From positions 1,550,001 to 1,614,000 of the forward strand of contig OZ017763.1 in NCBI GenBank assembly GCA_963969365.1: a stretch of 64,000 nt of DNA, read 5' to 3'. The notes under the pieces were generated by a model, which saw only the letters and a program-made list of their open reading frames with translations, made no database searches and had not been told where the DNA came from. The translations under genes and the position numbers were made by a program. Of the stretch, positions 1 to 64,000 are shown one piece after another. Origin of the DNA: Asterochloris sp. CNOR1 (lineage: Eukaryota > Chlorophyta > Trebouxiophyceae > Trebouxiales > Trebouxiaceae). The first letter of the stretch is position 1; every line of letters starts with the position of its first letter.

Positions 1-685
1 GCCCTGCAATTGGGGGTTGGCTGGTTCACAGGCTGGTGCAAGCCCCCCTGCATGCAGCACATCTGCAAACAACCTGGAGTTAGCACCAGTACTGGCCCTG
101 GAGTTTAGGATGCAGCCGGGGCGGGAGCCACTCATGTCGAGGCTCTTTTTGTGAGCGGGTTTGACCTGACAAAATCGTCATGATGACGCAGGCCATGCAG
201 CTGCTCTGACTAGGTGGCACATGACCCAGACGTTGCTGTGCCTATGCGATGCTTGACGTCATTGGCTGTGCAGCTGACATGCTGAACCAGCTGCAGATCA
301 ACCAAATGCAGCTAGTTCGGCTATGTCATGCAGGAGGCTGTAAACCTGCTGAGTTAGCCAGTGAAGCAGCAGTAGGCAATTTTGGTTGCAGCTCAGGCAC
401 ATCATTGACAGCTGGGCCCTCTCTGAGAAAACCTGGGTGTTAAAGTCAACAGTCAGCTGTGCAGCACTCCCAGACCTAAGGTACTGCCGCTGCCTTGTGC
501 ATGATATGCAGCAGCTGACCCTGTGAATCACATCTGCCTCTTGACCATTCCGGAGTTTTCAGACTTAGCAGCATGACGATGACAGCAAACTCTGCCTACC
601 TGCCATATTGTCATGCTGTTGCCTGCCTCCCCACAAACAGACAGTAAGAGTGCAGCCCAGGGCACGACCGAGCAGCACAGCGTAC
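1..685. other. Presumed DNA2 intron at the left edge
   Basis: The minus-strand exon ending at 686 has the donor GTACGC. The following DNA2 block, a conserved Gly-Cys segment leading into the Walker B region, could not be found on the minus strand down to base 1. I see no other gene, RNA or repeat here that I can support. Confidence 0.45.
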
Positions 686-3600
686 CACTGGTGTTGTTGC
701 AGCTATCCTTTGCATGCCCGCCACGCTTTGGTCTGGGTGGTGCCTGGCCCCCATGACCCAGTCCCTCAGCTCTGGGTGCACACTGTCTGTGCGACCCAGG
801 CGCACAAAGGGCACCCCTGCAGGCAGTGCAGAGAAAGCTACCCTGCCCTGCACCTCACACTAAAGTCTACCACAAGTGTCACCATGCCCTGTGACTTAGC
901 AGCCTGCACGTGTTTCTGTCCACCTGCCATTCATCCCAGACTTCACAAGTGAGTGAGAGGCTCGAAGCATGAGAGTAGTTCACGTCTAGATGCGCCTTGC
1001 AAGACTGCTGGCCCACTAGCTGCTTTTGCTGTGCAGCTCAACCAGACTGGGTGCTCGCATACTGGCATCAGAGCCAGTTGAGGTGTTAGCAGGCAGTCAG
1101 CCTGGCATGGCAACGTCAGATACTGCTTTGTACAGGCGCACAATGGGTGCCCTTGCCCTCCCCAGGAACCCCGTCAGAGTCTGAACACTGCCACACCACC
1201 CCGACAGGGCATTCATCACTGTCTCAAGTCACCGCTCACCTGTGGCCTCCAGCTTGAGCAGAATGTTGTCCACAGCGCTGTTGGTGTAGGAGCTGATGAG
1301 CACGCGCCTGCCACGGGCGACCAGGGCACGCACGGCCTCCACAATCGTGCTGGTCTTCCCCGTGCCAGGCATGCCGATGATGAGGGCGTAGTCATGCGCG
1401 CGCAGCACGCTACAGCAGACGAACCCATGAGGGGTCAGTGAACTGCTCTGAATCACCATGCGAGGCAGGGATGTGTTTGATGGCGCAGATACACATGCAA
1501 ATGCACCGCAGCAGGCAACATCAAGACATCACAATGAACCTCAGTTCATTGGTCAGATTGCCCATACAAGGGAGGTGGGGCTGTGGTGACGCAGTCAGGC
1601 GCGCAAAGCACACTGCAGCAGGCAAGTTCAAGAGCCTTACGGCACATGGGATTGCTGCTAGGTGTTGTGAAACGACAGCTGCATAGTCAGGAGTGAGCAA
1701 CAACCTCCAATCAGGGCGGGGCAAGACTGAACAGCTGGATCTCTGCACAGCTGAGCACGGCGATAACATCAGGTGAGGGCATTCTGCATCAACAGCACAC
1801 TGCAGGGCAAGGGCAATGTGATACCCTGCGCTTTATATGACTGCGGTCAGAAAGAGAGACCCAGGGCCCCAGCCGCCCTCTGGTCCTTATTAGGACGATC
1901 AGCTGCCTGCAGCCGGTCGCAAACCGCCTCTAGGATGTGTGCCATCCAGCCAGTCAAACTCACTGCATGACAGCTGCCCTCTGGTCCTCATTCAGCCGGT
2001 GCAGATCCGGCAAGCATGTACCATCTCTGACTGCCACCAGCCTGCCGTCACAGGCCCCCAACGCTGGCTGCTGGGGTCTGGCAATATTGGCACTGCTGCT
2101 TATACCTGTGCCTGCTGCTGTGCCGCTGCCGGTGCCTGCACTGCCTGCTGCAGCCACATCAGCTGTGCCTGTGGTGCTGGCTGCTACAGCTGCAGCTGCT
2201 GGCATACTGGGGCCTGGCTTGGGAGCTTCCAGGTCAATCACAAGCTGGCGCAGGCGCTGTGCAGGGCCCTCACTGGCCTGCATGAGGCCTGCAGGCAGCA
2301 TCAGCTGGCTTGCAGAAAGGGTCTCCCTCGCGACACGGGGCTCCTTACTGCGTGACAGCGTGAGACCGGTCAGCCACATCAGCTGCACTGCACCAGAGCC
2401 ACCCGCCTGCCTGCCCTCATTGGCCTGGTGCTGCAGGCAACATCTGCTGCTTTGTGAGGCAGAGGTCTGTCTGAAAGCAAGCAGAGTTCTTGCTGGCCGG
2501 CATGAGACCTGCAGGCAATAGCACAAGACCCTATACACCCCAGGCAATAGCTTTCTTCTGCAGCTGCATGTAGACTGAGGCTGCAATACACACTAGACAC
2601 AGCAACCAGGGTGCCACAACCTCCCTGATTCATTGATATGACACAATGTGTACGCCTGCAACTCTCGGCTGCAGCTGCTCCTGTTGTCTCCTTGCTGCCA
2701 ACACGCTCCGACAGCATTCATGTCGTTGGGTGGTATGCTGTTGTTACCTCACTCAGCCGACACAGCACAAGGCAGCTGCAGCAAATGCACCCTCCAGATA
2801 CCCTAGAGCTGCAGCCACTGTCCTTCCTGTCTGCCTGTACATGCATCAATGGCGGCACGTCCTCACCAAGCAGGTTTCCGCGCAGCTGCACGTAGACTGA
2901 AGCCACCTCGTCACGATCCAAGCGCCAGCGGATCAGGGGTGAGGTCATGGCCTCCCGCAAAGGTTTCTGGAGGGTCAGCACCAGCAGCTCAGCGTCCACG
3001 CTGTGCACCACGGGGCGCGCCACACATGCATGCAGGCCTGCAGCCTCACATGAGACAGTGAGGATCTTGGCAGCTGCATGTTGCAGGGATGGTTGCAGCT
3101 GTCTGGAGCATGCAGCCCTGCAGCAAGCGTTACTGGATGGTCAGCACCAGCAGCTCAGCGTCCATGCTCTGCACAATCTGGGGAACCATCAGCACTGCGG
3201 CTGCACATGGGCCGACCTGGAGTGTTGGCTCCAAAGCTGTCTGGAGAGTGCAAACAAGCAGAAGCTTTTCTGGTGTCAGCACCAGCAGCTCAGAGTCCAC
3301 GCTGTGCGCATGGCAGGGCACGCCTGACATGTCTGCAACAATGGTTTGAGTCAGGCCAATAGTGCACTGAGTGAGTGGATGCAGCTGAAGGCGGTCAGCC
3401 TGTGTGATCCTCCCACGCCTGTAGCCCTGCAGCAGATGGGAAGGGAGCGCCAGCACCTGCTGTGCCACAAGGACACCGCACTGTGCTTGACAGGCAGCGC
3501 TAAACTAGCTGCAGCCCTGGAAAGCAAAGCTTAGCATCCACACTGTGCATAAAATGGCCTGTCACACATTCCCTCAGGCCTGCCATGACAAGACAGCCCA

Positions 3601-6600
3601 CAGCAGGCTGAAACAAAGGCTGCCACTGGGCACAGGGCTTCCACAGATAGTCCATGTACAGGCCGGCTTGAGCACAGCCAGGTCTCCTGCACAACATCTG
3701 ATCGAGTCTGCTGCCTTTAGGTGCTGGCCCAATATGGGCTGCAGACCGCTCACCTTCGATGCTGAGCACTGCCATGTCCCCTGCAGCAAAGCCGCCGTCG
3801 GCCAGGCTCCTGCTGCTCTGGCTGGGCCTGGATGCTGCAGGTGCATGACGTCGGAAGGTGTACAGCTGACCCTGCTTGGGGTGGGGGCGACATTCCACTA
3901 GGGAGAGGGCAGCCAGGCAGCGTCCAGCCAGCTCCCGAGTCCTCCCTGCGTGGATGTGCCCAGGGTTTGGTCAAGGTCTGCATTCATTCCAACAGGGAGC
4001 ACAGGCAGACGACCCCAGCCAGCACCTGCGCTCTCCCTGCGTGCAGCAACAGGGCAGTGACCAGGTAGAGGGATGAGGTGCTTCCCTTCAAGCAATCTGC
4101 TGCACGCTGCTGCTGCACATTCTGTTGTGCACAGTTAAAGTAGAGCTTCATTCCCTGACAGCACAACCCACCGGTTCTGCTCCAGACCTCAGCCTAGGCC
4201 CCTGCCCCTGCAAGAGCCACAAGTGTGCTGGTTTCCTACTGTTCATTGGTCGCCCACCAGTCATGCTTAAGATCTCTTGCACCTGGCTTCTCGGTGATTT
4301 AGGTTTGAGAGCCCACCTGTCATGCTCCAGATCTCAGCTCGCTTCTGGGTCAGCCCCGACTCTTCAAGAGCCACCAGGTGGTACCAGTGGGCAAAGAAGG
4401 CAGCGTGCTGTGCTGAGAGGTGGCCTGTGCGCTCCCGGAAGACCTCCCCCATCCCAGCAGACTCCGCGTCGCCCTGCTCCATGCCCTGCAGGCAGGACGG
4501 TCCAAATTCTTGCATATCAGCTGCTTCCAGAATGGGTTGTGAGCTCTTTGTCATAGGCAGCTCAGTGTGTGCATGCCACCCCTCCAGCCCTGCAGACCCA
4601 GCTGAGAACATGGCTGTGCTGGCTGTACACACACCTCACACATGGGAGAGACCTGCCGGATTTGGAGGGCACCCCATGGCTGGAAGTTCCTTTGCTGAGA
4701 GGGTCATGCAGCTGAAGTCAGGTGAGGGCTGACTGTGGACCAGGCAAGCAGGTGGTTTCATGCGGTGGCTCCATAAGGCCACTCAGGTGCCACCACACAG
4801 CGTGCACATGAACAGGCGGAGCGCAGGCTGCACACGAACAGGCCACATAGAAGCGTGTTACGCTCCCTGATATGCGTCACACCAGCGCACCTTGTGAACT
4901 AACGTGCAGGCTGCCACTTGAAAGCAGCGGGCACACTTGCGCTCGTCGCGGAGCAGTGGGGGCAGGGCAGCACCGGGGGCCATGTGGGCAGCCAGCAGGT
5001 TGCGCTGCTGCAAGAGGGCCTGCAGGGGAAGAGCAGAACCTGGTTGGCGCCTGTAGCTCGATTGCGTCGGGGGACTGTGCGCCACTCTGGTGTGCAGAGG
5101 CCAGCATTGCAGAGGCGCTGCTTGAACCAGGGCCTGCAGTGACACAGCATGGCTGCTACCTGAGCGTGTGTGCTCAGCCAGGAGTTCAAGCATTGCCCTT
5201 GGGCAGGATGAGTTGCAACAGGGGCCCCTTGCTCACTTCACCGCCTCAGGATCTTACCACGCCATATGAGGCGCAGCTCCGCTGCAAGGCTGCAAACAGT
5301 CCCCTGCTTGCCTGGATGGTGAGGTGGTGGTAGGGTATCAGCTTAGGGTCCCGGCTCCCCAGGTAGTGCAGCAGCCCAGCGTCCACCTGCCGCCCATAGC
5401 GCTCTGACATCAGCAGCAGGTACAGCTGCACCTGCAGCCGGCAGACCTTCCTTTGACAGGTTGGTTGACAGTAGCAGCATGTCGCATGGACAGCACCAAC
5501 AGCAGGTGCAGCCGACAGGCACTGCTGCAACAAGCGTGGCGCCAGATCGTGCCCACCTGCGCTTCATGACTCTCGTGTGGCTTGCCTGTCTTCAGCTCCC
5601 AAGGCACAATGGCCGTCCTTGGCTGGGCAGGACGGCAAGCCCAACCCTGAAAACCAGCGTCCTGCAGAACAGGGCAGGCTGCATCTGTCAACTTGACTGG
5701 GCCTAGAGCATCAAGCTGGCTCCACAGACCTGCTGACTGCACAGCAAATGGCAGGTTGCTCAGCACACGACCCAGAGAACCAAAGCGGACTGAGGTTATG
5801 CTGGGGCCTGAAGTAGGCAGCACGGGCAGAGAGACCACAGCTCACCTGCCCAGGCAGCCTCACATCCAGCGAGGCGTCAATCATCCCCTTCAGCCCATAC
5901 TTGGGGGCCCACACGCTCTCCTCGATGTCCACGACTTGCTGAACACACAGGGGCTGCTGGCTGGCCCCCATCTGTGGCCGCTGCAGCTGAGCGGCAGCCT
6001 CAGGGCCAGGGGCTGACCGCAGGAAGCGCTTGACCCAGGAGAGGATGCTGGGAATGGCCTGCTGCAGGCGAGCCATTGCCTACAGCCAGTGGAGCACACA
6101 GATTGACTATGATCAAGCAATGTGTGGTCCCTGCATATGCGCTTGACCCAGGTGGGGGGTTAGGATTTAGCGAGCAAAGCATTTGGGGTGGCGGCAGCCT
6201 CAGAGCCAAGGGGTATTTGCAGAAAGCGCAAAAAAGACCCCAGGAGGGAAATATGAGGGATGACCTGCTGCAGACAGGCCATCCCGTCCGGCGCAGACAC
6301 TGAGGGAGCCTGAGTGGCCCAGGGCTGCCTGTGCCACCTGCCACAGTCTACACGTCTGGCAGAAGGTCTGGACCCCATCGGCCCCTGTGTCAGGCCCAAC
6401 TCCCAGCACCCTGACCTGACCGAGGCCTCAGCAGCAGTGCAGGCAGGCACCCCTGAAGCGAGCCTCACCGTGTGGTCTGCCAAACCGGCCACCATCTGCA
6501 GCCATCTGTGAACTAGCAAAATGGGAAGCTGAGCCACATGGCCGGCACTGTCAACCTCACCCCATACCCTCCAGCCCATGTGTGACACAGCAGACTGCAA

Positions 6601-9600
6601 CGTATGGCATGACACACTAAAAGCCTAGCACACCTCACCGTCTGCTCTGTCAGTCCGACCTCCAGGAGCTTGTCAGCCATCCTGGCTATGATGCGCTGTG
6701 CTTCTGCCTGCATGCTGCCCATGCTGGCCAAGCGCTGGAGCAGGGCCACCTGCAGCAGGGGACAGGTCAGCTCAGGCCCCAACATGTATTGAGCACCTGG
6801 TGAGGCAAGTTGCCGGTGCCTGCATGCTGCCGGTGGTTGCCGACCAGTTCAGCAGCGTCACCTTCAGCACAGGAGGAGCCACATGTTCAGTCAAGTCGCA
6901 GGGGTGCACCATGCAACTGCCAGCATGCTTGCTGAGCTAGTCAATTGCTGCAGCATTGCCTGCTGCAGTAGGAGATGTCTGCTCAGGCCGCTGCATTCAG
7001 CATGCTGCTGATGCGCAGCCATGGCCAGCTGTGCAGGCCAGGTGCTTCAGCAGCGCCACCTGCGGCAGGACACAAGTCAGCTGCACATGGGCTGCCAAGC
7101 CTTTGCATGTGACCGTGCTGTGCAGGTTGAAGTCCCTTCTCCTTCCAGTCGACTGAGCATGCTGAAGCAGACATGGGGTTAGCATGGTAACACTTGAACG
7201 CTCAGCAGCGCCTGACTGCCCCACCGCTGCTGCTGCCCTCACAACTTCCCAACAACAGCTGCCAGATAGATGCCGTTGCGCACTTGGAGGGGTTTGAGAG
7301 CCTAGTTGCCGCTGCTGGCCCTCAAGCAGCACTGCAAGCCCAAAAAATGCAAACCCGCAGAAATTACAGGCTTGCCTGGGGCAGCCTTGCGGCGGCTGAA
7401 GCCGCTCGCAAAGGTGCTTCACTCCCACAGAACGCGTCCAAGTCTGACCTGGAACAGCTCATGCAGCAGTGTCCCCTCCACAGCCTTGTCGCTGCTGCTG
7501 CCCCCGAATCGCTCCTCGAGGATAGACTGACGGGGGCAGCGCATGCTGCCGCTGATGCGCGTGCCAGACAGCAGCAGGTCAGGGTGCAGCACCAGGAAAC
7601 CTGCAGGGTTTCCAAAAATTTGCTGCTGTTTGTTGCCCTTGCTGCGGTGCACATCCTCGACAGCAGCTGACTTTCAAACATGGAGTCGCACTTGAATCGG
7701 ACGGATGGGGCATGCTACCGCTCATGTGCATGGACTGGCAGCAGGCAGGGTGCAGTGCACCAGGAGAGACCCTGCCCAGAAGGGAAGTTCCCTAGTAACA
7801 TAAACAAGGCAGGCAGTCAGACTTTGGCAGGATGGTGCTGCCTTCATGCCACCAAGTCAGCACGAGTCGGCTCGTTGCACTGACAGAGCTGCCTGACAGG
7901 TGCAGTTGCAGTCGCGCCCTCAAGCAGAGAGCCGACAGACATGCAGACAGCACAACACCGACGGGGCCCACCTGACTGGTAGTCGCAGGTGGCATGCCAC
8001 TGCCCCTCATGCATCTGAGCGTCTGCCAGGACGTTGACTGCATCGCCTGCCCTCGCAGGGGTGTCCGCCCACCCGTGCAGCAGGTGCAGGGTCAGCAGCT
8101 GGCCCCCGCGTGTGTTGCGCAGCAGCAGCATCCTCTCAGATGGGCTGTCACTGACCTCCAGCACCATGTGGTGTACCAGGTCACGATCCCCCAGCAGGGG
8201 TTCTACCTGTAGGCAAGACACAACCTGAGGTTTTATGTTGACCCATTCTTGTGGTGACGGCACCATGCTGTGCACAACCTCCCACGTTTCCAGCAGGAGT
8301 TCTGACTGCAGGCATGGGCAGCATTTGAATTGGCAGTTGGTCCATTGTTGCTGCTCTAGCAGTGGCTCTGCCTGCAGGCAGGGGAGCAAAGAGGTTGGGC
8401 TGGCCGTGTCAATCTTGGTCTGTGTTGCTGTACGATGCTGCAAACTGCTTTGTTCATGATGCATCAGCCCGCAACATCCCTAGCAGGGGCTGTGCCTGTG
8501 GGCATGAGACAGCATATTGGGCTGGCTGAAGGTGACTCGCTGGTGTATGCTGCTGTGGGCATCATCTGTATCAGGTTGCAATCCCCCCAGCAGGGCCTCT
8601 GCCTGCAGGCGTGAGATCATCTTATGAGGCTTCCAAAGGTCATCAGCCTGAGGACCCGTTGAAGCCAGCAGTGTTATTGCGTGGGGATGTCAAGCGGCCT
8701 CAGATGGCAGAGCGGCAACCTGTGTGTCAGCTGTCGGGCCACAGCCACCAGCCTGAGGCTGTCATCATGCAACCGCAGCAACAAAGCGCATCAGGCAGAG
8801 CCATGTGCAGAGTCGGCTTTGCAGCAAGCAGGATGTCTGTGTCTGTCAAAGGATCAACTAAATGCATATCGCTGCTGACATGATACTGCAGCAGACTCAA
8901 ACTACTGGCGGCCCAGAATTCGCTGCTTGAATTTTTGGAGAGATCCCTGTCTTCCCTGAGCGCTTTGGGCTGGCTGACCTGCTGAAGCAGCCCGTGCACC
9001 TGATGGACCACTCTTGTGCTGTGTCCAGCAGGTATCTCTGCACCAAGAGCTGCAGCGTCTGGCTTGCCCATACGTAAGACTGCTGCTGGTGCAGCGGCTG
9101 CTGAAGTGGCTTTGCACTGGCTAGAAGGTGAGCAGCCCCACACGCCTGTGAGACCACCGCAGGTCTCCCAGAGCACACCAGCCCCTGCACCATTTGGCTA
9201 GCCTGGCGAGGCAGCACAGTCCCCCAGCTTCTGAGTGCCGGCACGCACCTGAGAGACCGGCCCTGCGCTGGCTGCAGCGGGGGTCTGCACAGGTCCATGC
9301 AGCGTCTTGCTGGCCTGCAGCTGCTGGCTGGCACGCTGTGAAGCCTGCTGGTGGTGGCTGTGGCCGCTGGGGCCAGGTGGCCCTGCCGCAGCCGGAATCC
9401 CTGCTCCACGCGGGGCATCTGCTGCGGCCAGCAGCTGCGCCAGCTCTGCCTCAAAGGCCTCCTCATCCCCAAACGCATTAGCTCCGAATCCATCATCCAG
9501 GATCCCAGCCACAGGGCCGCCTGCCTGCACCTGCTCCCGCTGCTGCAGCTGAAGCTGCTGTGCAGCCGCATGCACTGCCTCCTGCTGCAGGGACGAAGCA

Positions 9601-12600
9601 CCAGCAGTGCCTGCTGCAGCCTGGGCCCCTGACAGCTCGGGGCTGCCCCGCCTGCTGGCGCACTGCGCAGCGCCTGAGTCGCGCTCTGTGGGTGCCTGGA
9701 GCACCCCTCCCGGCCCAGGCCCTGATGCCTGCACGGGAGGGTCCGCCCCGGCCAGCACTGTTCCTCCCGTAGGGGCCTGCGTTCCGCTGCCTGCCTGCAC
9801 GCCTGCCCCTCCTGGTGCCTGGGCGCTGCTGCCCTCCCGGCCGGCAGCCGGCAGCCTCAGCTTGGCCTGAAACGCAAGCTCAGCCTGCTCCATCTGAGCG
9901 GCCATCTGCAGATCCACCTCATCTGACATGTCGTCCACGTCAGGCGGGCCGCTGAGGATGCCGCTCCCCACCTGACTGCTGCCACCACTGCCGGGGTGGG
10001 CAGGCCCAGGCAGGTCTGCCTTTGCCAGCATGCCAGTGGCCGGATGGCTGGCGCTGCGGCTGCTAGGATGAGCGGGTCCCGGCAGGGGCCCTTGTGCTAG
10101 CCTCCCAATACCATTGTGGCTGCTGGGTACGGCAAACCCTCCATGGCCTGCCTCAGCCAGCACTCCGCTGCCCAGCTGGCCATCGCCGTGACTGCCAGGG
10201 TGGGCAGGCACAGAAGGGACAGCCTTGGCAAGCACTCCACTGCCCGCCTGGGTGCCAAGGCGGCGGCCAGAAAGTGGCTGGCCGGCCTCAGGCAGCACAG
10301 GGGCTGTGCAGTGCTGCGCGGGAGCAGCCAGCAGGTGCCCCAGGCTGCCAGCCTCTGCCTGCTGGCGGCCCCCGTGCAGGCTGCCTTCCGGGCATGCCAG
10401 GTCTGAGCGCTGCGCTACTCGCCGGGCAGCTGGCCCCACCACAGGCGCTGCCTCACTAGTCGGGCCACGCTGCAGCTGCTGTGTCTGCTGGGGCAGCTGT
10501 GCTGGCCCAGCTGCCTGCCTCTGCGTGTCCGACCTGGCTTGGGGGCCAGGCACGATGGCGCGCATCTCTGCAGCTGCTGATGAGCCCCTGTGCCCAGCAT
10601 CAGGGTGGCCTGCTGCAGCGCACTGCCCAGCAGCACCTGATGGGAGAGCTGCCCTGCACACCCCAAGCCCATGTTGGGTGGGCCCAGATGCCTCAGCATG
10701 GTGGTGAGGCATGCCCACGGGGTGCTCTGGCATGGGCACCTGCTGCTGCTGCTGCCGCTGCTGCAGCTCAGCAGCTGAGGGAGCACCAGCTGTAGCACCA
10801 GCACCAGCGCCCAGGGTTGGGCTGCCACCCCCTGCCAAGTGCTGCGGCAGTGCAGCTGTGGGATGTGCAGCGCCATCAGCACCCTGGCCTGAGCTGCTCT
10901 CACCTGCTAGCTCTGCCTGCACTGACCGTGTCTGCACTAGCAGCTCCACCTGCAGGCCACCATAGAAATGATCAGACCATGATCAGAGCTGGTGGCAGTA
11001 CCGGCTGATAACAGCAGGTGTGTCTGCACCCAGAGCTCCACCTGCATCGCCATATCTGACAAATTAGAAGGTCGGCAGGAAGCAGCTGAGCTGCCACGCC
11101 AGGTTGTGCAGGCAAGCTTACTGCCGAATGAAGGCTGCAGTCTCTGTGCAGAGGCAGTGCCTGTCAGATATAAGCAAGGCTGTGCTGTGTGCATCTGTCT
11201 GAGTCAGCAATGGCTGCGGTGTGCAGAGCCAGCGGCAGGTGTGCAACCAGCAAGAGCTGGCAGCTTGTGCTTCCAGGCAGGCGATGAAGCTTTCTTATAT
11301 GTCTCTGTTGCATGGTCCAGCAGCCCAGCAGGGCAATGCCTCCACAACAAAAACAACCTCACAACAGACCCCAACACAACAGGATCCAGCAAAATCCTGC
11401 TGGCCAGCGTTGTGGTCAAAAGGCGTTGACCTTGGGACAATGTTGTCCAAATCGCTCTAGAACACACCTGACTCACAGCGCGCAGCAGAGAGAATGCTGC
11501 AGTGACCCCTCTCTGTCAGGGTTCTCACCTGGTCCAGCAGCTCCAGCAGGGCAGTTTTCTTCTTGCGTGCGAGCGCCCGCCTGCCACTGCCCGACACAGA
11601 GCGCCGCCTCTGCAGGCACCACGCAGCGCCATTGACCTGCTCTGGCATAGCAGAGGGTGTGTGCTGATGCAGGCTGCATCTTGACTGATGCCTGCGTCCC
11701 CACATGCCATGCATGCCTTTCCAGTCAGTAGCAGGTGCCTGCTGCTGAAGAGGGTCTGGAGCAGCTGGTATGACAAGCAAAAGCTGGCTCAACCTCTCCA
11801 GGATGAACCTACAACTGCTTTTAGTATCTGGGCACCCCAGATCACCTTCCACTCCTTTGCTGCGTGACAGCCCATGCTTGCAAGCTGGGTCATGCACCGG
11901 GGGCAGCGCCTCCTCCGATGAGGGTCTCGGTGCAGCTGAGTCAGAGCACAGACTCTTATGCGACATGTACACCCCACAGCCAGGCGGTGCTGCGCTCACC
12001 TGAAGGCTGCGCCTGCCTCGCTGCCCCAGGTCGCCCTTGACTACGCTCCTGGGGACACTGCAGGCAGCGAAGGCTAAGGTTTTGGTGGGTAGACTCTAGA
12101 CCCCAGGAGGCAAACAAGGTGGTGGAGAGGCTCAGCAGCACCTGACTCTCTGCAGCCAGAAGCTGATGTGTGCAGCACAGAACCCATGCCTGTCCATGTG
12201 TAGAGACAGACTTCATGACACAACTGCAGCTCTGCGTCTTGGTAGTGGATTGGTAGTGACTGCCTCCTGAAGCTCCCATGTCGTACCTGGCCGGCATCTG
12301 TACTTGAAAGGGCTCAACTGGGGGACGGCCCAACTCTCAACCTGCAGCAGAGCCAGAAGGGGTGTGCCAGGCCAGCCCCCCACCTGTTGCTCAGCCGCCT
12401 CAGCGGGCGACTGGCAAGCGAGCCTCCAGGTGTCCCCTGCAGCGGCGTCCCACTCGAGCCTGGCAGGCTGGCACCCACTGCTGCAGCGGGCAGCGCTTCT
12501 GGCAGGGCCATTGAGCCCCCCCACATGCCCTCCAGTGCCCTGCAGGGGAGCAGACCACTCAGCAGATGTTCTGCCTCAGCACTTTAGGAGAGAGGCCAGT

Positions 12601-15158
12601 TGAGCTGCGCCACCCGCAGCCATCCAGACCATGTCAGTCTGCACTCCACATGCTGCGCACCTGCCAGGTATGAGCTGCAACATGGTCAGCGTGGACTTCC
12701 TCCTGCTCAGCACCTGACAACCACCAGCAGCTGACCCACCTGCTGGCCGATGATGCTGCAGCTCCTGGCCAGTTCTCGCTCGTGCCTGCCTCCTGCCCAT
12801 CACCAGACAGGTCGGAGCTGCTGGAACCCCCGCTCCGACCGCAACTGCCTGTCTCCACCACTGAGATCAAGCGCTTCTTGATCGCGCTGGCGTAAGGGCG
12901 CTTGGCAGCAGCCTGGCCTGAGACCTGCAGAAGGTGCAGAAATGTGAGTGTCAGCCAGAGGCTGCAGAGCAGAGCATGAAATGAGCATTCCTGTGGTCGC
13001 TGTCCCGACTCTGCCCTGGAACCTGCAGGGAGCATGTCAGGGCCCACAACAAGACGCTGCTGGCATAGGGGCACTTCGTTGCAGCTTCAACCCGCCCACA
13101 GAGACCACAGGTCTGTCTGAGGTGCGTGGTCAAACGTGCCTGCTCTGCACTGCTGTTTGATTGCTCGAGGCTTGCATGCAGGAGTCAGCGCATAACGACC
13201 CTGCAGGCAGCGAGCCAGAAATGAACAGACGGCACTTTCTGTGCACAATATGGGTTGGCAGGTTAGCGGCTGCGTGATGCAGCACAACAAAGATTCAGCA
13301 CAGGCACTCCCTGCGCACTCAATTCCACCTCGTCCATCTTCCAACGTGGCAGCCTGCTCAGCACACTGGGAATCAGCCACTTTTTTGCATGTATCTGCTC
13401 ACATGTGCTTCGTCCCGCACTGGAGCCTGCCAGACAATGGCTTCATCGTCCTGAGTCGGGACGACCTGCAGGCAACAGGTGAAGTGCTTGAGCTGGCCTG
13501 CTGCAGACAGGTATGTCTTTCCCATCCACATAGACAGGCGTAGTCTGGTCACCCCAACTTGCAGTCTGCTGGGGGCAATCTGATGTAAAACAAAGCACTG
13601 CTGGGGCAGCCTGCACAATGTCTGAAAGCAACAGGGGCCTTGCATGAGCACACAGTACTGGTTGGGCAAGAGCCAGCTGAGATGCAAAACAGCCCACGTC
13701 AGACCTTGTTGTCAACCCGTCTCCAACATGCCAGGGCAGCCAGACCTACAGACAAGCGCAATGCAGCCCAGCTGAGTGCATTACTGATCTGGTCTCCACA
13801 TCTGCAGTAGCCATGTGGGCAAATGCTGCTTAGTCTGCTTGGGGAACTTCACTGGTGCTCTGCCCAGCTAGTACGTTTCAAACCGCGGCCACAAAGTCCC
13901 AGCTAAGGACCCCCATTGCGGCAAAGCTTGCTGGCAGCACAGGGCTCGAGGTTTATTATGTACAGCCTTCTGCTGCTGCCATGTGCACAGCACAGTCAAT
14001 GGCAACAGGCCCTGTTTGCTGTTACCTGCCTTGTAGCACAAAGCCCAGCAAAGAACTTTGACTGCAGCTCATTACGCACAGCCTCCCTGAGAGCAGCACA
14101 GCTCAATGAGCATCCCGGGCACTCATGTGCAGGGTGCCTCCTAGAAAGCACCCACCAGCTTTCACATTGCTTGCAGGCCATCATGCAAAGAATCCTGCTG
14201 CAACCAAGTGTGCAGCAGTCCAGCTCAGCCCCTCTGCCATTTGCTGTTCTGGCAGCACGACGCCCAGACAGCGATTGCAAAGGAGGCATCTGGAGCTCCC
14301 CATGCAGGCCTCCTGTGCTGCCATGTGGGGGCTGGCAGTTCAAAAAGGTGAAGCGCTCGTCACCCTCTGTCTGTTTCCCTGGCAGCACAGAAGCCCAGCA
14401 ACACCTCCTTCGATAAAGACAGCTCCACCTGCTCCTGGCGCCGCCACCTCAGTGAGCATCAGCAGGGCTCGCCCACCACCTGCCCAGCTGGCAGCAACAA
14501 ACAGCGAAGGACTCGCCTGAAGCTCCTCACGCACAGAGTCCTGTCGCCGTGGGCGCTTCACTCCCACCACCAGCGTGCTGCCTCCTGAGCCCGAGCTGCT
14601 GGCGTTCTGGGCTGCCTGCGCCTGGGGACCTCGTGCTGCAGGCTTCCCCTCTGGCCTGTGTTGCGGCCTCTGCGCCCTGCTGGGCGTGAGGGGCTTGGGC
14701 TGCTGCCCCACAGGTCCAGCCACATTGGCTGCCACAGGCGCTGCGCGCCTTGCTGGTGGTGCGTGTTGGGTGTCGCCCTGGCAGTCAGTGCCTTGTGGGC
14801 GCGGCGCTGGCTGCCTGGGGGCAGTCTGCTGAGTGGGCTGAAGCTGGTGCTGGGATGCAGCGCCTTTGCCATCAGGGAGCGCCATGTCTCCATGCTGATC
14901 TAGCGCGGCATGCCCCACCTGAGGTGGGCCGGTGCCCTGCAGCAGGCACCCAATTGTGAACTCTGGGCAATGGGGACAGATTCACCTTGCACTGCGCCAT
15001 GCCCACCTGGGCCCTCTTGTCGAAGAACCGTGTGATGGCCTGCTTGGGATTGAGCTTGCGCACTGGAAGCGGCCCAAGCTGCTTCTGCAACATAACACAC
15101 ATTGTCAGGAATATGACGATGTTGACACAGGCCAAACATTGGTGCCTACCTTGCCCAT
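1..15158 (-). CDS. DNA2: DNA2-like replication helicase/nuclease, 3' end beyond the left edge
   Basis: DNA2 is a nuclear ATP-dependent helicase/nuclease with an Fe-S cluster, acting on Okazaki flaps and in DNA end resection. Modelled exons: 15158-15150, 15084-15007, 14918-14517, 12924-12740, 12570-12384, 11636-11529, 10949-9249, 8206-7972, 7600-7449, 6749-6639, 6079-5846, 5661-5557, 5431-5312, 5019-4891, 4485-4317, 3945-3754, 3037-2867, 2288-1964, 1409-1240, 816-686; all phases agree (at least 1638 aa). Nuclease signatures: [32 protein letters not shown]; the Fe-S cysteines are the C of RCPR plus CARC and the C of VAAC. Helicase signatures: WRLDRDE and Walker A GMPGTGKT (about residues 1549-1556). 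The 567-codon exon 10949-9249 is Ala/Gly/Pro/Gln-rich. The first exon encodes only Met-Gly-Lys; residues 17-24 (KQAITRFF) resemble a PCNA-binding box with Lys in place of the first Gln. Two donors are GC (after 14517 and 5312). The next expected helicase motif was not found in 1-685. Identity is secure; the N-terminal exons are less so. Confidence 0.9.
3125..3583 (-). repeat. Three degenerate copies of DNA2 exon 2867-3037 inside the adjacent intron
   Basis: The exon stretch encoding [15 protein letters not shown] (about 2966-3011) recurs upstream on the minus strand at about 3125-3185, 3260-3336 and 3510-3583. Translated, the copies contain [23 protein letters not shown] and HSVDAKL. The two outer copies also preserve sequence up to the acceptor side of the real exon. 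Confidence 0.85.
6138..6299 (-). repeat. Copies of the 5' half of DNA2 exon 5846-6079
   Basis: The plus-strand block 6190-6299 aligns with exon positions about 5991-6085: GCGGCAGCCTCAG, then AGCGC, ACCCCAGGAG and CCTGCTGCAG in the same order. A shorter second copy of the GCGCTTGACCCAGG portion lies at 6138-6160. Both are in the intron just upstream of the exon in transcript order. Confidence 0.75.
7035..7070 (-). repeat. Copy of the acceptor edge of DNA2 exon 6639-6749
   Basis: On the minus strand this block reads as an acceptor followed by codons for VALLKHLA, against VALLQRLA at the real exon start (6749). Weaker resemblances lie near 6850-6900 and 7190-7215. Confidence 0.6.
7690..7775 (-). 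repeat. Copy of DNA2 exon 7449-7600
   Basis: This intronic block aligns with the exon encoding [21 protein letters not shown]. Its minus-strand translation includes GALHPACC and MSGSMPHP in register, so it is a diverged copy of about 80 bases including the acceptor region. Confidence 0.75.
8261..8616 (-). repeat. Four copies of the 5' edge of DNA2 exon 7972-8206
   Basis: The exon's acceptor edge (about 8160-8216, encoding [14 protein letters not shown] after CTACAG) recurs at about 8261-8316, 8341-8380, 8468-8506 and 8541-8616. Three of the copies translate on the minus strand to [16 protein letters not shown] and LQAEALLG beside an acceptor-like CTGCAG. Confidence 0.85.
13030..13090 (-). 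repeat. Copy of the 5' part of DNA2 exon 12740-12924
   Basis: The minus-strand translation [10 protein letters not shown] matches [11 protein letters not shown] of the real exon. The copy lies in the intron immediately upstream in transcript order. Confidence 0.65.
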
Positions 15159-15460
15159 GATGTTTGTGGGTGCTGCGTGTGTGCGATCAGGCCGGCACCA
15201 TGGCGATAATGCAACGAAACAACCCCATGTGCTCCTGAAACCACAGATCGTCCACACATCTGCTACACAGACCCTCACCAGATTGTTACAAAAGAATATG
15301 AAACAATTGTGTCGCAGATGTCAGTTGAGGAGAGACTACAAGGAGGACAAGCTGGGCTTGCACTAAAGAGACTGACAGGAAATCACTGCACAGATCTACT
15401 GGACACGCAACTCAGGTCTCTGCTCTCAAGATGTGACACCAAACTCCAGGCTTCCAGGGG
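15159..15460. other. Intergenic spacer between pyruvate kinase and DNA2
   Basis: Both flanking genes run on the minus strand, so this 302-base gap must hold the 3' UTR of pyruvate kinase and the promoter and 5' UTR of DNA2. A TGTAA poly(A)-like element (minus strand) is at 15286-15290. I see no gene here. Confidence 0.6.
15286..15290 (-). terminator. TGTAA poly(A)-like signal after pyruvate kinase
   Basis: TTACA on the plus strand is TGTAA on the minus strand, about 175 bases beyond the pyruvate kinase stop. TGTAA is the usual poly(A) signal in chlorophyte algae. The motif is short and could occur by chance. Confidence 0.4.
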
Positions 15461-18400
15461 CTAAAAACGGCTTTCGTCATCACTGGAAGCCGTCACAGCG
15501 TCCTTGGGGACTTTGCGGACCTGTGCGCAGGCATGACATGTTTGGGCACACAACAGAAGCACCCTGGTGCGTACAGACGTTGCACAGGATCAGGTCTGCA
15601 GACGCTGCACATAGTCAGGTTTGTACTTTGAGTGGGGGTTGCAGTCTGCAAGACTTGCAGCGTGCTTGTGCTGCTTGAGAGGAGCGGACTGGCAGGTGAT
15701 TCTGAGGCACCATGCAGGAAGGAGGTCATGCACCAAAGCAGAATCATGTGCAGCTCTAGTGGTGTGTCCTGGCAGACGGTGCAGAACGGAAAATGATCTA
15801 CTTCAGTAAATTTCTGGTACGTCAGAATACTCAAGCGGTGTCACCAATTCATATACAACCCGACCAAGGCTTCTGCATGCCATTCACCTGTCTCAACCTG
15901 GCATGGGCAGAGCCTCACCTGAATGGCATGTGTGGAGGCCTGCCGCCAGATGGGCTGCCTGCCGCTCTGCACAATTGCAACCTGCTGCCCTCCTTTGACC
16001 AGACCGCGACTCTTAAGCTCATTGATGCCCCTGCAGCATCAAAAAATGATTTTTCCAACAATCAGGAAGCAGACCAGGCCAGCATCAGCCACTTTGAGCA
16101 CTGGCACCTTGGATTGGGGAAGCATTTGATGCATATACAGCCCTGCAGCAGCATTTGTTAAGCAGGCAGCAAGGCTACCCACACTAGTTTCGCCACGCCT
16201 CAATGGTGGAGGTCATCAACTCCCCCTTTAAAGCAGCAAAGGTATGTGGCAGGACATGGTTGCATTGCCGGCAGAACCGTTTTGCTTGGATTGTACACGC
16301 TGAGCATCAGCATCAGACCTTGACAGACTGGACGTAAGCCAAACAGTCCTCTTGCTGCTCTGGCCTCAAGACCTGAAGCTCACAGCTTGAAGATCTCTCA
16401 ACCCCTGAAGGGTCTGTCGTGCCTGAGCTCCATCCCCTTATTTACCAAAAGTGGGCATGATCACCCTCCTCACCTAAGGTGCACAGAGCTGACAGCCCGA
16501 GGTACAACATTTCCCTCCAGACTCTCAGTGAAGTCAGCAACTCAACAACTTCCTAACAGCAGGGGTGGCCCCTGCCCCTACACTCATGTATCCAACACAC
16601 ATGCACAGGCCTGGCAGCACACTCACTTGTCAAAGGCGGCATCAGAGGTCTCGTCAAATTTCAGGTACAGAGGAACGACGCCGTGGTAGAGCGCCAGGCG
16701 CCGCTGCACGTCGCGGTTCTCTGTGAACGCGTAGATGGGCTTGTCGGGGCGGTAGTGGGAAAGCAGCGCTGGCATGTTGCCCTGCAGACCAGCAAGCAAA
16801 GATAAAGCTACAGCGGCACTGGTTGGTCACAACAGTTCAATGTGCATGTTGGGGCATAGTGTGAGAGCATGAATGACAAACCTCTGCACACTGGCAAGCA
16901 ACGTTCACTTGACGTGGCCCCTCTCAACCTTCATGCATCAGTATACAGGGACCCTGCTTATTGTGGAAGCCACAACGGAGTTTTGAAAGGTGTCTGCCAG
17001 GCGTGCTGTTGACAATGACTGCGGCACCTGCCAGGACAAGTCCCTGGCCTGCCAGCGGGGGCCTTGACCATGGCAGGCACAGTACTGGGCGGAGGAGTCA
17101 GAATTTGGAGCCAGCATCAGTTCACTACTGCCTGTGCATGCCCTCCAGTCTGGTGGCTTCCAGACTTCATAGCCCTTTGAGAACCCACCTTCCTTGTGAA
17201 GACTACCAGGGAGGTGCCAATGGTGTTGGCCATTGTGGTTGCATGGTAGGCAAACATCTCAGACAGGCCAGGGTTGCTCATGCGCCCAGAGCCGTCACTC
17301 ATCCCCGGGGGCACAATCCAGTCGATGGGCTCAGCATCCTCACTGCCATACCGCCGGGTGCCCTGCAGACAGGTTGGGGAGGCAATGTTGATTGCATGGG
17401 TGCGCTGCCGGTGATCTGAGTCAATGAGATGGGCTCTGACGACCACACTACTGTGTGCCCAGCCAGAGGGGGACGATGGAGTTGGTGAGGCATGTGTCAA
17501 AAGATGGCAAAGCTGCTGCAGATCAGCATGTCTATGTGATGCTGGTGTTGGCAAGGCGGTGCGAGTGGGTTGCTTGGCACAAAGGCAGCATAGCACATCC
17601 AACCAGGTACATGTGTACCACGTGAGGTGCCAAGGCTGTGCACCGACCATGCACACACTTGCAGCTGCAATAACACCGCCAGGTGGCAGCATGACATCCA
17701 ACTGAGAATAGGACAGCAGGTGCACCTTCAACGCTGCGACCAGCAGTGGCATCTGCCACTCATTCAATGCTCCGCAATGCCTGTAACACCTCTGAGCATG
17801 CACTTCTCATCTCCCAGCTGTGACTTCGCATGTGCAGCCTTCACCAGCAGCAGCACCCTCAAGAGTGTCCTTGTGAGCTGCAGTCGCCAAGCTGCTGAGC
17901 ATGCCCGCTTGCCCCCATACACCCTGTTCTGAAGCTTGCCGCCCATCAGGGCCAAGAGTGCCCCTGACCTCACTTTCCCCCTCACCTCCTCCCCCAACCC
18001 GCTGCACAGACCACTCTACTCAGGCAGCCTACAGCTTCCGCACATTCTGAGTGCCCGCCGCCTCAGTCAGCAGCTGAAAAGCTGCAGTTGCTGCCCAAAT
18101 TCACCTTGCCGACTTGGTACCTGCCTATCGGCCGCTTCTCTCCTCCCATCATTTGTGCAACCACCACTTTAGTCCACCTGATGGCCGAGGATGACTGGTT
18201 CTGTCTGCAGAGCCTCAACTGACATGACGTGTATACTGGCTGTAGGCAGAGGACTAGGAAGCCTGAAAGTAAAACACCCCGCAGCTCACCCGGTAGCTGA
18301 GCACGCCCAGCTCTGCCGGCCTGGCTAATGCTGACATGCCTCAGAAGGGAGCATGTCATAGGTGGGCAAAGTTACGCCTGCCAGGCAGGCCCGTTGATCA

Positions 18401-21400
18401 GCATTCCGGCGCATTGCATTTGTACGTGCACTTTTTTTGGTGCACATCCAGCTGTGTACATGGGTCACACCTGACAGGCTGTCCACATTGAAAGGGTACC
18501 TCACATTATGAAACTTGCCAGCGTGCAGCTTACCTGGTAGCTGAGCATAGCCCGCTCTGTCCGCTTGGCCACAGTTGCCATGACATCCACAGACTTGAAT
18601 GGGAACTTGCCATAGGCAGTCTCCCCAGAGAGCATGACAGCGTCTGCTCCCTCACGAACCGCAATGGCAATGTCTGACACCTGGCACAGCACATTGCAGC
18701 AAGGTCTCAGCATCGTGTGACATCAAGGAAGATGGTCAATGCATCTACTCTGCATCTGGGCTGCAGACGACTCAGCGCAGCGCAGCATGTGACATGCTAG
18801 ATGGCTGACTCTATCAGCAGAGACCAGCACGGGTTGCTTTACATACAGGCCCCAGCAAAGTGTGCAATCATACAACGATGCTCCGATGATTCGCGCGCTG
18901 TGCACAGGCCCAAGTGGCAGACAAACAGCAGTACGCAGCATGTGCATTATCAAGACGTGATGTAACACTGTAGCAAGCACCAAGCCACATCAGGCCTGCT
19001 GGGCTGCAAGTGGCTGCCATTGACCCCTGGCATATCAGTGACCGAGCGCAGCCGCACATGTGAACAAGTCAGCATTGAGGGTGCTGACCTCTGCCCTGGT
19101 GGGGGTGGGGTTGGTGATCATGGACTCCAGCATGTTGGTGGCCACAATGACTGGCTTGCCACGTTTGCGGCACCCCTGCACAATACGGCTCTGCCAGTAG
19201 GGCACCTGCAGCACATGTGCTGCACAAATCAGCAACATAGAACAAAATCAAGGCTGGACCACCATGGCTGGCTTGCCAGGCTTGCAGCATCCTCACATAT
19301 TGCGTCTGCCAGTCGGCACCCGCAGCCGAGGTGCTTCACCTGCTAGCAAGCTGGATCCAATGCAGTGGCAAACAGACTAGCAGAGCACAATCTGCGCAAC
19401 ATACTGCGTGCGCCCCTGGGAGCATGCTGCGAGGATGTGGTGCTGCCTCGGAGGCCGCAGAACAGGCAGTGCTGGGCACACTGCCTGTGACAAGGTACTA
19501 GTGGCCGCTTGTGCAGGTAGGCCTTTTCCTGTGATCTGGTCAATGCAAACCATCTTGGCCATGTGCAAGACAGCTGGGCAGACGTTACATATGCAGGCAG
19601 CTGCAGTGCATGACTGACCTGCTCTGCCTCAAGTCTGCTCCGCTTGCTGGCCCCCTGATTGAAAAAACCCCACCTGGCATACAGTACTTTCATAATGGAA
19701 GCTTGCACCAGGACACACCTACTGGCCCGGAGTCGGTGCCATGGCAGCACAAATGGTGTCCCATGGCTGGCAGTTGGCGTGCAGCACAGACAGCTCAAGG
19801 TCAAGAAGCACCTCTGTGTGCAGCAGCCCGGCCACAGAGACATGCCATTGCAGTACAATGGACTCCCATGCAGGACGCTGGCAAACAGCAGACGCACCTG
19901 CTCTACCGGAAGCTCTGCCCCCAGGTCACCACGAGCCACCATGGCGCCGTCGACAGCATCCAGAATCTCCTCCAGGTGCATCACACTGTCAGCGCTCTCA
20001 ATCTTGGCAAGCACGCCAATGCTGGCGCCTGCAGGCACAGCTTGGAACAATGAGGTCAGCAGGCCTACAGAACATGCTTTGCAGGTCAACTGACAGCCAT
20101 GTGCGCTTTTAACATTTAGAGCTGCATATTGGCCAGCACACTGAGGCAGGCGCCTGCAACAGACATGCATTGCGGCGTTGAGACTGTCTAATCAAAAGAC
20201 AGAGCATGTGGCTTATGATCACGCTGTCATTGCTGTTGATCTGGTAGAGCACGCTCCTGCCGACACAGGCAAGCGGCGAAATGTACAGCGAGCACCTCTT
20301 CACACTGTGCTGCGCTCCTCAAACAACACGCCGCAGCATGTGCATGCATCACTCTGGGCTGCCCAGCTCTGACCTTCCCATTCACAGCAGCAGAGGCAAG
20401 ATGCATAATCTTGCCTCTGCAAAAGTGCACTCTTCAGATAGTTTGACCACAAGCTTCCTGTGCACATCAACCTGGGACCCCCACTGATGCAGCAGATCAC
20501 CAGCACAGCTTTACGTACTCACCTCCATTTGCCTGATATGTGGTGTCCTGTATGACATCACTGCACCCAGCCGCTGCAATGCACCAACTGTTGCAGTGGC
20601 GCCTTGCAGGCCTCTGCGCACCTTGCTTGGCCAAATACCGCTTGAGCTCATAGATGACATCTGCATTCCTCACAAAGGATAGTGCATAGTAGTCCACTCC
20701 CACATCTATGCCAAATTTGAGGTCCAGCCAGTCCTTTTCTGTGATGGCGGGGAGGTTGGCGCTCTTGCCGCGGATGTTGAGGTGGCGCCTGCAGCCAGGT
20801 CAGGGGATGCAGCTTCAAGCCAGATGCGTGTGACAGAGGTTTGCTGGTCTGTGCTTGCGATGTTTGAAAAGACGGTCCTGTCGCGACTGTTCAAGTGGCG
20901 CCTGGTGGCACAGGGAAAGGGATGCAGCTCACGTCACCACTGCTCTTCCCTAGTTGTTCAAGCATCTTGAGGCTGAGCATGCCATCAACCAACAGCAGAC
21001 TGTCCCCTGCCCCAACATTCAATTCGCAACAAATGCACCCCTCAAATCTGCCGCCAAGCAGCCAAGCAAGACAGCTCACCATGTAGTCATGCTGCTTTGT
21101 CCACCAGCAGAGCCTCATGCCCACAAGGTCACACAGCAGACAGCTGCTGCACACAACGCAAAACACAGTCTTTGAGCCTCATGTGCCCACCTAGAAGCCA
21201 TGATCCCTCCATCAATGACCTCGCACTCCACGTCCTTCCCGCTCTTCTTCAGCAGCTTGAGGCTGAGCATGCCGCCGTCCACCAGCAGGGTGTCTCCCTC
21301 ACTGACATCATCTATGAAGCCGTCGTAGTTCACTGAAATGCGGCCATCGCGGCCATCTGCGCCCTCCTTGGTGGTGAAGGTGTACTTCTGGCCTGAACAG

Positions 21401-23325
21401 CAAAAGCATGCTGGATGGAAGGAGAGTGTGGACAGAGGCAGAGCTGCAAAGTTGGGGATCGTCCATGCCTGCGCTGCAAACGAGGCATGTTGTTGATGAC
21501 AGATGGGCAGTGGAGTTCACAGAGACAAGCCTCTCATGGCCACTGGCTGCCTGGCCTGATGGTGAAAGAGTGCTGGCCTGCATGCAGCAGATCTGCAGCA
21601 GCAGACCATGCAGGCCCTCCAGCAGTGAGTGCCTGCTGCATGCCAGCACGCTCCATGCTAGTTGGCAATCAGATGTGACTCATAAAGGCGCATCAGCCAG
21701 GCCCTGTGTCTCCACATGGCTTGTGACACCCAAGTGGCGAGCAGCCCAATTACTGCTTGGCCACCTGGCCCAGACCAGATTGCTCAAACCACTACGGACC
21801 CCTCAATCTAGCAGGCACATGAAGCGCACATGGCCGCGTGGTGATGAGCTCACTAGACTGACTCAGCTGTGTGGCTCACACCCCTGCTTACAGAGCAGTC
21901 TGCAGCCCAAGAAAGATGCCCCACACCCTACACACGTGGAATGCTGGCCACAGCTCCATGTGCAAGCATGCTCACACTGCACTGTGAGGTATAACGGATG
22001 CTTTTGACATGCCCGGCATGCAGTGCATTTCAAGATGTGGTGAACTGCAGGCCAGGGAAGGAGGAGTGAAGCACTTGCCAATCCCCCCCTCCCCCCATTT
22101 TCACAAGAGCAGAAATCCCTGACCATAACCCGTTTCATGGGTTCAAGTGCACAGGCCCACCTGGCTTCATGGTGATGGGCTCAGTGACGTCTCCACTGCG
22201 CACCTCTGGGCCCTTGGTGTCCAGCATTATGGCCACGCCGTTCCTGTTGAGCTTGTTGTACTCCTTCACCAGGTCCACCACAGCCTGCACAGGGGAGGTC
22301 CGTCTCGGCAGAGTGGAGAACAGTGCCACTCTTGAGCCTGCCCAACAGCCCTGCATGTTGCTCCCAATCTGGCAAGCCTGCACATGAGCTTTCTCAATCC
22401 TTCTTCAGGTCCACAATAGCCTGCACAGGGGATAGAATAGATCAGCAGGCTGATGGCAAGTTGTGCGTGGCTGGGCCGACTGAAGTCCCACAGGAATGCT
22501 GCAGACCACTTCTGCAGTTCCATTGGTGACTTGATGCTCGGTGCCTTCCAAGCTTATTGTTCCCCTTTTGCAGGTCAACAATACCCTGCAGGCAGGGCCT
22601 GTAGGCATTGTCAGCCTTCTGCTGCCAAGTGAGGTGCCCCTGCAGCATCACATCCACCTTTGAAATGCAGCACTGTCAAGCAGCTGCAGGCTGCTCATTG
22701 GAAGCCCCTTGTGGCGGCAGCAGGCGCAGCAGCCATGCAGACAGGCTCCACGTGGCAAAGCAGTCAGCAGGTACTGCAGGCCTACAGATGCAGGCCTGCT
22801 GAAACTCTGCAGGGATGGCAGGCCGTGCCCCCGCAACAGGCGCTTCAGACGCCAGCTGCCACAAACGCTGCAGCTATATCCACATAATGTATGCCGTATG
22901 ACAATACAAGGTCTGGCTCTGAGCTAGCAGGGCAGCCATGCAAAGCCTGCAGGGGATCTCCACAGCGACACACTGTTGCCAGATCAATCTGGGGGACTGT
23001 CTTCCGTGCAGCCTGCTGGGACGCAACACTGGTGCTGGCAGTATAGGGATGACCGCCGCCCTCAATCTTGGCTCACATGACTCGCCGTGACCTGCTGCTA
23101 AGTGCGCAGCCGCCATGCAAATCCTTTGAAGATGCTCAGTCGTGCAGCCCTGCTGCCTGACTTGCCTTGTGGGACTTGTGGTCGCCATGCGACATGTTCA
23201 GCCGCGCCACACTCATCCCCTCATCAGCCAGGCGGAAAAGGTTCTCCTTGCTGTTGGTGGTGGGCCCGATGGTGCAGACGATCTTGGTCTTGCGCAGCTG
23301 GCTGGCCATACTTTCCGAGTCAATC
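15461..23325 (-). CDS. Plastid-type pyruvate kinase, transit-peptide exon unresolved
   Basis: Pyruvate kinase makes pyruvate and ATP from phosphoenolpyruvate; in plastids this feeds fatty-acid synthesis. Exons: 23325-23166, 22284-22161, 21392-21191, 20788-20622, 20028-19898, 19205-19089, 18680-18534, 17362-17189, 16781-16627, 16030-15919, 15520-15461; all phases agree. From Met at 23309 this gives 510 aa. Motifs in order: [40 protein letters not shown] with [34 protein letters not shown], and C-terminal [28 protein letters not shown]-like and SGETA.GKFP forms match the plant plastid beta-type rather than the cytosolic type. The first visible exon opens in mid-codon 16 bases before the Met, so an upstream exon with a transit peptide is expected in 23326-24066. 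The intron after 23166 has a GC donor (AAG/GCAAGT). Several introns carry exon-edge copies. Confidence 0.93.
18286..18345 (-). repeat. Copy of the donor edge of pyruvate kinase exon 18534-18680
   Basis: The minus-strand translation [16 protein letters not shown] followed by GTGAGC matches [16 protein letters not shown] followed by GTAAGC at the true exon end. The copy lies about 190 bases into the downstream intron and keeps a usable-looking donor. Confidence 0.8.
19256..19330 (-). repeat. Copy of the 5' half of pyruvate kinase exon 19089-19205
   Basis: The block aligns with the exon start on the plus strand: CATGGCTGGCTTGCCAGGC against AATGACTGGCTTGCCACG, then a shared CTGCCAGT and GGCACC-CGCAG acceptor. 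It sits in the upstream intron. Confidence 0.75.
20951..21024 (-). repeat. Degenerate copy of pyruvate kinase exon 21191-21392
   Basis: The minus-strand translation [21 protein letters not shown] matches exon residues [21 protein letters not shown]. It lies in the next intron. A second small copy at about 20889-20922 resembles the acceptor edge of exon 20622-20788. Confidence 0.85.
22395..22600 (-). repeat. Two copies of the acceptor edge of pyruvate kinase exon 22161-22284
   Basis: The junction (22261-22296 on plus: AGGTCCACCACAGCCTGCAC) recurs at about 22395-22432 as AGGTCCACAATAGCCTGCAC, and at about 22566-22600 as AGGTCAACAATACCCTGCAG. Each copy keeps the acceptor-like element. Confidence 0.8.
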
Positions 23326-24066
23326 CTGTGGGGCAGACAGCAAAGAGGGTTGGGGAAGGGAACATGAAAGGATCCTCCGGGGTAGCACTTCAAGGTACCA
23401 GGGCCGTCAGAGGCTGCAGAGCACAGAGCCTAGAGTTACATGGCTGTAGCTTCTGTGGCCGACGAGGGCCCATGCAGTCATCACGGCTGGCTGACACCTG
23501 ATCCTGGTCTTGCATGGCTGGCTGGCCATGCTTTTAGCTGCAGAGGACAGAGTGATCAGTACTGTCAAGCAGCCTGGAAGGACATCTGGAAGGAGACAGG
23601 TCTCAGGAGCCGTAAGCTTTAGCTGATGCTGAACAACACCAGCAAGGTTGCTTGTTATTTCTGTAAAAGGGTCGTGAAGCCTGCAAGGTGGTGTGCTAGC
23701 CATGGGGAGCAGTAATGGCCTGGCAGCTGGCTGCTTGCGGCGCTTGTGCTGCAGGGGAGACGGCCAGGGTCCCGTGCAGGGCGCAGAGCATTGCAACGAG
23801 CAGCATTGTGCTGGCTGGGCTAGGGAACCCAAAGGCTCAAGCAGTATGCAGGCAACATTCCGAGGGGCAGGCTGGCAGCCTGTTGCAGCTAATCAGCATA
23901 GGGTGTACCACACTACTGACAGACCCCTGCAGGAAGCACATTGGCAGGTCGGCAGGATGGCACGGCCAGACTGCATGGGCAGGTCTGGTCTTGAGATGGT
24001 AGATGTGACATGACCAAGGGGGCAGAGTCTCTGGGAATGGTTGGTGCATGAATCAGACTGTGCTGC
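23326..24066. other. Presumed 5' region of pyruvate kinase
   Basis: The ankyrin gene ends at 24067 and the first clear pyruvate kinase exon begins at 23325, so the missing transit-peptide exon and promoter should lie here. A minus-strand open frame from 23832 starts MGSLAQPAQCC and is rich in Ser, Pro, Lys and Arg; it is a possible transit-peptide exon, but I found no donor with the right phase. Confidence 0.35.
23497..23545 (-). repeat. Copy of the acceptor edge of pyruvate kinase exon 23166-23325
   Basis: The minus-strand translation KSMASQPCKTRIR, preceded by a CTCTGCAG acceptor, matches [13 protein letters not shown] of the real exon. It lies about 170 bases upstream of it. Confidence 0.8.
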
Positions 24067-26087
24067 TCACAGCTCATGGAGGTGCGTCGGCGGGGCGGGC
24101 TGATTGCCAAGGGTGACGCCTTTGCTGAAGCCCGCCAGAGCTCCAGTGGTGACGTCGCGCCTCTCGGAATCCCCTGCCCCCAATCTGCAGACCAAGTTTT
24201 GCTTGTCAAGAGCAGAGTCAAATGCTGGAATGATAAACAAAAGGCATAAAGAGCTCCTTGCACTCCATAGGAGAGGGCTGAATAGCAGATGTCACATGCC
24301 AGACTTTCATGAGTGGACCTTGCCTGCTGAGCCCCTTGTCTGGCTGCTCCTTGCGCGCCAGGCAGGTCAACTGGGAGGCCTGCCGCTTGTTTCGCCTCAG
24401 CCTGTGCTGGCATGGTTGCACAAGAGCAGGATCTGCTATGGGCCGCTGCAGATTGCAGGGCAGCTGCATATTGGCAGCAGCACTTCGTAAAGTGTTTGCG
24501 GCCTGGGGCCAAGGTCTCTGAGCACCGTTCAGAGCTGACCAAGAAGGACAACAGAAAACTTGGGCCTGTCGGGCTCTTTACCTGCTTCAGTCAGCCTACT
24601 GCTGCCGGGTAATTTGGAGGAGCTTGTAGACTTTGCTTCACGCAGCTTTAGCATTGATTAATTGAACGGCATGCCATGAGGAGACGGCAGTGTGAATCAG
24701 ATATGTGCCATGCTCCACAGTCAGGGATGAAGGTGGAGAAGACTCACTCAGGGACCAAATTGTCAAAGGCCAGCATCACGCCATGTCGCAGAACATCTGA
24801 AGGCAGCTGGTGGACTCTGCAGAGGGGTGGCAAGTCACTGGGGGGATCACGGAGAGGGCTTGTTCTCAGCAGAACAACATACATGGCAGTGATGGATGCA
24901 GTCAGCTTTTCAAGCTCTGCCTGGAGGATCACTCGAGCATATGATGGCAGCAGGGCATCATGCTTGTGCATGATTCGCTTCACTGCAGGGGTCCAGTGCT
25001 CAATGTCACACCTGGTCCAGTGAGCGTAGGAAGGGGCCTGCTGATTCAGCGCCCACACCAGGACATCAACATTACCATTCATCGCAGCATAATATGTGGT
25101 GGTGCAGTTCCAGCAGCAGCCATGTTGGCGAGCCCACTGTAGCACAGCCAGGTGGCCCCCTGCGGCTGCGTATGAGCAGGTGCGGTCATCCATGGGACAC
25201 GTGTTCTCGACAGCCCACTGCAGCACTGGCAAGTGGCCTCTGCCGGCTGCAACCGCGCAAGTCATGCTGGTCCAGGGCTGATCATGCTGGCGGGCAAACT
25301 TTAGCACCTCTAGGTGGCCATTGTCAGCAGCAATGAAGCACATGCTCTTGCACCAGGGACAGCCGTGCACCACTGCCCATCGCAGCACAGCCAAGTGTCC
25401 GTCATGGGCTGCTGCGCCGCATGTTGCTCCGTCCATGGGGCCGCCGTGCCGGTGTGCAAAGTGTAATACAGCCAGGTGGCCACTGCCAGCTGCTGCTGCG
25501 CACGTTTGTTCATCCATGGGGCAGCCATTCTCGACAGCCCATTCCAGCACTGCCTGATGGCCCCGCCGTGCTGCCTCATTCACCACACCCTTGCCCCAGG
25601 GGCAGCCATTCTGCCGCGACCACTGCAGCATGGGCAGGTCACCCCGCGCTGCTGCGGCCTCAGGGGTGTGCTTGTCCCATGCCAAGTCGTGCTCGTGCGC
25701 CCACTGCAGCATTGCAAGGTCTCCTCTGGAGGCCGCTGCTGTGTAGACGGCCTCACTAGTGGGGCAGCCCCTTGCCTGGGCCCACTGCAGCACTGCCAGG
25801 TGGCCTCCCCAGGCTGCCGCCGCACAGGTCTGCTCATCCCATCTGCAGCCCTCTCGCCAGGCCCATTGCACCACTGCCAGCTGGCTCTTGGCAGCTGCGG
25901 CAGCGCAGGTCTGTTCGCCCAGATCCCAGCCACGCTGCTGTGCCCAGCGGTGGCAGTCAAGCTGGCCTGCTCCAGCAGCTGCCTCCAGGATGGGGATCGC
26001 ATGCTGCACCGCTACATCATAGCGCTCATCCAGGGCTGCCACGTTGCCAGCAGCTGCGGCAATGCACAGCTCCTGAAGTGTCTGCAT
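24067..26087 (-). CDS. Ankyrin-repeat protein, two exons, 485 aa
   Basis: Exon 1 (26087-24748) encodes 446 residues of ankyrin-type repeats, about 26-33 residues each, recognisable by recurring TCAAAA, GHLAVLQWA and GCPM/GCPW segments. Ankyrin repeats bind protein partners; no catalytic domain is visible. The open frame reads into a stop just past 24748, but GA/GTGAGT there is a good donor. Exon 2 (24184-24067), after TCTGCAG, restores phase and adds a tail ending THLHEL; this is more likely than an unspliced C-terminus. The first 45 or so residues lack clear repeats. A truncated relative lies at 37571-37726. The start region is shared with that copy and sits head to head with the small plus-strand gene at 26439. 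Similar repeat proteins occur in algae and giant viruses; nothing here points to viral orig­in. Confidence 0.85.
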
Positions 26088-26513
26088 CTGCAGTCGTCAG
26101 GGGCAGGGTGGGTAAGGCTCATGATGATGAAGACAGTTTACATCTCTTTCGGGGTGTCAAACATGCGCACCATGGTGTTCCCCTCAGAACTCCTGTTGCG
26201 TCATGTGCACCTGCATCAGCAGGCAAAAGCATGTGAGTACTTGTGAAAGTGAAACGAGAAGGCATGACCACTTCAGTGCTCGTTCAGCTGCAGACCTTGG
26301 CAGAAGGCAGCCCCAGGAGGCTGGCTGCAACCCCCAGTCCTTCAAGCGACCAGTCAGTGCTGCAGCCCGCGAAAGCAAGAAGGCAGAGTGGCCATGCCAG
26401 ATCGTGATCACACTCGAGCAAGCAGCAGACAAGGCAGCATGGCGGCAAACAATCAGAGCACTGCTCCCTCTGGAGGTGCACAAACCTCTCCCCTGCTTGC
26501 AGGGTAGGTCACA
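25931..26513. repeat. Dispersed duplication, left copy
   Basis: This block aligns in the same orientation with 37571-38207. It spans the ankyrin gene's 5' coding end, the 351-base divergent spacer and an exon beginning ATGGC(A/G)GCA. Shared landmarks include AAGGCTCATGATGATG, TGCGTCATGTGCA, CTTGTGAAAGTGAAACG and GCAGCAGACAAGGCAGCATGG. Confidence 0.9.
26088..26438. promoter_or_regulatory. Divergent promoter region, ankyrin gene and small membrane-protein gene
   Basis: The two start codons face away from each other across 351 bases with no coding signal. The whole spacer is duplicated upstream of the M16 gene, which supports it as a promoter-bearing unit. No specific binding site is recognised. 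Confidence 0.5.
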
Positions 26514-27645
26514 AGGTAATTTACCACTTCAATATTGTGGTCAACTCTTTGGCAGCGGTGACATAACGCTCACAGTACAAGCGAGTTACTGCTAGCAGGC
26601 CAAAGACAGGACTGTGGGGCATCAGGCCTCCTGAGATTTACGCAATCTTCCGCTTCAGCTTCACAGGCGGTCAGGTCTTGGCCCTCTGGCCGCTTGCCTT
26701 TGCTGTTGAACAGCACCTTCAGAACACCCACAGGGGACCCTCAAGATTGGCTGAAAAAAGCTGACAGATCCTCACCTCAGCAGATACACAGCGCCACCGC
26801 GGCATGTCAAGTCCCAGCATGGCCCAAGTTGCGCTGGCGCCTGGACCAGGCCCATGGCAACAGCACCACGCTCCATTGAGCCTCCCTCAGAGCAAGTGAG
26901 TACAGCCAAGACACAACTACTTGGCTCAAGCGATGTTGTGTGTTGAGCAGTGCAGTGAGCTGGTCTTGCTTTGCCTCCGTCCAACTGCCTGCGTTTGCGC
27001 TTGCCACCCGCAGACAGTCCCTCTGACAGAATCTTCTGAGATTTCCTGCAGCAGACCCACTGGAAGCTCCGGAACCTCCACAATGTTCACAATCATCTTT
27101 GTGGCTGTGTTTCTCGGCTTGGGCATGCTCATGGTAGTCATCCTCACCTCTATGGCCATGTGGCAGCACCATGCCCGCGCAGCAGAGCTGGAGCACTGTG
27201 CAAACCACCCTCAGGTGACTCTGTCCGCCTGCTGGCTGCTTGAGTCACCATCACATCACAGTGCCTAGACGCTACTGTGGCGTGGGGGCCCAGCCTCGAG
27301 GACCTCCATTGACCTGCTGACGTCATGCTCCTGGAGCGTTCATTGCATCATTCAGCCTTCAGCTGTAGCCTGTGCCCAACCACAGAACATCCATGGCACC
27401 ACTCTGAGGGGTGCCCTGAGCTGCGCTCTGCCCCTGTGCTGCAGTTGGCGGCTACACGCATGTGTCAAAAGGACGACGGGCCACAGCAGCCACCACCACC
27501 ACCAATAGAGCAGGTTGTTGTCGTTGAGCACCCTGATGGCTGCCAAAGCGTGACCATTGTGCGGCAGCAGCTTATGCCGAATGCAACAGCAGATGGCCAG
27601 CTGACTGGTCTGCCACCAGAAGGGATGCCTAAGGCCCCCTGCTGA
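26439..27645 (+). CDS. Small single-membrane-span protein, unrecognised, 142 aa
   Basis: Model: exons 26439-26503, 27052-27214, 27445-27645; phases agree. The product has a short Ser/Thr/Pro-rich N-terminus, one hydrophobic segment (about residues 36-60, starting MFTIIFVAVFLGLG), then a polar tail with a run of five Pro and a VVVVEHPDG segment. A type III or tail-out membrane topology is possible. I do not recognise the family. Exon 1 is homologous to exon 1 of the M16 peptidase gene at 38117, within the dispersed duplication, but encodes a diverged sequence and uses donor GG/GTAGGT. If exon 1 is wrong, translation could start at the Met at 27083 (110 aa). A TGTAA element follows at 27681. 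The two downstream exons are better supported than the first. Confidence 0.45.
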
Positions 27646-28356
27646 CGTGCCCACGACTTCAGCTTCTTCTACGACATACTTGTAATCATGAAGTGCCTTC
27701 CACTGCCCCGTCATTTCTGGTCTGCTTGATTATCAGCTTGTCTTGGTGCCCATCGCTCCTGACCACCATCTGTCGCATCTAAAAATTCTACCTGACAGGC
27801 AACCTGATTTCCTGACTCTGAGCAAGGCCTCCAGACAAAACGCCTCACAGCTTTGGGGCCCTTTGCCTGAATACTGCAGGTCCAGCTTTGAACAAGTTTC
27901 CTAGGAACTGATCCACTGTGGAACAAATGCAAGTCTGTGAAGAAAGGACAAGTGAGGTTCTTAGTGAACTCAGGAGGGGTGTCTGGCCCTTGCAGCTTCA
28001 GCACAACCTGCTGCGGCAGTGGCCTCTGTCCCCAGCCTTCCAGTGTGCAATCACATGCCCGCGCACCTGAGACAGGATGGTCAAGCTGCTTGCACAGGCG
28101 ACAGATTGGGGCACCTGAAGCCACTGAACATCTACAGCAGACATGCCAGAGTCTCAATGCTTTGGCAAGTTGCTTGTCATCAAACATCAGCCGTTATGCC
28201 TTGGCCCCAGATGTTTCATGGCTCTTAAGCTCTCAAGCATGTGACTGTGTGCGTCTGCTCACTCTACGTCAAGCGCTGTTCGGATCTTCACCTCGGATCT
28301 TCACAGCTTTACTTTCCTCGTTCATGATCTGCTTGCCTAGAGTGTGATGCAGTCTC
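27646..28356. other. Intergenic stretch with one unsupported open frame
   Basis: It lies between the small membrane-protein gene and the alpha/beta hydrolase, with a TGTAA element at its left end. A minus-strand frame of 158 codons (28187-27711, starting MFDDKQLAKALR) has no recognised motif, and frames of this length are common by chance in this window. An 11-base direct repeat (CGGATCTTCAC) occurs twice at about 28273-28300. Confidence 0.4.
27681..27685 (+). terminator. TGTAA poly(A)-like signal
   Basis: TGTAA begins 36 bases after the stop at 27645, a reasonable distance for a chlorophyte 3' UTR though short. It supports a plus-strand transcript ending here. Confidence 0.4.
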
Positions 28357-30434
28357 ATGGCAATGTCAAATCCCCCTGACTTCAGACGAGCAAGCCTGAC
28401 ACGGGCCCAGCCCAGAAGATATCACTGTGGGCAACATGTGCTGCAGCAACCTGTCAAGGTGCAGCAACACATCAGGACAACAGGGGGGAGGCTACACTGC
28501 CACGCACTGCAAACAGAGGTACTGTTGTCTCTCAAAGTGGCCATGGCTGCTATCGGATTATGTATTGGCAGTTGGCGTGCATGAAGCCACTTTCATCCTG
28601 TGTGCAGGCCCTGCCTGTATGGATGCCACCTCAGATCAATGAGATTGAGGACTCTGCAGCCCTTGCCATGGCAGCACGCATGCAGTGCACCTCCGTTCAA
28701 GTGCCAGCCATAGGGCTGGTCGACACAGTCTTTGTTGGGCCAGGTGCAATGCACACCTGTGCTGTACTGCAGTTTGGCTGTTGTCTCCTGTTGCTGAGCA
28801 GCATGATCTTGCCATGCAACAGGCCTTGCATGCTCACTGTGCGGCAGCAAGCAGGCTACATGTCGTTGGTTCAACGCACAGCGCTTTAGGCCTCCAAGAC
28901 AGCCTACTCTGGTGTCTGCTGCTGCACCTGACGGCATGCCATTGGACCCCCTGCAGACAGCTCCCAAAAACGCGGGAGCGGCACACCAGTCCTGCTGCTG
29001 CACGGCTTCGACAGCTCAAGCCTGGAGTTCAGGTCTGTACCCCCCCTATGGTCAAGCTTCAATGCACAGATGCATGCTTCAGGGATCCGTACTGCCACAC
29101 ATCGTCTGCTGCATCAACAGCTGCTACTTCAGCCAGGCAGGCGTTCTGAAGCACATCACAAAGGGCCCTGGGGAGCACATCACAAAGGGCTCAGTCTGCT
29201 GCTGCCCTTGCAGGCTTTTACTGCCCCTCCTAGAGCAAGCCCAGGTGCCAACATGGGCTGTGGACCTGATTGGTGGGGGGTTCACTGACAGCGGGGCTGC
29301 ACAGAGGCCGGACATGCAGCTGGGCCCGCAGCAGAAACGCGAGCACCTCTTCAGCTTCTGGCAGGCAAAGGTACTGACATCATCATCGGTCTGCCAGCAC
29401 CCTGCCGTGTGAGCTGTCACAGCCCAGCAGGTGCAGGCCCAGATGGTTGCAGTTGTGCTTGTGGTCAGCGCCTGAACTTTCAGATGCAAGCCTGCTTGAG
29501 GCCAGCATCCAGCCATGCTGGCTGCTGAACCTGGTAGGCAGCCAGCATGAGCAGGCTGATGTGCACACCAACCTTGCTGGCGACCAGCTCCCAAGTTTCT
29601 GGCTCCGCCCTGCAGATCGGCCAGCCCATGGCCGTGCTCGGCACCAGCATAGGTGGTGCAGTGGCAATCGATTTTGCGCTGCACCATCCAGAAGCTGTCG
29701 TAAAGCTCTGCCTGGTGGACGCGCAGGGATTTATCGATGGCCTTGGCCCAATGCCAAAGGCGCCTGGCTGCCTTACCAAGTTTCTGGTTCGAAAGGCAAG
29801 ACATCATAAGAAGAGTGCTGTGGTTGGACAGTGGTCAGCTTTGCTGGAGGTCTTAGGTTTCATCTGCCAGTCTGCTCTGCCAGGCCTAGTGACAAATGCA
29901 GTGTCTCTACAGGTGCAAAGGTCCGAGTGGCTGCGCCAGTTGGCTGCCTCTGTGGCATACTTCGACAAGAAGCGGTTCGCTACCAAGGACAACATGAGGA
30001 TTAGACGCCTGCATACATTCTGCCCAGGTCTGCTGATTTTATGTCATGTCTGCCCTCTTGCAACGCAGCCAGCCATTTTGGGTGCAGCGTTGCATACCAG
30101 CCTGCGGCTCAGAGCTCAGGCTGAGTTTTCTGCAGGCTGGACAGAGGCCAACCAAGCTTTCATCAGGAGTGGGGGTTATGCGCTCAGCAAACGGGTCCGT
30201 GAGGTTCAGCAGGAGTCCCTGGTGTGCTGGGGCCGGCAAGATAGAATTCTGGGCCCCAAGTATGCAAAGCAGTTTTCAGATGAGCTTCCGAAAAGCAAGC
30301 TGGTCTGGATGGAAGCGTGTGGCCACCTAGGCCACCTCGAGCAGCCACAAATGCTGGCAGACTATGTGCTTGACTTCTTGCAAGTGCCCAGAGCAGCGCA
30401 GGTAGCCAACCAGGTGCCTGCCCCTCAGACATGA
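28357..30434 (+). CDS. Plastid-type alpha/beta hydrolase
   Basis: Exons 28357-28518, 28608-28743, 28957-29032 and 29214-29370 have consistent phase; the last block runs 29616-30434. The 54-residue first exon (MAMSNPPDFRRASL...) is basic, Ser/Thr-containing and poor in acid, like a transit peptide. The oxyanion segment is VLLLHGFDSS, the nucleophile is Ser188 in GTSIGG, and a late Asp (WGRQDRIL) and His (CGHLGHLEQP) complete a triad. The ALAMAARM...SVQVP lead-in and the SGGYAL segment match a plant and algal plastid hydrolase group; the substrate is unknown. Frame 29616-30434 is open throughout, but plant relatives suggest it contains two or three introns, for example a GC donor at 29796, an acceptor before 29912 (GTCTCTACAG) and one before 30135. 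The exact product length is therefore uncertain. Confidence 0.82.
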
Positions 30435-30902
30435 GCCTGCTGCTGCTGCAGCATGTATGTGAGAGTGCACTGCTTAGTGCTCCCCAGCGCGCCCCCCCCC
30501 CCCCGCCCACCCCACCCCTTTTATTGGTGCCACATTTGAGTATCATTCTTGCCGGATGCCAGCAGACATGCCCCCTGCACTGCAGTCCCTTGAAATGACC
30601 CTTGCTGCTGCTTTCAAGTCCTCTGACAGTGGTAAGCTCAGCACCCCTTACATCTGTGAAGGACTATGACTTGGTGGGCAGTTAGTGGTCCAAAGCCGCA
30701 CGCATCATATCATCTAAGTTTAACAGTGCCGCTGCTGAGAATCAAGGGTGACCATTGGAAATTGTTGCATGGATTTGTTGCGCGCAGATGACATGAAATC
30801 AGTTTACCACCTCACACTTGAGATCGGATTTTGGATGATGACACACATGAAGATCTCCTCTTCCCCGAATCCATGCAGACCTGAAACAGACATCCCCGAA
30901 TC
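30435..30902. other. Intergenic spacer with poly-C tract
   Basis: This stretch separates the hydrolase stop from the ABCG start and should hold one 3' UTR and one promoter. A run of 13 C (30492-30504) followed by CCCACC blocks could form a G-quadruplex on the minus strand. I see no gene. Confidence 0.55.
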
Positions 30903-33900
30903 ATGCTGTCCACACTCGCAGACGCATCTGGTGATACGGACAGCATGGTGACAGCGCTGCCAGCGACGCCACATGTGATCACCCTTGAGGAGCAGGTGAG
31001 GCTGTGCCAAGCTCGATCTGCACAACAGTGGTCTCAGGTTGGCACCAAAGGCAGCAAAGGTCCCTCAGCATGCCTGGCGTCCTAGGCCCACTGGTGCAGG
31101 CAGCATGCCATGCAGTCCGCAACCAGGGGCAGTCAAAATGCAAAGTGTACTGGTGCAGGCGCCGCTGGTCCAGCTGCACTGGGAGCAGCTCTCATGTGAG
31201 GTGGTTGTGGGTCACAGGAAGCAACGCAGGACACTGCAGATTCTGCGAGACGTGTATGGCAGTGCCACATCAGGCACCCTGCTGGGCATCATGGGGCCGA
31301 CAGGTATGAGCGGCTCGCGCCTGCGCGACTATGAATTGCCTCATTGAATCCCACGAGCTTGCAGCTGCCACTGGTCCCTAAGCTGCCAGCGTGCCTGCTG
31401 TCGTCAGCACTGGGCAGAAGCCTGGATCCCTCAGGCCCAGCAGTCTGATCATGGCCCCAACCACATGGCAGCCTCTAGCTTGCTAAGCACTTTGCATCTG
31501 AGTGCAGGCTGCGGCAAGACCACTCTGTTGAGTGCTCTGGCAGGGCGACTGCCCCAGGGTGGAACGCTACGTGGAGACATCATGCTGAACGGCGGCCCTC
31601 GACCTGCCTCCTTCAGGCGGCTGTCTGCCTGTGAGAGCACTGCCAGCTGCCCAGCAATGTGCATCGTCCCTCCGCACTTTGGGCCCAGCAATGCACATCG
31701 TGCCGCAGGGAGCATTGATGCCAGACTTCTTGCAGACATGTGCTGAGCAGCCTGCTGCCTAGCAAGCTTGCTTAAGCAAGGTGGGGGTGTGCAATCCTTG
31801 CTGATACTGGTCTACAGATCAGGCTGTTACTGCCTCCATTTGGGCTATCTATGCTCATCTGCCCCAGGACCCCTGCAGATGTCATGCAAGACAATACGCT
31901 CTACAGCCACCTGACGGTGCGGGAGACGTTCCTGATTGCCGCAGCAATGCGGCTGCCACTTGGTTCATCTCCTGCGGTGCAGAAGGCGGCAGCTGAAAAG
32001 GCCATGCTGGACTTAGGGCTGGCCAAGACGGCAGACACCCGCATAGGTACCAAGGGGCTGCTTCCTGTGCCTGCGCAATGTGTATCTCAGCACCTCACCC
32101 TGCCGGCCTTCAATGCACTGCCAGCTGTTTTGCTCATTGGTATCAAAGCTTGAATGGTCCAGGGTTGTGGACTGGAAACCTTCCTGCGGACTGACTGTAC
32201 CTGTGCCCGCAGGCAGCCCGTCCTCTCGCAGCATTTCAGGCGGAGAGCGCAGGCGTGTTGTGTGAGTCTGACCTGCAGCCTGGCATCTACAGCCTGAATT
32301 CCATGCAACATGTGGCCTACGTGCATGTGAAGCACTCAACCATGCCAGGCACAGCCCCACCAGGCTGATGCGGTCCTCCTGCCGTGCAGCATTGGGACAG
32401 AGATCATGGCAGGACCACCAATCATCTTCCTTGACGAGCCAACAACGGGTCAGTTGGGTATGGAGGAAGCTACGCCACTTGCTGACTTTGTGACGTGACT
32501 CCAGGGGCAGTCTGTGTGCGGCACCAGCAGGTGCAGAGGCGCACACCTCTGCGTTTGCAGGACTCAGATGCGGTAGACTGGGTCCATGCTGCAGGTCTGG
32601 ATGCTTTCCAGGCCTTCACGCTCGTCAGGAGCCTCAAGGCCCTCGCCCAGAAGGACCGGTGCCTGCTCAGCACCATCCACCAGCCTCGCAGCTCCATCTT
32701 CGCCATGTTCACCAGCCTGCTGCTGCTGAGCGAGGGCAGCGTCATGTATTGGGGTCCTGCCCAGGATGCTGTAAGCGCCTCACGCCTCGCTGAGATCCTG
32801 GAGCTTTTTAAGCAGCAGATGTGGCGACCTGTGTTGTTGCTCTGTTTTCCTGGTTGCCAATCTGGCCGCAGGGGACAATACTCAGTCTGCCTACAGGAGT
32901 TTGAATGCCTGCAGGCACAGTTCTTTGCAAGCTGTGGATTCACATGCCCGCCCTTTGAGAACCCAGCGGACTTCTTTTTGGACACTGTCAGTCCAGATAG
33001 TAGCAGCAAGCAGACAGCAGCTGACAGCAAGGAGCGCAGTGAACTGCTGGCCCGTGCCTGCAAGCTCAGGCAACGCCACCAGGTGGGCACCAGCATCTGC
33101 CGTTTCACTCAGGCAATGCCACCAGGTGGGCACAAGCATCTGCCGTTTCTTTTGATGCAACTACTGATGATGACGGTGTGTGCAGAGCGGGCAAGGGTCC
33201 ACTGTGCAGTCCCTTCCCAGCAGCATCACACCTCACAGCCAGGCTAGACAAAGAGTGGTGGCTACCTATTGGAATGAGTGGCGTGTGCTGTCGCGCAGGA
33301 GCTTCCTCCAGTCCTCCAGAGACACATTTGCGCACGTTGTTGGGCTCTTTTCGGTAAAACGTCCATCAGGATGGCTGCCTGGCTTGCTGCTTTTAAAGCT
33401 TATTAAGTACAATGCATGGCGCTGCTGCATGTTGAGCCGTGAGCTGACCTGCAGGTGGTGATCACTGCAGTGGTGCTGGGCATCATCTTTTCTGACATCA
33501 AATATGACCAGAAGGTGCCATGCTTGATTGTCAACAAGCACCTCCAATTCTAGCGCTCCTGGGTCGTGGCTGGCGCTGAGCAATGCATCATAGGTGACTC
33601 ACCACTGTGTGTTTGGCCTGCAGGGAGTGTCGGACAGAGCAGGGATCCTTTTCTTCTGCTGTGAGCAGAGGCCTGCCTCGAGATTGATCTGTGCAGCGTT
33701 CAACTGGAGCTTGCAAGCAACCTGTTTTACTGTGTTGCAGGTCTTCAGGGTGAGGCGCTTCGCAGTTGCTGCATGTTCCTGTCTGGCTGCACCCGTGACT
33801 GCAGTGAGCTTTAGCTAGAGCCCGGTGCTGCGCTGCACTTCAGTTGCCTTTTCTACCCTATTCCCCATCCTGAGCAGCTTTCAGAAAGAGAAGGTTGTGG

Positions 33901-35588
33901 TGAACAGGTAGGTGCAGCCTACTGGGGCTTCGTCTAGAGGCTCTGGCACCTGCGACCCTCTGAGCTGTGCCGCCTGTGCAGGGAACGCGCCAGTGAGCTG
34001 TACCATATGCTGCCGTTGTACATCTCAAAGGTGCTGAGCGAAGCACCGCAACCCCTTCTTCAGATGCTCGTCTTCAGTTGCATTCTGTATTGGATGGTCA
34101 GTCACCGCGTCTGATGAGTGCTGACCTGAGCATCGGCGCAACTTGTGTGGTGCATTCGTCTGCATCCAGGCTGCACTTGCAGAAGGACACGTGCACAGGG
34201 TGGCATCTGCACAAGCATGTCTCTGGAGCAGTTGCTCATGTCTTCTCCTGTGCATGCAGGCGCACCTGAACCCAAAGGCATCTCACTTCTTCATCTTCAT
34301 GGCCATTCTTGTGTTGGAAGCCTTGGCAGCCCAGGCCTTGGTACGTTTCACCTGCAGCCAGTCAGCCACACCCCTGCTGGCAAGGCCTGCACATCCTTGT
34401 GCTGATGGCATGCATCTGCACGATCTGAGTGCTAAACAACATGCTGCATAGACAGAGCCTGCCTGGCAGCAGCTTTAGTACTAAACTGATTAGCAGCTCA
34501 CCTTCACTGTCTTGCGGCTGTGCAGGGGCTAGCCATCAGTGCAGGCAAGCAGGACTCATGGGCTCATCTGCATGTACAGCAGCACCCTCAATGCACAACC
34601 TCCATGACTGATGTGGCAGCATGCCCATAGTGTGGCAGGCTCATGGCACACACAGCCTGGCTGTGTCCAGCTCTTGCGCTTGATGCTGCACTGACACTGC
34701 TGGCTCTGGGGAGTCAATGTCACGTGGCAGTCTGAGCAAGGAAAGTATGTTTACAGGTGTCAGCAACGAGAAGGTGGCCCTAGCGCTGGCATCTGGCGGT
34801 GAGTTCATGGCTTGTGGCTGCCAATCGCGCAGCTGCTCACCTTGACCAATCAACTGTGCCGCAGTTACTGTCATCTTCCTGCTGTTTGGAGGATACTATA
34901 TCAATTCCAGCAGCATTCCACGCTGGCTGTTCTGGTGAGACATATGCACGACTGAGCTGCGACCATAAGGGCAGCTGCGCCAGTCTACCTTTGGCTACAG
35001 GGTGCAGTACCTCTCCCATATCTACTGGGCCTTCTCAGCATTGGTGACAAATGAATTTGGTGGCCAGTGCTGCTGGGCGTGCGACACTATCTGCAATGCC
35101 ACAGGTAGGTAACACACCTGGCCTGGAAGCTGCAGTCAGCTAGTTGCACCACTTTCATGTTTGTTGGTGCTGTGCAGGATGCACCACACCGACAGAAGGC
35201 TGCCTGCACACCGGAGAGCAGATCTTGCAACAACTTTCTTTTGGAGAATGGGCATCTTGGAAGGGCTGCGTCGGCCTTATTGCAATGTGAGCCGCCACTG
35301 TTGTTATCTCACTGATGCGGCTGTGCTCAGCAAAACAGAGATACATGCCATCTAGGTTGCCAAAGACTGGTTTTGTGCGTGTGAGTTAAGAAGCAACAAG
35401 GTTCAGCCCTTGAGGTGTACTGTCATCACAGCAACTTGCAAAGCTGCTCTGTGACCTTGTTGCTGATCTGCTTCAGGATTTGCCTGTATCACAGCACTGG
35501 ATTCCTTGCTCTCCTGCTTACAAAACCTCACTTTCAGTCCCTGTCGCAAGCACCAGAGAAGCTGGCAACCCGCAGAGCAGAGGCGTAG
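30903..35588 (+). CDS. ABCG-family half transporter (20 exons, 634 aa)
   Basis: ABCG half transporters have an N-terminal ATPase followed by six membrane helices and dimerise to export lipids or other hydrophobic compounds. Exons: 30903-30995, 31159-31303, 31508-31630, 31879-32046, 32213-32261, 32390-32448, 32595-32770, 32915-33082, 33243-33353, 33455-33514, 33624-33660, 33844-33907, 33982-34096, 34260-34340, 34526-34544, 34757-34798, 34865-34934, 35001-35104, 35178-35286, 35477-35588; total 1905 bases, in frame. Walker A GPTGCGKTT (77-85), signature ISGGE (184-188), Walker B IIFLDEPTTG (204-213) and H-loop His241 are intact. NPADFFLD follows, then helices and a Cys-rich loop (CCWACDTICNATGC) typical of the extracellular segment before the last helix. 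Exon 15 is only 19 bases and has a GC donor. The substrate cannot be inferred. Confidence 0.93.
33065..33150 (+). repeat. 43-bp tandem duplication of an ABCG donor site
   Basis: Units 33065-33107 and 33108-33150 are nearly identical and each contains CCACCAGGTGGGCAC, the donor of exon 32915-33082. The copy offers a second donor 43 bases downstream; use of it would shift the frame. Confidence 0.9.
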
Positions 35589-36522
35589 CAAACACCGGAT
35601 TGCAAACAGCAATCGCAGGCAACATGGTGTTCTGAAGAGTATGACAAGCCTCTTCCCTCTATGGACTGCATTGGTAAGCAAGACATTGTTATACTGCTGC
35701 TCTTGTAGGGCTCAGAGCTCACAGCTGTGTACTGTTGAAGAGCGGGCAATGTAAACTTTTACACAACACCGAAGCCCCAAAGCTTGCCCAATGCTACTCA
35801 CTGGCCTGGCCACTCATCACACTCATTTGAAAGGTCTGGCGATGGTGTTCACAAGCTCAAACAAGTTGCCAAACGCACCCTTGCTCAGTAGTTTGACAGC
35901 AGCAAGGTGAGTTTGGCAACAATTCTCTGCCTCATTATGCTTGCAGCTGCAGGGGCTTTGCGCCCAGGATATGTATGCATGGCTCTGCATACACAAGCCT
36001 GTCAGGGCTTGTGTGTGCTGAATGTATGTGAAAGTATACAGCTTGGTCTGCTAGTGGAGATACGCAGCCAGCTGGAAAAGGCTTTGTGTGCAGGTTTGAG
36101 TGGCTGCAGCATAGCAGCCAGGCTGAGGTACCCTGTTTTCAGATAATTTCCAATGTCTCCTGGTATGCTTGAGTCCCAATACTTAGCCTTGGCGGGGCTG
36201 TGGATAACACATAGTTACATGCTAGAATGACTGACATAGCGTAGCAATGCTGGAATGAATGAAGTAAGACATGATTTTATGCTTGAAGGGGTGACAAATC
36301 AGAAGCTGTGTTGGGGCTGTTGTGACAACAGATGTTGTGAAATGACATTATGCAGCAATGTTGGGACTGCTGGGTCAAGACAGAGACTGCAGTGCCAGAA
36401 TTCTAGCACTGCAGTACGAAGCGGTGACACTCACGAAATCGTGTTGGGAACAAACACATAGCTTTGTGCTAAAAATGGGTGGCGCAGCAGAATCCTGCTC
36501 AGTACAATGGAGGTCCAGTGAA
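35589..36522. other. Intergenic stretch between ABCG and a small minus-strand gene
   Basis: Convergent 3' region, with a TGTAA element for ABCG at 35750. It is more AT-rich than its neighbours. Weak imperfect repeats around GGTGACA and TGTTGGG occur at 36285-36450. No gene is recognised. Confidence 0.5.
35750..35754 (+). terminator. TGTAA poly(A)-like signal after ABCG
   Basis: TGTAA lies 162 bases beyond the ABCG stop, in an AT-rich context (TGTAAACTTTT). Confidence 0.45.
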
Positions 36523-36910
36523 TTAGTCCTGAATGGGGTAGAACAGCATGGGCGTGCCGCATTCACCGAGTGGCAGGTCAGGCTCCCATGGCGTCAGTAC
36601 AGATGTGTGTGTGACGTTGTTCTTGAAAAGGCCACTGGCAATGATGAAGTGCAGCTGGGCCAGCAGACTGTCAATGTGGTCAGCCAATGTGTGGTCCTGC
36701 AAGGAGACGATGCTCTTTTGGTCAAAATGCTCACTCATGAGTGATCACTCGTTGTCAACCCAAGCTCACCTGAGGCTGTCCCGCTATCCCAACAAGCGTA
36801 TCAAACACTTTTCCCATAGCCGCTTTGGCCTCACCGCCCTCTGCGCTGTCAAAGCCTGCGCGCAGCAGTGCCACCAGATGCTCCCGACCTTCGATGTGCA
36901 GGCCAACCAT
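36523..36910 (-). CDS. Small unrecognised protein, two exons, 104 aa, possibly the 3' part of a longer gene
   Basis: Exon 36910-36770 (47 codons) ends CAG/GTGAGC. Exon 36696-36523 follows CCTTGCAG in phase and ends in a stop. The product includes HLVALLRAGFDSAEGG and DSLLAQLHFIIASGLFKNN, which look like amphipathic helices. No family is recognised. The start was taken at the first Met after an in-frame stop, but more exons could lie upstream; the minus-strand frame around 37200-37370 (EGKRRAANFILLQ...) is a candidate, though I found no clean splice linking it. Confidence 0.4.
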
Positions 36911-37570
36911 TTCGTGTGTTCAGAAGTTCAAGATGACGTCAGGTCAGAGATGGTCCGTTTCTGACCTGACGTGCACTGATCTCCACCGCCCATTCACCTT
37001 GGAACAGCAAGGGCCTTGTTATTCAATGGAGACTGTGACCTGTCGGCCACTCTGTGATGCACCAATGGTTGATCTGCCTTCATCTAGAGTCATCATCAGC
37101 GAGAGTCTTAAGAACACAAGGTTCCTGCAGACAGTGCTGCAAGAGGCAGTCATGATCCGATTTGGCAGGTCATCTCAAACTTAATGATTTCAGTGCGGCA
37201 GTCTTGTGGATGGCAAGTCGCGCCAAGGGCCTGGAGTGCAGCTTCAGGGTCTGGATGACCATCCCCACCAGAAGACAAGGCTGGACAGTGCAGGCCATGG
37301 CACATAGCACACAGCTTCTCTGCATCACTTGTAGCAGAATGAAGTTGGCAGCTCGCCGCTTACCCTCCTGAATCTTCTGACCTATCCTGAAGGGCAGCGA
37401 CAGGCTAAGGCCATTTGGGTCGCATGTCACAGGTGCGCTTCTGCAGGAGAGGAAGCCATGCTGAGGCCATGGGGGGTCATGCAACAGGTGCGTACCTTAG
37501 AGAGGGGCGGGCCAAGAGGGCCCAGGGTCCTGCAGCCTGCACTGCCTCCATCAGGAGTGCCCTGGACTGC
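36911..37570. other. Stretch with possible upstream exons
   Basis: A minus-strand frame (about 37370-37200, containing EGKRRAANFILLQVMQRS) follows acceptor-like AGATTCAG and may belong to the gene at 36523-36910. Evidence is thin. The right end abuts the dispersed duplication. Confidence 0.3.
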
Positions 37571-37726
37571 CCAGGCTGCTGCGCCCAGCGAGACACAGTC
37601 AAGCTGGCCTGCTTCAGCAGCTGCCTCCAGGATGGGGACCGCGCTCTGCACTGCGACATCACAGCCATGTTTCAGGGCTGCCCTGTCGCCAGCAGCTGCG
37701 GTGAGGCACGATTCCTGAATTGCTTG
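37571..37726 (-). pseudogene. 5' fragment of an ankyrin-repeat gene
   Basis: The minus-strand translation AAAGDRAALKHGCDVAVQ followed by SAVPILEAAAEAGQLDC matches the start of the intact ankyrin protein (AAAGNVAALDERYDVAVQ, then HAIPILEAAAGAGQLDC). The start codon is lost by a small deletion, and homology stops after about 45 codons where the intact gene enters its repeats. It lies in the right copy of the dispersed duplication, divergent from the M16 gene. Confidence 0.85.
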
Positions 37727-38207
37727 CAGCCGTCAGGGGCGGGGTGGCTAAGGCTCATGATGATGTAGACAGCTTACCTCCCATGCACAGTGTCAGGCAT
37801 ACGCACCATGGGATGGTGCTCCCTTCAAAATTTCTGCTGCGTCATGTGCATCTGCATCTGCAGGCAAGACCATGTGTTACTTGTGAAAGTGAAACGCATA
37901 GGCAAGACTGTGCAAGGGCGGATTCAGTGCTCGTGTAGAGCTGCAGACCTCCGCAGAAGGGAGCCTCATCAGGCTGACTGCAGGGCCGCCTCAGTTTTTC
38001 AGGCGACCAGTCATGCCAGCCAAGCAAGAAGGCAAAATCTGTCATGGCCATGCCAGATCGTCGGAAATTTTGGAGCTGATCGTGAACACATTTGAGCCAG
38101 CAGCAGACAAGGCAGCATGGCAGCAGCGTTCAGGGCACTGCCCCCTCTGAATCTTAGCGAGGAGGAGCTGCACAATCCTCTCCCCCTTTCAGGGGGTGAT
38201 TTGCGAC
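37571..38207. repeat. Dispersed duplication, right copy
   Basis: This is the counterpart of 25931-26513 in the same orientation, about 11.6 kb away. It includes the ankyrin fragment, the divergent spacer and most of M16 exon 1. Indels are frequent, so it is not recent. Confidence 0.9.
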
Positions 38208-41200
38208 ACGGGGAGCTGTCCAATGGCATAAAGTGAGAGCAGATGTGTTCTCTGCTTGATTTGCAGTCAGTCACAGCAGGCGTAAGGCACTGAGGTTGTG
38301 CCATCAGGGTGCAGACACACTGTGCTGGGCTTGCTTCTTGACCCACAGCCAAATCTCAACTGTCTACCTGCCCTGGCCTCCAGACAGTGTCTGCATGGGC
38401 ACTTTGTTGCTTTAGCCTGCTGCTGGCAGCCATGCTCAGCAGCTTGATGTGCAGGTGTGCTACATCACGCACCCAGCAGCAGGAGTCCTGTACTGCAGGC
38501 TCTACAGCAGTTTACAAAAGCCACTGATCTGTTCATGGTAGCCTGCTTTCATTGCAGATACTTTGTGCGCACCTGCAAAAGGCCACAGGAGCGGGCAGCC
38601 CTGGCACTGGCAGTGCGAGTGGGCTCTGCAGTGGAGAGCGAAGAGGAGCAGGGAGTAGCCCACATAGTGGAGCACCTGGCCTTCAATGCCACAGAGGTGG
38701 GACGCATCTGCTGACAAAGAGCTCCGTGTTTTGTTCAGCACCTCGATGGAGAAGGCGGTCTGCCCTGCAATGGAGCCCCAGACTGCCATGGAGGCCTTGC
38801 CCCTCCACTGCCACAAAAAGCTGCAAACTGGGGCATGGCATGCCAGTCCCGTCTGGGGGTTAGCTGGCTGGCCGGCAAGTGGCTCACATAGATGAGCACC
38901 TGGCCTTCACACGGCGAAAAGGGTGAGAGTGACAGGAGAGCTGCTCACGGTCAGAGAATGCTTTGAGCCAGGCACCTGGCCTGGCCCTCACCCCCCCCCC
39001 AAAAAAAAAGGGTCGGATATCAGCAATGTGTGGTAGCCTGCGCAGCGCAGCATGCAGGATGGGCAAGGCATGCCTGCCGCTGCCCCTGTGCGCTGTGCAG
39101 TAGTGGGGCAGCAGGGAGTGGCTGACACTCAGTGAAGCGCATGACCCTTCAAAGCAACAGAGGTGGGACTGCAGTCAGGGCTGGTGGGCTTGAACTGGGG
39201 TGGACTCCAACCCTGCCCACACCATCAGGCAGGCAGTGGTGCGTTCCGCCGCCCTCTGGCAGAGCACTCTGAGCCCAGCAGTTGCTTCCCATACATCCCC
39301 TTAGTCTTGCTCTTGCTCTCTGCAGCCGGGTAGCATGCCGCGTGAGCCTGCAGGGTGAACTGTCGTGTGGACAACTTTGTGGGTGCGACAGATACTGTTC
39401 AAACGCAGAGTGCCCTGCCGCCTCCCTGCAGACAGCTCTTCAAGCCCTGCCACCCCCACCTGCAGAAATTCTCGAACCACGACCTTGTCAAGTACCTGGA
39501 GAGCATTGGAGCAGATTTTGGTGCCTGCCAAAATGCCTGCACAACCGCCGACGACACAGTCTACGAGTTCATGCTGCCAGTCCAGCCCGAAATCCTGGAG
39601 CAGAGCTTCGAGATCTTTGCAGAGTTTGCTTGCCGCATCAGGTGAACAGATGATGGGCTCCTGCACGGCTCCTCATTAGGAACAGCGCTTGTGCTCAAGG
39701 GTGACCTGGCCCTGGGACTTGAGCGGCATAAGCTTGTTTGGTCTGCCTGACATATGAAGTAGGTCAGCTACCTGCTGCCGTCAAGAAACATGGCCTTAGC
39801 CTTGCAGAATCATGCTGCTGTCCCCCAATTGGCTTCTCTAAGTGGCTCTGCCCTGCAGCCAGTGTTCTTAGCAGCTGCTGATAAGCTGAATTCTAATATG
39901 TTTGTGCAGCCCTGCGCCGCGCAGGTGTCAGGCAGGGCCACTCTGCAGTATGGTGCTGCAATGCTGCGTGGAGCTCTGTCCCTGTCTTGCACAGCTGCAG
40001 GCATGTAGAGGGCCATACAGGTTATGCTGTGAGCAGTGGTGACTGGGGAACCTGGGAGGGTAAACATGGTGCTAGGACCAGTGTGTGGTTCCGGTCCTGC
40101 AAAGGTGCACAGCAGCTGTCGGAGGAATGTTGTGCCAGGTCTGGCATGCTGCTCTGTACAGGCAGTCATGGGCCTTGCCATCCTGTGCTGTGCAGGTGTG
40201 GGCAAGAGGATCTGGATCGAGAGAGAGGTGCCGTCTTAGAGGAGTGGAGATCTGGAAGGGGGGCGTCTGGAAGGGCGGCTGAGGCGCACTGGAAGCTGCT
40301 CATGAAGGACAACAAGGTTTGCAGCATCGATGGTCTGGGCACATGCTCGTCTTTATGTGCGGCTTTACGTGCGGCTGGGCAGGGCAGAGGCACCCTGGAG
40401 CTGCTCATAGGCGACATCAAGGGCTGCCTTTCACTGGTGGGGGCGCCTGATATATTTTGGAGACAGCAGAGGCCCAGTTGAATACGATAATGGCGTCAGG
40501 TTAATTTTGAATGAAACTGAATTTGCCCTCTTGTGCCACAGCCCATGTGCATAGCTGCATTGTGGCAGGAGGGTGTAGATTGGCAGTCATCATCGTAGCA
40601 GCCGCAGCTTGCATGCCCATCAGCTGGCTCTGCCCTCTTAGCCAATGCGCATTACTTGTGCTGTCTGGCACCTGGTTCAGGGTTATCTGCACCCCTTGTG
40701 CCACTGCGCCCATGCCACAGCACCCGTGCCCATTGCTGCAGTACGGCGAGAGGCTGCCCATTGGCAAGGAGTCAGTCATCACTGGCGTACCTGCCTCAGT
40801 TGTGAAGGGCTTCTATGAACGCTGGTACCGCCCAGAGGTGAGGCCTGGGGTCACTGTGCATCCATGCCCCAGCACTGCCCAGAGGTGAGGCCTGGGGTCA
40901 CTATGCATTTATATGCCCCAGCACTGCCCAGAGGTGAGGGCTGGGTCTGCGTTGCAGCATCTCTACAGCTTGTCTGTAGATTGCATCACTGGGCGCCAGT
41001 GGTGGCACTGGTTCAGTGGCAGGCAATCTGGCAAAGGCCTGCTTGCTCACTTCCCTGCGAATGTACATCAGCCTGCTTCTGCCACCAATGCAATGCATTC
41101 TGGAGCATGCAACTTGCTTTTGGGATGTGCTGTGTACAGCTGGGGCCCTCCCATCTGCAGATGAGGGGGTTCACATGCTGCGTACAGCTTCAGGCCAGCA

Positions 41201-44200
41201 AAAGATGCAAAGTATTGCCCATGGTGCAAATGCTTGCAGATGCTCAAGACTGCCACGTCGTGCCTGCAGAACATGGCCGTGATTGCCATCGGTGACTTCA
41301 AAGACACGGATGCTGTGGTGGACTCAATCCAGCGCCACTTGAGCAAGTGTGCCAGCCGCAGCAGCGAGCCTGCTACTGCAGTTCCAGTGTGAGCGGTTGT
41401 GATGGTTCCGGCGTTGTCTTGAAGGCACCTCAGCAAGTTTGCGCAGCTCGTCGGCCAAGCAAGATCAAGTCAGGGGGTGCAGCAGGTAGAGGTACCCTGT
41501 GTTCAGTCAGGGCAGCATGTGACTGGGCTGCTGCATTCTTACAGGGCTAACCCTGTGAATGTGTGTATGGTGCTGCCTCACAGATTTGCTTGGTAACCAG
41601 TTCACCAGCACTAGCAAAGTGCACACTGGTCCATTTGCCCGCTTTTGGGAGCAGCAGCAAGCGTTCTGATTCCCTCGTAAGTTTCCTGGTGCTGCAATGC
41701 ACAGGCCTGTTGCCAAGGTCGCGGAACAATTCCAGGGCTTGGCTCCCTGCTGCAGCTTTGCCCAAGCCTGCCAGGACTGCAGTGCTGCTGCCTGTAGAGC
41801 ACCTGGCATGCAGCATTGTGCTGCTGGTATGTGTACATCGTGGCCAAGCCCCACCAATTTCTTGAGACAGCTTGTTCACCCACAAGAGCATGTGCTCCCT
41901 CGATTGCTGCAGGACAGGGGCGAGCCCCCTTCCAGGGCTGCCACCCACAGCTGCTGCCTCAGCCCCCAGCCTGCCTGCATTTGGCCTTCTTGCTGCAGGG
42001 GTGAGCACAGTTCCCTGAGAGCCTCAAGGCACTGAAGCCCAACAACACAGCTGCCCGGTCCTCAAGCTTCTGCAAGATCCTGCCTGACATTGAAGTGCTT
42101 TTGCGGTTGCAGGCCTGAGACCCCCAGTCACTGGAGCCTGCCCCATGGCAGGATCCTCTGCAGAATTTGCGTTCTGCAAAATTCTGCCTCACAGCAAACT
42201 AATGCTGCAGGATTGCGCCCACACCTCACAAGGTGCCCCAGTTCAGTGCTTTTGTGGACCGCGAGGCCCAGCACGCGCAGCTGCATGTGACCTTCAAGCG
42301 CCGGCGGGCCCTTGTGACCAGCCCTGCAGGTGCGATCATGCTGTTGCTTTCTCCAAGAAGGCTTGTATTGAGTGTGCAGGCATGTACAGCTGCATGTGAC
42401 CCTCCAGCCCTGGCAAACTCTCCTGGGACATCAGCAGACAGCAGAGCGGGACTGTTGCACTCCCAGCAGCGCCTACACACTCTTTCAGAGGCTGACGCAC
42501 CCTCATTGCCCACCAGCAGAGCTGGCCCTTGTATCAGAGGCAAATGCAAGGGTCATCTGAGTCACCGCGCCAACTATGACAACCCTGCAGGCTTGCTGTT
42601 GCTGCCTGCTCTTATGCTGCCGACAGCCTCTGTGCCCTGCCCGGCGGCAGGGAGGGCGCTCTCTCTGCATGCCAGCTGGGGGCTGGTCTGGTGTGATGCT
42701 TGCCTGTTGTCTCACCCACACGACCACTCAGAACTGCTGTGCAGCACGCACGCTGACTGTTCAGGGGCCAGCCTCTGCAGATGTTGTCAGGGTCATGTGG
42801 ACAATGTGTCAAAAGAGACTCAATAGGGGCCCCGCTTTGCAGCTTAGACTGGAGCCAGAGCTAGACAGGCTGTCCAATGTTTTGCTATGTGCTGCAGGCG
42901 TTGCTATTGTCATTGCAGCAATCTTGCTCAACGTGTGTCCACCTGCCCAGGATCAAAACCTTTCCATGAGTGACAGGCTTGGCTCTGGCCCCGTCATGCC
43001 ACTGCAGCAGCAATGTCTACCACGTCGCGTGCAGCTCATCCTCAGCAAGCGATTCATGTGGTTCTTCTCTATGCTTTGAAGCTGATGAGTCGCTGCTGCA
43101 GAGTTCCGGGAGCACCTCGCTCGTAGCCTGTTCACCTGCATCCTCAACAACCGCCTCTTTAAGATCTCCAGACGGCCTGACCCACCCTTCTTTGCCAGCA
43201 GCGTGAGTGCTGCATGTGTGCTCTGGTGCGAAGTGTCTGATGCTGCGGCCGGATGCGGCAGGGTGCTGCATAAGCTATTGCACCACACAAGTTTGCCAGA
43301 AGCTCAAGAAGCTGCAGGGATGCGTCCTGGGGTTTCAGGGACTGGCCTGCAGTGCTCAGCAGCTGTGTGTGCAAATTAGTGCAAGAACACCTTTTGCGCA
43401 TCTCTGCCAGCTGTGTGAGTGCTGCATGGGCAGGGGTTTCTGTCGAGGGCTTTTGCTGCAACATGGGCTCAGCAGAGGGGTGCCATGCCCCAATTTGCGT
43501 GCACGTCCATGGCAGAACGTGTTCTAAGTCTCTTGTGCTCCACATTTAAGTGTACCTGCCTTTGCATGTGTTCAAGCAGAATGGCAGATATTGGTGTGTA
43601 GGCCCATGCATTGGTGGGAATCTTATGTCAGCACTGCTGCAGGCCCCGCTGCTGGACACCTGATGTTTTGTCCTTGTGTTCAGGCAGGCAGCGAGGGCAT
43701 CACAAACAGCATTGAGGTCCACAGCATCTCGGCGACGGTGCAAGAGGGCTGCATGAAGCAGGCCCTTGAGGTAAGGCGCTTGAGGCAGGCATGTCATGTG
43801 CACTCCTGCAACAACAGGATGCCTCGATGCTCAGCTAACGTGAAATCAGATTTTGTGTGATGAGGGCCTGTGAGGAGCTGGCTTTGACATCAGCTTTGTC
43901 AAGCTGCAGCAGTGCCTGAGGCATGCACTTGATGCCTGCTCAGGCTGCCCTTCAAGCTTCTGGCTGCACAGCTTGGCGCACTGTCTTGCAGAGCAGGAAC
44001 TGCTTTGACTGTTGACCCGCTCCCTGACATCACTCAGGCTGCCCCCTGGCAAGGTGTCATGATGCTGGGCGATTGGCTTCCGTCCTTCCCACAGACCATG
44101 CAGAGCACCTCACAGCTTCAGGCTGTCTTGTGGGAGCGTCCTTGTGGCTCAGATCCCTCCTCCATGCGCTCAGCACAGAGGCTCTGTGCCATGTTGCTAG

Positions 44201-47200
44201 GCGCACTGCCTGGCGCACTGCCTGGCGGGCTGGTCTTGCCATCTGCCGACTCTAGCATGACGATCGACAACTGCTGGCTGTGCTGCCTGGCAGGCTGTCT
44301 TGAGAGAGCTGGCATCAGTGCGGCTGCACGGCTTTACGGAGCGGGAGCTGAAGCAGGCTCGTGCCACAGTCATGGCGGAGCAGGAGAGTGCCTTCATGGA
44401 AAAGGAGCAGGAATACGCCACAGTGAGTTGATAGGACCTTGGATCTAAGGGGTCAGAAGGAGAGCATTACTGGTTCTATGCAGATTCACACAGGCTCTGG
44501 CTGCATTTCAAGCCGCTAGGTGCTTTTTGGCCTCATCTGTTTCTGTTTGTCCTGCAGCGCAGCACGCAACAAACATAGGCATCACCCGCAGATTACATCT
44601 CAGACTGCATCGCTGCCGGGGTTGGTATGCTGTGGAGCCTGACCTTTCAGCTGATGCTTTCCCCTTCGCACTGCTGCTGAGGTCACACTATGAAAACGTT
44701 CAAAAACGCGGTTGGAGGCCTGATTGCGATATGTGAGCACCTGCTGCCCTGTCACAGCCCAGACGCCCCAAGCAGCAGCATGCCTGAGGCTACATACATG
44801 CTGAATGCCTGAGGCTACATACATGCTGATGTACCTGAGCGAGGCTTCCTGTGCCCTTCAAGAACCTTCTGAGAGAGAGAGAGAGACCTCAAGACATGCT
44901 GGCAACCAAGATGCGCTCTTTCAAGTGAGGGCTGGAGGGTCCAACCAGTCCCCAACTGGATGTAAGGTTTCCTTTGTTGCCCTGAGCTGCCAATGCAGAC
45001 TGTCATACGTTTGCAGACTCAGTCTTGTTGTCCTGCAGGATATACGGGATGAGTTCCTGTCGCACTTCCAGACAGGTGACTTCATCTGTGACCGAGTCTA
45101 CGAGGTGCAGCTGGCCAAGACTCTCCTGCCCCAGATCACTCTGGAGGAGCTGCAGGGCCTGGCAGAGGAGTACAGGAGCTCCAGCAACTGCCTGGTCAAG
45201 GCGGTCAGCCACGCCAAGTGAGCCTGCTGCAGCCAGGGATTGTGGATTTGTCAGCTGATGCCCTGCAAAAGGCAATCTTTCTGGTTGTCTAGCTCCCATA
45301 CGCAGGCCCTGCACAAGCCTGGTAGAGTTGGCGAAAGCATGGGTCCTCCTGCAGCTGCTGACAGTCAAGCCCAAGGGTACCTCATCTCATCTAGGACCCT
45401 TACAAGATTGCATACAGTATCTGTGTCTAGTGTGGACAAGCTGCAATGAGCTGTCATCACAGTTGACATGCTCCGCTCTTGGAGGAGTGAGAACACACAG
45501 TTTTGGGCAAGCCTGCCCACATGGCCTTTCTGTAAAAAGCTTTCATCAGCCATCAGGCTTGAGCTGCACAACCCCTAGCATGGTCTGTTGAGACAAGCAG
45601 CCGCTTTCACGAATTGCAACCTCATGCTCGAACCCTCTCACTTATGTGCAGGTCGGCCAGTGTTGAGGAGTTGCGAGCTGCTGTTATCACAGTGGACAAC
45701 CTGGAGTCTCATGGCGATATAAATCCCTTCCCAGCTGATGAAGGCCCTGACAGCATCCTGCCACAGCTGCCTGAGCCTGGGGCCATTACCTCGCGCACTG
45801 AGTGGCCAGAGATTGGGGCCAAAGAGCTGCAGCTGAGCAATGGCATGCGGGTAGGTGGCTGCGCTGACAAATTTGCTTGAGGGCCTTCATTACCAGGCAA
45901 AGAGAGGTTAGCTCAGCATCAACTGGCCTGACGTGTGAGCCACGGAGGAGTGAGGCCTGAGGTCACACATGCATTGATTGCTTTAAGAGATAGCCACAAT
46001 TGAGGCTGACTCACGGCATGCAGGTGTGTGCTTGTCCCATCGCTGCTTGTCCCACTGCTGCTCGAGAAGGATCTCGGATAAGATCAGGGCCCCTCTTCTG
46101 CCTCAGCTGAGCCTTAGTACTGCTGCAATGGCCTACTAGTGTTGAGCATGGCTATGATCAGGTGCAGGCGACACACACTTGGTGGGCGCTTACAAGAGGC
46201 AAGAGCTGGCTGGCTCAAACAGCTCAGCTTTGCTCTCACGCACAGTTGCCAGTGGTTTGCGCCTGCACCCATCCCTGGTCCCACTGCAAGCAGCTTGCCT
46301 GCAGAGTCGACTAGTACTCAGCCTGGCCCATAGTGCGGCCTGCATGTCCCTTCACAGCCTTCCCGCACCTTCCTGCTGGTCACTCATCAGTGCAGGGTTT
46401 GGCCATCTTGCCTGTGCAGCAGGCGGCGCACAGAAGGATAATGGAGTGCTACCTCTCTGCCCGTCAGCCTTACCCTCGCACACTGCTGTAGGTGGCCTAC
46501 AAGAAGACTGACTGGCTTGACGACCAGATCCTGGTCACAGGGTTTGCGGCCGGCGGCCTGACTGAGGTGCCCCAGGAGCAGTTCCGGACCTGCAGCATGG
46601 CAGTCACCCTGGCAACAGAGCTGGGGCCCTTTGGCATCAAGACGCAGGTGAGACGTGTCACGGGGGCTTGCTGGCAAAGGGGTTCCCAAGAGCAACTCTG
46701 GACCTGGACCTGCAGCATTCAAGTCACCGCGGCAGTGGACCTAGGTCCTTTTGGCATCAAACTGAAGATGGACAAGAGCTGCAATCTGGCCACTCCTCCT
46801 GGCCAGGCTCCTAGGCAACCTCAGAGGCTGCTGCAGAGGGTGGCTCAAAGAGGGCTTGCAGCTTAGAGCTCCCCAGGGCCCCATGCCCCCAGTCCTGTCA
46901 CCATTTGACAACAACCCACACTAGAAGGAGCTCAGAGCATAGTGTAGTCAGCACCTTGCGAACGCAGCTGAGGCTCCTTGGGAGTCACATTGCCATTTTG
47001 CATTGCCTCCTGTGCTTGTGCAGAGCAAAATACCTTACCTCAGGCACATTTGATAGCTATAGCAGCATACTGTGTCCTACTTGTTGCCAGTGCAGGATGA
47101 GTTGGGCCTGCAGTAGGCAGTCTTGACGGCTCTGATACCCTGCTGCAATGGCCGCCGTGCCAGTGTAGCTGTACTTGCTGGCACCGTCATTGTGCTGCAA

Positions 47201-50200
47201 CCTGCACTGTTACAGTGCAAGGCCTTATGGACTGAACTGGCTTTGGCAACATTCTGCCAGCTGCATTGTGCTGTTGTGGTAATGGCTGGGCTTGCTGACA
47301 GGCACAACCGTTATGCTGCAAGGCATACTTTGACAGTGCAAGACTTCTTGGGCTCTGCTGGCCCCGGTGACCTGCGGCAGTGTGCACCGTGCTGGTGCAA
47401 ATGGCTGGGCTTGCTGGCAGGCAGCATATCTGTGCTTTAAGCACGCACTGGGACAGGGCAAGGGCATCATGGGCTTCATGGGCTCTGCTGGCTGCAGTGA
47501 CATGGTGCAGTCTGCATTGTGCCTGTAGGGCTGGCTGGGCTTGCTGGCAGGTTGCATTGTCAAGCTGGGCCTTGCTGTGTATGCACATGCTGCATACTCA
47601 ACTGTGCAAATGCAGGACTTGGTGGACCTGTTGGCAGGGCGGCGTGTGGACTTGAGGGCAGCTGAAGGCGCCTACTGGAGATCCTTTGCAGGCAGGTGGA
47701 AGCAGGCACTGAGTTTGGCAAAGGGTGCCAGCTCCAGAGGGTGTCGTGCTGTCGCAGCCTTACAGCAAATGGGCTGTTACCAACGTGCAGTGCAACCTGC
47801 GATGGACTTGTGCAGCTGGCAGGGATGCGCACACGTCATGCTGCTTGCTGTCCTTCGCGTGCATGCTGCGCGTGAGATGTGTCACATCACAAGCAGCTGC
47901 TACTGTGCGACGCCTGCAGAGCAGTTTCCAGAGAGCCTCCTGGCCCCAGGACACAACATCCTATGAGTCTCTGTGGGAGAGCAGTGAACGTGCAGCTGGA
48001 CTGCAAAGCCCACAATGTTTCATATGCAGTGTGCCTGAATCCCTGCCTATGCCTGCCTTGAGAGGAGCAGTTAGTTCCGCCACGCTGCATGCAGCTCATG
48101 ATGACGCACTGCCAGAAGCCCTGCTGGTGCCTGCCTGCGAGGCATTGTCGCCTATGCTCATGGATTGCTACAGACACATCGCAGCAAACAGTGCCTGAAG
48201 CATTGTCATTGGCATGGATAGCACTTCACTATTATTGCAGTGTGCCAGAAACTCTGCCCACCACAGCTTGCAGGGGATGAAGGGAGCAAATGGTGTGAAT
48301 ATGGCATGCTGCATGCAGCTTGGTGATGCTCAGTGCCTGCAGCCCTATGACTGAAAACACCAGCATCGCCTATGATACATGCAGTGCCTGATGCCCTGTT
48401 GGTGCCTGCCCTGCAGGGGAGCAGTCCCCTGTGGACTTGGACTGCTGCATGCAGCTCATCCACAAGCTGTTTACCTCCACAGTCCACCCAGGCCGGGAAG
48501 ATCTGGGGACATGCATGAGGTGCGCTGCAAGCTGTCTGCATAAGGGTCGGCTGCAGCATCTCCATCTGCGTACGCAGCATGTGCTGCCAGGGTGCGTGCA
48601 CCTGCTGCTGCTGCTGCTGCTGTGGCGCTTCTGGTGCTGGCTTGCGGGTATATTGAGCCAGCAAGGACCGCAGAGGCTGCAGCAGATCTGGGCGCAAGCC
48701 GTGACACAGCAGCTATACATGCTGGACATATGGCAGTCCAGCCTTGCTGTGTCGAACAGACTTGCACTCACAAGTCAACTGCAGGTACCTGCAGTAATTA
48801 GCCAGGTGGCAACACTCCATCCAGCTGTCTGCAGCAGTCCAAGCAGGGGCAATTGGATGCTGGAGAAAGAGCAGCTCCAGCCCCTGCTGCAGGTACTTGC
48901 GGGAAAGCCTGGTGGCAGCGCTGCGCAACCCCATGGAGACCTTTCAACGCAGAGCAAGGTTCATTAACTATGGTGAGCATACGAAAGACCATCACAGCAA
49001 GCTGTCATGCAGCCCAGTCCCGGTTCACAGTGGCCATGTCATGCAGCATAGTCCCGGTTCACAGTGGCCATCTTCGGCCTAATAAAGGAGCCTGGGTCTG
49101 CCTGAAGAGCACGCAGAGCGCAGGCAACGTCTCAACTCCACATGTCAAGGGGCTCACCCACCTGCTGCAGGTCAAGTATATTTCTATGAGCCCCCCACCA
49201 TGCAGCAGCTGGAGACCCTGGATGTTGACCTAGCCTGCCGGCACTTTGCCGCCGCCTTCCGCAACCCTGCGGAGTTCACGCTGTGCTTCACAGGGGCCTT
49301 TGAGGTGAGCCATGGCCCTCTTAGTTTGCTGTCCACCCAAGCAGCTCATTGCTGGGGTCTGTATGGCACTGTCACTGCCTCTCACAACCTCTAGGAAACA
49401 GTGTGCTTTGCAGGTGCCTTTTAGGTGGAGCCTTCAGTTGCTGTTTGACACCCTGTGCCAGGCCACCCTGTGTCTGGCCTCACAACTGGAATTGAGGGTG
49501 ATTATGTTCATGCCGTGTCCATCTGATGCCTGGTCAAGCAGAGACAGGCCTTAGCCTTCTGACTGCGTTTGCTGCCACCATCTGAATGCGGACCTGCCAT
49601 GCTGCTGCAGGAGCCAGACCTGTGTTATGCGTTACTCGATGGCTAGTCAGTTGCTGCTGGCTCTGTAATGCTGCTGCAGGAGCGCCGAACCCCTTTCGCC
49701 TGTCTGGATGGGCCCCGAGAATCCAACTACCACATCTTGGTCTACTACTCAGCCAACCAGATTATTGCTTTGTCCTGCTGCAGGAGCCAGACCTGTTGTG
49801 CCCAGTGGGGCAACACCTGGCCACCTGGCATGCCACTGCACCTCACCCTGCTGTTTGCTGTGTGCAGCAGAAGCAGACCTGCTGCATTCAAGCCCAGCAG
49901 CGCTACCCGTCAGCTGCAGGTGCTGCAGCCGCCGGGCCTCTGAGCCAGGCCGGCTCTGCCCATTCCATCAGGGGCTGGCCCTCACTGGTGTACTCACCTG
50001 CTGCTGCTGCTGCTGCAGGAGCCAGCCCTGCTGCACCCCAAGTCCAGCACTGCTGCCTGTCAGCTGCTGGTGCTGCAGGTCTCAGGCCTGCTCTGCCCAT
50101 TCCAGCACCAACTGGCCCCAGACTCAGCACTCACCTGCTGCTGCTGCAGGAGCCAGACCTGCTGCGCCTGGTGGAGCTGTATCTGGCGTCCATTCCACCA

Positions 50201-53127
50201 GTTGAGGAGCCTGCAAGGAGGGAGCCTGCCTCTGTGACGGCGCTGCCCTACCAGTTCCAGGAGCAGGTCGTGCGCGAGGATGTCAGGTGGGACCTGCTGT
50301 TGCCTTGTGGTTCCGCCTGTGCAGGCAGGTGTCTGCTGGGTTGCCTCCTGGGAGCAGGTCAGGCGCACAGACGTGATATGAGGCCCAGTGTCCCATGCGG
50401 TGGCCTTCTTGCTGCTCTGGCAAGAGTCACACATCTCCTAGACCACGAGCAGGCCGTGTGCAGATGTGTGCAGCAGGAGCTGGGCTGTCCGGGGCCTAGC
50501 TTGTGGTGTTGGCACTCGCTTCAGATCCAGAGAACTCGGCAGAGCCAGCATGGTGGCCCTGTGACAGGTGCTCAGCAGACTGGAGATTGCACAGTGGGGG
50601 AGAATTGAGGTGTTGTACCCCAGCACTCCCTTTTTGCTCAGCTGACTGTTGTCGCCCGGCTGTGCTGGCTGCCCTTATGTGTGCATGTGGGGACAGTCGA
50701 CTTGCCTGCCGTGGCATGCACAGGATGCTCCTGGTTACTCCCCAGTACACAGGCAGACATAAGCTGCTGACCATGTTGTCGCTACTGACACCTGCCGCTG
50801 TGCTCTGCTGGGTGCCCCAGCTACCTGAGGGCGCCCCTGCCTGCCTGCGTTGGCATGCACACGGTGCTCCTGCTTGTCCTCCACACCATGACCTAGCAAA
50901 GCTGGCAACCAGGCAGACCCCCTTTCCAGGCAGATTCTTTTTTTTAGAGGTCAACCACTTTCCAGCGCTGGCTGACCTCACAATGCCCTCATGTGTGCAG
51001 GGTGCCCATGATTGTGCCCCAGGCTCTGGTCCAGATAATCTTCCCCGTCCAGCTGGACTGGGCCCCAGCCTGCCTGCGTTGGCATGCATACGGCGCTCAC
51101 GCTCGTCTGCCAGACCATGATCTAGCAAAGCGTCAGGCGGACACCCTTCCCACTCCCAAGGCTTATTGACAATGTGTGCAGGGTGCCCATGATCGTGCCC
51201 CAGGCTCTAGCCCAGATCACCTTCCCCGTCCAGCTGGACTGGGCAGCCAACGGCTTGAAGGAGTCCCATTGGCTCAAATTCTGCTGCCAGCTGCTAGAGA
51301 TGAGGCTCATCCGGGCGCTGCGCTTTGAACAGGGCAAGGTGCGCTCCACATCTCATCAGACCAGTCACCTGGCATGTGCTGCTGTGCTTCCTGGCAGGTC
51401 GCTTCGCTTTCCACAGGTGCACGACATGGTCACAAATGGGCCTGAAGTGCTGAGCAGATGCAGCTCCTGTCGATGAGTGTGCCTGCTGTTTGTTGTGCAA
51501 CAGCCAGCTCTGTGGCTGCAGATTATGCTCTGCCAGCATCTGCCCCCACTTTGACTCGACGGTTTGCCGGCGCACTAATGAGCTGCATTGCCTTGACTGC
51601 ATTGAGCTGCTCCCTCTACTGCTGCAGGTGTACTCAGTGAGTGTAAGCCCCTACTTTGGCTCTGCACCCCCCAAGCCCACTGACAAGCTGAATGGCGATG
51701 TGGCCATCAGCTTCAGCTGCTCCCCAGCCAACACCCACCAGCTGATAGAGCTGGCCTTGGCAGAGGTGCAAGCGCTACAGGTGCGACCACAGATTGCAAG
51801 GATGGCATGTCTGGTGGCTGAGGGAATCAAGGCACAAGATGCACTGACACGGCTGCAGATTAATATTTTGGATGGCAGCCTGGCTGCTCTGAGTCTGATT
51901 CAGGGTGAAGCAGGGTGCATCGACACAGCTTGGCAAAGGGTGTACTGAAACAACTTGCTGCAGATGAGGCCTTCTGGATGGCAGCCTGGTCGCTCTGAGT
52001 CAGAGTCAGGGTGAAGCAGGGTGCACTGACATAACTTGCTCCAGGCGAAGCCACTGGATCTTTACCTGGGTCTGAGCTTGCTTAATCATGACATCTCAGA
52101 GACTTCTGCACAGGTCAAACTTGCTGTGTATGCAGGAAGCGGGACCCAGTGAAACAGATGTTGCCAGCCTCAGCACCATTGAGCAGCGCCAGTGGGAGCT
52201 GCAGCAGCAGGAGAATGCCTACTGGCATGAGATGCTGGTCTCGGGCTACCAGAGCAGGACATACCAGATGGTGAGTGGGACCCCTGCTGTTCCAGCATCC
52301 AGCACGAGCCTAAAGGGTGGTGGTGCCTGGTGGGCGTCCCCGTGTTGGGGCAGCACTGACCAAAAGGTGCAGAATGACACTGTTGGGCTATTTTCTGACT
52401 GCTGATGCTCCACAGTCGTCACAGGCACTGCAGCTGCGACGTCTGCCACTTGCTGATCTGCAAACAAGCAGAAAGCACCCGAAGACTTGCTTGTCGTGGC
52501 CTGTGCAGGCGTGCTGTGTGTCCATTCTGTCTGCATGTGCTTGCACTGTGCCTCAGCGATTACGGATGCAGCAAACTCTGCAGCACACTGTCCGCATTGC
52601 TGCAGCCTGACAGCACACGCTGAGGTCTGACTTGATTGCTGCAGAGCAGGATAACATAACAACGACGGGAGGCTTTTCAGACTGCAGGGCACCCTCACCA
52701 CACCAGCGGCAGGAAAGCTTTGAGTCATGCACAGCATGGTGCAGGTCAAAATTGTCGCTAAAGGGGCAGGAGTCGGGCACCGCAAGCAGCACATGCCTCA
52801 AGCGGGTCAGCACAACTGCTGCAGGTCAGGAATGTGGACGAGGTGTACAGGAGACGGGTTGCCGCACGCGAGGCTGTCACCCAGCAGCTCAGCGCGGCAG
52901 GCATGCAGCAGGCCCTGCAGAAGGTCTTTCCCTACCCCTGCCAGCGGCGCTTCACGGCCATCACCATGCTGCCAGAGAGCTGGCTGGCTGGCTGGGTGCC
53001 AGGCCTGGGCAGGCCGCTCACTGCGCGCAGCGCGACTGTGCTGGCCCTGGCAGCTGCAGCCTCAGCTGCTGGGGCTGTTGCGGCGGTGTCATGGGTGCGG
53101 GGGCGCAGCCGCCAGCGGTTGCGGTGA
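38117..53127 (+). CDS. PQQL-like M16 zinc metallopeptidase with C-terminal membrane anchor (22 exons, 1004 aa)
   Basis: Family M16 peptidases enclose and degrade peptides. Exons: 38117-38232, 38558-38696, 39466-39641, 40196-40316, 40742-40837, 41270-41388, 42211-42329, 43102-43202, 43684-43770, 44294-44422, 45039-45217, 45652-45850, 46492-46647, 47616-47691, 48417-48519, 48893-48972, 49171-49304, 50150-50286, 51182-51338, 51628-51780, 52136-52270, 52825-53127; all phases agree. The inverted zinc motif is His74-Ile-Val-Glu77-His78 (GVAHIVEHLAFNATE); the third ligand is Glu159 or Glu160 in RGAVLEEW. NNRLFKISRRPDPPFFA matches the plant protein At5g56730 (compared from memory), which has a similar length and also ends in a membrane helix. 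Here the helix is ATVLALAAAASAAGAVAAVS near the C-terminus. The intron after 47691 has a GC donor (GCAG/GCAGGT). Introns are long and full of exon-edge copies. Confidence 0.93.
38886..39170 (+). repeat. Copies of the donor edge of M16 exon 38558-38696
   Basis: The exon end GAGCACCTGGCCTTCAATGC plus CACAGAG/GTGGGAC recurs as GAGCACCTGGCCTTCACACG at 38886-38912 and, more diverged, as CAACAGAGGTGGGACT at about 39135-39170. A fragment (GGCACCTGGCCTGGCC) lies near 38970. A C10-A9 homopolymer junction occurs at 38991-39009. Confidence 0.7.
40360..40430 (+). repeat. Copy of the donor edge of M16 exon 40196-40316
   Basis: CCTGGAGCTGCTCATAGGCG plus ACATCAAGGGCTGCC mirrors the exon end ACTGGAAGCTGCTCATGAAG plus GACAACAAG/GTTTGC. 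It lies about 100 bases into the downstream intron. Confidence 0.7.
40831..40935 (+). repeat. Triplicated donor site of M16 exon 40742-40837
   Basis: CCCAGAGGTGAGGCCTGGGG occurs at the exon end and again near 40878; a third CCCAGAGGTGAGGGCTGGG is near 40928. The spacing is about 50 bases, giving three consecutive donor sites. Confidence 0.9.
44871..44886 (+). repeat. GA dinucleotide microsatellite in an M16 intron
   Basis: Eight perfect GA units lie between exons 44294-44422 and 45039-45217. Nothing indicates a function. Confidence 0.85.
46677..46770 (+). repeat. Copy of the 3' half of M16 exon 46492-46647
   Basis: The intronic block GACCTGCAGCATTCAAGTCA followed later by CTAGGTCCTTTTGGCATCAA matches exon sequence GACCTGCAGCATGGCAGTCA and CTGGGGCCCTTTGGCATCAA. 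The donor equivalent (CTGAAG) is lost. Confidence 0.85.
47100..47580 (+). repeat. Tandem array of about four 120-bp units before M16 exon 47616
   Basis: Units begin near 47110, 47225, 47341 and 47466. Three share ATGGCTGGGCTTGCTG(A/G)CAGG or GGCTGGCTGGGCTTGCTGGC, and neighbouring parts share GGGCTCTGCTGGC and CAGTGCAAG. The common core resembles the exon start GGACTTGGTGGACCTGTTGG plus CAGG, so the array looks like expansion of the acceptor edge. Confidence 0.7.
48030..48416 (+). repeat. Repeated copies of the acceptor edge of M16 exon 48417
   Basis: The junction CAGTGCCTGATGCCCTGTTG plus GTGCCTGCCCTGCAG/GGGAGCAG recurs as CAGTGTGCCTGAATCCCTGC (48030), CCAGAAGCCCTGCTGGTGCC (48112), ACAGTGCCTGAAGCATTG (48188) and CAGTGTGCCAGAAACTCTGC (48238). 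The exon's CTGCTGCATGCAGCTCATCC also recurs near 48084 and 48306. Confidence 0.85.
49601..50095 (+). repeat. Six copies of the acceptor edge of M16 exon 50150
   Basis: The junction GCTGCTGCAG/GAGCCAGACCTG recurs exactly at 49601-49622 and at 49775-49797 (CCTGCTGCAGGAGCCAGACC). Diverged copies are at 49669, 49861, 49997 (CTGCAGGAGCCAGCCCTGCT) and 50070. Most end near a CTGCAG. Confidence 0.9.
50994..51175 (+). repeat. Duplicated exon-intron unit upstream of M16 exon 51182
   Basis: Position 51001 begins GGTGCCCATGATTGTGCCCC, matching the real exon start GGTGCCCATGATCGTGCCCC at 51182, and the match continues through VPMIVPQAL, FPVQLDWA and the flanking CCTGCGTTGGCATGCA and ACCATGA-CTAGCAAAG. 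The period is 181 bases. A more diverged unit lies at about 50680-50900. The copy loses homology after about 22 codons and has no obvious donor. Confidence 0.92.
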
Positions 53128-54041
53128 GGCGCGCCTGCAGGCGGCTGCGGCCTTGCAGCGGCAGCGCTATGGTGGGAGCCGAGCTGCGGCTGTAGCGAAG
53201 CCCTTCCCTGTGGGGGTGCGCCCTGGCGGCTGCTGCAGCCAGGATCTGCAGCAATGTGAGGTATCCCCCCCCCCCACCCCTTGCAAACCGTAGCTAGGAC
53301 CACTGCACTGCTGCTGCAGAAGCAACTAGCTGCCTGCTCTTGCCCACCATCACATTCCTTTGTGCCTCTGCCTCCTTGACCAGCGTGAGGTCAGTGTGCA
53401 CCTAAACAATTTCATCAGCACTGTGTGCTGCTCCAACATCAAGCAGATTGTGCTGGGCTGCCTGGATGGAAGCATCATCTGATCAAATCCCTCAGTGGTC
53501 TCCTGAACCATCTTCAGCTCCTGAACCATCTTCAGGCCGAATGCTTTCTGTGGCCATGCATACAGCTGTCAGTCACACACAACAGGGAGGGCTGTTTCAC
53601 AAATCTTGTTCATGAGGCAGGCAGGTTCTGTGATCAGACAAGAGACAAATGTACTGCTTTGATGCCGAGACTAGGCATGGTGACAGTATTGGTGGGTCAA
53701 TTCAGACAAAGCAATAGCTGGACAATGCTGGAGACAAAAGCTCTGCTGAGAAACTAGATCTGACATCTCACACAGATCATGTATGGAGGCTCAGACTGGA
53801 CTGGGGCTGACGAAGGTTGGATGATCTCTCGAAGGCAGTGCGCAATTATTGACAAGCTGGTTGGGTCCTATCTTACACACACACACAAACACACACCACT
53901 GGCGTGCCAGCAGTCCTGGTTGTTGTGCTTGGCCCGGGGAATTGCTGAGCATGTCACGCCGGGCCAAGGTGTCACGCCTAGGCTGGGATGCCCAAGATCA
54001 GGCTATAAAATGGCCGTGTGTGCTTGCCCTGGCAGAGGATG
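53128..54041. other. Convergent intergenic region, M16 and aquaporin 1
   Basis: Both neighbours end here. Contents: a C-rich tract near 53265-53280; an exon-like plus-strand segment 53384-53482 (33 codons after TTGACCAG, ending in a stop); a CA-rich microsatellite at 53876-53897; and a TGTAA element for aquaporin 1 at 53873-53877. No complete gene is recognised. Confidence 0.5.
53873..53877 (-). terminator. TGTAA poly(A)-like signal after aquaporin 1
   Basis: TTACA on plus (TGTAA on minus) lies 165 bases past the stop at 54042, beside a CA repeat. Confidence 0.4.
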
Positions 54042-57000
54042 TCAGACCATGGTGTCACCCCTCTCGTTGATCCCAGGCATTGAGCTGGTGCCCCTGAGGC
54101 TGGCCCCTCCCTCAGGGGAGGCCACGCCGCTGGTGGACTCGGTGAGGACCGAGGTCTCTTGCTGGCCCTGCACTCCTGAGTAGGCCGGCAGGGCCACTTT
54201 CCCGGGAGGAGGTGGGACGTCCACATCGTGCTCGGGGTGCAGCGTCAGCGTCTGCAGTGCAGATGGGACACGCGTCTCAGGCAAGAAGACAAGATGTTGC
54301 TAGCTTGCAGAGGCGCATGAGGACTGCATTCAGAAGTTGAGAGTCTGGGAGCGCTGTGCTGGAGTGCAGCACAACTCACCGTGTTGGCATGCGTGCGGAA
54401 CAGAGCCTCATAGATGATGGCAGCCAGAATAGCTCCTGAGAAGGGGCCCACCCAGAAAATCCATTGATTGGTCCAGCTGTGTGAGACTGCTGACGTCCCA
54501 AAGGAACGTGCAGGGTTGACACTGCAGGAACACACCACCTTCAGGCCAGGCTGGGCTGTGCACATTGCAGAGCGGGGGGCCTGCCTGGCCAGACAGCAAG
54601 GCATTCTGCGTGATGTAGGGATGTGACACCCTGATTGCAGCATGCATCTGCGGTGGGCGTATGGGCGAAATGCAGTAGCACACACAGCGAGGTGCTGTAC
54701 AGCCCACAACCACAGGCAAAGGTCGTGACTGCATACCTCCGTGCAGTTCTGGTTGGGACGGCTGCCCAGAGGAGCCGTAGCCTTCAGCTGCCCCAGATTA
54801 TCAGCCCAGATTATCACAAGTCAAGCTGCCCAGAGCAGGCTTGGGGTGGACATGGCAGCAGCACAGCAGCTCACCTGCAGCCGTCAATGGGGATAGCCAC
54901 CAAGTGGCACAGGAACAGCGTGATTCCGATTGCAAAGGGAGCCAAAATCTGCAGCCAGCAAGAGGAGCCTCAGTGATGCGAACCTCAGTCCGTGACGGTT
55001 TCTGAGCCAGGACCTCTGAATCAAGGCAATGCTGAGCCCGGAGCTCTTTAAGTCACGGCAATGCTGAGGTGTGTCCTGCAGGCCTGTCTGTTCAGTGAAG
55101 GATGTGCCATCCTGAGTCTGCCAGAGGCACTAACACAGATGACCCTTTGTTGCTGCATGCTTGGCATGCTCAGAACACGACGCAGGCCATGACACTCTTG
55201 CAGGCGATAAGCATGCCCACAGAGAGGGGTCCCGCGCTCATTGGCAAGTGGGCAGTGCTGATGGCACCGGGGCATCTGTGGCCACACAAGAGCCATGTGC
55301 AGAGAGCGAGCAATGGCAGCTACTCCATCACTACGACTCACTGGCAGGTGGGCAGTGCTGATGGCGCGCTGCGCGTCTGTGGCTGCGAACACGACGATCA
55401 CAAAAATGCAGGTCAGAATGGTCTCCACGCCCCAGGCCTGGCGCTCGATAACGCCATTGGCAGTGTTGATGTGGTTGGCTCCGCCCAGAGCAGCATTGAA
55501 ACCTGAGGGGTCAACCTGAGGACAGGCAGAAGGTCACTTCAGTGGAGCTTGTTGGTGCAGGGGCGGGCTTTGCCAGCCTAGCAGTGCAGCTGAGGTGTGT
55601 GAGTGCGCAAGTTGCAAGCAAGCCACAAATGCTTGATGCTGTGGTGGTGCTCACACACTGCTACCATGGCAGATGTGGTCAACAGCCTAGGACAAGGACT
55701 TAGTACGATGCATGCCTGCACCACCATGCAGGTCGAGGTATGCAGCATCATGCAGACTCAGGGTGGTGACTGACTGCCTGTAGACAGTGTTGTCTGCATG
55801 TGCAGGCAAGACTGTACCTCATCAGCCACCAAGCCGTCAGCAGTCTGTCAGCACTGAAGCACTGCTGATTTGGCAGTATGCCTGAAGGACTAGAGGCTGT
55901 CCTCCACTGATGGCACCCTACACAAGTGCATTCAGCTGGCTGACAGGAACCCCACTCACCGCTTTCACGAGGGCTGAGCCGGTGCAGGCGCCCAGGCATT
56001 GGAAAATGATGTAGAAAAACGCCCGGGGAATGGAGATTTTGGCTGTCAGCACGAAGCCCAGCGTGACAGCAGGGTTCAAGTGGCCACCTGCAGTGACAAG
56101 CACAGCATAAGATTTTGTGGAGCAGCGATCCCCAGCACCAGCCAGTGCATCTGCACAGCATTGTGCTTGACGAGGCAGGCGCAGACCTGTGAGTGCTGGC
56201 TCCCACACCATGTGTGTTACAGGCCTTGGCAGAGCAGCATATGCAGGGAGCCTTGGCGCAGCAGCATATGCGGAGTGCCTTAGTGCAGCAGCATATGCAG
56301 GGGGCCGACGCTGAAGACGCACAGCAGGGGCGGACCAGGTCAGTGAGACTGATGGGACTCAGTCTGCCGTGTGATGTAGTTCAACAGTGAGTGAACACCG
56401 CATTTTGTGAATGGCAACAGCCAACCAGAGCCTCACCACTGAAGGAGGCTGCGGCATAAACCATCGCAAAGATGGAGAATCCAAACGCGAAGGCAATGTT
56501 GAGCAGCGTGGTCGTGTTCCCAATGAAGCACGACCCTGGAACGACATTTGTCAGAGCGGTGTCGCTGCCGGCTCCAGAGGCCGAAGCTGCATAGACACAA
56601 GGAGGGCGTGAGACATGATCAGGTAGCACACATGCCATGCTCGACACTGACTTGGGGTTGGAGGCAGATGATTGCCCACTGGCCGATGCCACAACGCTGC
56701 CTGTCATGCAGGGCAGCAGAACGCAATTGGTTTTTTGTTTCAGCGACACCCAGGCCTGGGGGCGCCGACTAATGCATGCAGCTCTCCCAAAACTGTCTTC
56801 CACCTGTGTCAGCAGTGTGGCAGCCACTGGTGATGGTGCCAGTGGCCAAGAAGATGAACAGTGTGGTGAAGAGGTACTCAGCGAGGAATGCCTGCAGGGA
56901 GGCATGCTCCTTCTTGCTAGGACTGGCTGGCTGAATTGCCCAGCATACATGCTGGAAGCCGGTCCAGAGCGGGGTGCATCACAGTGCAGCAGAATGCTGT

Positions 57001-57322
57001 CAGCGGCGGCCGACAAGCAGACCCCAAAATGCTGAGAGCTGGCGCGTACCTTGAGAATGGTCCCAACGGCAGCCTGCAAACACCGTACAAACTTGTCAAT
57101 GCATATTCCTACCATCTCAACATAAGGTGCTGCAGGCTTAGGGGCGCCTGAATGGGTGAGCTGGCACCCCAGCTGTGCAGATCAGCTTGGAGGTCAGCCT
57201 TCGTGCTACTGCTCTGCGCCCACCTGCTCTGTAAACAAATTCTTCAAGACCTGCTTGTACTTGGGCACCCCAGCGTTCTCGCCCGCCTTGCCATTAAAAT
57301 TCTTTCTCTGAGTTCCCTTCAT
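54042..57322 (-). CDS. PIP-like aquaporin, copy 1 (9 exons, 362 aa)
   Basis: Major intrinsic proteins form membrane pores for water or small solutes. Exons: 57322-57224, 57073-57050, 56891-56804, 56586-56437, 56087-55960, 55515-55342, 54948-54875, 54521-54380, 54251-54042; total 1089 bases in frame. Six membrane segments are visible, with both half-helix motifs intact (HLNPAVT at 123-129, SVNPARS at 246-252). By spacing, the selectivity filter is Phe105, His236, Cys245, Arg251, the same set as human AQP1, so water selectivity is likely. His219 in TAHLP aligns with the gating loop-D His of plant PIPs, and ILAPFAIG..LFL.HLVAIPI follows the PIP pattern. There is a long loop before helix 2 and a Ser/Pro-rich C-terminal tail of about 70 residues. 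Exon 2 is a 24-base microexon. Copy 2 lies directly upstream. Confidence 0.95.
55236..55290 (-). repeat. Copy of the donor edge of aquaporin 1 exon 55342-55515
   Basis: GTGGGCAGTGCTGATGGCAC plus GGGGCATCTGTGGC closely matches GTGGGCAGTGCTGATGGCGC plus GCTGCGCGTCTGTGGC of the exon end (55348-55384). The matching intron of aquaporin 2 (59226-59370) has no such copy. Confidence 0.9.
56224..56304 (-). repeat. 27-bp tandem repeat, three units, in aquaporin 1
   Basis: Three consecutive 27-base units (56224, 56251, 56278) share CCTT and GCAGCATATGC. They lie in the intron between exons 55960-56087 and 56437-56586 and are absent from the corresponding 77-base intron of copy 2. Confidence 0.93.
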
Positions 57323-58545
57323 GACAGCCCTTGGTGGGAGTAGGGCTGCTGCCTAGCAAGCGGAAGCGGCTGTCGAGTCGCCTGAAAAGAAGGGGAGTCA
57401 TAAACCTCCTACTCACCCAGCTTCCAGGCCGCGGCTTGATTGTTCTAGACTGGAGCGATGCAGCTCCAGGAACATGCAGCTCCTGTACCAAACCTGCAAT
57501 AATGTTGCTGGGAGGGAGCAGCTGAGGTGTCTGCGCAAGCAATTGAGCTTGTTTGCACCTCACCAAGCTTTCCTTTTGAAAGAGAATGCATTCGCTGTAG
57601 CTGTATTGTGCAGCATGGATCTGAGGCTGCCAAGATGGTAGCCACTGGTGAAGATCATGCAGGCTGCTGTGTCACTCGAGCAATTGCAGGGCAGAGTCCA
57701 TGGAGTCAAAGCAGCAGGAACATGTTTGTGGCAGCAGCAGCATGCTGCCACTGGAGCTGCAATGATATGTGGATCCCTTTGGCCACTGGGGTTTCAATCA
57801 CTGAAGGACCTCTGTTACAGGGTTATGCAATCCCTACAGCACCCTGAGCCATTGCAACGCAAGGTTCCTATGCTCACCAAACGGTATGCAACAGGAGCGC
57901 TTAGTTGCCTTGTCTGCTGCCAGCAGTATTGCTGTCACAAACCCTCAGGCCTTCTTGGGCCCTCTGTGCTCAGCTGAGCAGCATATCGCTCAACTGTATC
58001 ACAATTAGCATAAAGAGGCCACAATAGGCAAGATTGGGAATCTGTGCATACACAAACAGAGGTTCTGATAGTTCAAAGTGCCCAAAGTATTGTTCAGAGA
58101 GCAGGGCCTGCATCACAGGCAGCAATACCACACTGCTGACAGGCAGCACCAGAGGCCAGTACATGGACGAACCAAAAGTCCGCAGGGAGAAAATGGTGTA
58201 ACAGTCGACACCTCTGACGGGGACCAAAGACCAGTATACATACAAATATGCGCCGATGGGAAAGCAGAGCAGTACACGATGAGGGGAAAGCAGAGCAGTC
58301 CAAGATTAGGGGCAGCCATGCAGGGCAAGACCTGGTGTGCAACATGATATATGCTTGGACAACAGGCAGGGTTGCATGCTAAGAATGCAATCTTTTAGCA
58401 TGCAGCTTGCTGCTGAGGGGTATATGCTGCGTCTGCCTGAGCAAAAACAAAAGCGGGGGCAAAAAGAGGCTGTGGGACACACACACGTGGCGAACAAAGG
58501 CTTGTCTTGGTGAAACGCGTCTGTCGATGGCTGTTATCCGCCACC
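57323..58545. other. Spacer between tandem aquaporin genes
   Basis: 1.2 kb with the promoter of aquaporin 1 and the 3' UTR of aquaporin 2. Short duplicated segments occur (GGGAAAGCAGAGCAGT twice at 58258-58300). I see no gene. Confidence 0.55.
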
Positions 58546-60406
58546 TTAGACAACAGTGTCGAGGCTGGCACTGTCATTGTGAGCCAGTGCGTGGGGCGCC
58601 GCGCCCTTGTGCTGGTCTGGCATGCTGGACGTCTCCTGCTGGCCACGCATGCCTGAGAAAGCAGGCAATGACATTTTCCCAGCTGGGGCCTCGCCTTCGG
58701 TCTCCTGGTCCTCAGGGGTGTCAAAAGTCTGCATCCACCAGTGCATGCTCTGAGCCTTTCAAGGTGCTGCAGGGGTAGTCCCAGCACGAACACGGCAGTC
58801 AATAGGAAGAAGGCTGCTCTCACCTGATCTGTGCGGTCCCGGAAGAAGCCCTCATATATAGCGGCCGCCAAGATGGCTCCGCTGAAAGGCCCCACCCAGA
58901 ACACCCACTGGTTGGTCCATGTATGGGCAACTGCTGAGGTCCCAAAGGAGCGTGCTGGGTTGATGCTGCATGGGCAGGGTTGCAATCTGTGGTGATGACT
59001 AAATTATAACCCCAGGCCAGCTAGTGTGCTGATAACAACACCACAATCTCATGGGCAGGGTGATGATTGCAGGGTGACGCATGCCAAAGTTGTGGTGCTC
59101 AAAAAGGCGCATGGCAGCAGTGCAAATCCTGACACAAAGCAGATGGCTCACCTGCACCCATCAATTGGTATGGCCACCAAGTGGGCCAGGAACACAGTCA
59201 ACCCAATGGCCAGGGGAGCCAGAATCTGCGAGGCAAATGACAAGCCTGCTCAGCTCCGACGTTCACTTTCACTGTTTTCAGCATCAAGCTTTCAAGCCAG
59301 CTTTGTGGGTATCATCGTTGCTGAAGGCAACTCCCTTTGACTGGCCGCAGCAGCCAACTCGTACACTCACCGGCAGATGGGCGGTGCTCACAGCCCGCTG
59401 AGCGTCGGTGGCAGCAAACACGATGAAGACCAGGAAACAGGTCAGCAAGGTCTCGGTGCCCCAACCCTGGCGGGCAATGACATCGTTGGCAGTGTTGAGA
59501 TGGTTGGCAGCACCCAGCGCAGCAGTAAAGCCAGAAGGGTCAATCTGCATGAAGCACAAGCGCAGTGAGTGAGCACCATGGGTGCCACAAGCACATCTGC
59601 ATGCACACAGCGCTGATGTTGAGATCACATGTGCGAATTTTGCCGTACCGCTTTGACGAGTGCTGAGCCAGTGCAAGCGCCCAGGCACTGGAAGATCATG
59701 TAAAGAAAGGCACGCGGTATGGAGATCCTGGCAGTGATGACAAAGCCCAGGGTCACAGCAGGGTTCAGGTGACCACCTACGAGGGCAGTCCAGTGGTCAG
59801 CAGTAGCTGAGGGGTTGCTCTCGGGCGCGGAGAGGAGCAGAGACGATGCTCACCACTGAAGGAGGCTGCACCATACACCATGACTGCAATGCTGAACCCA
59901 AATGCGAACGCAATGTTCAGGAGTGAGGTTGTGTTCCCCACAAAGCAGGATCCAGGCACCACATTCTTCAGGGCTGTGTTGCCACCAGAGCCGGAAGAGG
60001 CAACTGCAAGGGAGGGAGAGAGATCTCATCAGATATGTGACTGGAAGGCACAACATCACAGAACAAGGCCCTTGCCTGTGTCTGCAGAATGGCAGCCTGA
60101 AGTGACTGTCCCAGTGGCCAGAAAGATGAACATGAGCGTGAAGAAGTACTCAGCAGCAATTGCCTGCAGCGCAAGTGCACGCTTGTGGATCTGGAAAGAG
60201 TGCCATTTGCTCAGGAACAGGCCAAGTGCCTTGTGCGTTGGCACTAAGGGAATGCCATCAGGCACCTATCACACTGGCATTACAAGGCAGACGACGATGT
60301 ACTGCAACAAACACTCTGGTACCTTGAGGAATGTCAGAATGCCGCAGCTTTCTGTGAAGAGGGCCTTGATGAGTGCATGGCCATCTCTTGATGTCTTGAC
60401 CACCAT
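58546..60406 (-). CDS. PIP-like aquaporin, copy 2 (8 exons, 340 aa)
   Basis: Exons: 60406-60323, 60163-60076, 60003-59854, 59776-59649, 59544-59371, 59225-59152, 58965-58824, 58728-58546; total 1023 bases in frame. Six internal exons have exactly the lengths of copy 1 (88, 150, 128, 174, 74, 142). NPA motifs HLNPAVT and SINPARS are intact, and the filter is again Phe, His, Cys, Arg; TAHLP is conserved. The N-terminus is shorter, and the first exon (28 codons) corresponds to exons 1 and 2 of copy 1 with no intron between. The intron after 60076 has a GC donor (CAG/GCAAGG) where copy 1 has GT. The C-terminal tail is alignable ([12 protein letters not shown] against PPGKVALPAYSG) but otherwise diverged. 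The pair clearly arose by tandem duplication. Confidence 0.95.
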
Positions 60407-61179
60407 CTTGCAAAAATGCACGCCTTGCTACCACCTGCCTGCATGCCAGAGCGACGCCGCTTGGTGCTTGGTGCAAGGTGTTGAGAGGCTTGCATGCTGT
60501 CAGTGGTGTCTTCTGGGCACTGCAATAAAAATATCTAACACCCAGCTAAATGTTGTCCACAGACCCCGTCAATTGCAATCAGGCGTCGTCCCGGAAAGTG
60601 TGCAAGACGTGCAGCAGCAAAGCTTTGACATGCATGAAAAGCGGCCAACCAGCTCACTTTGATGAATCAGCGAGGGTCACTTGCTGCTTAGACTCGCCGT
60701 GGGATCAGAGTGGGCCTGCATGGCAGTATGCCCTCCTTGAATCTAAGGGAGCCAGAGCATGCAAGCCCTGCCACCATAGTTGATCAGGAACCATGTTTAC
60801 GTAGGCTTATGTGATCATAGCAAGGCCACAAATGGCAGCCTTCAGCAGAACGCACAGTCCATCCTTGAGAGGCAGATCTCGGCCAAAGCAAGGTCAGATT
60901 GGCCTCAGGTGCTACTGCATCCGGACACCTTCCACATGCCAACAGGATCACCTCCTGACCATTTGCAGCCATGGACAATATCTCACCTTGTTGCAGTTCG
61001 TGGGTGGACCGATGGCCGCGTGGAAAGCCCTTTTTCACGTGTGTCTGAAAAGATCATGAATCTACCACAAAAAATATAAAACTCTTCTGCTGGACACTGT
61101 TTTGAACTGATTTTGAATAAAGTCCAACTGGTCAATGTGGCCATTCGGTTGTGGAGCACACTGGTTGAAGTGATGAGTG
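60407..61179. other. Intergenic spacer, beta-mannosidase 3' side and aquaporin 2 promoter
   Basis: Both neighbours are on the minus strand. The right end is AT-rich (61060-61130, with AAAAAATATAAAAC and AATAAAG). No clear TGTAA element or gene was found. Confidence 0.5.
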
Positions 61180-64000
61180 TTAGGTCGCCGCAACAGAATC
61201 TGCCAGGCTTGTGATGTGCATGGAGGAGGCAAATTCATCTGCAGACGCTAGTGGGGCATCAGCCAAGAATGCAAGCGTCTGGGGCTGCCAGGGCAGCAGC
61301 AGAATGTTGTTGTTACTGAATCTGCCAGTCACAGGGCTGTCGAGAGCCACAAAGAGGGCGACACTTGAGCAGCGCAGCTCAAACTGGACCATGTGAGAGT
61401 TGAGGAGCTGCGCAGCACTGACCTGCACTTCAGGCTGTAGGGGCAAGTTGAGGTCTTTGAATTCTGTTAAGAAGACTTGACTACTGCTTGATTCAGGCTG
61501 TGCCGCCAAATCATCAGCAGGCTGGGCATCCAGCAGCATTGAGCCGGCTGCCGCCTCGGCGTGCCTGCCGGCTGCTCTGTTCAACGAGTGCCTGCCCACA
61601 TTGCCGCTGGAGGCACGCTCAGGGCCACCGCTGGCTGTGTCAGCTAAGGGAGGGTGGTGATGCCTGATTGGGGCCGGCTCTGATGGCACCTGCTCTGTCT
61701 GTGCCGCCTCAAGCTGCCTGCTGGGCCCTGGCTCGCCTGTGACAGCCACTGCCCTGATGTTCACCCTGATGGTGGCTGGTCGCGTTTCCAGCCGGCTTGG
61801 CGGCGGGCTGGACTTGAGGTAGCTGAGGCGCCGAGCCCCAGGCGGTGCGGGGTGCGCAGCTGCGTGGCTGCCACTGGCTGCCTCAGGTGAATGCAGTGCA
61901 ATGTTGCGGCTGCTGGCTGCGTCCATTGCATACGTAGCGGCATGGCTGCTGTCAGCTGCCCTATGCTGGAGAGTCACGTGCATGAAGCAGTCTCCAGCTG
62001 TGCAGCCCCCAGCATTGAGAATATCATCCACAGATTTCCTCCAGAGCTCCCTCGCCTCCTGTGGCTGCAGCTGGAAGTCTTGCTGGTGTATGGCAGAGGA
62101 GGCATTGCCCTCGTGCTGGTCCAGGCTGAGCAGCTCCACAGTGATGTTGCCTGCAGCCAGAGAGGGCACTGTGCTGCTGCATCTCTTATTCTGGACCTCA
62201 GCTGACCGTGAGCGGCCTTATGGGGAAGTGAAAGGCAGCCACCTGCAGGCCAGGGACACTGCTCCAAGGGTGAAATAACTGCCAGGCCTCCCTTTTTGTG
62301 AGCCAGCTGGAATACGGGCAGGTTGCTAGCTACAAGCCATGGGCCATGCAGCTGCTCATGGCCAGCAGTCATAGACCAAAGGGCTTGCTGCCATCTGGCC
62401 TTCCAGGGTTGGTCTTGTCCAGGTCTGCTGACTTTCCATTCCTTGCGCACTGAGTTTGGGTCTTGTCCTGGTCTGCTTACTTTCCATTCCCACGCACTGA
62501 GCTTCTTGAGACATGCCTGCCTCAGGACCGAAATTGCAATAAGGAGAGCACCTGGCCTCAGGCTGTACCTGTGTCAGGTATGCGCCAGTTGCTGGCAACC
62601 TGGGCATGGGCTGAGCTCTCTGTGGGAGGCACAAGGCAAGACAAACTGTTGTAGCCTGGGACGAGCTTACCTGTGACGGGCTTGTTCAAGTCGCTGACCA
62701 CCCAGACACTGACTGAGCTGTCTTCACGGTCCCAATAGGCAGAGACCAGGACTGGGGCAAAGATCCGCTTCAGGCTGTAGTGCAGCAGGCGCCAGTGACC
62801 CCCAAAGTCCAGCCCGCTCCAGGATGCCCCCTGCAGCAAAGATGTGCAGCACTGGCTTGATGTGGGATGCCAAGCCATGCAACAAGCACCAGTGATGGCA
62901 TCCAGAGTCCAGCCCGCTCCAGGGTGCCCTGCGCAGCAAGATTGTGCAGCTCTGGCATGATGGGGGATGCTAAGCCACGCAGCAGGCACCAGTGATGGCA
63001 TCCAAAGCCCAGCCTGCACAAGGATGTGCCCCTGCAGGACGGACAAACATCTCTGGCATGCAGAGAAGCTGGGCCAGGCAGCAGGCACCAGGGACGGCCC
63101 CAAGGTGCTCCACAATGTCCCTGCCAGCAACAACGTGCAGCTCTGGCTTGTTATGCCAGGCAGGGCGCCATGCATGGACACCAAAGTCCCATGAAGCCCC
63201 ATGCAGCACAAACAGCACAGCCAGGGTGGATGTTCAGTGTCAAAGCATCTGCTGTGAACACTCAGCTTGCTTCAACAAGGCCCCCTCTTGTGAAGCATAG
63301 CATAGCATTGGCCCCTGCGAGGAACACATGCCAGCCTTGTCCTGTAACGTGCAGATGGGCGGCTATCTGGTAGCCGCCCGCCAATAGTCGTGCAGCTGCT
63401 GGGAGGGAATGCACAACAGTGTTGGGGGTGTTGGCCACGTCTGAGTCCACCACCAACCGGCCAGATGTCGTTTAGCTGCCAGTAGAGGATGCCCATGGTC
63501 TGAACCTCCGGGACGCCTTTCAAGCGGCGCCAGTGCTCCAGCGCTGTATGATAGGTCACAGCCTGCTGCACTTGCGTCAGGTAGAGCCACAGTTGGAACA
63601 GCCTGCAGAGCAGCTAGGTCTGTCAGGCCATTTCTGAGACTATACCTGCAATGCACGTGAGTTACTCAGAGTCACAGCTGCACCAGCTTTGCAGGGCCAG
63701 TCACGGTGGTCACGGGCTTATGCTACTGAGTGCTGGCAGTTGTCAGGGCTGTGTCAGGTAGTGAACATGCCCAATGAGGTGACTAGCAAGAGCTAGCAGA
63801 ACAATCAATTGCTGGCTTGCCGGGGCAGAGAAGCGTGCAGTGGGAGGCACTTGCTATCAGCTGCACACCACAAGACGTCTGCTCAGGCTCCACGAGCAGC
63901 GGGTCTGCACCTACTCAGTTGATCATCCAGGCACTGCACATCTAGCACAACTGGTACTTGCTGCAACAGTATCCTGATGGCTGCACAGCTGTTGCTGAGT
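61180..64000 (-). CDS. Beta-mannosidase (GH2-like), C-terminal part; 5' end beyond the right edge
   Basis: Beta-mannosidase removes terminal beta-mannose residues from oligosaccharides. Exons seen: 63602-63458, 62830-62671, 62150-61180, with matching phases (about 424 aa). The first encodes [20 protein letters not shown] and [11 protein letters not shown]; the second [20 protein letters not shown] then [14 protein letters not shown]; the last a beta-sandwich domain ending in a stop. WQLNDIW and the GGHW..LHY..KR.FAPVLVS block are characteristic of the family. The catalytic glutamates should lie upstream and are not visible. The last exon carries an insertion of about 160 low-complexity residues (61477-61962, rich in Ala, Ser, Pro, Arg and His) between CFMHVTLQH and [12 protein letters not shown]. 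The intron 62831-63457 is filled with copies of the following exon edge. Nothing recognisable was resolved in 63603-64000. Confidence 0.88.
62890..63215 (-). repeat. Four degenerate copies of the 5' part of beta-mannosidase exon 62671-62830
   Basis: The exon edge on plus (CCAAAGTCCAGCCCGCTCCAG then GATGCCCCCTGCAG) recurs as CCAGAGTCCAGCCCGCTCC (about 62898-62945) and CCAAAGCCCAGCC (about 62999-63045), then more diverged at about 63088-63135 and 63168-63210. On the minus strand they read like GTLERAGL or GASWDFG. Spacing is about 90-105 bases. Confidence 0.9.

Follow-up and report, generated by a model that had tools for sequence, protein, structure and literature searches.

Introns of Asterochloris sp. 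CNOR1 contain degenerate local copies of their own exon edges, probably the remains of short tandem duplications

In this study, we asked how introns of the green alga Asterochloris sp. CNOR1 have come to contain what look like degenerate copies of the edges of their own neighbouring exons. The question arises from a stretch of 64,000 nucleotides of contig OZ017763.1 (positions 1,550,001 to 1,614,000, hereafter the window), for which an initial annotation had described such copies and proposed that tandem duplications across splice junctions enlarge introns and may build up decoy splice sites. Intron growth without transposons is hard to study, and intron sequence soon loses its history; for each fossil copy, however, the exon is a preserved reference, so that events can be recognised and dated one-sidedly.

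The assembly comprises 56.4 Mb in 18 large contigs and further contigs of 43 kb, 110,056 bases and 215 kb, the last with rbcL; for Asterochloris glomerata, a genome of 56 Mb with 9 introns per gene is described in PMC6652019. Our sample consisted of the window, 18 and later 5 more 10-kb stretches of the large contigs, and three 3-kb loci. A total of 253 kb was used for the 45-nt scan, the diagonal search, the gapped scan at a score of at least 85, the flank profiles and the repeat coverage, and 303 kb for the intron counts at a gapped score of at least 80 and the later tests. Except where backed by protein homology, junctions are predictions of an HMM, which was seeded with 11 pyruvate kinase exons labelled by hand and trained by Viterbi iterations. 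After training it returned 9 of these 11 exons exactly; the final HMM called 9 of the 10 pyruvate kinase introns exactly, and the yield was 452 introns in the smaller sample and then 537 in the 303 kb. From the 45-nt scan onwards, predicted exons shorter than 36 nt and introns shorter than 60 nt or longer than 2500 nt were dropped, and introns shorter than 150 nt were left out of the comparison of query positions (edge, mid-intron, interior). Two introns, one a whole-unit duplication and one of low complexity, were left out of the early donor and acceptor flank profiles and the spacer analysis, and the former also of the anchored, score-matched and free-shift flank tests. Permissive long alignments were discarded, as these simply fill whatever space is allowed. 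Pfam identified an M16 peptidase, an ABC transporter, MIP aquaporins, Dna2 and an AAA domain; the ABCG subfamily label is that of the initial annotation, the domain evidence here being for an ABC transporter. Beta-mannosidase was identified by PDB matches, a Pfam search giving no match. The joined pyruvate kinase protein (515 residues) can be aligned to solved pyruvate kinases over residues 11-499, and protein alignment also backs a GC-AG donor (AAG/GCAAGT, the slash marking the junction) of a pyruvate kinase exon at 23165/23166 of the window; C is found at +2 in about 8% of HMM-called donors.

Exon-edge copies exist well beyond the level of the controls. At a gapped score of at least 80, 98 of 1058 exon edges in 303 kb have a degenerate copy in the same orientation in the adjacent intron, as against 15 that match introns of other genes and 13 that match reverse complements. 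That both acceptor and donor edges are copied was confirmed: 56/530 donor and 42/528 acceptor edges match their own intron, compared with 10/530 and 5/528 for other-gene introns and 4/530 and 9/528 for reverse complements. At this threshold, at least one copy is present in 90 of 537 introns, and 20 junctions have two or more. When 45-nt edges were compared with the adjacent intron at a score of at least 30 (253 kb), matches were obtained for 23/440 donor and 14/438 acceptor edges, for 6/407 queries from the exon interior (60-105 nt from the junction) and for 0/407 from the far edge. These 37 of 878 edges stand against 1 for the reverse complement, 0 after dinucleotide shuffling and 1 for an other-gene intron; the similarity thus does not persist in shuffled introns, a control that the initial annotation had put forward. 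Gapped alignment of 60-nt edges at a score of at least 85 gave 73/890, as opposed to 3 for reverse complements and 0 for reversed sequence. Direct repeats joining exon and intron amount to 56 pairs in 253 kb, with identities of 0.72-1.00 and a median length of 40 nt. Some copies derive from the exon interior rather than from the edge, for example that at 20961-21007.

In the window, 34 of 109 introns carry a copy (gapped score of at least 80), as compared with 56/428 elsewhere (Fisher p 2e-5), and there are 1.24 copies per kb of intron in the window against 0.53 in the rest. The window is therefore atypically copy-rich and, because it was chosen for this very feature, is unsuited to rate estimates. 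Copy-bearing introns number 8/10 in the pyruvate kinase stretch, 11/25 in M16, 7/15 in the DNA2-like stretch, 2/3 in beta-mannosidase, 1/7 in aquaporin-1, 2/25 in ABCG, 1/6 in the ankyrin-like stretch and 2/10 in an unnamed stretch; the remaining 8 window introns have none at this score. The individual copies are listed in Table 1. At pyruvate kinase exon 22161-22284, cccctgtgcag is followed by GCTGTGGTGGACCTGGTGAAGG, and 136 nt upstream, in the intron, by GCTATTGTGGACCTGAAGAAGG. Two neighbouring aquaporin (MIP) genes on the minus strand (54042-57322 and 58546-60163) have common exon sizes where compared and different intron lengths, for example 393 and 145 nt, the donor-edge copy lying in the longer intron; when these paralogs were compared for polarity, their introns were too diverged to give any. 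Coding repeats of 81 nt (27 amino acids), ankyrin-like by eye, occur at 25116-25898, 26400-26504, 37430-37732 and 38078-38194, with related pieces about 12 kb apart, and a partial segmental duplication within the window is possible.

Table 1. Exon-edge copies, junction-crossing repeats and their source exons in the window
Feature	Position	Strand	Remarks
DNA2-like exon	2867..3037	-	HMM; upstream exon piece of same predicted gene matches Pfam Dna2; acceptor edge has three copies in upstream intron 3038-4316
Acceptor-edge copy 1 of exon 2867-3037	3144..3188	-	score 144; overlaps direct repeat (86%, 58 nt) at 166 nt
Acceptor-edge copy 2 of exon 2867-3037	3279..3337	-	score 177; overlaps repeat (97%, 33 nt) at 301 nt
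Acceptor-edge copy 3 of exon 2867-3037	3528..3579	-	score 125
Donor-edge copy of exon 4317-4485	4172..4222	-	score 100
Acceptor-edge copies of exon 6639-6749	6811..6861, 6903-6960, 7006-7059	-	scores 120, 119, 88
Acceptor-edge copy of exon 7449-7600	7710..7767	-	score 153
Pyruvate kinase gene, 11 hand-labelled exons	15461..23325	-	homology; edge copies in 7/10 introns with this labelling
Donor-edge copies of exon 18534-18680	18290..18340, 18440-18487, 18178-18230	-	scores 129, 82, 103; first copy 244 nt from the donor, GT present (read directly)
Acceptor-edge copy of exon 19089-19205	19264..19319	-	score 140
Interior copy (60-107 nt before donor) of exon 21191-21392	20961..21007	-	81%, 47 nt, at 290 nt
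Acceptor-edge copies of exon 22161-22284	22365..22420, 22537-22585	-	scores 99, 92; read directly
Acceptor-edge copy of exon 23166-23325	23500..23534	-	score 130
ABCG 43-nt tandem unit, twice	33065..33149	+	95% alike; over predicted donor 33082/33083; 18 nt exon and 24 nt intron matched
M16 donor-edge copies of exon 38558-38696	38878..38909, 39106-39162	+	scores 124, 130; M16 domain
M16 47-49-nt tandem array, 2.4 copies	40830..40945	+	91% matches; over predicted donor 40837/40838; repeats GCCCAGAG/GTGAGGCCTGGGGTCAC
M16 donor-edge copy of exon 42211-42329	42380..42435	+	score 116
M16 donor-edge copy of exon 43102-43215	43397..43427	+	score 110
M16 donor-edge copy of exon 46492-46647	46708..46760	+	score 157
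M16 run of five or six acceptor-edge repeats like ctgcag/GAGCCAGACCTG	49602..50180	+	spacing by eye 66-147 nt; repeats of 22-23 nt, 96-100% alike; at 49600-50150 several acceptor-like repeats called exons by the HMM, exon assignment there predicted
Aquaporin-1 donor-edge copy of exon 55342-55515, at 100 nt	55242..55282	-	score 146
Beta-mannosidase acceptor-edge copies of exon 62671-62830	62878-62929, 62979-63030, 63078-63121	-	scores 160, 142, 100; part of 100-nt tandem array 62802-63037 beginning in the exon (81% matches); 125-nt repeat (83%, spacing 100 nt) over the acceptor; protein continuous over the junction compared with PDB 4cvu

The copies are local and direct, as had been stated from the window. 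In a diagonal search of 253 kb, in which near means 20-1000 nt and far 4-5 kb and in which pairs are alignments, so that one event can yield several, exon-intron repeats gave 56 near, 0 far and 0 inverted pairs. For intron-intron repeats the counts were 56, 0 and 2, for intergenic repeats 6, 0 and 0, for the mixed intergenic classes 4, 0 and 0, and for exon-exon repeats, in part coding repeats, 32, 4 and 0. Most copies (109/123) lie 60-350 nt from their own junction, the host introns having a median length of 454 nt. Copies farther from the junction do not score lower (rho 0.05, p 0.61, 123 copies), and the nearer copy is the better one in 13 of 25 successive pairs; therefore an outward age gradient is absent. 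The spacing of successive copies in one intron clusters near 97-112 nt in 8 of 25 pairs, taken over all loci, which may be chance.

A small number of cases are young enough to be recognised as whole duplicated units. When 1074 junctions were scanned for ungapped repeats extending at least 6 nt into both the exon and the intron, 19 donor and 20 acceptor rows were obtained, some of which may share an intron, and the intron part reaches at least 20 nt in 6 of the former and 6 of the latter. Donor rows with an identity of at least 0.94 include ABCG at 33082 (unit of 43 nt, 18 nt exon and 24 nt intron, 95%), M16 at 40837 (unit of 47 nt, 11 and 24 nt, 94%, with a third copy at 96 nt) and one in L024 (unit of 64 nt, 16 and 8 nt, 96%). 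The first two are plain tandem duplications over the donor, intron included, so that the ABCG donor-edge case of the initial annotation is real; homology over the whole unit is seen both there (33065-33149) and in the mannosidase array (62802-63037). Separately, at 4454-4633 of L018, a predicted intron holds recent-looking direct repeats, 111 and 57 nt long and 93-95% identical, with spacings of 213-226 nt.

We consider it likely that the copies are neutrally decaying remains of frequent, short, local tandem duplications rather than products of a process aimed at junctions. Short tandem duplications with units of tens to a few hundred nt would arise throughout non-coding DNA, and one that happened to span a splice junction would leave a copy of the exon edge inside the intron. 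Such an event would be tolerated if the outermost donor or acceptor stayed in use, because the mRNA would then be unchanged. Copies of the exon interior or far edge would be rare, because the unit must be long and a wholly exonic duplication alters the protein. Older copies presumably arose as the young units did; the outer sites would be those that are spliced, as protein homology indicates for pyruvate kinase and for one mannosidase junction, and repeated events would lengthen introns. The recurrent tandem duplication over junctions that had been proposed is thus visible in the young ABCG and M16 donor units; a special role of junctions was not supported.

That exon edges are so conspicuous among these repeats would be explained by selection, which fixes the exon half of each pair. 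Normalised to 10^7 compared pairs of positions, nearby direct repeats number 6.47 for exon-intron, 6.12 for intron-intron and 6.15 for intergenic sequence. When 45-nt queries were compared with their own intron (introns of at least 150 nt, score of at least 30), the donor edge matched in 25/415 and the acceptor edge in 13/414 cases, mid intron in 14/426, intron start in 6/426, intron end in 8/426, exon interior in 6/366, far edge in 0/366 and intergenic sequence in 2/134. Taken together, the edges (38/829) exceed the three intron positions (28/1278) by a raw ratio of about 2.1. However, with the exon half held by selection, an exon-intron pair would stay identifiable for roughly twice the time of a pair within introns, and simulated visibility is 0.362 when the exon is fixed and one lineage decays against 0.182 when both decay, a factor of 2.0; the mid-intron rate is near the edge rate even uncorrected. 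Because intron-intron repeats are equally dense and the edge excess equals the visibility factor, junctions are not clearly special as duplication sites, and a junction-specific process is unsupported once visibility is corrected for (2.1 versus 2.0). Half-and-half queries spanning the junction matched in 20/426 and 21/426 cases (41/852), about 2.2 times the intron positions; for such half-conserved queries the expected gain is under twofold, so that this value lies a little above expectation and counts against plain duplication.

The flanks of the donor copies bear on a different reading, in which some mechanism linked to transcription or splicing, such as replication stalling or RNA-templated repair at splice sites, places a copy of the exon edge and its splice signal in the intron nearby. 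The older donor copies agree with the exon at 0.74 over positions -15 to -1 and the donor through about +5 (GTGAG), and fall to background from +6. In anchored tests, 4/37 to 6/37 donor flanks exceed the null 95th percentile, compared with 0.60-0.90 in simulations; for acceptors the values are 12/36 to 14/36 and 0.60-0.83. Score-matched simulation of plain duplication predicts an ungapped match of 0.48-0.50 at donor +6 to +11, where 0.279 +- 0.035 was observed and a model in which the copy ends at +6 predicts 0.25-0.26, so that the anchored comparison favours a limit at +6. On the exon side, homology does not extend past about 60 nt (mixture further out: donor 5-8%, acceptor 3-7%), and for most of the spacer that separates edge and copy no source could be recognised. 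Against this, two of the three donor-crossing repeats with an identity of at least 0.94 carry 24 nt of intron, and an unmatched simulation with older copies gives 0.335, near the donor data. When flanks are allowed to shift freely, the donor shortfall is small, 9/37 (24%) exceeding the null 95th percentile compared with 30-43% in simulations (acceptor 9/36, 25%, against 44-48%). Acceptor copies fall between the two models (0.50-0.52 predicted by score-matched plain duplication, 0.426 +- 0.037 observed), some copies come from the exon interior, and repeats between intron positions are just as dense although no splice site is involved. An analytic estimate and the anchored tests would suggest that donor copies hardly ever include intron, but the free-shift shortfall is weak and the young repeats do include intron. 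Plain duplication thus accounts for most copies and for the youngest cases, and the remaining shortfall could reflect fast indel turnover just beyond the constrained donor or a real limit to copying at the splice signal. Overall, we regard splice-bounded copying as unlikely. There is only a slim chance that splicing machinery or co-transcriptional events set the copied segment (edge through donor +5, or acceptor plus edge), with introns growing as they accumulate copies of their own junctions. Should the sharp donor limit at +6 persist among many more annotated junctions, it would indicate a mutational process linked to splicing.

The unexplained spacer and the fit of the end-limited model to the donor flanks would also agree with insertions at exon-intron edges that are flanked by target duplications, whether from staggered double-strand break repair with filler, the filler between copies mostly being without a recognisable local source, or from introner-like elements. 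In searches of the genome that skip very common words, the 8.2-kb pyruvate kinase stretch matched itself only, and the 15.7-kb M16 stretch gave two short matches, one from window 38078-38194 to window 26400-26504 (74%) and one, the single short match elsewhere, linking C10 with a 54-nt piece of a predicted intron (48583-48636; 85%). No dispersed element or family was found with these two stretches, and the earlier remark that the copies fit neither transposons nor introners is upheld to that extent. In addition, the repeats here, of median length 40 nt, differ from the short direct repeats of break repair as described in PMC3443670, and the young cases are tandem units without filler. We therefore think it improbable that flanked insertions produced the copies.

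Returning to tandem duplication followed by decay, the copies themselves behave as neutral sequence. Among 4278 bases aligned in 89 copies, those that differ number 315/1425, 316/1432 and 402/1421 at the first, second and third codon positions (.221,.221 and.283), the slight third-position excess fitting synonymous change in the true exon, and 16 of 81 gaps are multiples of three. A coding or alternative-exon function is thus unsupported by codon positions and gap lengths, and the copies decay neutrally. It might be argued that selection keeps them as decoy splice sites, alternative exons or splicing regulators, as GT/GC or AG is present in 33/56 donor and 22/45 acceptor copies that reach the junction; however, GT and AG are preserved no better than neighbouring bases, change is equal at the first two codon positions and gap lengths are independent of the frame, so that the conservation of splice signal or reading frame that marks a functional decoy or alternative exon was not seen in the copies. 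Copies that reach the 10th percentile of real sites (25 donor, 13 acceptor) are a small minority of equally good intronic sites, of which there are 2.92 donor and 1.46 acceptor per intron over 537 introns, and the suggested build-up of decoy sites finds no support in these figures. Because codon change is even, gaps are blind to frame, GT and AG are not preserved and site-like copies are few, the copies give no indication of being functional or of adding an important load of decoys, and maintenance by selection is very improbable. Still less credible is an artefact of the gene caller or of low-complexity sequence rich in CTGCAG and TGCTGC, for although CTGCAG is the most frequent 6-mer of the window and reverse complements also match at a lenient score of at least 70 (57 as against 147 of 890 in the own intron), homology backs the pyruvate kinase and mannosidase junctions and the near-zero controls at strict scores rule this out for the strict set.

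Introns with a copy have a median length of 454 nt and those without of 249 nt, which fits growth by duplication, although longer introns also offer a larger target. Density rises from 0.31-0.53 copies per kb at intron lengths of 120-450 nt to 0.92-0.97 in introns exceeding 450 nt; the shortest class (60-120 nt) has 0.78, a value based on 5 copies. The proposed enlargement of introns is plausible but visible only in part, recognisable exon-edge copies making up only 3.27% of intron bases. After subtraction of the background, about one in seven introns has a fossil (90/537 less about 15), a frequency that makes intron growth by tandem duplication directly testable.

Several known systems resemble the situation described here. 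Introners, which according to PMC9860276 are found primarily in fast-evolving lineages such as green algae, likewise change intron content; however, they are families of highly similar introns in many genes (PMC9860276), whereas the copies here are local and gene-specific, and no such similar sequences in many genes were found with the two stretches searched. The short direct repeats at both intron ends of Daphnia-type break repair were not seen either, the repeats here having a median of 40 nt and lying mostly inside the intron. That introns can originate from tandemly duplicated exon sequence is discussed in the review PMC3443670, a tandem-duplication origin has been described in Drosophila (PMC2891723), and for intron gain of the AGGT type by tandem duplication of exon segments the Rogers model and Gao and Lynch 2009 are cited in PMC4974935. 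AGGT-type gain shares with our cases a tandem duplication near splice motifs, but there the unit becomes the new intron, with the motif supplying GT and AG, which is not so here except in one candidate. In this candidate for AGGT-type intron gain, an 89-nt predicted intron (L005, 8412-8500), the start resembles the start of the next exon and the end that of the previous exon, the unit equals the intron length with CAG/GT at both ends, and 89 is not a multiple of 3. The potato RdRp gene, in which a tandem genomic duplication spans an intron-exon boundary (PMC4974935), comes close to our observations in that the duplication is local and direct and takes in intron 3' and exon 5' sequence together with the splice signals. 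As described in that source, the potato case is a new intron in one gene, backed by relatives and RNA, whereas here mostly degenerate copies lie inside existing introns, in 90/537 at a lenient threshold. In the open literature, searched with limited wording, we found no paper on exon-edge copies inside the introns of one genome, and what looks new here is their frequency and form, as decayed copies inside existing introns across a genome sample.
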